Shown piece by piece: positions 1 to 64,000 of a DNA stretch of 64,000 nucleotides. Numbering within the stretch: position 1 is the first letter of the stretch; the number at the start of each line of letters is the position of its first letter. Origin of the DNA: Tridacna crocea (Eukaryota; Mollusca; Bivalvia; Cardiida; Cardiidae); contig OX031060.1 in the NCBI GenBank assembly GCA_943736015.1, positions 27,419,231-27,483,230 on the forward strand, written 5' to 3'. The translations under genes and the position numbers were made by a program. A model generated the notes under the pieces. That model made no database searches, had not been told where the DNA came from, and saw nothing but the letters and a program-made list of their open reading frames with translations.

Positions 1-46
1 TTTCTTAGGATCGTTAAAAGTCAGGATTATGTGGTAAAGAGTTGAA
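1..46 (-). mobile_element. HP-1 end fragment
   Basis: Matches only the short-arm end in reverse (gtggtaaagagttgaa); the rest lies outside the window. Confidence 0.6.
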
Positions 47-94
47 CAATGTTTTCTACCATTTCCAATCCTATTCATTTTTTCTTTTCTCCAG

Positions 95-300
95 AAACCA
101 TAACATTGTCCTCAGATGACGAAGAAGGAGAGCCAAAGGAAAAAACACCAGCTGATATGGATAATCCCAGTGAAGGTAGATCACCTAGTCAAGTCAAGCC
201 ATCTTCACAAGAATTCCCCGAGTCTCCTCTGATACCAAATATTCCAATATCTTCTTCGAAAGTTGTTAACAGGAGTAGACGAGACAAAATGGAAGATGAG
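95..300 (+). CDS. SENP6/7 exon 1 of window (N-terminal region)
   Basis: Acceptor tttctccag before 95 and donor gag|gtatgg after 300. The exon enters with two bases of a split codon and ends in phase 0. It encodes a Ser/Asp/Glu-rich segment with [14 protein letters not shown], which resembles the acidic, possibly SUMO-interacting stretches before the SENP6/7 catalytic domain. That function is inferred. Confidence 0.75.
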
Positions 301-3300
301 GTATGGGAAATTAGGTCATTTTAGTTATGCTCTGTGAAAACTATCAACCCAGATCAGCCCCAGTTTTAACAACCCTGAGGAAAGAAGCTTATGTAAACAT
401 TGTGAGAAAAGGAGAAAATGCTGGTCACCAGGCTTTTCTACTTTTGCTATAGTGTTTTTATCAAAATATTTGAGTTCCATTTGTCTGCAGATGCTTTGAA
501 TTTGGACAAATCTAATACTTTGATGTTTGGTAAAGAGATAATTACCATGGTGAAGAAGGGTTTGAAAAAGTTGAGAGGAAAGGTAAATTCCTGACACACT
601 GTTTAATTTGTAGTCTACAAATTCTTTCGATATTGACCAGTCTTTAATTTTGTCTTTTCATAGTTAATAAAACTGAAAACCTGTTTTTAATGTAGAAATT
701 GCTAATGCTTGCATGGTAATCGAATTGGTTCAGTTTGAAAATTTATTTTTTGAAATGAGCTGACAACACAGCATTTTAAGCTAGACTCTTTTCGAATTAA
801 CCTTTAACCCTTTACCACACAATGACGACTTTTAAGGCACCTGAGGAAGAAGCCTTTTGAAAATGTTGCAGAAAAAGGAGAAAATGCTGGTGACCAACAT
901 TTTCTCTTTTTCCCACAGTTTTCTACCCTATCAAAGCATCAAAGCAAAATTGCAGCCTTTGAGCCACTTTGAAATTGCTGTCTGCAAATGCTTTCAAATT
1001 GGATGGGTCTAACATTTTGTTGTGTGGTAAAAGGTTAACCAAACAATCTGGGGTTTTGACGACTTTGAAAAAGAATCCTGTTGAAAATGTCATGGGAAAA
1101 AGAGAAAATGCTGGTAACAAGCATTTTCTCTTTTTCCTACAGTGTTTTCTACCATATCAGACAACATTCTAAACATTTGAGTAACATTCGTCTTCTGCAA
1201 TTGCTTTCCATTTGGACAAGGGTAAAATTTTGTCAACTGGTAAAGGGTTTAACATCATGATCTTGTCCTTTCCCTGGTGTCATTGTCTGCAACATCATGC
1301 AAACATTTTGTAATAATCTCTGAAGATATTTATACCCCTGCAGAACAAATGTTTTCTTGAGTATAATGGAATCTGCCTGTCTGTCAGTGTGTCCATTGGT
1401 GTGTCCGTCTGTGTACAAATAATTGCCTGTTTCTGTCAAAGTGCTGGCGGTGGTATCAAGTCACATTTACTGATGGCTCTAGTTACTTCAGAATTGGACA
1501 AGTTTTTTATACAACGTCAAGGTAATGTTGATGTCACTTAAACAATACTAAGTCCTGGGATGAATTCATTGCAGCTTTCATCTTACCAAATGGACCCAAA
1601 CCTAGAATGCATAAACAACTGATTGCATTGTATCATAGGATCACACTAGAAGAAGGTGGTTGTACTGCTGAAAGCTTGTGTAGTTTATTATAATTAAAAT
1701 AGTCATTTTCTCAAGAAGAGGATATTATGTTTTGGAATAAATTCATGTGGAAGAAATAGGTTAACATTTTTGGATTATAAGAACAGTTAAATTGGATTAT
1801 TTATAGAGTTGTTAATTTTTTTAAAACCAGCAACAACTACAGACCCTTGCAATAATACAGGACCAATGCTTACATTGACCTGATTATGTGGGTCATTCTT
1901 AACTCTTTACCAGACAACAATTTTATAGACTTAACAAAATTGAAAACATTTGCAGACGACAATATAAATGTGGCTCAAATGGTGAAATTTGTCTTTGATA
2001 GGATAGAAAATATTGTGGATAAAGGAGAAAATGCTGGTAACCAGCATTTTCTCCTTTTTCCACAATGCTTTTAAAAGGCTTCTTTGTCAGAGTCATTAAA
2101 ACTGGGGATTTTGTGCAAATCAGTGAAACTGGAGCAAACAGTAGGAGGTAATGACAGTTTTGATAATTGAAATTGAATAGAAATCCTCTCTGAGGTTGTG
2201 TGTGATTTAAAAGGTGTTTAAAACATTTTACACATGTTAACCGCACATCGACAAATACACAGTTAAGTGACTGAGTGGGGGATCATAAATATCCTGGTTT
2301 GAAAACCTTCAAAGGACAAATTTATGGACATTCAAATATATATTCATATGAAAAAAAAAAAGGCAGTTTTTAGAATATTGGAATATTCGGTTCTATCCTT
2401 ACATGAAATGTATGCTTTGGAAGATTTATTTAATTGTCTTTTTGTACCTGTAAAGCACAAATCAGATAAACCTAGCCAGTTGACACACTGTGGCTCTTAA
2501 CTCTCTCTGTACCAGTGATGGCACCAGAAGCTTTTATTTACAGTGTAGATCAGGATCAGACAGCAGGGAACATGCAGTCTGATCTCTGATCTATACTGTC
2601 TAGTGTTTTATATTGGATTATAACTGAATTCGCTCTTTATCTTGAATTGAAACTGTATTTTTAGCCTTTGAGAGAATGCTGTACATTTATTCCATAATGA
2701 AAGTGTTATAACTGAAAAACTGAAAAAAGAAATTCCCATAATTGCCTTGCAGACAGCAGAAAGACTTAAAACAGTGTTTGCCTTACAGGCTGGATTGTCC
2801 CGCAAAGATAGAGAAAACTCCTGCTCTCCAATCAATGTGCTCCTCACTGCCAGAAGTATAACAGTGGGAACGTTCAGGGGAATTCCTCTTGAACCTATAG
2901 TATTATGTAAAAATGGTCTACGATTTTTTGTGGAAGGTATGTAGCTTCTCTTCTGTCTTACTTTGTTCATTTTTAATAGCCCGGCGGGCTGGCTTAATTG
3001 TTAGCATATCAGAGTTGTGACCTGGTGGTTGCAGGTTCCATACCCAGTACCCAGTTTAGGCAAAATTTCTTTTGGCAGTTTTTTTGCCTTTCATCTCTGC
3101 ATGTGAAAAAAGTATTCAGTGACTTGGAAAGGAATTTGAGTCGGTGCTACTTTTACATTGGTTTTTGCCAATGTATGTTATATATATGTGTTCGGGGCAT
3201 ATTATTCAATCAGATCATGAGAATTTTTTTTGCAGTATGATAAATTACATTGTCAGTACCCCTGAACCTGAAATTCCTACCAGTTTTGCATATCTGTGTG

Positions 3301-6300
3301 TAAATTAGTTCAAGCATCTTTAAATTTCTTACTGAAAAATTATCAGGAGACACATAATATAGGAATATTTTATTAAACGAAATGGTCATGACAGCATTCT
3401 GTATATGCGTTTACTGCGGTTGTTTGGGAATGACCAAGTAACAGTAACCAAGGAAGTCAATGTATGTTATTGCCATGTATCCATGTCTCATGCTAACTAT
3501 TTGGTCAACCTAGTCCTAGTAGCCACTCCCACTAAGTAAACAACATGAATCAAGCACTCATCAATGAGTCATTTTCCTTTGCTAGGCTAGCACTTGTTTT
3601 AACTTAAGCATTTTCTCCTTCTCCCACAATTTTTTCTACCCTGCTGGGAACAAATTTCCATTGTTGAGTTATTTTCATTTTGTCATTTGAAAGTGCTTTC
3701 AATTTGGACCAGTTTAAAATTGTTTCGTTTGGTAAAGAGTTAATAGAGATTGGACAATAGTTACTTATCTTAACTCTTTCCCAAACGACAAATTTTGGAC
3801 TCTTCTAAACCGAAAGAGTTTGCAGACAACAATTTTAGATTTTGAGAAAATGGCAGAAAAGTCTCAAAAAGGGTAGGAAACTGTGTGGGAAAAGGAGAAA
3901 TTGCTCGTTCTGAGCAATTTCTCCTTTTCCCACACTGTTTTTAAAAGACTTTTACTACAGACACGTAAAAACCAGGGCTTGTTTGGGAAAGGGTTAAATG
4001 AATTAAAAAGGATTTTTCCTGTCAGGAAAAAAGCCACAATCTGGCAATTCTAAGGGTTTTATGGTCAGACAATTTTACAAAATACATGTAGCAGATACTG
4101 TAGATCCAAGATCAGACTGCATGTTCTATGCAATCTAATTTTGGTCTACACTTTCTGCAAGAGGCTGTCTGATCTTGACCTACAAGTAACAATGCACACA
4201 AAAGCAACTTAGAGCTTCGTGCTCAGGGCTTTTCCAGGCTTTTCTTGTATGGGGCAAAAACCTACAGGGGTCATTTGGCCCTTCCCCTGTCCCATATACA
4301 AGTTTATTGCAAAAGGCAGATTTTTTTTTAGGATGTTCAGGTACTTTTGCAAATCCAAATTTCAAGGAAGGGTGAACAAGGAATACTGAGGTGCACTAAA
4401 GGCTAACCTTTGCAATGTTTTTTTGTGTGAATTTTCAGGCAACCAGAAGTCACACAGGTTTTCTATCTTCCCACAAGAGATACAACAGTGCTTGGCACAT
4501 TTTAGTGAAAGAACTACTAGTTACTTGTTTTTCCTTGTGTCTCAAGGATGTGGTGTTAGAACTAGAAAAGATTTGGGTATCAAGGAACATAAGGATCCTA
4601 CAACACCACCACCTGAACCTTATTATGATCCCTTTGGAGCAGGTATTGAAAATATCTCTGAAACACTTGTAGATTGGTTGGAACTTTGTGTCAGTCAATA
4701 AAAGTTTAGACTTATTAGTTATGAAAGCATTTGCACACAACAAAATGGGTAAAACAGAAATACAGTGAATTACCTTTGTTTTAAAAAAAAATGTGTGGAA
4801 AAAAGTAAAGATAAGCATTTCATTATTCACCAGCGTGTCTTCAGTTGCCAGAGTTTCTCTTCAAAAATATGAAGGATAACGTAAAATTTACTGGCTTAAG
4901 CTAGACTTGTTGATTTATTCCTTGTGCTTAACTCATTACTAAACAACAATATTTTAGGCTTGTCTGAATCAAAAGCATTTGCAGACGACAAAATAAAAGT
5001 GACTGAAAATTTGAACTTTCTTTTGTGAAGGATAGAAAATATTGTGGGAAAAGAAGAAAAAGCTGATTACCAGCATTTTCTCCTTTTCCAACAAGGTTTT
5101 CTGGAGGGTTCTTTCTCGGGGTCGTCAAAAGTAGGGATTGTGTGGTAATGGGTTTATAGAAGTTTGACTGTATGGCTCAGACTATAAGAAATGTCTTTAA
5201 TATCACACTGGCAAGGAGAAATAGAGGATCTTACATGAGTTTTTATAAATTATCATTTATATCAAAGGATTTGACTTAACCCTTTCCCAAACAATCCCTG
5301 GTTTTTACGGGTCTGGAATAATAGCCTTTTGAAAACCTTGTGGGAAAAGGAGAAAATGCTGGTAACCAATATTTTCTCCTTTTTCCACAATGCTTTCTAC
5401 CCTATCATAGACAGAAATAATCTTTTCAGAAAGAGTTGAATTGTCGTCTTCAAATGCTTTCAATTTGGTCTAGTCCAAAAGTTTGTCATTTGGAAAAGGG
5501 TTAAGAAACCACTTTCATCATACCCCTATTATGATCTGAAGAAGGCACTTATTGTGAGAATATTGTTTTATATAAGGGGGAAAAAACATGTATAAGTTAT
5601 TCATTACAGATATCTTATTTTCAAGGGTTGATTTTGTTTTAAATTCAGTTTGATAATTTTTACAAGCTTTTGTAAATTTCCACCCTAAGGAGGTGATTTT
5701 TTACTAATACATGTATTCTTTTCTCGGGCATCCTGTCGTAAAAACCTTGCTGTTCTCCAATACCAATTTCTGATCTTAATTCCCTGTATTTTACAGATCT
5801 TACCCATCAGATGATCACTGTGATCATGAGCAAGCTGGAAACCACTGTGATAGTTGAGTTCCAAAAGTACATGGACATGTTTAAGTCTTGGGGCAAACAG
5901 GGAGATGAGGCTTTCTTTATGGAGCTAACGGAACAGGAAGCAGATGAGGTTCGCAAACAGTCCCTCAGCAAGATGGTTTTTCCTCAGGTTGGAGTGGGGA
6001 CGATGGTTCAAGATCATGAATATAGTCAACAGGACGAAGAAAGGAGCAGGTCTCCCTCTCCGCCAAGAATTGGCTTTGTTGGCCATGTAGTCAAGTATGT
6101 TATTTATTTGACTACTTCATTGTGTATATAGTAATTCAACACATGGCCTCATTTAGAGTTCTTCAAAGGCACACTAGAAGCAAAAAAATAAACATTGTTG
6201 AATTCGCAATCTAGACAAAGTTATCCCTATACCAAACAATCCATGGTTTTTACAACTTGGAGGAAGAAGCCTTCTGGAGATATTGTAGGAAAAGAAGAAA

Positions 6301-9300
6301 ATACTGATAGCCAGCATTTTCTCCTTTTCAAACAATGTTTTCTACTCTTCTAAAGTCACAAGTTTTAATTTCTGAGTCACATTGATTTTCTGCCATTGCT
6401 GTCAATTTGGACAGGTCTTAGATTTTGTTGTTTGGTAAAGACCTAGTTCATACCATTACAAGTAAGAATATTATAATAAATCAAATAATGTGTTACCGTG
6501 CAATCTGTCAAAGTTCTAGTTGCCGGCAGAAAAATGTATCATAAGATTAGATCAAAAGTTGATTTTTTGGTTCCAGAATTATAATACACCCCCCACAATG
6601 TAGTGGAGGGGGGTATACTGGAATCGCCATGGCTGTCTGTCTGTCCATCCATCTATCTGTCAGTAGACACAAATTTGTCTGGAGCAGTACTCCAACAGCT
6701 TTTCACATACTGAAATTTACACACAGTGTTTCTGTATATATGAAGTTATGCATGTACAATTTTCATTACAAATTGAAAATTGAAAGCATTTGCATTAGAT
6801 ATGGCTTGAAAGACGATTTTCTTTTTTATTTAGAATGGTGTAAACAACATTTGGAAATTCTCTGCTTTTACTACAATATCTCTGTCTATATAAACACAAC
6901 GCATTTGAGCCACTTTTGCTTTGTCATCTGCAAATGCTTTGACTGTGGGGTTGTCTGACATTTTGACAATTTGTCATCTCCTAAAGTTATCTATTTATAA
7001 TCACAGATTGTTGACATACCCTCCACCACCAGAGAAGAGGGGTATCTCAATCACAAATGAAGACTTGTTCTGTCTCCAACAGGGAGAATTCCTGAACGAT
7101 GTTATTATCGATTTCTACTTGAAGTAAGTACCATTATCTGTAGCTGTGTACTACTCAATCCTTGATTTTTAATGAAGATCAAGAAAAAGGGTTTTGAAGA
7201 CATTATGGAAAATGTTGGTAACCTGCATTAATTTTTCTCGTTTTAGCACAAAGCTTTCCATCCTTTCAAAGACAATTTTCTCTGTTTGAACCATATGTAA
7301 TTTGTCATCTGTATATGCTTCAGATTTGGACAAATCCCACTATTGTTTGTTTGTTAGAGGGATTTTTTGTTTGTGAGAGCGTTAATGCTTAACCATTTAC
7401 AATCCCGACTTCTAATGACCCTGAAAAAGAAGTCTTTAAAAAACTTTGTCGGAAAAGGAGAAAAGGTTACCAGCATTTTCTCCTTTCCCCTCAATGTTTT
7501 GTATTCTTTCCAAAACCAATTCAATTTTTGAGCCACCTTGACTTACTCGTCTGCAAATGCTTTCAATTTAGACTAGCCTAAAAATGTCTTGTTTGGTTAA
7601 GGGTTAACTAGCTGAAAGTGGGGGGGGGTCCTAGTTCAGTAGTAACAGTGTCTGGTTATTCATCCAGAGGGTTTGGGTTCAATCCTCACCACAAGCATTT
7701 GACTTTTGCCTTAGTGTTTGTGGAAAAGACACATGAGAGCCCCAGCTTTGTACTTGTTAAAAGAAAGGAATAAGAGAGTCATTGCTGTGATATGACTAAA
7801 TTTACATTGTATTTAACTCATTACCAAATGATAAAATTTTAGACTGGTTCAAATTGAAAGCATTTGCAGACGACAAAATAAAGGTAACTGAAAAAATTGA
7901 AATTTGTTCTGGGAAGGGTAGAAAACACTGTGGAAAAAGGAGAAAATGCTGGTTACCAGCATTTTCTCTTTTTCCTACAGTGTTTTCAAAAGGCTTCTTT
8001 CTCAGGGGCATTAAAAGGAGGGATTGCAAGGTAATGGGTTGTTAATCAATTGTTTTTAGATAACATCAAATGGGCAATGCTTGATTCTTAATATGGATGC
8101 AATATTTATAGATCTTGGAAGCAGAGATCATGTAGCTCAGTCAGTTAACACAGGGGACTTTCAAGGTTGTGAGTTTGAATTCTGAGCTGAGCCACACTTT
8201 TTGGATTCACATTGCTTGTGGCCTGAATGCTCATATCTGTCTCACTGCTGAACATTTATAACAAAATAAGAGATATTTTGTTTTCATCAGTGTTCTAGAT
8301 TTTAAGCTGTTTCGCTGTCAAGCCTCTTCGGGCGTATATGTGCCGCTTTTGGAAGCCATTGTTTCTTCATAATTATTCAACAATGGCATCATAATTATTC
8401 TTATAGTATGCATGTTATAGTTATATATTTAAAGAAATACTTCAAAAAAAAAAAAGAAGTAATTTGCAGTGTGTTCATCCTGATTCATTAAATTATCAGT
8501 TTTATTAAAAAGATCACATATTTCAGCAATCATTTTTGCACTGTCTTAGCAATGTCTATTAACGGTCGTAATGTAATTTATTGACTGTACAGCTGTGTTC
8601 TGTTGCTTCATAACTAATAAAATTATGTTGTGTTTTACAGATATTTACATAAGGAGAAGATGAGTGAACAGGACAGAGAGAGAACTCACATATTTAGTTC
8701 TTTCTTTTACAAACGCCTTACACAGAGAATTAGGGGTGCTGCAATAGATGACGACCCCAACCTCCCGTAAGCCTTATCTATTTTTCAGTTTAGACCTTTG
8801 GTATAGGCATGGCCTTCGGTCTGTATTAAATTATTAACCAATAGCAGTTCTTTTGGAAAGCAGGCAATGAGCAGACAGTGACGGGAGGAATATTGTACAA
8901 AGTAAAGGTTAACCCTTTACCACATAATTTCGAGTTTTAATAACCCTGAAAGAGAAGCCCTTTGAAAACACTGTGGGAAAGGAACATCCTCGGATACCCC
9001 GGGGTCTCCCTATTTGCTACGCCTCATTGATCCCTGGGACAATTAATTGATTTTCCCTCGCTTTACCGCTGGCCGAATGCTGGCTTTTCATTGGTTCCAT
9101 CATCATTTTGTGATGGGCGAGTGGACTGTACGCTATGACGTTCCGTATCTATTTTCGGCGGCTGATTCAAAGTTTTATTAGTCAATTGTCCCAGGTGTCA
9201 ATGTAGCGTAGCAAATAGGGAGACTCCGGGGTATCCGAGGATGGGAAAGGAAGTAAATGCTGGTAACCAGCATTTGTTACCAGCATTTTCCCCCTTTTCC

Positions 9301-12300
9301 ACAATGTTTTCTACTCTGTCGAAGACAAAGTGCATCATTTGATCCAGATTGAAATTGTCGTGTGCAAATGCTTTCAATTTGTTTACCACACAAGTCCGAG
9401 TTTTAATAACCCTGAAAGAGAAACCTTTTGAAAACATTGTGGGAAAAGGAGAAAATGCTGGTTACCAGCATTTCCTCCCTTTCCCACAATGTTTTCTACT
9501 CTATCAAAGACAAATTGCATCATTTGAGCCACATTTAAATTGTCGTCTGCAAATGTTTTCAATTTGGACAAGGCTTAAATTTTGTTGTTTGGGAAAGGGT
9601 TAAAGAATCTCGAGGAAATCATGGGTAGGTGCTATGACAACCATGACATAAATGAAATAAAAGTTAAAAATCACGTTAAATATCTTAACCCTTTACTCCA
9701 TAGATACTCATTTCTACACATTCCTTGTAGGAGCATTTGGAAAACATTGTGGTAAAAGGTGAAATTACTCGTGACGAGCAATTTCACCTTTTGTCACAAT
9801 GTTTCCTATGCCATCAAAAGGTGTCATAACACACATAAGAAACTGCTTCATCCTTGTTGTTATTTAGGGTCAATTAGAGATACCATAGAAATGCCATATG
9901 GGATAAAGGGTTAAACAAACTTATTTCATCAATACAAATCTTCTCAACTGGCTTTTTTTCTTGTTGGGTAAAAATGATACAACACAAGAGTATTTTACTA
10001 CATATTTGCCTTTATTAATGATACAACACAAGAGTATTTTACTACATATTTGCCTTTATTGTTTTAGTTTGCAAGAAAAGCGCCATGCTAGAGTTAAAAC
10101 ATGGACCAGACATGTAGATTTATTCAAGAAGGACTTCATTGTGATTCCAATCAATGAACAGTAAGTGACAACCTTAATCCTTTACCACATGGCAAAATTT
10201 TAGACCTATCCAAATTGAAAGCATTTGCAGATATCAATTTTCATAGTGGCTCAATTGATGCCATTTTCCTTTGATAGGGTAGAAAACTTTGTGGGAAATG
10301 GAGAAAATGCTGGTTGCCAGCATTTTCTCCATTTCCCGCAATGTTTTCAAAAGGCGTCTTCCTCAGGATCGTAAAAGTAGTCATTGTGTAGTAAAGGGTT
10401 AATGAACTATTATTGGTTCTTATATTGTTTTTCTGTTATGTGATACAGGATGTTCCTGATGTTTGTCTTTCATATCATCAAAAAACCCTCCCTCACACAC
10501 ACACATACACACACACAAATGTAAAAAAGTAATGAATCATTCCCTCATGTTCAAGCATTGTATACCTTCAGTGTAAATTAGCTAACTCAAATAACTTTTG
10601 TTTTTCTACATTATCATCCACTAGATGGCATTCTACAAATACTCATCTATCTCATTTGGGCATCCAGGGTACAGAACTGGACTACTTTTCTACGCAACAA
10701 CCGTTACTCTGAATTTCAAACTAATATAAACATTTACTCAATAAAACGGTACGAGAGTGTGATCTATTCAGCTCTGATCAGCAGTTTAGAGAAATCACAA
10801 GCTAAAACACACCTGATTTCTCCTCAAACATATTGATAAAAGCTATTTTCTTCATTGCTACTTTATATGTCATATTACTACAATCTCCAACATTTTTGGG
10901 AGAATGATGCGTCATATAAGACGGGTCGAATCTTTGAAGAATATGACATGTGCAGACAACAGTTTTTCTCTTACATTTTTTGTGCCGACTTGTTTTATCT
11001 ACTGTTGATCGAGTTTGTGGAGAAGAAACTCATTCTAACTAGGCCTGTCTCTGTCCCTTGATTCCTTACATAAACACACAACTAAATATTAAAAAAGAAA
11101 AAGGTTTAACTTTACACTTCATGATTTGTATCTGTTTTTCAGTGCCCACTGGTTCCTGGCTATAATATGTTACCCCTGGTTGATGGAGGCAGTAGAAAAC
11201 AAGTACATTCCCAATAGATCTGTCCCACCATGCCTAGACTCGTTTAATATACCCACACCCCCACAACCCACAGATGATAATACAGATGATATGGAGTCCG
11301 AAGAAGCAGAGGTGAGTTACTATAACTAGCATGTAGATTGGCTTTCATTGATTGTAAGCACATTGACTCATCTCTGTCTATATGGGAAGACAGTGAATGC
11401 CTAGAAAGGGTATTATTTGCAGTATTAACACTTAATTAAACAACAAATTTTTGGACTGGTCCAAATTGAAAGCATTTGCAGACAACAAAATAAATGTGAC
11501 TCAAAAATTGAAACTTGACTGAAGAAGGGTAGGAAACATTATGGGAAAAGGAGAAAATGCTGATAACCAGCATTTTCTCCTTTTCCCACAATGTTTTCAA
11601 AAGACTTCTTTCTCTTGGTTGTAAAAGCCAGGGATTGTTGGGTAAAGGGTTAATTTAATTTTAACTCGATTATTTTACACCAACTTTGAAAAGTTTTTAA
11701 AATATAAATCACTCTCATTTACTTCCATAGAAATCGGTACTGTGGCTGTAATCAGGGTAGCTCCAAAGTTTGACCAAACTCATCATTGGGTTTGACACAT
11801 GAACCTCCTATGTAAAAAGTCCACACCCTACCTCTACACCACTGTCTCCCCACACATATGTAATATTTGTCATCAAACAATAGCAATTCATAGATGGCTT
11901 TGGTTCTTTGTCCATTTAATATAACTGAAATGCTAGTGAAAACAAACAAATTCTTTGACAGATTTGGGGTAAACATTGTTGCAAGTGGAATGTAAATTTA
12001 TAGATATGAGAATGATTGGCAGATCAGTTCATAATATTTAGCTTACTTTTGTACAAATATTACTTATATACCAATTCAAACTATTTTTGCTTCTTATTTT
12101 ATTAATATTTACTACTATTAGAGTGCCTACCTTAACCCTTTGGCTGCTAAACATGACTCGCTGACCTTTTGCGGACATTGTAGATCAAGATCAGACTGCA
12201 CAGAACGTGCAATCTGATCTTTGATCTGCACTGTCCGATGAGGAGATATGATTTCCTGAAACACAACTTTAAAAAGCAGCAATATTTGGGTTATCAGTAT

Positions 12301-15300
12301 CGAATCGAAAATTTACTTATAGTTTCATAGCAGGATAAGGGTTAGATTAATTAGCTTTTACTGAAGATGGGTAAAGATCTATGATCTAAGACTACGCAAG
12401 ATGTTCTGGCTGATTTTGGTATAAATTGTTCAATAATCCATGAGATATTATGATCAAAAGCTTTATTAACTGTTTACCAAACAATCTCAAGTTTTCATGC
12501 TCCTAAATTTGAATAATTTTAAAAGCATCGTGGAAAATGAGCATTATGGAAAACAAACTTCTGAACTCTATCAAAGACAAGTCACATCATTTCTGCCACT
12601 TCAAATTTGTTGTCTGCAAATGCTTTCGATTTCAACAAGTTTGTAAATTTGAAAAAAAAAGGTATCTTTAGTAGTAGTGTTAGTTAATATACTGTGTCTG
12701 CAAAATATACTAAATCAGCCTCATCAGCTTACAGGTTAAAGATAAAAAAGTTAGGTTCTATCTATATACATACCATGCTTGGTTAATGTATTTGTTGCTC
12801 CTATGGTAATTGTACAACCTAGAGTTTTTTTTTTATTAAATAGAATCCGATTCATGAGCAGAAACCAGATGTTCCTGTCACCCCAGTATCAGAGTCCACA
12901 AACGCTGAGCCAGAAGGATCAGATGTGAATTCGCAGGTCAAAGTAGATCAACCAGCAACATCGGAGACCACATGCCAAGAAACAGACAGTGAGAATAAGC
13001 CAGAAAGTATGGAAATTGACCAAAATGGAGACAGTGTGGGAGATGGCACCCAGACTGTGATGGAGACAATGGATACAGGAGAGAGCACCAAAGGTGATGA
13101 GAATGAGAATACTGAGGAAACTAAACAAGAGATGAAAGATGCAGAGACCAGTCCAGAGACACCAGTGTCAAAGTCAGCCCTGTATCAAAAAGTTCAGAAT
13201 ATTAGAGTACGTACTTAAATTATTACCAAACAGCAATAATTTAGGCTTGTCCAAATCCAAAAGATTTGCAGATAACAAAATAAAAGTGACTGAAAATTTA
13301 AAATTTGAATTGTTGAAGGGTACATACATGTGGGAAAAAGGAATAGATGCTGATTACCAGCATTTTCTCCTTTTCCCGCAATATTTTCAAAAGGCTTCTT
13401 TCCCAGGGTCGTCAAAAGTAGGGATTGTGTGGTAATGGGTAAACATCAGAATTACCATTAACCCTTTACCCCATAAGGCATTTCTATGGTATCTCTAATC
13501 GACCCTAAATAACAGCAAGGATAAGCCGTTTTTTATGCATATATGACACCTTTTGATAGCAAAGAAAACATTGTGACAAAAGGTGATATTGCTCGTGACG
13601 AGCAATTTCACCTTTTGCCACAATGTTTTCCAAAGGCTTCTGCAAGTAGTGCGTAGAAATGAGTATCTGTGGAGTAAAAGGTTAAGACTGTGAATTTTAA
13701 TTTCACATATAACCATTGGCCATGAGATTACATTGGTCTATCACAGAATACCAAAACTCATTGCTCGTTCGTTGCACACAGTTACCAATAATAGTATATT
13801 GGCGCATCATCTATATGATTATCATATATAATAATACAAGGTTTGCAAGATAATTACAGAAAATTTGACCTCCAGTCCCAATGAAAGAGAATATTGAACA
13901 GAAAATATAAAATCAACCTATTGGTTGGTACTAAAGGCTTCAGAAATTAATTTTTCTTTTCATCTGAGAACTTGAAGGTTCCAAACAATACTTCCAACCA
14001 ATCATTGAAGCTTTAATATTTTTCAGATCACCATGCCCTACCATCACACAGTTAATTATCACCCAGCAAATTATGATTTAAATATCCTTTGTAAAGAAGA
14101 ATTGAATAATTTTTTGGTTGATGTTTTGATGGAAATGTTTAAATGACATTTTCTCTCTTATATTTCATTTTTTTCACCTGATCCTTTGTCACAAATTTCA
14201 CCTTCCATTTGACATTTTTTCAAATGTATATTTTCCATCTAATGAGTAATGATTGAAATCTTTGGCACATCTGAAGAGTTAATTCGTGTGAATTATAACT
14301 GAATCATGTGGAGGCATTTCGATTTTCAGAAGCTTGTTATTAAATTATGAGATTAACCTCAATGCAGATTGCAAGAGTTGGTTGAAACATTTCAGTGTAA
14401 AGGAAAAAAAGATATTTATGAATCCACCTACACCAAAGGCAAGGTCGTCTTTTCCGATTTTGATTAAATATTTCCTTGCAGTAGGGACGGGGGTAATATT
14501 TTCTGTCGTTTTGTTGCACACCACGAGTTATTACTGGTATATACAATATAGGGTATGCACCAATGTGCTCTTTGTAGAAACATTTTTTATGAGTGACCAA
14601 TGAAAATTTCAGCATTTAGTGATAGACAAATGGTGTTCAAAGGCCTTTGGTAAAATTTACTAAGTGTGAAAGCATTATAGAAACGTGAGAAATTGCTCCT
14701 CGGGTAATATCTCCATTTATCATGATGTTTGAAACAGTGGTGAAGAGCAATAGACAAAAAATTTATCACTAAATTTAAAGACTCAACTCTTTACCAAAGG
14801 ACAAAATTTGAGACTTTTTCTAAATTTAAAGCAGTTGCTATTGAATGTGGCCCATCTGATGATTTTAATTATTGAAAGGGGGGAACGACATGGTAAAAGG
14901 AGAAAATGCTGGTCACCAACATTTTCAGGGTTGCATCTACAACACGGGATTAAGGGAATCTAGCATCAGAATCTAAGATCCCGCCCAAATGAAATGTATA
15001 TGTGAAAACAATTTCACACTAACATAAAAGAAAGCCCACAAAAATTGCATGACCAATGCTTCCGATGATGGGGGAAAAGGTGAAGAAAAGAACTTAAGGG
15101 AATAAAATGTAATTATTTGCATAGGTCACAGGAACAGTCATTTAAAACTGATAAACTATAGACTGTCTGGTTATTATTATGAATCACTGCACAGCTCACA
15201 CTGTTGATTGTCAGTCGTGCCAAATGTGACAGTTTAGAAAAAAGAACCCCTGGCAAATCCACAGGCGACCAATAATGTCTATACAAGATTCTAGAAAGAT

Positions 15301-18300
15301 CTTAACACTGACAAAAGTATATGTATCAGAGAATTAGGGACACACCTGTCACTGTATATCAGGGACAGGGACCAACAAGTTTGTGTCATTAATGAAAAGG
15401 GTGATACTGAGGTCAATCCACTTTCTTAGTGTAAAATGAAGGATCTGCTAATCTCATTGACAAATCCATTCCATATCATGTGGAAATACTCTTTAAAAAA
15501 TAAGTTAACATAGAAAATAGATTGCTGCAAAATAACAAAAACCCATCACTCATAAATAGCTATATGTAACAATAGGTGGAAGCTAATATCTCTGTCACAA
15601 CATTGAGGTAAAACTTGCAGGAATGTTTGAAATGGAAAAAATTGAATAAAGTAGGATGGGGTAGGGTGGGGGTTAGGTCTTCTCTTACGGTGATTGCAAT
15701 GGACCAGGTGTTGAAGAAGGTACAGGGCATCCATGCAAAGAAAGAAAACTTTACCAAAAGATGCCTATAGTGGATGTGATCTCTATTGTTTATCCAAAGA
15801 CATAAGAAAACTACCTTAACTCTTCATGTCACAATAGGAACTCCATGAAATTTCACCTCTTTTACACTTGAAGGCACTGGGAAACAGGATCCCCATTTGA
15901 AAATTTCTACATGCAGTCTTGCATTTTTTTCTTTCTCAACCATGTTTTCAGAACAATAAGTAAAGCAATTTGAAAATGTTACTTTTATTTACAGCCAATA
16001 AGAGGACAGCCTCTGCAGGATGGTGATGATAAACCAGAGGATGTCTTGACTGGCGTCAAGCAGTAAGTAGCAACTTGTGGACCATTAAGTATTTCTGTCA
16101 ATAAACTAGTCCTGTTTTTAAGAGTTATGAAGTAAAATCCACAGTGGACAGTGTATGTAAAGTGATCAGACTACACATTTTGTGTAATCTGGGTCAGTTC
16201 CACAGACCCCAAGAACATTCTTAGTCTTTCTACCGAGAGTTTTCTAAATTTGAAAGTAACACATCTGCATAGCTTAACCAATATGTCAATAAGAAGTTGT
16301 GTTAATTTCCAAATCTAGAATAGGACAAAGAATGAAACAAAGAATGGTAGGGAATTACAGGCCCTAATCTAGATTTATACTGACCTTTGTCTATGCTTAG
16401 GTAAACGTAGTTCTTTACCAAACAAAAAAAATTAGACTGGTGCAGATTGAAAGCATTGGATGATGGCAAAATAAATTCCCCTGAAAACTTGAAAAATTGT
16501 TTTGGGTATGGTAGAAAACATTGTAAGAAAAGGAGAAAATGCTCATTACCAGCAATTTCTCCTATTCCCACAATATTTTCAAAAGTATTCTTTCCCACCA
16601 GAGTAATTAAAACTCTGCTTCTGCATTGTGTGGTAAAGGGTCAAAAAACAGATACAGATCTTCTCATTTGTCTTGCCTGTATTGTGGAGCACTGTTTGTA
16701 AGAATGACAACAATAGAACTATAAGCACATATAGTAGAAGTTGCTGTTAAGAGAAGAGATGGTATTTTCCTAATACCCCGGTCACATATTCACGGAAGGC
16801 CGCCACGGAAGAGCTACGGATTCGTTCCGGCATTGTCCGTGACAACTCGTACTAGTCTGTAGCTCTCCGTACTGTAACCGCAGTCAATCGTAGTAGTCCT
16901 TGTATATCCGTAGCGGTCCTTGACAATTTTTGAACATGCACAAAAATTCGCTACGGATCAAACGACCGTAGCGTATCCTTACTAGTCCGTATTAGACCGT
17001 ACTGATACGTTCTGGTCCGTATTAAAACCGTATCAGTCCGTACTTATCCGTAGGCCCATTTTTTTTTCAGGATTTGATACGGAGAACTACGTATTAGCAC
17101 GGTTACACTACGTTTTAGTTACGTTATGATACGGATTTGTCACGGAGAATCACGACCTTAATACGTTGTACTACGGAGAGGCAGGGATTCGCACGGTCTT
17201 TTACGGTTCACTACGTTGCAACACGACACAGTACGGAATTGTAAGGACCACTATTGTTTGGTAGGATAAATTCAGAATCATGTACTTCAACAAGGGTAGA
17301 ATATAACGCAATTGCGCTTTGTTGTTGGGTTCACAATCATGAACCGTCAACAATTGATGTTTGCAATAAATTGGCTGCAACTGGATATTTGTATGGCACA
17401 AAATGTCAAGGCACTGGTCCAGCAGCTTGATGACATACATAGATATAATAATTATATTTTTATCGTACTACTAGTAATACCTTTAATTTAAGGTTACATA
17501 TTTCACAAAACATTGTACGAAAATGAATAAACATCAGTATTATAATGTGACATTCTATCCAAACAACGAAGCTAAACATGCAAGTAAAACGATCAAATAG
17601 TACGGGTACATAAAACTGTCACCGTTTCTGGTGGTTCAGGCAACCGTCAACGAAACGAGAGGTCAAAGGTTCGAGCCCCGCCAGGAGCTTATTCTGATAT
17701 GGCTGGCTGGTGAACCCCCAGCTAGTTCAGTGTATGGTTACTGGTTGCCTGCCTAGTGCCAGGCTGGCCCTTTCGAAATGGGTGATACTAACTGTAATAG
17801 ACAAACACTTTACTTTTAAAACATAAACTTTCACGATAATCAGTGTAATTGTGAAATAAACAGCAGATTTTATGAACATAAGAGCATAACAATATTTTCA
17901 TTGAACCCTTTGCCATTCAATCCCTTCTTTTTATGGGTCTGCAACAGACAAGTCAAGAAAACATTCTGATTCTAGGAAATCGGGAAAAAAAATGCTCAAA
18001 ATGGGCAATTTCTCCATTTCCCACAATGCTTTCAACCTTCCTGTAGAACTGAATCTCATTTGTACCAAATTTACAGTTGTTGTCTGCAGATACTTTCAAT
18101 TTCGTGGAGGCCAAATTTTGTAAACTTGTGATGGGTTATTGATTATAATAATCAGGTAATAGACTATGTGGACTAGAGATTGGCTTTTACGAAGACCCGT
18201 CCATGGCCAGTATGAGGCTCTCATGGCCGAACTTGTTGCATTTTGAAAGTGAGCAGGCTAGAGCATTTGGACGGAATGCTAAATCGTGGTAGGTCCGTAT

Positions 18301-19916
18301 CGATCCGTGACGATCCGTACTACTACGTATCGGATCGTTCTTATTCGTATTAATCCGTACCTGTACCGTAGCAAATCGTAGTGTAACCGTACTACAATCG
18401 TCCTGATTCGTGTCGCTCCGTATTAAACCGTGTCCAACCGTAACAGTCCGTATCACTCCTGGAACTCTGACCTACATTTTGGCTGTAGATCCGTCGAACT
18501 CCGTACTCACACCGTTGTGTATCCGTATTGGAACCGTAGCGGACTACGGAATTTGTCATTTCCGTGGTCATCCGTGAACGATTAGACCGTAGTTCTTCCG
18601 TGGCGGTCTTCCGTGAATATGTGACCGGGGCTTTATATTCATGCTGTTTTCCTTCTACATTGTATAATTGTTATGATGTGTTCTTTGCAGCTTAAACTTG
18701 TCTTTGCCTTTTTCAAAGAACTGGATGGGCTAATTTTTTTTCACTGTTCATGGCTTCTCGTAATTTCCTACCTATTTGTTGGTCACTTTCTATTTGATAA
18801 CTATCATAATTTCAGATTGGTTAAACCAGGCACTGTTTAACCATACTGGATATTCCTTTACTTTGAAATTTAGAAAATATTTTAGAACTTGATTTAACGT
18901 TACATTAAGAAATTTTCATGAATTTGAGCCTACACAAATAGATGGGTTGCAAAAACTGTTTGCCAGAAAGGTAACAACATACATTTAGTGATAAAAGAAT
19001 GTACTTTTCAGGCCGTGCATACTGATATTTGACTCTCTGTCGGGGCCTTCAAGATCTAGAATTGTAACAGTACTTAAAGAATATCTGCAAGTGGAATGGC
19101 ATGTGAAAAAGGAGGCAGAGGCTGAACGGCCACTGAATAAAGCAGCGATACGTGGTTGTGTACCTAAAGTTCCACAACAAAATAATTTTAGTGATTGTGG
19201 GGTATTCATGCTGCAGTATGTTGAAAGCTTCTTTGAGGTGAGGCCTAGTTACAGATATTGTCTAACATTAAACTCATTACTAAATGATTGTTAGTTTAAC
19301 TGTTTACCAAACAACAAAATTTTAGACTGGTCCAAATTAAAAGCACTTGCAGGCAACAAAATAAATGTGAATGAAAATTCTCAGTTGTTAAAAGGGTTAA
19401 CTGACCCAAATAATGAAGGCTTTTGAAAAACTGTTGGAAAATACAGGTAATACATGTAATTTATTTGGTTTTATTTTCTTTTTTTACTACACCGGTAATT
19501 CTTGTTATAAAGTTATGTGATAAAAAGAATCGGACACTCATTGGTTTTTGAGATAAAAAATTATTTAACTTGTCCACATAAATGTTATTAAGCTAACCAA
19601 AGGCTCGCTTGATAACATTTTTAGACTCGTTTAAGTAACTAGTGTTAGATCCTATATATGTTTGCTGAGTATGGGACCAGGATGCAATTTTTGAATGTTT
19701 GGCCTTAGGCATTTACAGATTACTTCACAGTAATTCATCATTTGCTGTAAACTTCCTTTTCAGGATCCAATACAGGATTTTACTACCCCAATGAAAGGCT
19801 TGCATGATTGGTTTACTACACAGAAGATTGAAGGGAAACGGGAGGAACTTAAAGATTTAATTATAAGTCTGAAAGAGAAATATGAAAGTAAATGTGATGG
19901 AATAGAGAACACCTAA
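95..19916 (+). CDS. SENP6/SENP7-like: SENP6/SENP7-type SUMO protease, 3' twelve exons (5' part outside window)
   Basis: Cysteine isopeptidase (C48/ULP family) that trims poly-SUMO chains, mainly in the nucleus. Seen: twelve exons (95-300, 2753-2936, 4439-4642, 5797-6094, 7007-7123, 8641-8766, 10068-10160, 11143-11311, 12844-13206, 15995-16062, 19012-19237, 19764-19916), all with AG/GT borders and matching phases, giving 734 codons and a stop. The catalytic domain starts at [18 protein letters not shown] (about residue 300). His411 lies in AHW, Asp616 in IFDS, Gln665 in VPQQ and Cys671 in [17 protein letters not shown] is typical of SENP6/7. About 200 residues, including an acidic low-complexity linker (exons 8-10), separate His from Asp, as in the SENP6/7 insert. 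Invertebrates usually have one SENP6/7 gene, so I do not choose between the vertebrate names. Introns are full of HP elements. A small exon between 300 and 2753 cannot be excluded, although phases fit without it. Confidence 0.93.
345..541 (+). mobile_element. HP-1 element, degenerate
   Basis: Core gctggtcaccaggc, both TTAA ends eroded. Lies in the first visible SENP intron. Confidence 0.7.
804..1038 (+). mobile_element. HP-1 element, full length
   Basis: TTAACCCTTTACCACACAA start, gtaaaaggttaa end, core gctggtgaccaac. Shares its terminal TTAA with the next copy. Confidence 0.85.
1033..1252 (+). mobile_element. HP-1 element, back to back with the previous one
   Basis: Begins in the TTAA that ends 804-1038. 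Core gctggtaacaagc. Confidence 0.8.
1899..2118 (-). mobile_element. HP-1 element, reverse
   Basis: Starts TTAACTCTTTACCAGACAA; perfect core gctggtaaccagc; right terminus degraded. Confidence 0.85.
2497..2605. repeat. GATCAGACTGCA hairpin repeat
   Basis: tgtagatcaggatcagacag pairs with ctgatctctgatctatactg around a short loop. Same family as 4084-4190, 12132-12345 and 26465-26590. Confidence 0.6.
2753..2936 (+). CDS. SENP6/7 exon 2 of window
   Basis: Acceptor ccttgcag and donor gaag|gtatgt. Starts in phase 0 and leaves one base. Encodes [20 protein letters not shown], resembling the conserved pre-catalytic region of SENP6/7 (inferred by resemblance). Confidence 0.8.
2979..3240 (+). mobile_element. 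tRNA-headed SINE
   Basis: A-box-like tggcttaattgttagc and B-box-like ggttccatacc spaced as in a tRNA, followed by an unrelated body. Not a tRNA gene: no cloverleaf closes. Confidence 0.55.
3607..3743 (+). mobile_element. HP-1 element, right half only
   Basis: Begins inside the hairpin (gcattttctccttctcccac) and runs to ggtaaagagttaa; left half deleted. Confidence 0.75.
3770..3997 (-). mobile_element. HP-3 element, full length
   Basis: TTAA at both ends. Hairpin core ttgctcgttctgagcaa instead of the HP-1 core. Terminal gtttgggaaagggttaa. Confidence 0.85.
4084..4190. repeat. GATCAGACTGCA hairpin repeat
   Basis: gtagatccaagatcagactg opposite caatctaattttggtctaca, then a partial second hairpin (tgatcttgacctaca). 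Confidence 0.6.
4439..4642 (+). CDS. SENP6/7 exon 3 of window
   Basis: Acceptor attttcag and donor ggagcag|gtattg. The incoming two bases complete a Gly codon with exon 2. Encodes [20 protein letters not shown] and, at the end, [10 protein letters not shown], matching the SENP6/7 segment that ends in PYYDP upstream of the protease domain. Two overlapping open frames cover this stretch; the phase-matched one is chosen. Confidence 0.85.
4928..5155 (-). mobile_element. HP-1 element, reverse
   Basis: TTAACTCATTACTAAACAAC start; core agctgattaccagc; right end gtaatgggttta. Confidence 0.8.
5276..5504 (+). mobile_element. HP element, HP-3-type arms with HP-1-type core
   Basis: Arms read CCCTTTCCCAAACAATCCC and ttacgggtctgg as in HP-3, but the core is gctggtaaccaat as in HP-1. 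Intact TTAA ends. Near-identical sister at 50269-50497. Confidence 0.85.
5797..6094 (+). CDS. SENP6/7 exon 4 of window
   Basis: Acceptor gtattttacag and donor gtcaa|gtatgt. Enters with two bases and leaves two. Encodes an amphipathic, probably helical stretch ([19 protein letters not shown]) followed by an Arg/Ser/Pro/Glu-rich linker ([15 protein letters not shown]) leading to the catalytic domain. The donor is chosen because it joins in phase to exon 5. Confidence 0.8.
6221..6445 (+). mobile_element. HP-1 element, ends eroded
   Basis: accaaacaatccatggtttt start, core actgatagccagc, end gtttggtaaagacc. Confidence 0.75.
7007..7123 (+). CDS. SENP6/7 exon 5 of window: start of protease domain
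   Basis: Acceptor aatcacag and donor ttgaa|gtaagt. Encodes [20 protein letters not shown] and [14 protein letters not shown], the signature beginning of the SENP6/7 catalytic domain and the most diagnostic exon of the gene. Confidence 0.95.
7150..7362 (+). mobile_element. HP-1 element, highly degenerate
   Basis: Recognisable by aaaatgttggtaacctgcat and tcatctgtatatgcttcaga. Begins about 25 bp past the donor of SENP exon 5. Confidence 0.5.
7389..7607 (+). mobile_element. HP-1 element, left hairpin arm shortened
   Basis: TTAA at both ends; gagaaaaggttaccagcatt shows loss of the atgctgg part of the left stem. Confidence 0.8.
7621..7800 (+). mobile_element. tRNA-headed SINE
   Basis: A-box-like tagttcagtag and canonical B-box gggttcaatcc, body through gtcattgctgtgatatgact. 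Sits exactly between two HP copies. Confidence 0.65.
7813..8044 (-). mobile_element. HP-1 element, reverse
   Basis: TTAACTCATTACCAAATGAT start; perfect core gctggttaccagc; end gtaatgggttgttaa. Confidence 0.8.
8123..8290 (+). mobile_element. tRNA-headed SINE
   Basis: A-box-like tagctcagtcagttaac and B-box-like gagtttgaattctga, followed by a non-tRNA body. Confidence 0.55.
8641..8766 (+). CDS. SENP6/7 exon 6 of window
   Basis: Acceptor tgttttacag and donor ctccc|gtaagc. Continues the domain with [20 protein letters not shown] and SFFYKRLTQ, the ULP1-fold helix and FSSFFYKRL motif, and ends in an acidic loop, DDDPNLP. Confidence 0.93.
8909..9381 (+). mobile_element. HP-1 element split by an inserted TIR element
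   Basis: TTAACCCTTTACCACATAA start; interrupted at 8984; resumes 9244. The hairpin shows a duplicated ttaccagcattt. Lacks its right terminus and runs directly into 9382-9603. Confidence 0.85.
8985..9243. mobile_element. 259-bp TIR element with 9-bp target duplication (Mutator-type)
   Basis: Termini CATCCTCGGATACCCCGG and its complement. The inverted repeats extend with few mismatches about 60 bp (through TATTTGCTACG and CTGGGACAATT). Flanked by ggaaaggaa at 8976-8984 and 9244-9252. A 9-bp duplication with long TIRs fits the Mutator superfamily. No coding capacity. Confidence 0.85.
9382..9603 (+). mobile_element. HP-1 element, second unit of a dimer
   Basis: Starts at tttaccacacaag without TTAACC, directly joined to the previous copy. 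Core gctggttaccagc, end gggaaagggttaa. Confidence 0.8.
9685..9914 (+). mobile_element. HP-2 element, full length
   Basis: TTAACCCTTTACTCCATAG ... ataaagggttaa. Hairpin stem ggtgaaattactcgtgacga with core TCGTGACGA. Sisters at 13458, 23087 and 25116. Confidence 0.85.
9974..10059 (+). repeat. 41-bp direct repeat, two copies in tandem
   Basis: Block beginning atgatacaacacaagagtat and ending atatttgcctttatt occurs twice in a row, ending just before the pyrimidine tract of SENP exon 7. Confidence 0.9.
10068..10160 (+). CDS. SENP6/7 exon 7 of window
   Basis: Acceptor attgttttag and donor gaaca|gtaagt. Encodes [19 protein letters not shown] and IVIPINE, the conserved strand just before the catalytic His. 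A 41-bp direct repeat (atacaacacaagagtatttt and the bases after it) lies immediately upstream, ending 8 bases short of the acceptor. Confidence 0.95.
10174..10402 (-). mobile_element. HP-1 element, reverse
   Basis: TTAATCCTTTACCACATGG ... gtaaagggttaa; core gctggttgccagc. Starts 14 bp past the donor of SENP exon 7. Confidence 0.85.
11143..11311 (+). CDS. SENP6/7 exon 8 of window: catalytic His
   Basis: Acceptor ctgtttttcag and donor gcagag|gtgagt. Begins with [14 protein letters not shown]; the His before Trp (His411 of the visible protein) is the catalytic base. The second half is Pro/Asp/Glu-rich ([20 protein letters not shown]), the start of the SENP6/7-specific insert. Confidence 0.95.
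11432..11653 (-). mobile_element. HP-1 element, reverse
   Basis: Start ttaattaaacaac, core gctgataaccagc in a near-perfect stem, end gtaaagggttaa. Confidence 0.85.
12132..12345. mobile_element. TTAA-ended hairpin element with GATCAGACTGCA core
   Basis: Begins TTAACCCTTTGGCTGCT and ends agcaggataagggtta, with a central stem gatcaagatcagactgcac / gtgcaatctgatctttgatc. Termini resemble HP, so it may be a distant member of the group. Confidence 0.65.
12466..12662 (+). mobile_element. HP-1 element, hairpin eroded
   Basis: TTAACTGTTTACCAAACAA start and gtctgcaaatgctttcgatt arm; the central hairpin is mostly deleted. Confidence 0.6.
12844..13206 (+). CDS. SENP6/7 exon 9 of window: acidic insert
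   Basis: Acceptor ttattaaatag and donor attaga|gtacgt; 121 codons, phase 0 at both ends. Highly biased composition (Glu, Asp, Ser, Thr, Asn), with no fold recognised. It fits the large disordered loop between catalytic His and Asp in SENP6/7. An HP element begins about 9 bp after the exon end, leaving almost no native intron next to the donor. Confidence 0.85.
13215..13443 (-). mobile_element. HP-1 element, reverse, abutting SENP exon 9 donor
   Basis: Begins ttaaattattaccaaacag, 9 bp after the last exon base. Core gctgattaccagc; end gtaatgggtaaa. Confidence 0.8.
13458..13685 (-). mobile_element. HP-2 element, full length
   Basis: TTAACCCTTTACCCCATAAG ... gtaaaaggttaa; hairpin aaggtgatattgctcgtgac with complement. 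Only about 15 bp from the HP-1 copy to its left. Confidence 0.85.
13686..14780. other. Intronic sequence without recognised features
   Basis: AT-rich part of the intron between SENP exons 9 and 10. Short open frames on both strands show no family resemblance and no splice pairing. No repeat family identified. Confidence 0.5.
14783..14930 (-). mobile_element. HP-1 element, partial
   Basis: Long arm (ctttaccaaaggacaaaatt) and left stem gagaaaatgctggtcaccaa present; right stem and short arm missing. Confidence 0.6.
14931..15994. other. Intronic sequence without recognised features
   Basis: Rest of the intron before SENP exon 10. Nothing coding or repetitive recognised beyond a tttatttacag acceptor at its end. 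Confidence 0.5.
15995..16062 (+). CDS. SENP6/7 exon 10 of window
   Basis: Small exon, acceptor tttatttacag and donor aagca|gtaagt. Encodes [20 protein letters not shown], the end of the insert. Supported by phase on both sides (0 in, 2 out) and by good splice signals. Confidence 0.8.
16408..16644 (-). mobile_element. HP-1 element, reverse, ends eroded
   Basis: ttctttaccaaacaaaaaaa start; stem aggagaaaatgctcattacc / agcaatttctcc, a mixed HP-1/HP-3 core; end gtggtaaagggtcaa. Confidence 0.75.
17622..17815 (+). mobile_element. tRNA-headed SINE inside the CCGTA element
   Basis: A-box-like tggttcaggcaacc and canonical B-box ggttcgagccc, followed by ggctggctggtgaaccccca. Confidence 0.6.
17901..18139 (+). 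mobile_element. HP-3-like element inside the CCGTA element
   Basis: ttgaaccctttgccattcaa start; stem aaatgctcaaaatgggcaat; arm gttgtctgcagatactttca; end gatgggttatt. Degenerate, so this insertion is old. Confidence 0.7.
19012..19237 (+). CDS. SENP6/7 exon 11 of window: catalytic Asp, Gln and Cys
   Basis: Acceptor acttttcag and donor tttgag|gtgagg. Encodes [11 protein letters not shown] (Asp616), a helical linker, then [19 protein letters not shown] with the oxyanion Gln665 and nucleophile Cys671. All catalytic residues are present, so the enzyme should be active. Confidence 0.96.
19296..19400 (-). mobile_element. HP deletion derivative, 105 bp
   Basis: Both TTAA ends kept (ttaactgtttaccaaacaac, aaaagggttaa) but the whole hairpin and short arm are missing. 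Confidence 0.75.
19764..19916 (+). CDS. SENP6/7 terminal coding exon
   Basis: Acceptor cttccttttcag. Begins [17 protein letters not shown], the conserved C-terminal helix after the Cys motif, and ends with a Lys/Glu-rich tail and TAA at 19914-19916. The nearest downstream canonical AATAAA is at 20362-20367, beyond an HP copy; the true polyadenylation site is unknown. Confidence 0.92.
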   Translation, partial: DPIQDFTTPMKGLHDWFTTQKIEGKREELKDLIISLKEKYESKCDGIENT

Positions 19917-20025
19917 CCCTTGTTTTGTCAAATAGATGGCAGATATTTTCAGTCATTGAAATGTCAGACACAGGCATACCCTTGAAAAGATCTTCGAGAC
20001 AGTCTGCATAAAGCAGCTGATTGCT

Positions 20026-20251
20026 TGAACTCTTTACCACCTGAGAAAATATCAGACTGTTCCAAATTGAAAGTATTTGCAGACGAAAAAAAAAGGTGAC
20101 TAAAAATTGAAATTTGGTCTGGGAAGGGTAGAAAACACAAGGAAAAAAGGAGAAAATGCTGCTTACCAGCATTTCTCCTTTTTCTGCAGTGTTTTCAAAA
20201 GGCTTCTTTCTAAGGGGCGTTAAAAGTCAGGATTGTGTGGTAAAGCGTTAA
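20026..20251 (-). mobile_element. HP-1 element in SENP 3' flank
   Basis: gaactctttaccacctgaga start; core gctgcttaccagc; end gtggtaaagcgttaa. Starts about 110 bp after the SENP stop, so it may be part of the 3' UTR. Confidence 0.8.
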
Positions 20252-20361
20252 GAGTCTAATCACTGTTGCTTCTATGTCCTATCAAAGTAACTTAAATGAA
20301 TTAGCTTTGAAAGACCATTTGCTGTGATACCACCATTCTTGTTTGTATGAGGTGGTCTCTA

Positions 20362-20367
20362 AATAAA
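20362..20367 (+). terminator. Candidate SENP polyadenylation signal
   Basis: First canonical AATAAA after the stop codon (446 bp downstream). No cleavage-site evidence. Confidence 0.3.
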
Positions 20368-20457
20368 TATATATGGTCTTAATTTGAATCAGGTGAAGGA
20401 TAAAAAGAGATAAATTGTTAACAAGATAAATTGTTAACAAGATGAAGAGATAAATTG

Positions 20458-20595
20458 TTAAAAAAGATGACAAAATATTTAGACTTGACCATTTTGAAAG
20501 CATTTTCAGGCAAAAAATTAAATGTTGTTCAGATGGCAAGATTGTCTTTGAACGTACAAAAACAGTTTGATAAAAGGAGAACATGCTATTGATAT
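20458..20595 (-). mobile_element. HP fragment, degenerate
   Basis: Long-arm remnants (aatatttagacttgaccatt, gaaagcattttcaggc) and a left stem stub (aaaaggagaacatgct). Confidence 0.5.
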
Positions 20596-20908
20596 AAGTT
20601 TTGAACAATCGAACTGTGAACAGCTGATGCATGTAAACTGGGGGAGGGGTGGGGTTGGGGAGCTATGGTTATGATAGGAAATTTATCTCATACTTTCAGG
20701 CAGAATTTTTCCCCCAACATGTGTGAGTTTCTCTATGTATTATGGATGTAATTGAGCCAAGAAGTTTGTATGCAGATTGTAAATACTGTACAGATATCTG
20801 CTAACAGAATTTTTCATCAGAATCAGTGTGTTTGTTGAATCGTCGAAAAAAATATGAGTCATGCTCCAAGAAAGAGGGGTTTAATGCATCTCTGTAAGTC
20901 ATCAAATG

Positions 20909-21160
20909 GCTTGCAACAAGCAAAAAGGGTCATTAGGACTTCTGTGTAAAGGGTCGTCTTGGATTAGCATGCACATTCTGCTCAGGCTAATCCGAGACGG
21001 CACTTTACGATAGATTTTGTGCGATAGTAGACTTGCTCAAAACAGAAATTTACATTAAAATGGAAAGCGTCATTTCGGATGAGCCTGCGCGGACTGTGCA
21101 AGTGGATCGGAAAGGACACTTTACGCAAATGTCGGAATGCCTCTTTTCGCATGTTGCAGA
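20909..21160. mobile_element. Foldback element, GATTAGCCTGCGC type, diverged
   Basis: Ends gcttgcaacaagcaaaaagg and cctcttttcgcatgttgcag; internal cgtcttggattagcatgcac / gctcaggctaatccgagacg hairpin. Related to 22222-22490. Confidence 0.75.
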
Positions 21161-21317
21161 CTAAATACTTGTGGTCTATAATGTCCAGTGTCTAACAACC
21201 AATGGGTTGATCAGTTGAATTAGATCTTGGAGCTGCAAGAAATTTATCTGTAGCAAAAAGTATCAGTCCAGGTCAGCCTCTGCAGTCTGATCTGTGTCAA
21301 TACTTTTTGCAGATGTA

Positions 21318-21545
21318 TTAACTCCTTACAATACAATGACAACTTTTGGTGACCCTGAGGTAGAAGCCTTGAAAACATTGTGGGAAAAGGAGAAAATGCT
21401 GGTAACCAGCATTTTCTCTTTTTCCCACAAAGTTTTCTATCCTATCAATAAACTGTTGCACCATTTGAGCCATACTGAAATAGTCGTCTACAAATTCTTT
21501 CAATGTGAAAAGAGCTAAGTTTTTTTCCATTTGGTGAAGGGTTAA
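21318..21545 (+). mobile_element. HP-1 element, full length
   Basis: TTAACTCCTTACAATACAA ... gtgaagggttaa; perfect core gctggtaaccagc. Confidence 0.85.
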
Positions 21546-22221
21546 ACCCTCTTTTCAAAGAGCATGGTTTACATAGAATTGTCAAAAAATACATTTTTTC
21601 CTTTGTTGCTGTTGATTGTGAAATGGACAATAACTGTTATAATGTACAGTGGTCAAGAAATCGTGTGTCATGTGATCTGTTATATGGAAACAAAAAATCA
21701 AGTTATAGATTAAGAGTGGAAATTTGGAGAAAGTTGTCATTCATTTGTAAATAAATATTGTAAGTTAAAGTATTCAGCTTATTATGTTTTAACCTTCCAA
21801 ACGCTGAAGTGATGAAATTTGACCTTTTCAATATGGGCAGATTGTCAGTCTTGCAGTTGTAGGGCTACTGTATACATGGATGTATATAATGTGGTAAAAA
21901 ATTTGCAATTACTGATTTAGGGCATTTTGTGTATGGAAATGTTTGCGAATTCAATACACTCATAATTTGTATACATGACATTGTGGTTACATGTGCGAAC
22001 AGAAAAGTTTGCAAAACTTTCGAATTCATAACGCAGAAATTTCCAGATCACAAAAATATCCACTTCCACAGTATTTGGCCCAGAATGCGTCGCAAAGTGG
22101 CAGATGGTAAAGATCTAGGAGTAAGCTGTATGTTCTGTGCAGTCTCATCTTGACCTACCATGTCTGCAAAAGCAACTGTGGTGGTTATAGCTTTTGACCC
22201 AATAGAAATAGAAAGTGACCT

Positions 22222-22490
22222 ATATGGAGTGCAACATGCGAAAAGGTGCATTCGGACATTTGCGTAAAGTGTCGTCTCGGATTAGCCTGCGCAGTCCGCG
22301 CAGGCTAATCCGAAACGACACTTTCCGATTTTATGTGATTTTCTGTTTTACGCAAGTCTACTGTAGCACAAAATCTAATGTAGTCGTACAGTGCCGTCTC
22401 GGATTAGCCTGCGCGGATTGCGCAGGCTAATCCGAGACGACACTTTACGCAAATGTCCACATGCACCTTTTCGCGTGTTGCACTCCATAT
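22222..22490. mobile_element. Foldback element, GATTAGCCTGCGC type
   Basis: Long inverted termini (atatggagtgcaaca.gcgaaaaggtgcat). Each side also forms a hairpin of ggattagcctgcgc with gcgcaggctaatcc. I associate this family with bivalve genomes. Confidence 0.85.
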
Positions 22491-22529
22491 TTGATGTGAC
22501 TGGATGAAACTATGTTAACAAAAAGGGCC

Positions 22530-22621
22530 TTAACTCTTTACCATATGACCAAATTTTAGCCTTGTCCAAATCCTTTTCCCTTCTGTGTTATTAAAGTTAT
22601 GATTATTTGGTAAAGGGTTAA
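22530..22621 (-). mobile_element. HP deletion derivative, 92 bp
   Basis: TTAACTCTTTACCATATGA to gtaaagggttaa with the hairpin removed. Shares its right TTAA with the next copy. Confidence 0.8.
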
Positions 22622-22845
22622 CATACCAAACAATCCCTAGTTTTTACGACCCCAAGATAGAAGCCTTTTGAAAAGATTGTTGGAAAAGGAGAAGATGCTG
22701 GTAACCAGCATTTTCTCCATTTCTCACAATGTCTTCGACCCATTCTGGAAACAACTTTCAATTTCTGAGTTAGGTTTATTTTGTCGTCTGTAAGAGCTAT
22801 CACTATGGACCAGTGTTAATTTTTTTTCGTATGGTAACGGGTTTA
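22618..22845 (+). mobile_element. HP-1 element
   Basis: Starts in the shared TTAA; cataccaaacaatccctagt arm; perfect core gctggtaaccagc; end gtaacgggttta. Confidence 0.85.
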
Positions 22846-23086
22846 TGGCTCAGAGATAAAGGAGTAGGAATTGCAGCATTTGGGTCCTAGATTTTATTCG
22901 CAATCGAGCATAGGTTTTTGTGAGAGTGTCTAAAGGTATAACAGTTTAGAGCTACGGCCTAGAAGTGTTTAAACCCGGGACATGCATGAAAAAGGATAGA
23001 TATCACCACAATATGAATGGATATTGTTGAAAGTGATGTATGACAATCATTTGAAGCAATGTGAATGTTAGATAGCCCTGGATGAT

Positions 23087-23312
23087 TTAACCCTTTACCC
23101 CATAAGGCATTTCTATGGTATCTCTAACTGGCCCTAAATAAAGCAAGGATGAAGCCGTTTTTTATAAGTAGGACACCTTTTGATAGCATAGAAAACATTG
23201 TGACAAAAGGTGAAATTGCTCGTCACGAGCAATTTCACCTTTTGCCACAATGTTTTCCAAAAGCTCCTACTAGCAATGTGTAGAAACTAGTATCTATGGA
23301 GTAGAGGGTTAG
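23087..23312 (-). mobile_element. HP-2 element, full length
   Basis: TTAACCCTTTACCCCATAAG start; hairpin ggtgaaattgctcgtcacga, perfectly self-complementary; end gtagagggttag. Confidence 0.85.
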
Positions 23313-23789
23313 TACCCTGTAATAATTTTCTGGTGCCGAGCAATAAGGCCTAGAGGTACCAAATTTTGAATGAAGCTTTATCTAATGAGCTTCTACCAGG
23401 TGTGCCCAAATTATTGCCCTGGGTCAAATTTGGCCCTGCCCTGGGCTTTTGAATGAATGGTAAAGTTTTTTAACAAAAATTTAAACGATACAATGCTTGA
23501 TGAAAAAAATATTTATTGCATCTAATACATATGTATACAGCAAAATAAATAATTTTGATTAGAAAAGCATATGTATTAAACTTTCTGAGAAACAATGCTG
23601 AAGTTACATCAATGTAAAAAAAATACCTATGTGTAAAGAAAATGCAAGTTATTTTCCTTGGACCATTCTTTTGACTGTAGCTTTGTCAAGTATAGAATCA
23701 AAACCTACCAGTTTTTTTTTCTTTTAACAAAATTGTAATACATACAAGTCTGGAAGTATACCATCCACAGACCATTAATACTAATTTGC

Positions 23790-23975
23790 AGACAATCCAA
23801 CATGGATTAATAACTATGGAATTCTTGTTTGATCCCCAAAGTGTTTGAATGCTTGTAACCTGCATTTTTTCCTTTTCCCATAATGTATCCTTCCAAAGAC
23901 ATAATCCAGTAGTTACGTCCACTTAATAGGTGGTCTGCAAATGCTTTCACATTTAGAGTCTAAAATTTTGGCAAT
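23790..23975 (+). mobile_element. HP-1 fragment, degenerate
   Basis: gaatgcttgtaacctgcatt and gtggtctgcaaatgctttca identify it; ends lost. Confidence 0.5.
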
Positions 23976-24206
23976 TGAAAACTTGTTGACCTACAGCAAG
24001 TGTCTAGTCTGTAAATACTATCAGTAAGGACAAGTCTTCACTTTGGTAGTCTGGTTTAAGGGTTGATTAGCAATAAGTAATGAGAGTTTCTTTGTCTGCC
24101 ACTCTACTCCATCTTCTATGAGTACCGGTCCTATGTCCAGTTCATCTCGACCCTGTTATACTGCCTGAAATTAGCCAATGTTCATTCACTTAGATTATTT
24201 ATAGGA

Positions 24207-24424
24207 TACTTTATCCTTTGTCGAACAATCCCATGTTTTCACAACCCCGGTAAAGAGGCCTTCTACAAACAATGTGGGAAATCGGGAAAATGCTGGTACC
24301 CAGCATTTTCTCCTTTTCCCATAATATTTCTTCCCTTCCCCCAAAAATTTCAATTTTTGAGTCACATTTATTATTTTGTCTGCAAATGCTTCTAATTTGG
24401 ACCAAGCTAAAATTATGTCAATAA
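24207..24424 (+). mobile_element. HP-1 element
   Basis: cctttgtcgaacaatcccat start; core gctggtacccagc; long arm ttgtctgcaaatgcttctaa. Lies about 400 bp past the LTO1 stop. Confidence 0.75.
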
Positions 24425-24823
24425 GATTTAAGTACTTTACGTTCATAAATTGCCCATGTGAAATGCTCTTCATCTCAGTGCTTGCTGCACACAACAGTTT
24501 GCATCTTGCAGCGGACCACTGTGGAAACATTTTAACAAAAGGAGAAATTACCTTTGACAAGCTGTTTCTTCCTATTGCCAAAAATGTATCGATAAGTACA
24601 TCGAATGGACATTCTAAGTTATGGTTAAAGATGTATACAAAGCTGTTATAAAGTTGTTGTTTTTTTCACTATATCCAGCAAAAATAAATGGACAGTCTGG
24701 GTTTGATAAACATTTCTGCATAAGCATATTCAATCCTGGTCCGTGCTACACATGTTATGACTGTATGATACTTACACATTTTAGATAGAAAACAAAATCC
24801 AAGATTCCAGGTCAAAAATTCCT

Positions 24824-24892
24824 TCAAAAAGAAATTCCTTTTCTTGTTTCATCTGTTTTCTCTTCCGGCTTTATTCCAAGCACTGAGCACAC
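24824..24892 (-). CDS. LTO1: LTO1 exon 5 (C-terminus and stop)
   Basis: Acceptor catattacag. Encodes VCSVLGIKPEEKTDETRK then GISF and TGA (24826-24824). Follows EEIRAKFKQ in phase and resembles the human FCSLLNVQPDFK tail. Ends in Ile-Ser-Phe, a likely Fe-S targeting tripeptide. Confidence 0.88.
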   Translation of the reverse strand: MCSVLGIKPEEKTDETRKGISF

Positions 24893-27800
24893 CTGTAATA
24901 TGATGTAAGTGCTAACATTGATTTTTGTGCAGTACATTTTCATATGCCTCTTCAGCAGGTGAGGGAAATGGGAAATTACTTGTTGCAAGCAATTTCTCCT
25001 TTACCTAACATGTTTTCTTTACCAACAACCAGATATTGCATTCTATTACTCATTAACTATGTTCAGGTGAGCAAATTACTGATAATCTATGTTCAGGTAA
25101 GCTAAAAACAAGTCTTGCTCTGTACTCCATAGATACTCATTTCTACGCATTACTTGTAGGAGCCTTTGGAAAACAATGTGGCAAAAGGTGAAATTGCTTG
25201 TGACGAGCAATTTCACCTTTTGTCACAATGTTTTCTATGCTATCAAAAGGTGTCATATACACATAAGAAACGGCTTCATCCTTGCTGTTATTTAGGGTCA
25301 ATTAGAGATACCATAGAAATGCCTTAGAGCCTAAAGGGATAAAGATAAGGCATTTTCACAAAGCAACAACATTTGTCAGCTTGTGCAGTCTGTGCAGGCC
25401 CAACATGGGTCAAACTATGCTTGTAGTATATTTTCTTCAATGGACCATTTTACCTCTGAGCAAAGCCTGTTGTTGGAGTAAACAAATTCTGGTGATCCAT
25501 AATCATGATGACTTGCTTGATATGATGCATCACATCAAAGGAGAAAACTCGTGTACTGATGGTGTCACACCAGTGGTTTTGGGCCATATTGAAAACAGAG
25601 TAAAATTGGCCAACTTTGAAGCCTCACAGATCGCTTAATGGCAAAACTTTTGCTTTCCCGTCTCTTACTGTCTAAAGTAGGTCCATAGTCCTTCAAAAAA
25701 ATGCATTAAAAACAACATGTCAACCGACTGCGTTTTTTGCTATATCTCAAAAACAACGGTCACCCTACAATTTTCCCTCTCAAAAACATCTGTTCATTGC
25801 CATGACGCCAATTCTTTTCCTCCACTCTTTACCAAATGAAAAATTTAGAGTGGTCCAAATTGAAAGCATTTGCAGGCAACAAAATTTTAGCCTTGTCCAA
25901 ATTGAAAGCATTTGCACTGTGGCTCAAATGGTGTAATTTTTCTTTGATTTATAGAAAACATTGTGGGAAAATGAGAAAATGCTAATTACCAGCATTTTCT
26001 CCTTTTCCCACAATGTTTTCAAAAGGCTTCTACCTCAGGATCGTCAAAAGTCGGGATTGCTTGGTAAAGGGTTAAACCCTCTTTTCCTAAAGAATGGTTA
26101 AATATATTGTGTCCCATTAGCTTATATCAATCCCTGGAAACAGTGTAAGCTGAACCAAGGTTTGAGCATGCAATCCTTGATTACATGCCCATTGGGTATT
26201 ATTACGAAGCTTTAAAAGTTTCCTCGAAAAAGGTCCTAACACCTTATCCAGCTAAAAGGGTGAAATGAAACTTTCAAACTGCTAGACGATAAAACGAAAG
26301 TGACTAACAATTTGAAATTTGTTTTGTGAAGGGTAGAAAACATTGTCAGAATAGGAGAAAATGCTGCTTACCAGCATTTTCTCCTTTTCCCACAAAGTTT
26401 TCTAAAGGCTTCTTTCTCGGGGGCGTCAAAATTAGGGATTGTGTGGAAAAGGGTCAAGGAAAAGATGTCTCTTTATCGGACGGTGTAGATCAAAGATCAG
26501 ACTGCACACTCTGAGCAGTCTAATCTTGGTTGACTTGACAATGTCCACAAAAGCTCAGCGAGTCATGCGTAACAGCTTAAAGGTTTACAGTTTATAGGGC
26601 AACCTTGTGTGTTTGTCAAACCAGATCAGAAATACTTTTAGGAACATTGTACACAAACAGGATTTTTTTCCCCCCTTTTCTCAGTGTCTTCAGCCCTTTA
26701 AAACACAAATCTCATCTTTAACCCTTTCCCAAACAAGCCCTGGTTTTTACATGTATGCAGTAAATCTTTTGAAAACTCTGTGGAAAAAGGAGAAATAGCT
26801 CGTAATGAGCAATTTCTCCTTTTCCCACAGTGTTTTCTACCCTTTTTGAGAACTTTCTGCCATTTTCTCCAAATTTAAAATTGTCGTCTGCAAACTCTTT
26901 TGGTTAGGAAGAGTCCAAAATTAGTCGTTTGGGAAAGGGTTAAGTCATGATGCACTTTTTGTCTCAAAATGCATTCCATAAGGGCCCGTCTAAAATTTCA
27001 TCACCTGGTAAGAGTTAACCCTTTACCAGATGACAAAATTTTATTTCTGTTCTATTGAAAACGTTTATAACATACCAACTAAATACAGCCCAGACCACAA
27101 TACATGTATGTGATTTTGAAAGGGGCAAAAAGTGCTGGTTATCAGCATTTTTTTTCTATCCTTTCCCACAAGTCTTTTTTTTTTGGTTAATAATACCTGG
27201 AAATGTTTGTTAAAGGTTTGGGCCCTACCTGTTTAAACTTGGCTCTAATTTCTTCCAGATTTGTCTGGAGGTCTAAACTTTGAGGGTCGGTCAGAGGAAA
27301 TTGCCGGCACAAAGTGTCAATTCTCTGTAAAGTCTTTATAACTCTGTAAAAAAAAAATTCACACATGCTAAATATCAACGATGGAAGCCAGTACAATGGT
27401 AGCAAGTGCAGATCATTAAGGCTTTACCACACAATCCAAATTTTAAATGACTGTGAGAAGGGACCCTTTAGAGAAATGGGAACTAGCTTTTCTCCTTATC
27501 TCACTATATTTTCTACCCTTCAAAAAACAAATTCCATTATTCAGTCACATTTATTTTGTCATCTGCTAACGTTTTCAATTTGGACAGGTCTAGAATTTTG
27601 GTGTTTTATAAAGAGTTGAACACTAAACGGAAACAAAATTTAGCCACGTCCAATTTGAAAGCATTTGCAGATGAATAGATAAATTTAATCCTTTACCACA
27701 CAATCCCGACTTTTAAAGACCCAAAAAAAGAAGCCTTTTAAAAACATTGTGAGGAAAAAAGAAAATGCTGCTGACCAGCATTTTCACCTTTTCCCACAAT

Positions 27801-30800
27801 GTTTTCTACCATTCCCACAACAACTTTTAATTTTTCAATCATATATATTTGTTGTCTGCAAATGCTTTTGTTTTAGACAAGCCTAAAACTTCATTGTTTG
27901 GTAAGAAGTTAAATAAAAACATGGATTTGTCTATCATAGGGTACAAAACATTGTGTGAAACACTAACATTTTCTCCTTTTCCAAGTGTGTTAACCCTTCA
28001 CCAAACGACAAAGTTTTAGGCTTGTCCAAATTGCAGACGAAAAAATAAATGTAACTCAAAAATGGAAATTTCTTTCCAGCAGCGTAGAAAACATTGCGAG
28101 AAAAGGAGAAAATGACCAGCATTTTCTCCTTTTCCCACAAAGGCTTCTTTTTCAGGGTCGTAAAAACCAGGGATTATTTGGTAAAGGGTTAAAAAAAGCC
28201 TTCTTCCTCAAGGTTGTATTGTGTGGGAAAGGATGTATGCAGAATCAGGCTGGCTAAGCTTCTTAACCTGTTACCAATTGATCCCTATTTTTGATGACCC
28301 TGAGAAAGAAGCCTTCAGAAAACATTGTGGGAAAAGGAGAAAATGCAGGTAACCAGCATTTTCTCCTTTTCCCACAATGTTTTCTACCAATCCCAAATCA
28401 AATTTCAGTCTTTGATTCACATTTATTATGTCGTCTGCAAATGCTTTCAATTTATGCAAATGCTTTCAATTTAGACTAGTCCCAAATTTTGTTGTTTGGA
28501 AAAGAATAAAGCAACATCTTTTGTATAGGAGTAAATCTTGCTAATAATACAGAAATTGGCATGGGGGGGCGGGGGTCCCTGTGTGGCTAAATGTAGACTT
28601 GTAACCCTTGGTTCAAGCCTCACCAGATCCACTAGGTTTTTCCTGGGAGTGTCCTTCGGCAAGACACTTCAGATATGTAGCCTTGCACTAGTGAAACCAA
28701 AGAAACGCATCATTATATGAGCTGTAGCCAAGATATGACTGAAATAATGTGGAAAGCAGTGTAAAACGCCATCTAATTGATTAAACTTTACAACAGGATG
28801 CCAAAGGAGTTCTAAGGCTTTTCAAAAATAGTTTGAATTTTTTAACTTTGCACTATGTAAGTTTTTTCCTTCAAGATAGTCAAAACATATAGTAACTGAT
28901 TAAGATACATGTAATAAATTATGTGCTGAACTAACCTTTTGTATGATGAAGTATTGGCCTCACTCTGGAGTTCCTCCAACAAGGATTTTGAAAAACCACT
29001 GTAAAAACCAACCTGTCACAAAAATGAGGAAGTCTCAAATTGGCACTGAGTCTCATAATCATTGAAATTTTGCCCATGATCTGTGAAAAGGGGTTTGAGT
29101 GTTACTGTGTACATGTATATTCAAAATTCTTAAAAATATTGATCATGGTCAGCCTTGCAGGCTGAACTGAATCAATTTTTTTTTTGTAATTGGTCATTTT
29201 TTCTGCAAGTAAAGGAACCTGTCCATCTCATGATTCAGTAATTTGTTGGACAAGATGGATTTTATAGATCCATGATAATGTATGACTTACTTGGTATCAG
29301 AGCTCCAGATAGAGGGAGTAATTTTGATTTCGTAATTGAAAAAAAAAAAAGATTATTTCCTTTCCAAACCCTATGCAATTGGTACTCATTAGAATCATCT
29401 CATTGAGACAATTCTAATGAGTACCCACAATATAGGGTTTGGAAGAGAAATAATGGATTTAGAATGCCATCACTCCCTCTTATCTGGAACTCTGCTTGGT
29501 AAATTGTGTCACAGGGTTGCATTAAAACAGCCTTTTGCCAGAGCGCCAGTGATTTGTAATGATAGATTTATAAATCTGATTTAGTTCTCATAGCTTCACA
29601 CTATACCACATGATGATTTTTTGGACTTGTACACCCGTACTGAATACATTTGCAGAACACAAATATGTGTAAAATATGGTCTTTGGGTAGGAAACATTGG
29701 AGGGGGGGGGGGATAAATTGGGGAAAAAAATATCAGCATTTTTTTCTTTTCCCCACCATGGCTCAAATGGCATTTTTCTAAGGGTTGCTAAAAACTGGGA
29801 ACTGTGTGGTATAACTCACAAAAATTTTCAAAAGACTGTACACATTTCAGATTTGTGCAATTTTGAAAGGACTGTATTTGAAGAACATCATCTCAAATTG
29901 TGTGACTCCTCTTTGAAGCATCAGAAAACACTATGGAGACTAGAGTTTTTGTCAAAATTACACTTAAATTGGGTACATATTCAGAGCTCCAGATAAGAGG
30001 GAGTGACGGTATTCTAAAATCATTATACCGCTTTGAAACCCTAAGTTGTGTGTTCTCATTGGAATCGTCTCATCGAGATAATTCTAATGAGTAACAACAA
30101 CATGGGGATTAGTGAAGAATAATTGATATTTTCAATTTTGAAATAAAAAAAATCACTCCCTCTATGTAGAGCTCTGCATACTTATCACAAATATGTCACC
30201 TAAGCATAGAAAACATGCCAGCATAGAAAACCCATGACAAGACACCAAAAACCATGCCATTATCTTCATAAACTCCTCTAGCCTTTGGATGGCAGAGCTG
30301 AAAATATCAAAACTGTTTACCTCTGACCCTATACTGGATCCCTTCTCCCATCCTAACCTGTAACCCTCTTCAACACCAAACACTCTTCCATCTTGTCTAC
30401 CACTCTCATAACCCTCCTCCTGACTCCTGTTCAATGAATTGGTAGGAAATTATGTCCATCAAAAAGTAAAAAAATATTCTGGTACCAAAATTCTTCTACT
30501 TTATCAACTCTGTTTTCTAATGTTTCAGGAAAAAAGTTGTCCTTTGGGCAACATGTAAGTTTTAAATTGTAGTCTGTGTGCACATTCTACATTATGATAT
30601 GATCACTGATTGTGATATACATAGATATAAGATCCCTGGTTACTGTGGGTAGGGTAGCCCTGATTCGGAGTCCAACAACCCTTCAAACTGAGGGTAGGTA
30701 GGTTTCTTTTTTCCCAGAAACTTTTTTTATCATGTACTGAACTCATACCTGACATTCCCTCAATCGCAGCATAAAAAGTTGAGGGATAGTAGCGTTTTCT

Positions 30801-33800
30801 AGGTAGGATGGGGAAACCGTTAAAGGTGGGTATTTAGATTTTTTTACATCTCGCCAAATTAAAATACATAGCGCTGAAATTTATATGAATAAACAATACA
30901 AATCATAAATAAGAGGCTACGTAGCCTCTTAACCCATTACCACACAATCCCTACTTTTGACGCCCTGAGAAAGAAGCCTTTAGAAAACATTGTGGGAAAA
31001 GGAGAAAATGCTGGTAACCAGCATTTTCTCCTATTCCCACAATGTTTTCTACCCTTCACAAAACAAATTTTAAATTTTTAGTCATTTTTATTTTGTCGTC
31101 TGCAAATGCTTTTAATTCGGACCAGTTTAAAATATTGTTGTTTGTGGGTTAAGGTATTATTAGATTCACGCCAGAAATATAAATCAAAGTACTGATAGTA
31201 CTGAAGGCCAGGAAGTTGAGGATACAAAACAACGCATGAGGTAAATTTTAATTAATACAAACAGGTAGACGGACAGGGATACAAGCGGATTCCACTAAGC
31301 CCCTGGAATTCTTGGTTTTATCATGAAATTTTGAACTGATACTAGAAAGCACCAACCAGAAACTAATTAAGCCAGAGCTAGGCATGTGCTCACAGTTATG
31401 CAGTGCTTGATATTGGCTTAGAATACTTAGTAATTTGGCGTGCTTGTAAACAATCCCAAGTCAAAATTGAACCATATTCAATCTGTGCAATACCAACTTT
31501 GGTTATCTAATTTTTCTGAGACATGTGGTGTCTTGTAGTCCTGAATGACGTTATTTTTTACATTTATGACGCAAGAACATATCTATCTTTATTGATTTCA
31601 ATGAAAATACATGTAAGATAGATATCAAGGTAAAGTGTAATGAATAATAAAGATTGGAGTGATATTGCAGTTGGTCATGTTGTCTCTACCTTCCACAAGT
31701 CGACGAAATTTTGAACTGGTCATATTTGAAGGAAGTTGTAGATAAAAATCCAAAGTAGTTCTTCATGTATATTGAAAAGTAAGATTTTGGGGGAAATTGG
31801 GAGGAATTGCTTGTTACAAGCGAATTCTCTTTTAGCCAAAATATTTTCTCAATAAAATACTGTGAAAAGGTTGGATTGTTTTGGGAAAACGATTAGGCTC
31901 GGTTTTCCTATTTTACTTGCCTATTTTACGGACAAGTCACAGTGACTTGAGCTTCGATACTTATATCTACATAATATAAAAAGACGTTAATCCTAATTCA
32001 TAATCGTTGTCCAAAGACAACTTGTGTCAAGCCCGCAAACACTTGACTCTCAAGCTTGACCTAGACCCTGGACCTGAATAAATGTTTCAAAGGGAACTTC
32101 TACTCATGATGGAGAACAATGCATTATGCCAATTTATATCGGAATCTATCCAAAAATGTAGGAGTTATGGTTCGGACGAAAAATTGGCCTTCAATGGGGC
32201 CTTGATCTTGAACCTACTTGAACAGATGTTTCAAATGGCACATCCAACCGTGATGGAGGTCAATTGTGCCAAATTATTTTGAAATCCATCCACAATTGTA
32301 GAAGTTATGGACCAGAAATATTCGGATGCACACAAGCCCTAGTGAACACTAGAAATATATGTGTCAGAGACACTGATGCCGCTCCTAAATGGTATTGGTC
32401 ACAGGTTTGTCATATGAAACTAGTAGAAAGAGAGAGAGAAAAAAAAATACATCGAATGACAAGCAAACGACTACAGAAAAATATTATAAGCATTTATTTG
32501 GTTTCAAATCAAAGTCAATCAAAGACATTTTTAAGAATCACACAGGTGTAATCTATTTGTGACAGGTGTAAAAGGTGTGAAATACATCCTATCAGTGTGA
32601 AACAGGCAGTATAAACAATGACAAAACTACCAAATAACTCTTGGATAAAGGTAACTATACACATAATGTACATACTAAAGACAACGCAATTTCAAAAATA
32701 TTTTTATAGACAACTTGATTAACGATATGGATGAAATCTGATGTTGGGGTCGATTTTTCTAAAATTTTATTTGGGGACGATTTCACCAAAGAAATGGTCT
32801 CCAGGGGACGATTTCTCCGGACTGATAAACATAACACGGGCCAACCAGTTTGGGGACGATTTCTCCAGGGGCCGATTTCTCCAGCTTTCCGCTGAAGTAC
32901 CCTAGATTTAGTCTATATACATAAGAAAAAGTGATAAACATAACACGGGCCAATATTCTATATGTAGTTTGCTGTATTTACAATCGCATTTTAGCGGAGA
33001 CGCGTTTTGTGACACACAGGTTCAAATGTCAACACAACGTTATATAGACAAACTCCGAGCAGAGTTGTCGTTCGTTAATCTCACCATACCTGAATATGAA
33101 TGATCCGGAGTGCAAGAGAGAGCGTTATAGATATTAACCGTATATAGTGCGTAAGAATACACAACTGCCGGATAAAGCTAAGTTCATTAGGTTACGCCTT
33201 TATTAGGTCAGTGTTAATGATGTTAATGTTAATGATGGACAACCTACTAGAAGAGCTTGTGATAGTGTTATTGACCTGTTTGTAGTCAGTCCACAAGTCA
33301 TTCCAGAGGTGGTTAAGTGTGAAACAATGACTTGCGAGAACATTAGATCAGACCATATTGGAGTTTTACTGCAAGTATATAAGAAAATGGAGACAAGTTA
33401 TATAACAGTGGGAAGATATGTTATAAGTAAAACTGACTGGGAGGTGTGGAAAACTTGTACTGAACAGAAATTCAAAGAATGGAATGATGAGGATAAACAG
33501 TTTGATACAGTAGATGACATGGCAGAATCATTTATGAATGTGTATAATGAATGTATGACAGAAGCGGTACCCAGAAAGGAGGTGAAGATACAGAATAGAA
33601 GGAAAAAGCCACCATGGTGGAATGACACTGTTGGGGAGGTCAAAAGGGAGTTGAATAAGGCAAAAAAAGGGTTTAGGTGCCGTAGAACACCGAATAACTT
33701 TGAAAAGTTAAAGACATGTGAAGATGCATTTGAAAAAGCCAAGGAAAATGCTAAGGTGGAATGGACAAAAATATTGTGTGACAGAATAACTTATGCTATT

Positions 33801-36800
33801 ACGCCAAAGGAGATGTGGGAGAGTTTTAATGCCCTCACCACATATGAGGATTGTAACAGTGGTGGAGTCCTACCCTTAATGGATGAAAATGCCAACCCCG
33901 TCTTCGGAAGGGAAGAAAAATGTGAAATACTGGAAAGGGTTTTCTTTGGAGGGAAACATTTAGATAAATGTACCTTTGATGAAAATTTCAGAGAGGAAGT
34001 GGAGGAGTTGCTACAGGAAAATATTGAAGAAAATAAAAGTTCACAAGAATTTCTCAATTATGACATTACACTAAGTGAAGTTAAACCTGTTGTACAGCAG
34101 TTAAAAAAGAACAAGTCTCCTGGTCCTGATGAGGTGTATACAGAAATGTTACAGAATGCTGGTGAAGAATTCATGAAGGCAGTTCTTCGGTTATTCCAAA
34201 TGTCATGGAGTACAGCTAGAGTGCCTGCTAAATGGAAAGAAGCTGAGGTGAAGTTTCTTCGAAAGAATGGTAAGAAAAGTTATCACGAGCCAGGGTCATA
34301 CAGACTCGTCAATAAGTCTCACAAGCTATCTGTGTAAATGTATAGAAAGAATAGAAACATCTAGGTTGTATGGTTATGCTGAGCATTTCAAACTGTTGGA
34401 CAAGGAACAAGAAGGATTTAGAAAGTTTAGAGGTACTCAAGATGCACTTCTAAGATTTACACAGGATATTTATAATGGGTTCAACAAGAATGAACATACT
34501 GCAGCCTTGTTCATTGACATTGAGAAGGCATATGATAGTGTGTGGAGAGATGGGTTGATGGTAAAGTTAAAAGAAAAAGGGATTACAGGAAGGATATGGT
34601 GTTGGATCAGAGATTTTCTGTCAGACAGGTCTGCAGCTATAACCATGAGTGGAGTTAAGGGTCCAGCATTTAGTACAGCAATCAGACTCCCTCAGGGTTC
34701 AGTGATATCACCCCTATTGTTCAGTCTCTTCATAGCCCATTGTTATGAGAATGTTAAGAGTGAGAAAGTTAAATGAATGAATGAATGAATGAATGTTGTT
34801 TTATGGCGCATCGACAGCTTTGGTCATTTAGCGCGCATATCTATGTTAAAAGATAATAAACGTGGAGTTGTTTAAACTGAATAAAGTTTGAATGACAATA
34901 AAAGAATTGAATTAAGAAAATTTAATGCATAAAGGGCATCATCAAGTTACAGGGCAATCCCTATATACTCAAATGTTTTAAATAATAAGAACTGAATTAA
35001 GAAGAATGCGTAAAGGGCATTATCGAGTTACAGGGTAATCCCTATATACTCAAAAGTTCTAAATGATAAGATTTAAGAATGTGCTAAAAAGGTTTAAACT
35101 CAATGCTGGTTTGATAAAAAGAAGTTTTTTTAAATGAAAAAGAAATATGTGTCATTTATAATGTGCATAAAATATGATATTGAGTGGCTGGGCATTCCCT
35201 GCCTACTCAACAGTTTTAGATATCAAGTTACAGGGCAATCCCTATATACTCAAAAGTTTTAAATGATAAGATTTAAGAATGTGATAAAAAGGTTTAAACT
35301 CAATGCTGGTTTGATAAAAAGAAGTTTTTTTTTTAAATGAAAAAGAAATATGTGTCATTTATAATGCACATAAAATATGATATTGAGTGGCTGGGCATTC
35401 CCTGCCTACTCAACAGTTTTAGATTAAAAGGCAAGACCGATAATATTATTTTTCCTTGGAAATGAGGTTAAAATTGGTAAAGATTGGAGCCTCCAATGGG
35501 ATCAAATACTCCCATTAAAGAGGTCCTGTCTCCAATGAGATAAGATGCCCCCAAGAGGGCTAATCCTCCCATTAAGGAGATGTAAACTGAATATTAAAGG
35601 AATTAAAAATGTTGTAAAAAGATAGGTAAGAAATTCAATAGTAAATATCACAGTTTATTGTAAATGCCAATCTCCTTTATGAAAGCGATAATAGATTCAA
35701 CGCTGACAGAATCAAAAAGATTTTTCAAACTATCAACGTTGAAATATTTTAAACGAACTGGCTGAAAGTCAATGCAATCTAGTAGGATATGTTTTACAGA
35801 AAAGGTTGCATTGCATGGTATACATTCAGGGGCATCATCTCTTGTCAAGAGCCAGGAATGTGTGATGCGTGAATGGCCTATTCGAAGTCGTGCAATTATC
35901 ACTTCTTCTCGACGAACGGATCTGTAAACGGGATACCATTCACCAAGGGATGGTTTAACTGAATGCAGTTTATTGAAAATATCAGCATCCCACTGGGATT
36001 GCCAAGAAGATTGGATATGTGATAAAACGGAGGATTTAAAATCAGTGTGTGGAACTTTAAAATCTGAAATGGGAAGGTTAAGTGCAGATTTTGCAGACCT
36101 ATCGGCATTTTCATTGCCTTTGATGCCTACATGACTTGGAAGCCAGCAGAACACCAATCTGTTCTTAGAAGAAATTTGTGAGATCCTTTCAAGTAAACTG
36201 CAGATTAAAGGATTCTCAAGTCGTTGATTTGAAAGGGCCTGTAATGTTGACAAAGAGTCTGAAAAGATAATAAAACGGTTGGAATTAGAACTTTCAACTA
36301 GATTAAGGGCAAGATCTACTGCTTTAATTTCAGCAGAGAAGATAGAGGAGTTGTTTGGAAGGCGGCATTTTAAGCTCCTTTGTCCATAAACAGCGGCAGC
36401 TGCTGAGAAAGTTAAATTTGCAGATGATGGAACAATCTGGATATCAGGAAAGGACTGGAAGAAGTTAATGGAGAGTCTGAGGGAAGATTTTGTTGAAGTG
36501 ATGAAATGGGCTAGGAAGTGGCGCTTGAAATTAAGCATAGTTAAAACAGACTTTAGCATGTTTTCCTTAGACAAACGGGTGCTTGAAGATGCAAGACAGT
36601 TCAACTTCAATTTTGAAGATCAAACAGTAAAATACAATTCAAAACCTAAAATACTGGGTGTAACATTAGATGAAAAATTGAAGTTTGAATCACATTTTGA
36701 AATGGTTGAACGGAAAGCATTACGCTCATTAAACTCCCTGAGAAAAGTGAAGGAAACAGAGATAATTAGTACTAGTTGTATGCTGCAATTGTACAAGGCC

Positions 36801-39414
36801 CTAATACTCCCCCAGTTGGAATATGCAGCTCCTGTGTGGCAGATTGGTAATTGCAGTGGTCTAGAGAAAATACAAAGGAAAGGCTTGGCCATGTGCTTGG
36901 GGGTTCCTGGAAGTGCTGGTTTGGAAGCACTGGAAGTTGAGGCAGGGGTAAAGCCATTGGAATTGAGAAGAGAGGAACTTGCGGTGAGACAAGCGGCCAA
37001 GATTATGACAAAGGATGATGAGTCATGTATTAAAAGATGTTGGGATAGATTCATGGTAACAGAAAGGGTTGAACGGAAAATCTCACCATTCGGAAAGATG
37101 AATGTGCAAGTGGCTGATATGGTGTCAAATACTGGAATACCCTTGCATTGTCTGGAGAAGGAATGTACATATAGTGAGTCCTTACAGCCAAGTAAATGCA
37201 AACCTGAGTATTGGCAGAACCTGGGGTCCTCAAAATCAAGAACCAAGATGCAAGAAGCTCTCTCAAGGGAAGTGATCGGAAATATGCTAGAAGACTGCAA
37301 TGAGAAAACAGCCATTGCCTTTACTGATGGATCTTGTTTAGGAAACCCTGGTCCATGTGGGGCGGGAGCGTGTATTTTCCCGCCAGGTCATACAGAACCT
37401 ATTTTACTGAAGCACCCTGTTAGTTCATTTGGGTCCATACTTTTAGGGGAGCTATTAGCTATAAAATTAGCAGTAAGGCATATTCAGACAAAAACAACAG
37501 GAAAAGAACTCAGCATTACAGAAAAATTACACATATTCTCTGACAGTCAATGTGCAATTGGTCATTTGGTATTGGGATGGGAGCCAAAATATCACATATC
37601 TACTATACAAGAAGTTAAGACAGATATACAGAAGTTGGAACAGTCAGGTGTCAAGGTTGAGATTTCCTGGACACTCGGATATAAAGGGGAACGAGTATGC
37701 CGATAGGTTAGCAAAAGAGGCTGCAGAAGAGGCGGAAGAAATGGAAGGCTTACCTCCAGTACTAACTATGGGAGACATAAAGACAGCAATAAGAGAATCT
37801 GGGAGGAAGAAATGGCAAGATATGTGGGAGAAGTCAGATAAAGGCAGACATCTATTTAGTTTTAGGCCAAAGGTTGCTTACAAAGTGAAACACAAGTTTG
37901 AAACAAAGAAAGGAGAAAGCATCGTCTCACAGTTGAGAACAGGATATGTGAAATTAAATGAATATTTATATAAAAATAATATAACTGAAAGTGACTTGTG
38001 CCAGTGTGGGGAGATTGAATCTGTGAAACACTATTTGATGGAATGTGAATTATATGAAAATGAGAGGGAAAAGATGAGAAGGAAATTGTTTGAAAGCTGT
38101 GGAATCTCCCATTTTGACATGAATCTATTCCTTGATGCTAGGCAAAATGATGAATATAAGGAATGGAGGAGTTTCATTTTATCAGAGATAGAGTCATTTG
38201 TGGCGGAAACCAATCGTTTCTCCACAGTCCACACCATATTCAAACTAAGAGACGCACACCACCAAAATACCGTGAGAAAGTACAAGTGTTAAGCTTATAC
38301 CATAGAAGATTATTTACCAGTGTGGTTATATGGCTTATTGGCCTAATACCGACAATTAATGACAAAAACGGGATAAAAAACACACACTCGTCAGTTATTA
38401 AAGGATTGTAATACCCTTGCAATTCCATGGCGTTTTGCAGATGAAAGCTTTGAGGAAAGGAAAACATTCACACCGTGTGATAAGCAATCTCTGTATATAC
38501 TTGGGAAACTAGTTGTTTTGGCGGACTCAGCGATGTAAAGTGGACACACCAACCAACATTTTTGTCTGAATAGGCAGCTTACGATCCCTATAGGCAAGGG
38601 AATCCCTTGAGAGGGATTCCCTGGCCTAAAAAGCATTGTGGGAATGTCAAGTGAGTGGCACATGACTTATGATGCTTAAATTCCGTAACATAACAAGCTT
38701 GTCATCATTTTCCATAATGTCTTCTTCAGACGTTATGATTGAACCCTCGTCTTTGTATTTCCGCCATTTTCCGGTATGTAGCCTTGTTATTTGTTGGTTC
38801 ATGGTTGTTATGGTCCAATCAAGAAGAAGTCAACATTTTAACAGAGAATAGAATAAATCGCCAATAATTTTCTAGTTTCATCTTTTAGTTAGCGTAATAG
38901 AAAATATGATGCTGTTTCACCTAACCATTCAAAAGAAAATCAGCCTTGACCTTCACCACTGTACTGGTGCCATTCTGAAATTGATGCAAGTTACTTTGAT
39001 GGTTTTCATAAAAAATGCACCAATTTGCAGTGGCAAAGTCTGAAGAGTTGAACTTGAAGAGCCACATATAAGCTACAAAGATTTTTTTTTTATATGCATA
39101 ATCATACCAGCTTTTATATTCCTAGTCATATAATGCAAGTAATACATTTTCTTTCTTTTTTTTTAAAAATCTTATCTACAGCTAACTTGCAATATACATT
39201 GGACAACTAAATAAGGGAGCGAAAAAAACCTGGATGAACAGGTGGAGTAGCGACAGGCATCTTTGATGATGCAGATTGAATTATGCAGAAGAAGTTCATC
39301 TGATGAAGCATCATCTTTGATTCTACGGTCACAGTAAAAGAAATTTTTCACCTGATAAATGTACCTTTCTTCAGACATGATAACATCATGAAAAATATCG
39401 TCTTTCTCTGTCAT
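24824..39414 (-). CDS. LTO1: LTO1 (ORAOV1) homologue, complete five-exon gene, 138 aa
   Basis: LTO1 pairs with YAE1 and brings the cytosolic iron-sulfur assembly complex to ABCE1/Rli1, supporting ribosome biogenesis. Seen: five exons, reading 39414-39365, 30426-30321, 29012-28936, 27343-27229, 24892-24824, all AG/GT with consistent phases, giving 138 codons plus TGA; the human protein is about the same length. N-terminus MTEKDDIFHDVIMSEE; exon 2 carries eight glycines at exact four-residue spacing (the deca-GX3 / Yae1_N motif); then GFYSGF; then an amphipathic helix ending in EEIRAKFKQ. The C-terminal Ile-Ser-Phe fits the [LIM]-[DES]-[WF] tripeptide reported for Fe-S targeting clients and adaptors. 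Intron 1 is 8.9 kb and holds the nested LINEs. The exons are too small to be noticed as ORFs; identification rests on alignment with the human protein from memory. Confidence 0.9.
24955..25030. mobile_element. HP-3 hairpin remnant
   Basis: aaattacttgttgcaagcaatttctcc stem only (here cut short: ttacttgttgcaagcaa). Confidence 0.5.
25116..25342 (+). mobile_element. HP-2 element, ends eroded
   Basis: ctgtactccatagatactca start; hairpin ggtgaaattgcttgtgacga; end ctaaagggataaag. Confidence 0.8.
25821..26075 (-). mobile_element. HP-1 element with internal duplication
   Basis: The long-arm segment gtccaaattgaaagcatttg is present twice in tandem. Core gctaattaccagc; end gtaaagggttaa. Confidence 0.8.
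26262..26457 (-). mobile_element. HP-1 element, left end eroded
   Basis: gctagacgataaaacgaaag, then core gctgcttaccagc, end gtggaaaagggtcaa. Confidence 0.75.
26465..26590. repeat. GATCAGACTGCA hairpin repeat
   Basis: gtagatcaaagatcagactg opposite cagtctaatcttggttgac. Confidence 0.6.
26718..26943 (+). mobile_element. HP-3 element, full length
   Basis: TTAACCCTTTCCCAAACAAG ... tttgggaaagggttaa; hairpin aggagaaatagctcgtaatg / gagcaatttctcct. Confidence 0.88.
27015..27178 (-). mobile_element. HP-1 element, partial
   Basis: TTAACCCTTTACCAGATGAC start; core gctggttatcagc; short arm missing. Ends about 50 bp from LTO1 exon 4. Confidence 0.6.
27229..27343 (-). CDS. LTO1: LTO1 exon 4
   Basis: Acceptor tttttttacag and donor aacag|gtaggg. 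Encodes VIKTLQRIDTLCRQFPLTD and NLEEIRAKFKQ, matching the human QKFPYDDP and DLDKIRGKFKQ region. Confidence 0.93.
27420..27616 (+). mobile_element. HP-1 element, hairpin shortened
   Basis: ctttaccacacaatccaaat start; tcatctgctaacgttttcaa arm; end ataaagagttgaac. Confidence 0.7.
27685..27912 (+). mobile_element. HP-1 element, full length
   Basis: TTAATCCTTTACCACACAA ... gtaagaagttaa; core gctgctgaccagc. Confidence 0.82.
27990..28192 (-). mobile_element. HP-1 element, hairpin tip deleted
   Basis: TTAACCCTTCACCAAACGAC ... gtaaagggttaa; stem gagaaaatgaccagcatttt lacks the gctggta of the left arm. Confidence 0.8.
28263..28509 (+). mobile_element. HP-1 element, best palindrome
   Basis: Palindrome of about 66 bp (28318-28384) with one mismatch, core gcaggtaaccagc. 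The long-arm piece tgcaaatgctttcaattta is tandemly duplicated at the right end. Confidence 0.85.
28563..28785 (+). mobile_element. tRNA-headed SINE
   Basis: B-box ggttcaagcc, body with gtccttcggcaagacacttc, tail gctgtagccaagatatgact and gtgtaaaacgccatctaatt, like the common molluscan SINE tail. Confidence 0.65.
28936..29012 (-). CDS. LTO1: LTO1 exon 3
   Basis: Acceptor tttttgtgacag and donor aaaag|gttagt. Encodes VGFYSGFSKSLLEELQ then SEANTSSYK. The GFYSGF motif directly follows the GX3 array, as in other LTO1 proteins. Exon 2 ends and this exon begins in phase 0. Confidence 0.88.
29298..29494. mobile_element. hAT-like palindromic element
   Basis: TIR CAGAGCTCCAGATA..GAG opposite tatctggaactctg; the two halves are largely complementary (acaattctaatgagtac / gtactcattagaatc). 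Flanks cttggtat and cttggtaa differ at one of eight bases, suggesting an 8-bp target duplication. Confidence 0.75.
29982..30176. mobile_element. hAT-like palindromic element, second copy
   Basis: cagagctccagataagaggg ... ctctatgtagagctctg, same internal palindrome. No clear target duplication. Its right end lies 145 bp from LTO1 exon 2. Confidence 0.75.
30321..30426 (-). CDS. LTO1: LTO1 exon 2: deca-GX3 motif
   Basis: Acceptor cattgaacag and donor tcagag|gtaaac; 106 bp. Encodes SQEEGYESGRQDGRVFGVEE and GYRLGWEKGSSIGSE, with Gly every fourth residue eight times. This is the YAE1-binding helical motif of the family. Confidence 0.93.
30929..31152 (+). mobile_element. HP-1 element, near-perfect hairpin
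   Basis: TTAACCCATTACCACACAA ... gtgggttaa; core gctggtaaccagc with one mismatch in the stem. Confidence 0.85.
31153..32060. other. Intron 1 of LTO1, mostly unrecognised
   Basis: No coding signal. An HP-3-like hairpin remnant (ggaattgcttgttacaagcg) lies at about 31800-31850. Confidence 0.5.
32081..32370. repeat. Two tandem units of about 144 bp
   Basis: atgtttcaaa...cat.atgga...atgccaa and aatctatccaaaaatgtagg / aatccatccacaattgtaga recur 144 bp apart. A related unit appears at 51640-51770. Confidence 0.65.
32743..32955. repeat. GGGGACGATTTCTCC short repeats
   Basis: Five imperfect copies of ggggacgatttctcc between 32745 and 32882, plus a 22-bp duplicate (tgataaacataacacgggcc) at 32823 and 32932. 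Confidence 0.8.
33207..34312 (+). pseudogene. LINE polyprotein fragment: endonuclease end and RT N-terminal half
   Basis: Open in one frame to a stop at 34337. Contains SDHIGV (end of the endonuclease domain) and the RT signature LKKNKSPGPDEVYTEML, then VKFLRKNGKKSYHEPGSYR. RT homology leaves this frame around 34300-34312 and resumes in the +1 frame (ISLTSYLCKCIERI), so one frameshift is present. Confidence 0.85.
34306..34774 (+). pseudogene. LINE RT palm, motifs A and B
   Basis: Frame +1 relative to the preceding piece. Contains EQEGFRKFRGTQDAL, motif A (ALFIDIEKAYDSVW) and motif B (LPQGSVISPLLFSLFI). Cut at 34774 by the insertion; the next codons resume at 36405. Confidence 0.9.
34761..34774 (+). 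repeat. Left target-site duplication of nested LINE
   Basis: tgagaaagttaaat, identical to 36404-36417. Removing one copy and the insert restores the RT reading frame exactly. Confidence 0.92.
34905..35424. repeat. Tandem duplication in the inserted LINE's 3' UTR
   Basis: A block containing agggcaatccctatatactc followed by tttaaactcaatgctggttt and ggctgggcattccctgccta is present twice (about 35029-35220 and 35223-35424, unit near 200 bp). The first half is present once more at 34950. Confidence 0.85.
35648..36403 (-). pseudogene. RNase H and C-terminal domain of the inserted LINE
   Basis: Open to the stop at 35648. RNase H residues: Glu in FSAEIKAVDLALN, Asp in FSDSLSTLQAL, and HVGIKGNENADRSAK. 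The first catalytic Asp is lost with the 5' truncation. The C-terminal zinc motif reads CIPCNATFSVKHILLDC. Any longer reading frame beyond 36403 runs into the host LINE antisense and is not real. Confidence 0.9.
36404..36417 (+). repeat. Right target-site duplication of nested LINE
   Basis: tgagaaagttaaat, identical to 34761-34774. It leads directly into KFADDGT, RT motif C of the host LINE. Confidence 0.92.
36404..37690 (+). pseudogene. LINE RT motif C, thumb and RNase H first half
   Basis: Opens with KFADDGTIWISG (catalytic Asp-Asp of RT), then the RT thumb (LGVTLDEKLKFESHFEMVE) and RNase H with Asp in FTDGSCLGNPGP, Glu in LLGELLAIKLA and Asp in FSDSQCA. A frameshift near 37675-37690, where a WTPGHSD-type motif is expected, ends the frame. 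Confidence 0.9.
37660..38292 (+). pseudogene. LINE RNase H end and C-terminal zinc knuckle
   Basis: Frame +1 relative to the previous piece. GHSDIKGNEYADRLAKEA is the last RNase H motif; CQCGEIESVKHYLMEC is the CxC-H-C knuckle. Ends at 38292. Confidence 0.9.
38420..39364. other. LTO1 intron 1, region next to exon 1
   Basis: No recognised coding sequence or repeat apart from the short palindrome at 38597. Confidence 0.5.
38597..38626. repeat. Short palindrome
   Basis: agggaatccctt and agggattccct around a 4-base loop; meaning unknown. Confidence 0.6.
39365..39414 (-). CDS. LTO1: LTO1 exon 1 (start codon)
   Basis: ATG at 39414-39412, 16 codons encoding MTEKDDIFHDVIMSEE, then two bases before donor aag|gtacat. 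Joins exon 2 to read MSEERSQEEGYESG, aligned without gaps to the human MADERFHGEGYREG region. A second possible donor (tatcag|gtgaaa, 15 bp on) would break this alignment. Confidence 0.85.
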
Positions 39415-39940
39415 GTTTTGCTCAATTCTTACATTGAAGCGATAATTACAAGACCGATCAAATTCGTCCCCTATCCTGTTCGTTACCGATAGGCCCAAAT
39501 AAGCAATTGATTTCTTTCTTCTCGAAATGGATGCAATTGAAATGTTTTCCACGAAATGGTAAACATTTCTTACTTTATTTCAAACCTACTTAAATGGATA
39601 TTTTTTTATTGAAAAAAAAAAAAAAAATCTAGCCTATGTATACGAGTTTCACTAGCACAACTGGACTCAAAATACGTCAAAATTGATGTTTTTTTTTTTG
39701 TTTTTAGCAGGTGGTTCCTTTCTTATCCCATTTAAGACAGGACTGAGATGGCCCTCTCCATTTTAAAAACAAAGGGTAACGCTAACGTTATACTTGTTAT
39801 TGTCTCTTCAATAAGGCCTAAAGCGTAGAGCGCTCCAGACAAAGCAAAAAAAAAAACAGAGCTACCCTGAAGGCGTTCTGTCCTAACCAGCCAACGACAT
39901 GTGATAAGGAAATCAAATATGAATCGATCTAGCCACCAGA

Positions 39941-40390
39941 ATGATACCAGCTTTAAGAAATTTAAATTATACTGAACGATTGCGCAATCTTGGATTACCA
40001 TCCCTAGAGTACAGACGTGAACGTGCAGACATGATCCAAGTTTTTAAAATAATTATGAAAATTGACCAACCTAGCAGATCCATTATTACCTTGTCAGAAA
40101 ATAATCAAACAAGAGGTAATACTTACAAACTATACAAAAAAAGATCAAAAACGGAATTAAGGAAAAATTTCTTCAGTAATAGAGTCATAGACCATTGGAA
40201 TGCACTAAGTAATGACGTAGTAACTGCACCGAGTATCAACTCATTCAAAAGTAGACTTAACAACCATTGGAAAAACCACCCCTTGAAATTCACGCCGAGC
40301 TGCTACAACCCATACACAACCAGACAAAGAAATCAAACAGATGGACCTTTAGAAGCCGATGGCTTACCTGCGGTCCTAGGAACGTAAGTT
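39941..40390 (+). pseudogene. CR1-like LINE, C-terminal RT fragment
   Basis: About 148 codons open to a stop. Contains LNYTERLRNLGLPSLEYRRE, RADMIQVFKI, TRGNTYKLYKKR, and RKNFFSNRVIDHWNALSNDV, the typical C-terminal end of CR1/Jockey-group reverse transcriptases. Strongly 5'-truncated. It lies about 530 bp upstream of LTO1 exon 1, in opposite orientation. Confidence 0.85.
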
Positions 40391-40900
40391 AAACGTAAGT
40401 AGACTAACAGCAAAATTCCAAAAAAAGTAATTATGCTATAGATCAAGGGGAGGAAATGGAATAGACGTTTTAATAGATTAAAATTGGTAAAGAATTAAGA
40501 AAACAAGAGAAATTTAACTCCTAAATATCGGTCTAGGGTCTGGAAACATCAGATTCCATTGTAATTTTATGGTCAAAGGGAAGAAACTCATACAGTCTTT
40601 TATCCATAAGTTATGAAGAGTACTCTCCCTTACTGTTACCCCCCCCCCATTCGGGATAGTCTTTTCTTCAACCATTACAGTCACACCGAAAAAGTAGAAC
40701 CGGTGCAAGGTTAATATATACCCATACGGTCCGTCGAAAAAAAGCCCTGGCCATGTGTTGACCCTTATCCTGCTAAATCAATAAAATAAAACATTCAAGC
40801 AGATTTTAAAAACCCAATCTTTGCTCATTTGAAGGAGTTTTCTTTTGCAAAAATCTTTGGATTAAACTGTTTAGACTTAAGATTAAACTGCACGTTCATA
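40391..40900. other. Unrecognised AT-rich sequence
   Basis: Follows the CR1-like LINE stop; may be its 3' tail. Contains a C-tract (40640-40648). Nothing else seen. Confidence 0.4.
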
Positions 40901-40913
40901 AGCACAGCCGGTA

Positions 40914-41018
40914 TCAGGAGAACTCGTACCCTGGAGAACTCGTACCCCAATTTCAAGGGTACAAGTTCTCCAGAGAAGTCGTACCCTGGGTACGAGTTCT
41001 CTGGAGAACTCGTACCCC
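40914..41018. repeat. GGGTACGAGTTCTC palindrome cluster, left
   Basis: Alternating gagaactcgtaccc and gggtacgagttctc, each pair forming a 30-bp palindrome; about six half-units. Preceded by cacagccg. Confidence 0.85.
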
Positions 41019-41789
41019 TACTAATAAATATAATGTTAGTTAACCAGCATGCTGTCAAGTTTTATTTCTATGCCGTTAATGTAATGTATACATTTGATGA
41101 TTTTTTTCCTTGTACATGTATTGAAAAGACTAAGTAAAGAAACCTGTGTATTTTTTCATGCAGTGTATGTTGTATTTGATGTAAAAATCGTAATAAAGAA
41201 GATTTATGAATGATAAATAACTTGTATTCAACTTAAAAATCATTAGTAGAATTAATTTTTGCTCTATTTAATTCTTCGGGTATCCTTCTCTTGCATTCAA
41301 GTTTTGAATTGATATTTAATAATGTTTTGTGTAAGAACGGACTAGGAATTAGTATTTGATTGGATTAGATATTTGTTAAATGGAAGGAGTTGATAAAATG
41401 AACACGGAATTAATCAAATTTTCACACCTGGTGAAAAGGCAAATTTCCTGAACAAAGAGAGCAAGAAAGGTGTGATTTTCACAATGATCAAATAACTGTA
41501 ACATAATTCTAATATACAATATTGAACCCTTAATTCATTTAACGCTTCAATCGAAACAGGTGGTAAAGAACAAGATCAATATGCAAAAAATGCAGTTTGA
41601 GCTTGGATTTACACCATCAAGATTCTCAGTCAAACCTTTTAGAAAAAAATATTTTCTGAATTTTAGTGAATCGTCCATTAAGTCCCCTGTACAGTATATA
41701 CTTTTGACTCCAAAAGAGTAAAGCACGTAGGGTAATAAATGGAAAAGTCAGTGACATCATTTGTCCACAATGTTTCAGCAAAAATGCCT

Positions 41790-41945
41790 CCGTAGAATAG
41801 CTTGTAAGCCGAAAATTTCATATTTAAGCCGTCTGAAGAAGCTTTCAAAATTGTTTGAAAAGGTGAGAAAACACGTGGAAAAAGGAGACCATGTTGGTTA
41901 TTTGATTTTGCACCTTTTCCCACAATGCTTACTCCTTCGGTGTAG
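41790..41945 (+). mobile_element. HP-1 fragment, degenerate
   Basis: gaaaaggtgagaaaacacgt and accttttcccacaatgctta; stem interrupted and ends lost. Confidence 0.45.
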
Positions 41946-42039
41946 TTGAAACTCGAGATCGTGAAGTAAACGTCCCAGAAACCTTAGAAGAAGTCTGGGC
42001 AATGAAAATGAGAGAGAGAGAGAATGCAAATATTGCTAT

Positions 42040-42391
42040 ATGTAAACTCATAGTGCTTTCAAAATTGTATATATCTGCACACAACAAATTCATATTTGGT
42101 ACAGACGTATTTATTTATCGGACTGAAAGGGTGGAAAAAATGTGGGAAAATGAGAAAATACTGGTTATAAAAGCATCCTCCCCCTTTTTTCCAATAACAA
42201 TTTCAAAATCTATCTCCCACAGGCTGGTATTTAGCCACTCAGCACTATTTGGATCCATCAAGATTCAAAGAGCTAGATTTCTTCTATGTTACATAATAAA
42301 GAACCAGTTATAATCTTTTAATCCTTTTCCAACAATGTTTATATTAGTCTTATTCCTCGTAAAACCTTTGGATTGGTTGGTAAAGGGTTAA
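42040..42391 (-). mobile_element. HP-1 element with a 130-bp insertion in the hairpin
   Basis: Long arm and left stem (gggaaaatgagaaaatactg) are separated from the right stem (cttttccaacaatgttta) by extra sequence; ends gtaaagggttaa. Confidence 0.6.
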
Positions 42392-42830
42392 CAGTCCTTT
42401 TGAAGAACTATACAGGTTTAAATGCTGGTAAATGGCAAGTGTGCACAATCATGTTTATCACACCTAATATGTGACTTCAATGTACCAGACACCTTTGACT
42501 CCTTTAGAAGGAAAATGGCACACTCCATTAACAAACATAAAAATATCTAAAAAAAAACAAAACCCTATCTTTGAATCATTAGATGAATCCAGATTATGTA
42601 GATCTAACTGATAATTTCATCTTTCTTGAATTTACCTGCCCATTTACCTTACTTCCTTTTCATTCTAATCCATCAAACATCCGGTAACAAAACTGATATT
42701 TTACTACAAATACCCGTTACCAATGCTTGATTATTGTATAACTTACTCATTTCACAAAAGATAAAATGAAAATCACCATCTCACCAAAATCTGAATGACA
42801 TATACAAATTTATCCCCCAAAATATCTGTA

Positions 42831-42950
42831 GGGTACGAGTTCTCTGGAGAATTCGTACCCTGGGTACGAGTTCTCTAGAGAACTCGTACCCTTCAGACTG
42901 GGGTACGAGTTCTCCAGAGTACGAGTTCTCCAGGGTACGAATTCTCTAGC
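42831..42950. repeat. GGGTACGAGTTCTC palindrome cluster, right
   Basis: About seven half-units of gggtacgagttctc or its complement, two complete palindromes. Followed by cacagccg, as before the left cluster 1.9 kb away. Confidence 0.85.
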
Positions 42951-44391
42951 AACCGCACAGCCGATTTTAGCCCGTGCAGATTCTTATGAGCTATGGGTTG
43001 CCCTCAGATATTTTTCTATCAGAGGCAGGACGCTGCTGCGTTATTTCAAAGCAATTAATTGTCTAACGGATTAAGTGTTCAAATTTATAGAGAATGAAGA
43101 GACTGACCTCCCCCTTTGAAACCTTCCTCCTTCCGCTCAAGAAAAGGGTGATCTTAACTGGAATCAACATCAATAATATCGGGGGAAAAAAACTCATAAA
43201 TTTAGTCTCCACTTATTAGCTTGGAAGATTGGAGTAAGCATTCGCTGTCTCCTGTCCCCTGTTCCTTAAGGTCAATGGTCAAAGAAATAATTGGAATTTG
43301 ACAACTTAACCTATATTAACGACATTTGTAAATTTTATAAGCTCGAAAGTCTAATTGAACGAAAACTTGTCGTTTGTTCATAAGTTTATATTATTATTTA
43401 AACAGATCTATTAATATAAGAAAGCTTACTTACCGTAAATATTCGTCAGTAGTCTAATTTTAAGAAATTCTATTATCAAAATATATTTTTTAACTCGGCT
43501 TGAGCTCTTACTTCGATAACGAAATTTTTACTTTCAAGTTTGAATTTTGGCGGTCGCTTTGTTTACAAATGTGACGAAATATAAGGGAGACTACCACCTG
43601 TTCACAAAATTATAACTAGAACTTAAATATTAGTTTTTCTCTCTTTTGTCAACTGTCATGATATTTCTAAAAGTAGTAGCATCTACAACCCTGTCTTTAA
43701 CCTTGCTAGTAATAATGACAGCTCTACGAACATTTGTTTTCCCCTAAGACAGATCGTCTTCACAAACTGCAATTATGTTTATTTGTCTCTGGTTTTATGC
43801 TGTCCACAAATATAAGGGATGTAACTGCCATGAAGAAAGTGATCCCAGTTTACACGAGTTTTCTCCCTTTGACCATAAAATAATTCCTGATTTAATGCGG
43901 TTTTCCAATTTTTACCACACAGAAGAAAATCAGTGTTGACAGGGTGTAAAGAAAGTAAAAGTGTTCATGAAATACAGGAACTTTAATTTCAAAGACGAAC
44001 AAATTATTCAATAAATGAATGAATTTGAACAGGATGTTTCACCCACCGTAGGCTGCCTTAGTTGTAGGAAAAATTCAGTTTGTTTTATTATCTGTGCCGT
44101 TTTTCTGGCAAAAATTGAAATGGTGGATCAAATTGAAAAATGTTTAAAGTTGAAAATTTATATAGAAATGAGTAGATCTATTATATTCGCTGTACATAAA
44201 TTCTTAAAAGAATGATATACAGACTTGTCACATTTCTGTTAACACCTCTTTTGGAATTACATGTATGCTACGAACTTGTAAAACGGAAATTTAATGCTTG
44301 ACTAAATGGCGTTAGCAGGACATTTATTTTTTATTAGAAGTGGGGTAGAAAACAGAAATACTGCAATAATCTTGAATCGTTTTAACCCTTT
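42951..44391. other. Unrecognised intergenic sequence
   Basis: AT-rich with no conserved ORF or repeat identified on either strand. Confidence 0.5.
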
Positions 44392-44495
44392 AGCAAACAA
44401 TCCCTGGTTTTTACGACCCTGTGATAGAAGCCAAGTATGAAAACATTGTGGGGAAAGGAGAAAATGCTGGTAAACAGTTTTTCAACTTTTCAGTT
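44392..44495 (+). mobile_element. HP-1 element, left half only
   Basis: TTAACCCTTTAGCAAACAA through gagaaaatgctggtaaaca; truncated in the hairpin, followed 7 bp later by another copy. Confidence 0.75.
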
Positions 44496-44501
44496 TTAAT
44501 A

Positions 44502-44704
44502 TTAACTCCTTACCTCACAATCCTAACTTTTAAATGCTAAGGAAATAGCCTTTTGAAAACCTTGTAGGGAAAGGAGAAAATGCTAGGAACAAGCTTTTCC
44601 ACACTTTTACAGACAATTGTGATTGTTTCAGCTCCATGTGATATGTTGTCTGTAAATGCTCTCAAATTGGGCAAGCCTACATTTTTGTCTTGTGGTAACG
44701 AGTT
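44502..44704 (+). mobile_element. HP-1 element, hairpin reduced
   Basis: TTAACTCCTTACCTCACAA ... gtaacgagttca; right stem largely lost (ggaacaagcttttccaca). Confidence 0.75.
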
Positions 44705-44722
44705 CACTTTTATTCTCAAAGG

Positions 44723-45477
44723 TGTAGAGCTGTGACAATTACTTGAGTACCCGTGTATCGGGTAGGGTAACGCCAGTACCCGGGTAGTAAATCATTACTC
44801 AGGTACTCAATGATTAAAAAGTAACTTATCAAGTAAAGATATACTTGTAAGGTTCCAATGAAATAATTTAATCTCAATTTAAATAATAAAAAAAACCCAA
44901 CATGTTACCCACTCTAGTACATAAACCGGAAATAGATAATTGAAATAACTTGAAATAAGGATGTACCTCTAATCTCCCCTACAACACATAATTCGTCAGT
45001 AATTGATAACCATTGTTATATTTGTCCACTCAGCTTATTGTTGTTTCGGGGACATAGACGACGGTAATTTAAAACATGCGGATTGTGTGATTTATTTACA
45101 ACTACCAGTATATGTGTATGTTTAGTTTAAAAAGAAGACAACTTCAAAAATATATATCTACATCTAAGTTGACTGGAAATTTGGAATTAAAAAAGAATAT
45201 GATGTTTAATTTACCATCAAGTTTGCTTTGTTTTGCCATTCGTGGTTAAGCTGACTGTAGGTTATTGCCGGTGTAATGCAGAGAAATGACTCTCCCCTAC
45301 AAAATGACCCATGGTTATTTGAATCCAAGTTTAGTTGTTTTCATGTACTGGTACATGACTGTGAAAGTGCCAAGATGTATATAGATAGACAACTATTGAT
45401 GTTTAATTTATTGAAAGTAATAATATCGGGTACCCATGGGTACCCGGGTACAAAATTTGTTCCCGTTCCAGCTCTAC
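44723..45477. mobile_element. Candidate 755-bp TIR element with GGGTACCC ends
   Basis: gtagagctg and cagctctac termini; both ends hold runs of gagtacccg / cgggtaccc. The interior is unrecognised and no target duplication was found. Confidence 0.5.
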
Positions 45478-45849
45478 TTAGGTGTGACTCGGGGCACTTT
45501 TGGGGACAGTGAAAATCTGATGCTGTCTGATCTTGGATCTACAATTTCCACCAGTGTGATATTTTGCCAGTGAAAAAAAGAAATCAAATCCCATCATTTC
45601 TATTAGATTTAATCTCTGATGAAATTTTCATTTTGCAGTTAAACCATCAACCAAACTATCATGCCTTTCAACAAACATGTGGAAAAAAACTTCAACAAGA
45701 AAAAGAAAGAAGGCATAAATTTGCTGGGCAGGAGCCATTAGAATAAATATATCTACATTTTTTCCACCAATCACAAATTTCTGTCTATTCATTTGTTACC
45801 TGTACCAAAAAAGTAGGTCGAAAGCTAGCAAGTGCAAGTACTTCCCCAA

Positions 45850-45915
45850 AGGAAATATTGCTGGAATAGAAAAAAATGCTGATAACCAGCCTTTTCTCCT
45901 TTTCCCAAGTGCTAT
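45850..45915. mobile_element. HP-1 hairpin remnant
   Basis: aaaaatgctgataaccagcc and cttttctccttttccc; arms absent. Confidence 0.5.
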
Positions 45916-46097
45916 GTCTTTTTTTTTCCCTCTATGAATGCGGGTAACTAGAATTTTCTTCTTCTCCCTTTATGTTTTTCACTTTATCAAAGACAAAATC
46001 CTTCATCTAACTCACATTATTACTGTCATCTTCAAAGGATTTCAATTTGTGCAAGTCAAAATTTTTTGGACAGGTAAAGAATTCGATAAGTGCTTGT

Positions 46098-46332
46098 TTA
46101 ATCCATTATCACACAATCCCTACTTTGACGACCCCAAGAAAGAGGCCTTTAGGAAACATTGTAGGAAAAGGAGAAAAATGCTGGTAACCAGCATTTTCTC
46201 CTTTTCCCACAATGTTTTCTACTCTTCATAAAAAAAAATCAAATTTTCAGTCACTTTTATTTTGTCTTCTGCAAATGCTTTGAATTTGGACAAGTCTAAA
46301 ATATTGTCGTTTGGTAATGACTAATGAGTTAA
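46098..46332 (+). mobile_element. HP-1 element, full length
   Basis: TTAATCCATTATCACACAA ... ggtaatgactaatgagttaa; perfect core gctggtaaccagc. Shares TTAA with the next copy. Confidence 0.87.
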
Positions 46333-46562
46333 CTCTTCGCCACACAATCCCGACTTTTAACTGCCCTGAGGATAGAGGCTTTTGAAAACATTGTGGGAAA
46401 AGGAGTAAATGCTGGTAACCAGGATTTTCTCCTTTTCCCACAATGATTTTTACCCTCCCCAAAACAAATTTCTAATTTCAAGTCACCTTAATTTTATAAA
46501 TTTGTCTACAAGCGCTTTCAATTTGGACAAGTAAAAAATTTTGCCATTTGGTAAAGAGTTAA
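46329..46562 (+). mobile_element. HP-1 element, full length
   Basis: Starts in the shared TTAA (ttaactcttcgccacacaat); core gctggtaaccagg; end gtaaagagttaa. Confidence 0.87.
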
Positions 46563-46781
46563 GATAGTTACCCTAATATCACTCTAATTTGCGACATTTT
46601 GGTAAATGAAATACTGCCTTTCTATGAAAACTGAATCATTGAAACAGCTAGAAACCTTCTATATCTCACTGCCAATATACAAGTACCCTACAGTGTCCCT
46701 TTATATGTGAAATAACGGCAAACTATGAATTTAATACTTTCATTAACTCTTTCAATCTCTATGAAAAAAGCAAAGATTTAG

Positions 46782-47010
46782 TTAACCCTTTACCGAACAA
46801 TCCCTGGTTTTTATGACCCTAAGGGAGAAGCCTCCTGAAAACATTGTGGAAAATGGAGAAAATGCTGGTAACCAGCATTTTCTCCTTTTCCCACAATGTT
46901 TTCTACTCTATTACAGTCAAATTTCAATTGTTGAGTCACATTTATTTTGTTGTCTGCAAATGCTTTCAATTTGGACAAGCTTACAAATTTGTTGTTTTGT
47001 AAAGAGTTAA
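46782..47010 (+). mobile_element. HP-1 element, full length
   Basis: TTAACCCTTTACCGAACAA ... gtaaagagttaa; perfect core gctggtaaccagc. Confidence 0.88.
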
Positions 47011-47044
47011 GTTGTAAAGATTTTCTCAAACAGGTAATCTTTAC

Positions 47045-47207
47045 ATTAACTCATGCATTGTTTTAACAACCCTGAGAAAAACGGCCTTTGAGAACATTTT
47101 GTGTAAAGAAGAAAAGGCTGGTAACCAACTTTACCCCTTTTTTCACAATGTTTTCCTACTGAAAAATCACATCATGGGAGCCACATCTGATATGGTGTCT
47201 CCAAAAT
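47045..47207 (+). mobile_element. HP-1 element, long arm replaced or lost
   Basis: ttaactcatgcattgtttta start; core gctggtaaccaac; the gtctgcaaatgc arm is missing. Confidence 0.6.
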
Positions 47208-47416
47208 TTAACCCTTTGACACACAATCCCGATTTTTAACGACCCTGAGATAAAAGCCTTTCGAAAACATTGTAGGAAAAGGAGAAAATGCTGGTAACAC
47301 AATGTTCTCTACCCTTCCTAACACAAATTTTAATTTTTCAGTCACATCTATTTGATTGTCTGCAAATGCTTTCAATTTGGGCCAGTCTATGACTTTGTTG
47401 TTTGGTAAAAGGTTAA
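47208..47416 (+). mobile_element. HP-1 element, right stem deleted
   Basis: TTAACCCTTTGACACACAA ... gtaaaaggttaa; reads atgctggtaacacaatgtt, skipping the right stem. Lies just beyond the 3' end of the transposase-derived ORF. Confidence 0.8.
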
Positions 47417-47595
47417 TGCTTTCAATACAAAAGGCTAATTTTACTTTTGTGGTGAAGAGCTAAATGCTTTTAAAGAGAGTAACTGTATCCTCTGCAGAGG
47501 TGTCATTGGTCACACTATACGAATCAATCACATGATTGCTTGCATCAGAAGAGTTTGTTTGTCTGTCATTGATGGAAGTCTTGCAAAAGCTTGTA

Positions 47596-49014
47596 CTAGC
47601 TTTCTTTGATCTTTTTACTTGATTCTGCTGTCTTTGTACTATCACAATGAATCTGTTCATCATGATGCTGTTCCTTTGTTTCTTCAAAACGGTGAGCTTT
47701 AAGTTTTAATCCACAGTTGACTTTGCTCGTGTCTTCCAGAGATTTTCTTTTCTTGTTTTTGTCTTTTTGGGGCTTACTTTTGGATCTTTTTTGAAGAAAC
47801 TGAACTACTGTCTCTTCGGTGATTTTTTCTGTAGTTTCTTTGTTTACAGATTGATCTGTTTTCAATGCTCTCGCTTGGAACAGTTCTTCTTCAGAAATAG
47901 CTTGTCTAGAAAATGGAAATATCCCAGCTTTCCTGAAAGCTGTCTGTATGTTCATTGGTGTCATTGATTTTAGATAGGCATTGCAGGCTATCTCACATAT
48001 GTTGTACTTATTAACTGCTTCTCCATTCTTCTTCTTGTATAGGTCACACTCTTCAAAGTAAAATGATTTAAAGGGCTCATTTAGTCCCCTACCTAGTGGC
48101 TGCATCAGATGAGAAATATGTGGAGGCAATCCAAAAATAATGAGACTTTTTTCATTAGCCCACTGAATCAAAGATGAAGATGCACTGCCACTGTACAGTA
48201 GGAGTAAAGGCTGGGAGGAGTGGCTTGCTACACGGACATATGGCAGGAAATGCTCTGTGAGGTAATTTTGAAATACTGTAGAATATGACCACCCACTTTT
48301 ACACAAGATACCTCTTGCACCATTACTCGCTCCCTTCATAACATCGGAGTTCCATTTCTTACCTTTAAAAACAAAGTATGGAGGCAAGCTGTTCCCAAGT
48401 GCATTTGTGCATCCAATCAATCTGGCAGTGGTGGTTTGTGCGGACACTATTACCTGAGGTTTAGAATTTGATGCTGAAATAACTTCTGGATGCTTGTGAA
48501 AAAGCTGTAGATCAGTTTCATCAAAGTTGAAAATAAACTGTGGTTTGTGTTTCAGATCATTATTCTCAAGAATTTCATTTAGCTCATCAAAGTATCTTGA
48601 AATTTGTTTCATTGTTGGTCTTGATCTGTCAGCACTTTTGAGATTTGGTGAAGAAAGTCTGTGATTCCAGCGCGTCAAAAACCCATACAACCAATTATTG
48701 CTCATGGCTTTTGGGGAGTTTCTGTGTCCAAGCTCGAAGGCAAGTTCTCCAACAAGTTCCTGTAATTGTGCATTTGTGTATCCATGACCAAGTTCAGCCA
48801 TTGTTTGCACATGTTCAACAACAGCCTCTTCCACTTCAGATGACAGTAAAGTATATGCACCAGGGGCACAGTTGTTTGGATCCACCTTCCCTATGATTCT
48901 ATCCCTTAGGGTCTGTGGAGGAATGCCATACTTCAAAGCTGTGGTTCTAATTGGCTGGCCATTCTTTGCTTCCTCATATGCCTTCAGGATTGTTTCTGAT
49001 GTATAAGTTTGCAT
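47596..49014 (-). CDS. pogo/CENP-B-type (DDE_1) transposase-derived protein, 472 aa, catalytic triad lost
   Basis: Tc1/mariner superfamily, pogo/Tigger-like. Residues 6-43 form a psq-type helix-turn-helix (SETILKAYEEAKNG... ALKYGIPPQTLRDRI); a CENP-B-like DNA-binding region follows; the DDE_1 domain spans about 155-320; the tail from 400 is Lys/Glu-rich. First catalytic Asp is kept (NFDET, D165). The usual YDGHASH reads YSGSASS (D275S, H277S, H280S) and the usual QPLD reads QPLG (D308G). The ORF has no stop or frameshift over 1.4 kb, unlike the LINEs here. Either a domesticated DNA-binding gene or an inactive copy of an element. In-frame codons continue upstream (SKVRGKT) to a good 3' splice site near 49050, so the real start may lie in another exon. 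Confidence 0.88.
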   Translation of the reverse strand: MQTYTSETILKAYEEAKNGQPIRTTALKYGIPPQTLRDRIIGKVDPNNCAPGAYTLLSSEVEEAVVEHVQTMAELGHGYTNAQLQELVGELAFELGHRNSPKAMSNNWLYGFLTRWNHRLSSPNLKSADRSRPTMKQISRYFDELNEILENNDLKHKPQFIFNFDETDLQLFHKHPEVISASNSKPQVIVSAQTTTARLIGCTNALGNSLPPYFVFKGKKWNSDVMKGASNGARGILCKSGWSYSTVFQNYLTEHFLPYVRVASHSSQPLLLLYSGSASSSLIQWANEKSLIIFGLPPHISHLMQPLGRGLNEPFKSFYFEECDLYKKKNGEAVNKYNICEIACNAYLKSMTPMNIQTAFRKAGIFPFSRQAISEEELFQARALKTDQSVNKETTEKITEETVVQFLQKRSKSKPQKDKNKKRKSLEDTSKVNCGLKLKAHRFEETKEQHHDEQIHCDSTKTAESSKKIKES

Positions 49015-49042
49015 AGTTTTGCCCCTAACTTTACTTTTGGAA

Positions 49043-49065
49043 TTGACCTGATCAAGAGAAAAGTA
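49043..49065 (-). promoter_or_regulatory. Candidate 3' splice site upstream of the transposase-derived ORF
   Basis: On the minus strand a pyrimidine-rich tract, ttttctcttgatcag, precedes gtcaattccaaaag and stays in frame with the ORF's ATG. The encoded KVRGKTMQTYT looks like the natural N-terminal continuation of pogo-like proteins. A real splice here would mean a multi-exon gene. Confidence 0.4.
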
Positions 49066-49109
49066 AAAATTTTTGAGTTATGTGTGCTTTATAATTCAAG
49101 AGTATTCCT

Positions 49110-49336
49110 TTAACCCTTACCAGACAACAAAATTGAAGCCTTGTCCAAATTGAAAGCATTTGCAGATGACAATTTCAATGTGGCTCAAATGGTGCAATTA
49201 TTCTTTGATGGGATTGAAAATATTGTGAGAAAAGGAGAAAATGCTGGTTACCAGCATTTTCTCCTTTTCCTTCATTGTTTTCAAAAAGCGTCTTTCCCAG
49301 GGTCGCTAAAAGTTGGAATTGTGTGGTAAAGTTTAA
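49110..49336 (-). mobile_element. HP-1 element, near-perfect
   Basis: TTAACCCTTACCAGACAACA ... gtaaagtttaa; perfect core gctggttaccagc. Lies about 45 bp upstream of the candidate acceptor of the transposase-derived gene. Confidence 0.87.
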
Positions 49337-49351
49337 GCATGAACCTACATC

Positions 49352-49502
49352 TTAACCCTTTACCACACAATCCCCTTTTCCCACATCTACCCAGCTGGAG
49401 ACAAATTTCAACTTTGGAGTTGTGTTTATTTTGTCGTCTGCAAGTGCTTTGAATTTGGACCAGTCTAAACTTTTGTTGTTTGGTATTATGGTATAGAGTT
49501 AA
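49352..49502 (+). mobile_element. HP deletion derivative, left stem lost
   Basis: TTAACCCTTTACCACACAA runs straight into ccccttttcccacatctacc. Shares its right TTAA with the next copy. Confidence 0.8.
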
Positions 49503-49730
49503 CCCTTTCCCAAACAATCCCTGGTTTTTATGACCCAAAGGAAGAAGCCTTCAGAAAACATTGTGGAAAAAGGAGAAAATGTTGGTGACCAGCATTTTCT
49601 CCTTTTCCCACAATGTTTTCTACTCTTCTGAAGTCAAGTTTCAATTTTTCAATTACCATGTTTTTGTTGTCTTCTGCTATTGCTTACAATGTGGACCTGT
49701 CTAAAATTCTGTTGTTTGGTAAAGGGTTAA
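49499..49730 (+). mobile_element. HP-1 element, full length
   Basis: TTAACCCTTTCCCAAACAA ... gtaaagggttaa; core gttggtgaccagc. Confidence 0.87.
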
Positions 49731-49857
49731 ACAGAATTCAGTCACAAAATTTTGTACATTATACACATTTATTTGTAACTGTTGTCTCACATCTTACTAG
49801 ATAATGGCAATGCATTTTAATAATACCATCACAGGTGGAGTCAGCTTATAATAATTC

Positions 49858-50049
49858 CTAAGTTCCAGATAAGAGGGAGTGATAGTATTATAACTCCATT
49901 ATTTCTCTTCCAAACCCTATATTGTTGGCACTCATTAGGATCAACTCGATGAGACAATTCTAATGAGTACCCACAACATAGGGTTTAGTGGAGAATAATT
50001 AATATTTTCAATTTTGAAATCAAAATCACTCCCTCTATCTGGCGCTCTG
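49858..50049. mobile_element. hAT-like palindromic element, third copy
   Basis: ttccagataagagggagtga ... tcactccctctatctggcg, internal gagacaattctaatgagtac palindrome. Confidence 0.75.
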
Positions 50050-50149
50050 AATTCAGCTGATAAAATTGACAGAGCTGAATATTCATCTTATTCTGTATTC
50101 TGCAGTGAGTATTCATGGACTGGCAGACTTGGTCAACTTATGGTAAAGG

Positions 50150-50268
50150 GTCAATAAAGTTTTTACCAAGCAACAAAATTTTAGACTTGTCCAAATTCAA
50201 AGCAATTGCAGACTACAAAATAGTCCCAACTCAAAATTTGTTTACAGAAGTGCACTGTGGAATGGTGG
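50150..50268 (-). mobile_element. HP-1 long-arm fragment
   Basis: tttttaccaagcaacaaaat, gtccaaattcaaagcaattg; stops where the next copy's TTAA begins. Confidence 0.6.
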
Positions 50269-50497
50269 TTAACCCTTTCCCAAACAGTCCCTGGTTTTTA
50301 CGGGTCTGGAATAGTTGCCTTTTGAAAACATTGTGGGAAAAAGAGAAAATGCTGGTAACCAGCATTTTCTTCTTTTCCCACAATGTTTTCTACCCTATCA
50401 TAGACAGAAATAATCTTTTCAGCAAGAGTTGAATTGTCGTCTGCAAATGCTTTCAATTTGGTCTAGTCCAAAAGTTTGTTGTTTGGGAAAGGGTTAA
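50269..50497 (+). mobile_element. HP element, sister of 5276-5504
   Basis: TTAACCCTTTCCCAAACAG ... gtttgggaaagggttaa. HP-3-type arms with HP-1 core gctggtaaccagc. Most bases match the copy at 5276, a distant recent pair. Confidence 0.88.
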
Positions 50498-50668
50498 AGG
50501 AGAAAATGCTGTTAACCACCAGAATTTTCTTTTCTACTGAAAAGATTTTGAAAAGCTTTATTCTTCAGGGTCTTTGAAAGTCAGGATTGTATATTAAAGA
50601 GATAACCCTTTACCACATAATCACGACTTAACGACCTTGCAAATTGGCAATATGAAAACACTTGACAA
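50494..50668 (+). mobile_element. Two HP fragments in series
   Basis: ggagaaaatgctgttaacca with a decayed right half (to about 50602), then the start of another copy, aaccctttaccacataatca. Confidence 0.55.
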
Positions 50669-50756
50669 CACTTTACCCAATGTCCGAATGTCCCCTTGCA
50701 CATGTTGCAAGCCATATAATTATGAAAGCTATCAAAATAATACAAGATACATGTAC

Positions 50757-50862
50757 CTGTGTTCCTTTACTATACTGTTTGTTCCGTCCATGCCTAGTAC
50801 CTAAATAATAGCTAGATTTGCTTTCATCCTGTTTACCCATTTCCCCATCTTCCTTTTGGCTC
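50757..50862 (-). pseudogene. Diverged duplicate of LTO1 exon 2
   Basis: Same length as LTO1 exon 2 (106 bp), same incoming base and phase, same acceptor context (tattgaacag) and a good donor (acacag|gtacat). The 35 codons are open. 13 of 35 residues match LTO1 exon 2 and four of the eight GX3 glycines remain; the others are Asp, Glu, Ser and Gln. It lies 11.3 kb upstream of LTO1 exon 1 on the same strand. No flanking LTO1 exons are seen nearby. Either a decayed duplicate or an exon of a paralogue or alternative transcript. Confidence 0.7.
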
Positions 50863-50894
50863 CTGTTCAATAAATTATTTTAACCCCTAGATTT

Positions 50895-51117
50895 TTAACC
50901 CTTTACCAAACAGTCCTTGATTTTCGCGACCCTAGGATTGAAAGCTTTTGAAAACATCGAGGAATAAGGAGAAAATGGTGGTAACCAGCATTTTCTCCTT
51001 TTCCCACAATGTTTTCTACCCTCCAAGAACAAAATTCAATTTTCGAGTCGCATTAATTTTGTCGTCTGCAAATGCTTTCAATTTGGACCAGTCTAAAATT
51101 GTCTGGGAAAGGATTAA
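50895..51117 (+). mobile_element. HP-1 element, full length
   Basis: TTAACCCTTTACCAAACAG ... gggaaaggattaa; core gtggtaaccagc. Lies about 30 bp from the duplicated LTO1 exon. Confidence 0.85.
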
Positions 51118-51249
51118 GTCAATAACATGAACTTTCTTTATAATCAGTGATGCAGACAAGATCATTGCAAGTAAGACGAGTGGTTATGCCAAAATATTTG
51201 CAAATGAATTAACAGAGTAGATCTGATTTTGATCTACACATACAATTGT

Positions 51250-51478
51250 TTAACCCATTACCACACAATCCCTACTTTTGATGCTCCTGGAAAAAGAAGC
51301 CTTTTGAAAACACTGTGGGAAAAGGAGAAAATGCTGGTAACCAGCATTTTCTCTTTTTCCCACTATGTTTTCTACCACTCACAGAACTAATTTCAAATTT
51401 TCAGTCCCTTTCATTTTGTCTTCTGCAAATGCTTTCGATTTGGACAAAGCTAAAATATTGTCTTTGGTAATGAGTTAA
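51250..51478 (+). mobile_element. HP-1 element, full length
   Basis: TTAACCCATTACCACACAA ... ggtaatgagttaa; perfect core gctggtaaccagc. Confidence 0.88.
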
Positions 51479-51490
51479 TCCTAAAATCTA

Positions 51491-51492
<2 letters not shown>

Positions 51493-51536
<44 letters not shown>
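51493..51536. repeat. (AT)n microsatellite
   Basis: About 21 AT dinucleotides without interruption. Confidence 0.97.
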
Positions 51537-51539
<3 letters not shown>

Positions 51540-51785
51540 CATACTACATGCACACTAAGTTCTGCTTAGCAAACAAGACCTTCGCAAAGTGGCAAATACA
51601 TGCCAGAAGGGACTTGTCAGTGAAATGGTTTAAAATCTAGAATGTCGGAAGATATACAAATTTATGAATCACATGCACAACTAATGGAGATTCATTGTGG
51701 TAAGTTTGAAGTTATTCCAATCAAAACTGTTGGAGGCATTGTACACACAAGAAATTGCTAACAGATGGACGGACAGACGGATAAC

Positions 51786-51985
51786 CGGGGCCGTAAACTA
51801 CAGCGACGTAGGAAGCATTTCAAGATTGGGGGGGGGGGGGCTAACTTCGAAATACTGAGATTTTTTGCGTGGTTGTTTTGACATTGCGCTAAGAACTCAT
51901 ATTTTAGTTACTATGATTTTCAAAATTATTGGGGGGGGGCTGAGCCCCCCCCCCCCCCTAGCCCCCCCTGTTCCTACGGGCCTGA
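51786..51985. repeat. G-tract/C-tract inverted element
   Basis: gacgtaggaag near the left opposes ttcctacgggcc at the right; G-runs (51827-51840, 51931-51939) pair with C-runs (51945-51967). Probably a small TIR element. Confidence 0.55.
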
Positions 51986-52126
51986 ACTAATAGGACCCTT
52001 CGAGCATATAATAAGGAAAAAATCTTCAGTACAGGCTTTCAAGAGCCCTTTTGGAAAAAGTAGGGGGAAATAGGGATAAACTTTGGAAAAAAAAAAACCT
52101 TAAAAAACATGGATCTTAAAAAAAAG

Positions 52127-54252
52127 AACAAGAGGGCCAAGATGGCCCTGGATAGCTCACCTGAAGTTTTGAGAGGTCCATAGCCAATTTTTATTTTTTT
52201 GAAGTATTGAAATACTGGAAACAAAATCATTATTTTGCCAAGCAATTTTTAAAAGGTCACCTGTAAAAATCCTTTCAAAATCTGACCAGAAGAAATTTTA
52301 GGAGATTCTTAATTTCCGTATAGTGCAAGTAGCCCCCATTCACCAGAGCCATGTTTCTTGACCTATCAAAATTTTGCCCTGGATCACTAACCTGAATTTT
52401 TGAGAGGACCATAGGCATTTTTTGAGATATTGAAACACTGGAAATAAAATGATTATTTTGCAAAGCAATTTTTTAAAGGTCACCTGTAAAAGTCCTTTCA
52501 AAATCTGACCAGTAGTTTCAGAAAAGAAGAATTTTTAGGAGTTACTTAATTTCCATACAGTGCAAGTAGCCCCTATTCACCAGAGCCATGTTTCTTGACC
52601 TATCAAAATTTTGCGAACAAATTTTGAAAAGGGTCATTCAAGGAACATTTCTGTGAAATTGTTTTAAAATCTAACCTGTCATTTCATCAGAGAAGAATTT
52701 TTAACAATTTCTTCATGTCCGTATAGTGCAAGTAGCCCCCATTCACCAGAGCCATGTTTCTGGACCTATCAAAATTTCGCGAACAGTTTTGAAAAGAGTC
52801 ATTCAAGGAACACTACTGTGAAGTTGTTTTAAAATATGACGAGCTGTTCCATGTGTTCCCGAGAAGAAGAATTTTTAAGAATTTCTTCATGTCCGTATAG
52901 TGCAAGTAGCCCCCATTCACCAGAGCCATGTTTCTTGAGGAATCAAATTTTCATGAACATCTTTTTAAAAGGGTCACCCAAGGAACATCTGTGTGAAATT
53001 ATATAAAAAATCTGACCAGCCGTTCGAGAGAAGAAGAATTTTTAAGAATTTCTTCATTTCCCTATATAGTGGAAGTAGCCCCCATTCACGAGAGCCACGT
53101 TTCTTGATGAATCAAAATTTCACGCACACTTTTTTAAAAGGGCCATCCAAGGAACATCTCTGTGAAATTATTTCAAAATCTGACCAGCGGTTTCAGAGGA
53201 GAAGAATTTTTAAGAATTTCTTCATTTCTGTATAGTGCAACTACTAAGCCCCTATTCCAAATATTGCAACAAAAACGTAGTATATACATATTTCAAGTCA
53301 TTCCTACTTAAGATGACAAAAGTTTTGCTCCGGACAAGCAAGAAATGCTATAAAAAGGAAGGTTAAAGGGCGAATAACTCAAAATTCATGATATTCTGAC
53401 CAATTATGGTGCTGATTGGTTGATGTTTGTAGATGCTAGAAGGTAAACAAAGTCAAATATAGCAACTTTTCTCATTCAAGGGCAAAATCTCTATGTGAAA
53501 TCCGAGACCAACAATACAGGGCTAATTTTCACACCATGGCCATAATTTGAAGTATTTTGGTAGAGGGCTACTAGATAATGCTATATGCCCAATATGAAAT
53601 CTCTAGTCCTTACAGTTTGGGACAAGAAGATTTTTAAAACTGTCCTTCTGTATCTCTATGTGAAATCTGAGAACCCACAACATACGGCCATTTTCAACTC
53701 TACTGCAGTAGAGCCATCATTTGAAGTATTTTGTACAGGGCCACTAGATGATGCTACATGCCAAATGTGAGATCTCTAGCCCTTAAGGTTTGGGGCAAGA
53801 AGATTTTTAAAGTTTTTTTTCTTTTGGTTGCCATGGCAACCAGAGTTCTTCATGGAATTCAAATCTTTTAAGTATTCTAAAAGTGCATCACCTAAGGATT
53901 ATTTCTGTGAAGTTTCATTGAAATCTGATGGGCGGTTTCAGAGGAGAAGATTCTTTAGTAATTGTTTACGGACGGACAGACAGACAGATGGACAGTCTTA
54001 CGAGACTGACCTTGTGAAGTTGAATTGCTCTGTAGTCAGTGCAACCAAAACAACCCCACAAGAGTACCTTTTTTAACCCCACTAGCCCTAACCCTAACCC
54101 TATATCTACCAGATGGATGGAATGAACCCCACAGACACTAAATGTAGTTACCCCCCACAATGTCGGGCTCCTAAGGACGGATGGACGGTTGACGGACAAC
54201 AACTGATCACAATAGCTCATCCTGAGTACCACACGCTCAGGTGAGATAAAAA
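52127..54252. repeat. Composite repeat with about 168-bp tandem units
   Basis: Begins agagggccaagatggccctg / tagctcacctga and ends ctcaggtgagat, an inverted pair. Six units carrying gtgcaagtagcccccattca lie between 52324 and 53240 at spacings near 165-175 bp (one 237). The right part holds ggacggacagacagacagat. A widespread molluscan repeat type. ORFs in it are not genes. Confidence 0.75.
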
Positions 54253-54520
54253 CAGGATGGTCGTGAGTTCTAGTGAACAGAAACTTATTAAAACCATATC
54301 TGTAGCCTTACTGCTACTTGACACAATAAGGTATGAAACTGGATTTTGGGGGAATGTGTGCAAATTTGCCAGTTGCTATTTTGTAGAGATGATTGATCTC
54401 ATAGCCACCGGTTGTCCTATCAATGGAATCTATTTATGACCATTTTGTGGAAGCGAATCAAATTAGGAACGAAACTGGCCTGGGCGAAATGGTCCACTTT
54501 GCGAACAATCATCAAGAAAA

Positions 54521-54545
54521 CGGAGGTGGGGGCGGAGCTATTGGT
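54521..54545 (+). promoter_or_regulatory. Candidate TMEM39 core promoter: GC box and inverted CCAAT box
   Basis: GTGGGGGCGGAGC (a GC-box-like sequence) followed at once by ATTGG (CCAAT on the other strand), about 300 bp upstream of the TMEM39 ATG in a locally CG-richer patch. No TATA box is evident. Position and motif only; no transcription start was observed. Confidence 0.4.
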
Positions 54546-54837
54546 AAAGTAAAAAATTAAAACAGACTATATTAACTTAACTCGGCATAATAGCCCTTAA
54601 CTCCGTTCGTACGTTTTTGCTAGCAAGTTAAAGCTTACATTTTTTCAGATACAATTGAACCGACTGTGTCGTCTGTTCGTTTGTTTCTGAAGGCCATTTT
54701 AGCCTCGGTAAAAAATACGATAGAGGACTAATTACGCCACCGCTACCGGTGTTGGAAAATAATCTGATGAACAGAGAAAATTTAATCTGAAACCGTTGTA
54801 ATTTCACGTTTGTTTTGACGTGACCAACCACTTAAAG

Positions 54838-54920
54838 ATGCCACCTGGAAGGAGAATTTTATCTCGTATTCAAACCAATGCTCCTTATCCAGCAACTGGC
54901 TTTAAAGCTCAAGGCACAGG
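54838..54920 (+). CDS. TMEM39 exon 1 (start codon)
   Basis: ATG at 54838 after aacttaaag-like context (cacttaaagatg). Encodes [20 protein letters not shown] and GFKAQGTG. Donor cacagg|gtacaa leaves two bases that complete a Gly codon with exon 2. An upstream in-frame ATG at 54820 is possible, but the family begins at MPxGRR. Confidence 0.82.
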
Positions 54921-57900
54921 GTACAAACATATGCCGATATGGCTTTTTTTTTGGCTGCATAAAAAACGGGTAAACAATAATGAATTAAACCGCAAAGAGC
55001 TGCTGCTCAAGAGATTCATGGATTGAATCATTCTGAATTTGAAAGAGTAGGAATAACTATGGAAGTTAGAGACATTGACAAGCTTTTCCCCTTCTTCCAA
55101 CATGTCAAATTCCATCTTCTAGAGTAGTGCCTATGAAAAAAGGGAATGTTTCAGTGTTTGGTAAAGAATTATTTAACTCTTTGGATGTCAGACACATAGA
55201 CCCCTGACCATTTAGACCCCTTACAATTTTGGTGAAACTTAGACCCCTGGGCGATATAGACCCCTGGGCGATATAGACCCCTATTTCAGTGAGAAACTTA
55301 GACCTCCTTTTCCAAAAAGATATTTACATACTTTATTGACTATAGATGCCCATTGATTGTGGTAGTTGTTAATCTTGTCTTGCAACATGAATAAGAAATT
55401 TGACTTTTGAGACCATGTATTAATATGCAGAAATAGTAGATGAAATGATTTTTACTTGCCAATAGTCAACAGAAAGGTCAAACATGAAAACAAATTAATG
55501 TCCTTTACGAAAAAAATGTTCCTGTGTCTCATGCTGTTGAAGAAGCCAATAGTAGGAGCCGTTTTGTGTATGAGCGGATTCATTTCCAGTTGATCCATGA
55601 TCTTTGTTCATGACGACTGTTTTTCATTCAAAATTAGTTGGACTGAATGTCAGAGTTAACACCCAATATCATACTGGGATGAGCTTATAGTTGGACCATC
55701 ATACTTTTATATTCATCTTGGGCTTGACAGGACTTGTCAGTCTTCTGAAGGCCAAACTTTTTTGGGAGTTTAGAACCTGTTAGTTTGATTTTCTTTCAAT
55801 ATTTGCAGGTATGGCAAATTTCACAGTAAGATTGCTAAAGTAAGAATTATCTGCAATGACACATGGTGTAAATACTGACTAATCGCAAAGTTTTGGCTAC
55901 ACGAAAAGAAAATCAGCAGACTGCAACATGTTTAATGGTCACAATGTAGAGTGCCAGAGCACATACTTTTGAGGCCGACCTCTGTCTGATAAAGCCTAGA
56001 GTTTGGTTATCAAAGAGTAGGACTAGTTTACCAAAATAAACTCTTAAATGAAATTAATGCACCGCAGATAGGGTAGAACATTGAAAGAAAATGAAAAATT
56101 GTTCTCACTTGATATTTTCAAATGTGTTTTACCTTATGCTTTAGCAAAATAGAAAATCTTTTATTTCATAATTTAAGTAGAAGACAGTCCAAAGAAAGAC
56201 AGCTTTAGAAAAGATTGTGGAGAAAGGAAAAAAAGTAGATATATACCATTAGTTGAACCACTCTTAATTTGTTGTCTTGCCTTGAGTTTTGTCATGTGCT
56301 AATGAGTAAAACAATGTTTTCAGGCATCCAGATGACCCAAATGTTGTTCCTTTAGCAACAATGGCTGTACTTCCAAGGCATGCCCATATTCCAGACATCC
56401 CAGGGGATACAAATATCTCTTTTGAAGCCATGTTGTATATTTTTGGAGTGATTGTGATGTGTTTGCAGTATATCAACTTATACAAGACTGTATGGTGGCT
56501 GCCACACTCACATGCTAGTTATGCTCTAGTGGGTGTTTTTATTTTTGTTTTCAGTTCCTATATATTCAATTTGCTTTAAATTTACATCTGTATAATCAGT
56601 AAGGTGTTCTTCTGATAAAAAGAATGAATTCTGCAAGTTAAACAGGAGAGAGTTTAATGGACATGAAAATATTTATGATGAAGAAAATGTTGGAGAAGTT
56701 GTACAGAAAATTGATAAAAAAGGAACAATCACTTTAACCCTTTCCCAAATGACAAACTTTTGGACTAGACCAAATTGAAAGCATTTGCAGACGACAATTC
56801 AACTCTTGCTGAAAAGATGATTTCTGTCTATGATAGGGTAGCAGCATTTTCCCCTTTTCCCACAATGTTTTCAAAAGGCTACTATTCCAGACCATTAAAA
56901 ACCAGGGATTGTTTGGGAAAGGGTTAACAGGAAATTGCTCCTTTTCCTGAAAATTTTAGAAACCTGTATTTTACAGGTTTGTAAAATGTTTTATGTGAAA
57001 CGTTATTTCATAAGCAAAATTATTCAGCCTTTTAAATGTCTTGTTTTGTTTCAGAACTTCTATCTGATAGATCCCTATCTAGTGGGGTTTTTGTGTGTGC
57101 TTACAAGCAGACGACTTATTTGGTGCTTTGTGCAAGAGGTATGTAACAATTTCCCACAAAGAATGCACATAAGTAAAAGAAAAAAAAAACCTTTACAAAC
57201 AGTTGTTTTTTTCAATGACCCCAAATATGCAGGCTTTTGACAACATAGTGGCAAAAAAAGAAAATGCTTGTAAACAGCATTTTGTCCTTTTCCAGAATGT
57301 TTTCTATTCATCTCTGAAAAATTCCATGAAATTGTTTACATTGAGTTTACTGTCTGCAAAATCTTTCAGGTTGCATGAGGCTAATACTTTGTAGTGTGAT
57401 AAAGAGTTTACAGTTATCTATTCAGCTAACTTATCCTATCGCTGTAACTCATGAATAATACATAAGGAATATAATGTTTTAGTAATTTGTATGGGCTTGT
57501 TTGTCTTAGAGCTGGTTTAGTTGAGCGGGATATGAGGATTTTCTTATGTAGTGAGGAACAAATGCAAGCCACAGGAAATACAATAGGAAATACAACATAA
57601 AAATTCCTTTCCAACTGCAAAAATTTGAAATCATAGACAATTTAATTCAAAATGACTTAAAAAAGTGTGTACCTATGTAGGTTTTGTCATATACACCATA
57701 TTTTGAACAATATTACACACTGTGTATGGATTTTTTTTCTATCGCTTACAATTTAATGTGAAATACATGTACGAGGGGAGTTCAATAAGTTCGTAGAACT
57801 CGGTATTTTTCTATACAGTTCAAAATTTCTTCTTTCATTTTTTGGCAGTTGAATTATAACAGCCATTTAGTCAGCTCTTACTTTTTTTTGCTCTTACTTT

Positions 57901-60900
57901 TTGTTGGAAAACCTATACCCATCGACCTCCCCTCATACTTTACCCAAAAGAATTATAGGTATGTTATAAATCTTGTTATAAAGATGCAGATGAAAATCAG
58001 TACTTGCCAATTTGAATACTGTAGTTAAATCTGCCCTAGATAATCCTGAATTTAGAAAAAAAAAAACCTTTACCACACAGTCCCGACTTTAAAAAATCCT
58101 GAGGAAGAAGCCTTTGAAAACATTGCAGGGAAAGTAGAAAATGTTGTTAACCAGTATTTTTTTTTCCTTTTCCCACAAAGTTTTCTTACCTTCACAAAAC
58201 AAATTTTAAGTTCTCAGTAACTTTTATTTTGTCATCTGCAAATGCGTTCAATTTGGACCAGTCTAAAATTTTTGCATTTGGTAAAGAGTTATATTCTTTA
58301 ACATTTGGACACAGTAAATGAACCCTTTCCCAAACAAACCCATGTTTTTACATGTGTGCATTACAACTCTGTTGAAAATCTTGCAGGGAAAAAGAGAAAT
58401 TGCTCATTATGAGCAATGTCTCCTTTTCTCACCAGGTTTTATGCCCTATTGGAGAACTTCCTGCCATTTTTTCTTTCAAATTTAACATTGTAGTCTTCAA
58501 ACTCTGTCAGAGTGGACGAGTCTAAAATTTTTCCTTTGGGAAAGAGTGAAACGTGGCTCAGTTTGTAGGACTTATTTGAGAAGGTCAGACAATTTGGTGA
58601 GAAAACCTGCAACCTTTCCTTTTCTTACAAAATTTTAATAAGCTATTCTCAGTAACCCTGGTAGGAAAAACTCAAATTTATTTGATAGAGGGTTATGAGA
58701 CTGCTATTTTGATTCCAAATCTCTTCTGAAATTAGCTGACCTGGTCATTCAGTTAGTTACATAATTATAGGGCTTGAAATATGGAGGTTTCACATTTGAA
58801 TCTCAAGTATGGCTGATTAATGAGGATTAATGACGGTGAATTCAGCAGGATTTATTCCATGCCCATCACTGATCATTGAGGCAATTTTTCATCTATAGTT
58901 GAGTACATATGTTACTGTATTTTATTTTTCATGATAATTTCTAGGTTTATGGAAGTCGTACTGGTACAGGTATATTGTACTGGCTGGTCCAGGGTATCAA
59001 GGGAATAGTTATCACCCTGGCTGTTTGTGCTCTGTGCTACACAGGATACCATGTTTTAAAAAAACACTCGCTTTTATACTGCCTGTTCCTATGTTGTCCG
59101 TAAGTAGTGTGTTCTCTATATGATCCGACAGTTTTATGTCAGGTATTTAACTCTGTATCAGATGAGGAAATTCTAAACAATATAAAAGCATTAGTGGATA
59201 AGAAATTGAAATGGTTCAAATGGTGAGATTTATCTTTGAAATGTAGAGGGTATAGTATAACAAAATGCTTTCCCATATTAGTTATCTATTCTTTCATAGA
59301 CAAATCTAAGACAAATCCAATCACAGACATTTGATTTCAACTGTTGCCTGCAAATGTTGTCAATACAAACAATACAGATTTCAAAACATGCTTCTACATT
59401 GCCATTGTTCTTCTTTTCATTCATTTGCATTACATTTACATTACACTACTTTCATCATGATTTATTTACCTGTTACTGTCTTACTGTAGAGGATAATTGC
59501 TTTTATATTCATCAAGGTATCCTGCTGATAAGTTTTATCATGTAGATGATTCAACCCTTTCCCAAACAATGCCTGGTTATGATGACCCAAGAAGGCTTTT
59601 AAAAACATCGTGGGATAAGGAGAAAATGATGGTAACCATTATTTTCTCCTTTTCTCACAATGTTTTCTACCCTTCCAGTGTAAAATTCAATTTATCACAT
59701 AAAACCTCATTACTCATGACTTATTTTCGATAATGCACTAGTGTTTTATCATTTTTTGGGTCCTGGTTCTGATCTGTTTTCAGTTATAAGCACATGAAGC
59801 TTGAGAAACCAACCACAATTTTTGCCGTACTTCATACATGTACTGTTTCAGTATTTCAGAGAAAAATGATGTCACTATTTTTAAAAGGTTTATATGTGGA
59901 AAGGTTTTGATTTGCAAGTTGAATAAAAAGCAAGAAATGCTGTGAAAGTCTTAAAATCAACAGTATTGCAGAAATACAAAGACTTAACCCCTCTGTGAAC
60001 TATTTCACTCTTCCTTTGGTATGAATGTCAAAGATCTATTTACATCTGTATTTACACATTTGAAATCAAATAATAATTGTAAACATGGTTCCCTGAACGG
60101 CATAGAGGCTGAAGGTGAGGATGCAGTATATTTTTCTGTCTGATCTTTGTTTTATGTGATAAAAAGAATCTTACAGTAGTGTTTATGTATTATCATTTTT
60201 ATCAAACTCACTCACTAAAATGTATTTGACACTTGCCAAGAATGGTGTCCTACAATTTTAGATAACTCGTTTGATAAAAATGATATTATATAAACATGTA
60301 AGATCCTCTAATTTTGAGTCAAGTTGATTTCGCAGTCTGCAATTGCTTTTTAACTTGGCCGAGTCTAAAATTTTGTTGTGTTGGGTTTAGAGAAGTCAAT
60401 TGTGGTAAAAGTAGAAACTTATAAAAGCAGTGTAATCTGTGGATGGTTAATTGATGATAAGAATTGTTACAGTGTTCATACAACTTCTTAAAGCTTCGAA
60501 TTTTCTTTTGGCCATGTTTATATGGGAAAGAAGCAGTTTTCTTGTACTATTCTGCTGAAAAAAAATCCTGGAAGGTGTGGATAGGTCACATGTACTTGTC
60601 ACTGGTTACCTAGATAGGACTAGAAAACTTGATTTGATGGTTGTAAGTTGAAACTGCCAATTTTCTGCATACAAATTTCTTTCATAATAATTTCTCTTTT
60701 TTTATGTGGTTGTCTTTTACAGGATGATGACCTATGTATTATTGTTTGGATTGACGCTAAAGCCACTCTACTTAAAATCATTAAACTGGCCATCATTGGT
60801 CACAGAGAAAAGTACTCCACGTCACAGGACCAAAGATTTGTTAGAAAAAGATACAATACTCTCACACAACTGTGTTTTAAGTCCTGACATCATACGAGAA

Positions 60901-61008
60901 GAAGTTGAAATATTAAAAATAGACTTCAATAACAGAGTGAAGCAGATTTTATTCAATTCGATGCTGACAGCATACTATATGACTTTTGTTCCTTTATGTT
61001 TTGCACAG
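54838..61008 (+). CDS. TMEM39A/B-like: TMEM39A/TMEM39B homologue, first five coding exons (3' part outside window)
   Basis: TMEM39 proteins are multi-pass ER membrane proteins; TMEM39A helps SAC1 leave the ER in COPII carriers, and the nematode protein supports collagen secretion. Seen: exons 54838-54920, 56324-56528, 57055-57138, 58945-59099, 60723-61008, all GT-AG and in matching phase, 271 codons, then continuing. Start [12 protein letters not shown] resembles the vertebrate MPGGRRGPSR start. Key matches: [68 protein letters not shown] and [11 protein letters not shown]. At least four hydrophobic segments are visible. The vertebrate protein is near 490 aa, so a little over half is here. 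No later exon was recognised before 64000. Confidence 0.93.
55195..55310. repeat. TAGACCCCTGGGCGATA short tandem repeats
   Basis: tagacccctgggcgata occurs twice directly, with four further degenerate tagacccc units around it. In TMEM39 intron 1. Confidence 0.8.
55311..56320. other. TMEM39 intron 1, unrecognised
   Basis: No repeat or coding signal recognised; ends in the pyrimidine tract of exon 2. Confidence 0.5.
56324..56528 (+). CDS. TMEM39 exon 2
   Basis: Acceptor atgttttcag and donor gctcta|gtgggt. Encodes [20 protein letters not shown], then [16 protein letters not shown] and a hydrophobic helix running into [18 protein letters not shown]. The donor is chosen because it gives YAL-NFYL, matching the family's TSL-NFHL. 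Confidence 0.92.
56734..56927 (-). mobile_element. HP element, left stem deleted
   Basis: TTAACCCTTTCCCAAATGAC ... gtttgggaaagggttaa; reads gatagggtagcagcattttc, so one stem is gone. Confidence 0.82.
57055..57138 (+). CDS. TMEM39 exon 3
   Basis: Acceptor tgtttcag and donor caagag|gtatgt; 28 codons, phase 0 at both ends. Encodes [20 protein letters not shown] and LIWCFVQE, a membrane segment followed by the conserved RRL(I/V)W motif. Confidence 0.94.
57186..57410 (+). mobile_element. HP-1 element, degenerate
   Basis: cctttacaaacagttgtttt start; core gcttgtaaacagc; end gataaagagttta. Starts about 50 bp past TMEM39 exon 3. Confidence 0.65.
58064..58292 (+). mobile_element. HP-1 element
   Basis: cctttaccacacagtcccga start; core gttgttaaccag; end ggtaaagagttat. 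Confidence 0.8.
58318..58551 (+). mobile_element. HP-3 element
   Basis: tgaaccctttcccaaacaaa start; hairpin agagaaattgctcattatga; end gggaaagagtgaa. Only about 25 bp after the previous copy. Confidence 0.82.
58945..59099 (+). CDS. TMEM39 exon 4
   Basis: Acceptor taatttctag and donor ttgtcc|gtaagt. Encodes a hydrophobic stretch including [20 protein letters not shown] and [12 protein letters not shown], equivalent to two membrane segments of vertebrate TMEM39. Confidence 0.88.
59550..59695 (+). mobile_element. HP-1 element, long arm lost
   Basis: caaccctttcccaaacaatg start; stem aggagaaaatgatggtaacc; truncated after accttccag. Confidence 0.7.
59700..60722. other. TMEM39 intron 4, mostly unrecognised
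   Basis: An HP long-arm remnant (tcgcagtctgcaattgcttt) at about 60310-60390; otherwise nothing seen. Confidence 0.5.
60723..61008 (+). CDS. TMEM39 exon 5
   Basis: Acceptor gtcttttacag and donor gcacag|gtaagt. Encodes [14 protein letters not shown], a cytosolic linker, then [18 protein letters not shown] and [13 protein letters not shown]. The linker is shorter than in vertebrates. An HP copy starts about 10 bp past the donor. Confidence 0.93.
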
Positions 61009-61018
61009 GTAAGTTCAA

Positions 61019-61276
61019 CTAATAATCCTTCGCCAAAAATCCAATGTTTAATCTACCCTTCAGGAAAAGCTTTTGAAAGTATTGTGGGAGAAGGGGGATA
61101 TGTAGAAGGAGGATGTAATTATCACCACTTTCTCCTTTTCCGACAAGCTTTTCCACCTGTTTGAAATTGACCTTTCTGAAAAGAAAGAAGTGTAATTTCC
61201 TGCTGCTTATATTTAGTCACCTGCAAACACTTTCAATATGAACAAATCTGAAATGTTGTCATATAGAAAAGAGTTA
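61019..61276 (+). mobile_element. HP-1 element abutting TMEM39 exon 5 donor
   Basis: ctaataatccttcgccaaaa start, about 10 bp after the exon; stem eroded (ggaggatgtaattatcacca); end gaaaagagttaa. Confidence 0.65.
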
Positions 61277-61574
61277 ACAAAATGGTTTTTCGAATAGAAT
61301 GTGTGACACAGAAAGCATGCTTTTGGATTTTTTGTTTTACTTTCCTTGTCTCACAATGGATTAGCAGTGGAAATTAAGAAGTTTCTCTTAATGAATTTGA
61401 GAAGACAGGGATCTAGATCAGTGTCAGCATTGCAAATCAATAATTTCTTAACAAACTAACTGTAGCTTGCTATACTTGTAATTTTAGGTATTAGTATTGA
61501 TATTACCTAAAATAATATTACTAATATTCTGTATACATGTACTTGTAACATATTAACACACCTCATAATCAATG

Positions 61575-61775
61575 TTGACTCTTTACCAAATAATCCTGGG
61601 AGAGAGAGGTGTTTGAAAATATTGTTGGAAAAGGAGAAAATGTCAACAAGTATTTTGTGCTTTTCCCACAATGCTTTCTACCTTATGATAGAAGTCATCT
61701 TTTGAGCTACATTTAATATTTTGCTTACAAGTGCTCAATTTGATTGTCTCCAAAGTTTTGTTGTTCAGTGATGAA
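61575..61775 (+). mobile_element. HP-1 element, degenerate
   Basis: gactctttaccaaataatcc start; stem ggaaaaggagaaaatgtcaa; end gttgttcagtgatgaa. Confidence 0.6.
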
Positions 61776-62202
61776 TGAATCCAAAACTATGCAGGTGAGT
61801 TCTAGATATACAGAAAACTATAAGGATTCCTCAGAGATGTGAAAGAAAGGAAACAAATTGTTTAACAACAGTATGGACAACACTGTTGAAGAAGCATCAA
61901 TTGCTTGCTGCATTCCCACTTTTTATGCTCCCTGAAGGGTGAGCATGTAGTCGCATGTAGTTTTTTCCCAGTTTTCCAATTTGATGCTGTCTCATGAAAA
62001 AGGGGGTTTATTGTAAATTTCTTCTATACCAACCATAAGCCTTTCCTAAAACGACAACTGTTCAGGGAGCATAATCCATCTATGACGGCTCTTGTCTTTC
62101 AAAAGCTTATACATGTAATTGCTTGGGCTCAAATAGTGGCATTTGTACATGAACAGGCTGAAAGTATTTGAGCCACATTCTTGCAAAAGGGAATTTAATG
62201 CA

Positions 62203-62431
62203 TTAACTCTTTACCACACGAGAAAATTTTGGACTAGTCCAAATTGAAAGCACTTGCAGACGACAAAATAAAGATGACTGAAAAATTAAAATTTGGCTTG
62301 GAAAGGGTAGAAAACACTGTGGGAAAAGGAGAAAATGCTAGTTACTAGCATTTTCGCCTTTTCACACAGTGTTTTTAAAGGGCTTCTTTCTCAGGGTCGT
62401 TAAAAGTCGAGATTGTGTGGTAAAGAGTTAA
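62203..62431 (-). mobile_element. HP-1 element, full length
   Basis: TTAACTCTTTACCACACGAG ... gtggtaaagagttaa; perfect core gctagttactagc. Confidence 0.87.
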
Positions 62432-63090
62432 ACCAAGCAAGTTGTCACATAAGTATAGATCCATAAGATAAATTTAGTCCAATGATGGATTGAATCCTTA
62501 GGTAGATTGATCCTATTGCATGCAGAATATTGACTAATAGAAAAAAGATTTGACCCAGGTTAACCTGCAGTGACTTTTCACAGGGCATGGCACATTTACT
62601 AAGTGAATGATTCAGTTTATATTATCAAAAGTTATGCTTGTATGTATGCAGCAATATGTTATGATCAACAAAATGCATAAAGTGCTATGCTTTATGTAGT
62701 CTTATTTTGATCTATACCATTCTGCTATCATGTAAAATATTATAGGAAAAATTTTAATGAATTTCTGTAGGTTCCTCCCATTTTTTTTTTGTAATTTTGA
62801 AGTCATTTATTGAATGCTTAAATGGTTAACAGTTTTATATATGCATAAAATGTGTTAAATATATAACCATAGCACATACAGAATAATTGTGACACATGTT
62901 GGGTAAGCTTTGCTGGTGAATGTTGTTTGTTCACTTTTTTGTTGCTATTGATCTTTTCCTGTTCTTTTACAACCATCTTTCTTGTTTTCTGTGCTGTCTA
63001 CTTGTTGTTAGCTTTTCACTGTATGCAACAAAGTAGCTGCAAGAAAAATGTGAAAACATCTTTGGATGATCTAAATGAAAGTAAATGCAT
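62432..63090. other. TMEM39 intron, unrecognised
   Basis: A hydrophobic 60-codon open frame (62927-63109) has no TMEM39 resemblance and overlaps a repeat; not called. Confidence 0.5.
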
Positions 63091-63094
63091 GTAT

Positions 63095-63272
63095 CATAGC
63101 TCCAGATAAGAGGGATTGATGGTATTCCAAAAACATTATTTCTGTTTAAAATCCTATATTGTTGGTACTCATTAGAATCATCTCGATGAGTACCCGCAAC
63201 ATAGAGTTTGATGGAGAATAAGTAACAGTTTTGGTTTTGAAATCGAAATCACTTCCTCTCTCTGGAGCTCTG
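63095..63272. mobile_element. hAT-like palindromic element, fourth copy
   Basis: catagctccagataagaggg ... ctctctctggagctctg, with actcattagaatcatctcga inside. Confidence 0.75.
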
Positions 63273-63602
63273 ATGTATATAAATATGAACAAAAAACACC
63301 TGGAAAAAAGGAGAAATCATTTGTCATAGTAATATGTCTTTTTTGTGTAATTTCATAAAATGAACTATGAAAAAAAAAAGTCTGCATGGATATTGTATGA
63401 TGTGATTCATTGAATGTTTTAACTAAACCATGCAATGCTCTTGCCACTTAAAAGTAAATGTTTTTTTGAAAACGTACTTGAAAAGGGAAACTGTGATGGT
63501 AACAGCATTTTCTCTGTTTCACTTTTTTCTTCTTATTTTTAGATACCGGTATTTCAGGCACATCTCAAGTGAGCAGTAATCTGGCAAAATTACCAAACTC
63601 AA

Positions 63603-64000
63603 TTTTAGCATGAAGTGCTCAGAGTGAGCTATTGTGATAGTGCTGTGTCCATCATCCGTTGTGCGTCGTCCGTCATCAACTTTTTACCTTGTGTACGCTC
63701 TAGAGGCCACATTTATCATCGGATATTCATGAAACTTGGTCAGAGTGTTTGCCACAATAAAATATCGAATGAGTTCGAAAATGGGTCATGTCGGATCAAA
63801 AACTAGGTCACTAGGTCAAATCTTAGAAAAATCTTGTGTATGCTCGAGAGGCCAGATTTTCAGTGTGATAATCATGAAACTTGGTCAGAATGTTTGCCTT
63901 GATGCTAACTTGGATAAGTTTGAAAATGGGTCATGTTAGATCAAAAACTAGGTCACTAGGTCAAATCTTAGAAAAACCTTGTGTACGCTCTAGAGGCCAC
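63603..64000. repeat. GTACGCTCTAGAGGCCAC tandem repeat, about 145-bp unit (continues past window)
   Basis: gtgtacgctctagaggccac at 63691 and 63981 and a variant at 63835; units also share aaactaggtcactaggtcaa. Preceded by gtgtccatcatccgttgtgc. A common bivalve repeat type. Confidence 0.8.

What the first reader, a model, noticed from the sequence alone, without database searches (positions are those of the whole stretch)
804..62431. A very dense superfamily of TTAA-flanked elements with a near-perfect central hairpin (HP)
More than 55 recognisable copies of a roughly 230-bp element, in both orientations, fill introns and intergenic DNA. Termini read TTAA-CCCTTT...AAAGGG-TTAA, the target and end signature of piggyBac transposons. 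The centre is a palindrome of about 60-66 bp (stem CATTGTGGGAAAAGGAGAAA, core GCTGGTAACCAGC) with essentially no loop, flanked by unequal arms (about 75 and 110 bp; the longer one holds GTCGTCTGCAAATGC). Ordinary piggyBac MITEs do not need a long internal palindrome, so the hairpin may have its own role, such as transposase binding, replication fork capture or small RNA production.
Basis: partly seen in the sequence, partly recalled or inferred. Interest (0 to 1): 0.75.

Follow-up and report, generated by a model that had tools for sequence, protein, structure and literature searches.

The report
Hyperabundant TTAA mini-transposon with conserved hairpin
A short, gene-less piggyBac-type jumping element with a large built-in DNA palindrome has multiplied until it makes up roughly a fifth of this animal's genome, and the palindrome's two arms have kept matching each other as the element evolved, which suggests that the palindrome helps it spread.

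Summary
The window carries 91 profile hits to a 227-position TTAA element, 49 near full length (24% of bases; none in shuffles). It is genome-wide: the exact 31-bp palindrome core occurs 183,553 times, and 15 arbitrary 8-kb stretches extrapolate to about 0.65 million near-full copies, about 21% of 1.05 Gb. Homology stops at TTAA. Two insertions have empty counterparts with a single TTAA; a third reads TTTA. Ends are CCC(T/A)TTACCA, as in piggyBac, unlike Kolobok. No autonomous partner was found in 41 transposase loci (45 of 118 matches). The hairpin is not incidental: between subfamily consensuses it differs by 8% while the arms differ by 38%, and changes are compensated (128 of 180 doubly changed pairs stay complementary; shuffled mean 42). 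Genome-wide, 10,018 sites carry a symmetric variant core and 10 a half-and-half core. In twelve post-insertion comparisons the stem decays like the arms, so constraint seems to act on mobile lineages, though numbers are small. No RNA-wobble signature. Best reading: a piggyBac-mobilised MITE whose palindrome is a conserved DNA-level cis element, probably a transposase-binding site; binding is inferred.

The parts
46783..47009 (+). best-scoring near-full copy; stem 46837-46903; taken as type copy
   Evidence: nhmmer 224.6 bits, model 1-227; DNA fold z -7.03; stem coordinates
349..539 (+). near-full copy (model 11-226)
805..1037 (+). near-full copy
1038..1249 (+). near-full copy abutting the previous one
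1900..2119 (-). near-full copy
3771..3996 (-). near-full copy, variant stem with 3 compensated pairs
4929..5154 (-). near-full copy
5277..5503 (+). near-full copy
6223..6441 (+). near-full copy
7146..7361 (+). near-full copy, diverged
7389..7606 (+). near-full copy
7814..8040 (-). near-full copy
9382..9602 (+). near-full copy
9686..9913 (+). lineage B copy (same hairpin, other arms)
   Evidence: lineage B query 188.4 bits
10175..10401 (-). near-full copy
11426..11652 (-). near-full copy
12467..12651 (+). near-full copy (model 1-209), diverged
13223..13440 (-). near-full copy
13459..13684 (-). lineage B copy
   Evidence: 183.1 bits
16412..16641 (-). near-full copy
17904..18138 (+). near-full copy, diverged
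20028..20250 (-). near-full copy
21319..21544 (+). near-full copy
22624..22843 (+). near-full copy
23088..23311 (-). lineage B copy; arms 49% from main consensus, stem 1 of 33 pairs broken, 4 compensated pairs
24213..24420 (+). near-full copy
25118..25341 (+). lineage B copy
   Evidence: 192.1 bits
25877..26074 (-). near-full copy
26719..26942 (+). near-full copy, variant stem with 3 compensated pairs
27016..27219 (-). near-full copy with deletion at the stem's edge
27417..27617 (+). near-full copy with stem deletion
27686..27911 (+). near-full copy
27991..28191 (-). near-full copy with deletion at the stem's edge
29598..29811 (-). near-full copy, diverged
30930..31144 (+). near-full copy
31688..31894 (-). 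near-full copy; flanks alike with L049:5767-5971 (post-insertion duplicate)
44503..44704 (+). near-full copy with stem deletion
46099..46319 (+). near-full copy
46330..46561 (+). near-full copy
47209..47415 (+). near-full copy, part of one hairpin arm lost
49111..49331 (-). near-full copy
49500..49729 (+). near-full copy
50270..50496 (+). near-full copy
50896..51116 (+). near-full copy
51251..51477 (+). near-full copy
56735..56926 (-). near-full copy with stem deletion
57188..57408 (+). near-full copy, diverged
58064..58291 (+). near-full copy
58321..58547 (+). near-full copy, variant stem with 4 compensated pairs
61023..61276 (+). near-full copy, diverged
61578..61773 (+). near-full copy, diverged
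62204..62430 (-). near-full copy

Best explanation
This is a family of miniature, protein-less piggyBac-type transposons (MITEs). A piggyBac transposase cuts at the CCC..GGG ends and inserts the 230-bp unit into TTAA, duplicating it. Shown here: sharp TTAA boundaries, one empty site with a single TTAA in relatives of the host element and one in paralogues, piggyBac-like ends, recent activity, and an extrapolated share of about a fifth of the genome. The central 67-position palindrome is part of the working element. Shown: its sequence is held more tightly than the arms between subfamilies and its two arms change together, while duplicated dead copies mutate it no less than the arms (small numbers). 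So propagating copies seem to have needed it. Inferred: it acts as double-stranded or cruciform DNA in cis, most likely as a palindromic binding site for a dimeric transposase domain that helps recruit the enzyme or bring the ends together. Not shown: which transposase, and binding itself.
For: TTAA boundaries. Empty sites: L023 against other pB-1 copies (116 of 117 bases, one TTAA) and L044 against paralogues (112 of 124). piggyBac-like CCCTT/CCCAT ends (PMC10813416 passages). piggyBac transposases are present, some in families with nearly identical copies. Abundance: 183,553 exact cores, reversed control 0; random sample 20.1% coverage (bootstrap 14-27%); scaled 21%. Covariation: 128 of 180 both-changed cells stay paired against 41.7 +- 5.6 shuffled and 19-36 slid; 42 cells against 11.4 +- 3.2, 0 of 500 shuffles, on 77 stems; 40 pair-keeping double changes on a tree built from arms only against 5-9 slid; 10,018 symmetric variant cores against 10 half-and-half ones. 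Constraint: subfamily consensuses differ 0.378 in arms, 0.203 in TIR, 0.084 in stem (0.28, 0.13 and 0.045 without lineage B); post-insertion duplicates differ 13 of 730 in stem and 22 of 1485 in arms, P = 0.013 against a 0.5 ratio. Palindromic sites bound by CRD dimers at piggyBac/piggyBat ends (PMC11707139 passages). pB-2, pB-3 and pB-5 of this genome show short inverted repeats inside one end, by eye.
Against: No autonomous element with these ends was found; 73 of the 118 piggyBac matches were not read, and in many loci read the transposon's own ends could not be recognised. The palindrome is central and 67 positions long, whereas the CRD sites described are subterminal and short. The similarity of a stem half to the left TIR is modest (best p = 0.004 uncorrected; 0.03-0.7 for other same-strand versions). 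Most stem changes in single copies are uncompensated (557 single breaks against 40 kept doubles). The stem/arm divergence ratio is about 0.5 even for the closest pairs, so a lower mutation rate in the stem is argued against only by 35 differences in duplicates, from 12 comparisons that are not fully independent. Arms of diverged copies are aligned to one profile, which may inflate arm distances. The third empty-site case reads TTTA, not TTAA.
Confidence: 0.6

Rival explanations
1. The arms stay matched only because each arm is copied from the other (template switching or cruciform repair); the hairpin has no function.
For: Many compensated changes are transversion swaps (AT to TA, GC to CG), which need no paired intermediate. 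Rare alleles also show excess pairing (16 against 5.0 shuffled at allele frequency up to 5%). In two-ended copies 11 of 17 deletions of 10 nt or more are centred in the stem (P = 0.003), as expected of hairpin-forming DNA (general knowledge).
Against: Unbiased copying keeps symmetry but should not slow divergence; yet the stem consensus differs 4.5-fold less than the arms. Duplicated dead copies show normal stem divergence.
Confidence: 0.2
2. The hairpin works as RNA: read-through transcripts fold into dsRNA that feeds small-RNA silencing or a host regulatory RNA.
For: Perfect 33-pair stem of precursor-like length; copies lie close to coding-like sequence.
Against: One-sided changes that would be G-U on one strand (168) about equal those on the other (185; 265 others). 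Subfamily consensuses are Watson-Crick in 32-33 of 33 pairs. No Rfam match at gathering scores in the window. Orientation before 19,300 is 16 + to 13 -.
Confidence: 0.12
3. The palindrome is a fossil of origin: two shorter TTAA elements joined end to end, so that right-end-like and left-end-like sequences face each other.
For: A stem half matches the left TIR at 13 letters with one mismatch and one gap (CCTTTACCACACAAT / CCTTTTCC-CACAAT).
Against: Weak statistics for the other TIR variants; a fossil would not be conserved above the arms and compensated.
Confidence: 0.1
4. A TTAA element of another superfamily (Kolobok or other) rather than piggyBac.
For: Kolobok also duplicates TTAA, and its KolobokP lineage is rich in bivalves (PMC9587614 passages).
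Against: Kolobok ends are 5'-RR..YY-3'; these are CCC..GGG.
Confidence: 0.05

Closest known systems
piggyBac superfamily non-autonomous elements (MITEs)
   Same: TTAA duplication, short imperfect TIRs starting CCCTT or CCCAT, no coding capacity, about 230 bp, high copy number
   Different: long central palindrome conserved in sequence and symmetry across subfamilies; extreme share of one genome (about a fifth); partner transposase unidentified
piggyBac / piggyBat end palindromes bound by the transposase CRD dimer (PMC11707139, passages)
   Same: palindromic DNA inside the element used by a dimeric transposase domain
   Different: those are short and subterminal; this is 67 positions long and central, and binding is untested
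Kolobok and KolobokP (PMC9587614, passages)
   Same: TTAA duplication; found in molluscs
   Different: ends RR..YY, here CCC..GGG
L. pectinata haemoglobin-gene 'consensus sequence 1' MITE-like repeat (PMC4732748, passages)
   Same: mollusc promoter and intron MITE-like repeat said to fold stably
   Different: its sequence was not in the passages seen, so identity with this family could not be tested

Membership tests
piggyBac superfamily | insertion at TTAA with 4-bp duplication | tested here: met
   boundaries at TTAA; single-TTAA empty sites for L023 and L044; one further case, L025, reads TTTA in the empty copies
piggyBac superfamily | 5' end CCC(T/A)..., short TIRs | tested here: met
   CCCTTTACCA and CCCATTACCA ends; motif list from PMC10813416 passages
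piggyBac superfamily | DDE_Tnp_1_7 transposase in the element or in a partner with the same ends | tested here: inconclusive
   118 matches in the genome; 41 loci read (45 matches), none bracketed by these ends other than through MITE copies
MITE | small, non-coding, TIRs, target duplication, high copy number | tested here: met
Kolobok | TTAA duplication with 5'-RR..YY-3' termini | tested here: not met
   termini CCC..GGG against PMC9587614 passages
structured RNA family | match to an Rfam model; wobble-tolerant covariation on one strand | tested here: not met
   0 Rfam matches in the window at gathering scores; 168 against 185 one-sided changes

The most novel reading that the evidence does not exclude
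The palindrome is a portable cis-acting DNA module, kept while the arms and TIRs of different lineages drifted apart, that let a gene-less 230-bp unit outcompete its own autonomous parents and fill about a fifth of a gigabase animal genome.
Probability: 0.3. Interest if true: 0.8.

Novelty: new variant of a known kind. Interest (0 to 1): 0.62.

Why it matters
A single gene-less family reaching roughly a fifth of a 1.05-Gb animal genome would be among the most successful DNA-transposon derivatives, with a copy number of the order of human Alu (both comparisons from general knowledge, not from a call). A family this large lets cis requirements of transposition be read from evolution: symmetric and half-and-half stems can be counted genome-wide. 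It asks a concrete question, whether an internal palindrome makes a piggyBac MITE more mobile. It may also bear on the large unclassified DNA-transposon fraction of some bivalve genomes, for example 34.9% in Tridacna crocea (PMC10858879 passages), though this host is not identified.

Tried and rejected
Autonomous partner: 41 loci were read, covering 45 of 118 piggyBac matches, most with 1.5-2 kb on each side. Own ends were recognised for five families: CCCTTTATATAC, CCCTTGTCATGC/CCCTAGTCATGC (two), CCCTTTCAGCGC and CCCATTTATGCCT; none is CCCTTTACCA. For many other loci no convincing ends were found. In 7 loci (L007, L009, L025, L032, L034, L035, L036) TIR-like ends lie on both sides of the transposase, but each coincides with a MITE hit. 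Viral contigs: 0 exact matches to two stem patterns. A DNA search of the own genome found nothing because very common words are skipped. Literature: search listings 7, 21, 49, 60 and 99 showed no TTAA MITE with a conserved central hairpin; passages of PMC8905726, PMC11592408 and PMC10813416 had none either. The library lacks most subscription papers, and Repbase/Dfam were not searchable. Truncation breakpoints do not clearly cluster at the palindrome centre. Genome-wide counts of one-pair intermediates and of the lineage B core did not complete, so only one symmetric variant and one chimera count exist beside the main core.
Full report
What is there. The window holds a dispersed element of about 230 bp with TTAA at both ends. 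A profile built on the window finds 91 non-overlapping hits there: 49 near full length, 55 on + and 36 on -, 24.2% of the bases. Five shuffled windows give none. Hits that reach the model's ends keep TTAA and CCC(T/A)TT..., and conservation falls to background just outside TTAA; the anchoring itself selects for TAA, but the outermost bases (94% and 95%) lie outside the model. Looked for without that selection, TTAA stands at both ends of 37 of 82 near-full copies, at one end of 31 and at neither of 14. The consensus folds into 33 contiguous pairs round a single central base; one copy folded as DNA is 7 standard deviations below its shuffles. In the window plus L001-L048, 103 of 119 long palindromes fall inside hits of this family.

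How much there is. The window is typical. Fifteen 8-kb stretches, one at a round coordinate on each of C1-C15 of the same genome, carry 146 hits and 71 near-full copies. Coverage is 20.1% (bootstrap over stretches 14.4-26.8%; single stretches 5-54%); without one stretch holding a tandem array (L047) it is 17.7%, and 18.2% at E <= 1e-10. The exact 31-bp core occurs 91,619 + 91,934 times in the genome, and its reversed control 0 times. The genome density of this core (0.175 per kb) agrees with the sample (0.167 per kb, 20 occurrences), which scales to about 1.34 million hits, 0.65 million near-full copies and 221 Mb. The window itself has only 4 exact cores (0.06 per kb), so its copies look older than average; scaling by the window alone would give an implausible 68% and was not used.

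How it moves. Of 55 two-ended copies tested by joining flanks, 17 gave spanning matches and 3 are clear empty sites. L023:844-1070 lies in a piggyBac element (pB-1) whose other copies have the same stretch with a single TTAA (116 of 117 bases in the alignments seen, to L011, L009 and L008; further copies are listed by score). L044:3731-3959 has paralogues nearby with a single TTAA (112 of 124). L025:3350-3578 lies in another pB-1 copy, but the empty copies read TTTA there (120 of 122). The other 14 matches, mostly to other copies of the family or of lower quality, were not counted. pB-1 copies are 96-99.9% alike. Among eight chosen high-scoring copies, differences from their common consensus run from 4 to 23 of about 227 bases, so some movement is recent. 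In the other direction, piggyBac elements sit inside MITE copies (L007; L034). The ends match the CCCTT/CCCAT motifs of piggyBac (PMC10813416, passages) and not Kolobok (PMC9587614, passages). The partner is missing: 118 piggyBac matches exist, 41 loci covering 45 of them were read, and none shows these ends as its own within the flanks fetched.

The hairpin evolves as a unit. Over 168 distinct copies and 33 pairs, 180 cells changed on both sides, of which 128 are complementary; shuffling gives 41.7 +- 5.6 complementary and sliding the partner gives 19-36. A count with a separate tool on 77 distinct stems without indels gives 42 compensated cells against 11.4 +- 3.2, and 15 pairs against 7.8, with 0 of 500 shuffles reaching either. 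On a tree from the arms only (140 distinct copies of 332 hits), 40 branches change both partners and keep the pair, against 5-9 when slid; on internal branches 8 of 10 double changes keep it. Against this stand 557 single breaks (66 on internal branches), as expected of decaying copies. In the whole genome, one symmetric variant core (two pairs changed) occurs at 10,018 sites; the core with one arm of each kind occurs at 10. Shared descent of that variant contributes to the first number. The second shows that the two arm types are hardly ever mixed; forms with a single changed base were not counted, because those searches did not complete.

The hairpin's sequence is also held. Consensuses of five clusters of at least four copies (82 of 140 copies) differ on average by 0.378 in arms, 0.203 in TIRs and 0.084 in the stem, and keep 32-33 of 33 pairs; without the lineage B cluster, whose arms are poorly aligned to the profile, the six remaining pairs average 0.28, 0.13 and 0.045. 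Lineage B (for example L035:3349-3575, L013:3532-3758, window 23088-23311; 13 copies above 140 bits in the window and L001-L053) has arms about half different and the same stem with compensated changes. When pairs are binned by one half of the arms and measured on the other, the stem differs about half as much at every depth, including the closest pairs; that alone could mean a lower mutation rate. Copies duplicated together with their flanks after insertion test this: 13 of 730 stem positions and 22 of 1485 arm positions differ (ratio 1.2; P = 0.59 for a difference, P = 0.013 against a true ratio of 0.5). These are 12 comparisons chosen from the 67 pairs to represent separate insertions and duplications; some share a copy. 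The numbers are small, but they point to constraint on the copies that spread. Two-ended copies also carry 11 of 17 long deletions in the stem, which is 30% of the length (P = 0.003), so a perfect hairpin in source copies is kept in spite of loss.

RNA or DNA. One-sided changes that would be wobble pairs on one strand (168) or on the other (185) are about equal, there is no Rfam match in the window, and orientation in the first 19.3 kb is 16 to 13 (whole window 55 to 36; all loci 176 of 332 on +). Both transitions and transversion swaps are compensated. This favours a DNA-level symmetry. In piggyBac and piggyBat the CRD dimer binds palindromic end sequences (PMC11707139, passages), and pB-2, pB-3 and pB-5 of this genome show short inverted repeats inside one end, by eye. 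A stem half resembles the left TIR (best p = 0.004 uncorrected; other same-strand versions 0.03-0.7). I therefore infer, with moderate confidence, a transposase-binding or synapsis role. Templated copying between arms may well act too, but it does not explain the slow divergence.

What is known. The kind of element is known (piggyBac MITE). The combination of a conserved, covarying central palindrome with this abundance was not found in the papers searched (listings), a limited library.

Noticed in passing
window 47596-49077 (-): Open 493-codon frame of a pogo/Tigger-like transposase (DDE_1 and HTH_Tnp_Tc5; the Tigger label is recalled) between MITE copies.
   Followed up: no
window 33207-38292: ORFs, two of them with RNase H matches, of a probable retrotransposon region; no MITE hits between 31,894 and 41,845, so perhaps a younger insertion.
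   Followed up: no
L017, L018, L019, L020, L021 (C15, C3, C5, C9, C10): Five 4.1-kb segments 99.5-99.98% alike on five chromosomes, with a piggyBac-like match without stops and MITE copies at fixed places; the repeated unit is larger than the loci and its ends were not found.
   Followed up: partly
L047 206-2736: Tandem array of about 920-bp period whose three units each carry three MITE copies: a satellite-like array made from this MITE.
   Followed up: partly
L035 3162-4503: 1.34-kb insert in a pB-2 copy with inverted ends TGTTCTGCGCAA.. and a repeated TATA at the junctions, itself holding a lineage B MITE.
   Followed up: partly
window 22294 and 22416; also L045:1755: Other near-perfect palindromes (GATTAGCCTGCGCAG..CTGCGCAGGCTAATC type) outside the family.
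   Followed up: no
window 40917-41017 and 42831-42946: Tandem palindromic 31-bp units GGGTACGAGTTCTC../..GAGAACTCGTACCCT.
   Followed up: no
window 18995-19294 (+): Exon-like frame with Ulp1 peptidase match (PF02902), probable host gene whose introns may hold MITE copies.
   Followed up: no
window 52496-53240 and 63686-64000: Tandem arrays of 166-bp and 145-bp units.
   Followed up: no
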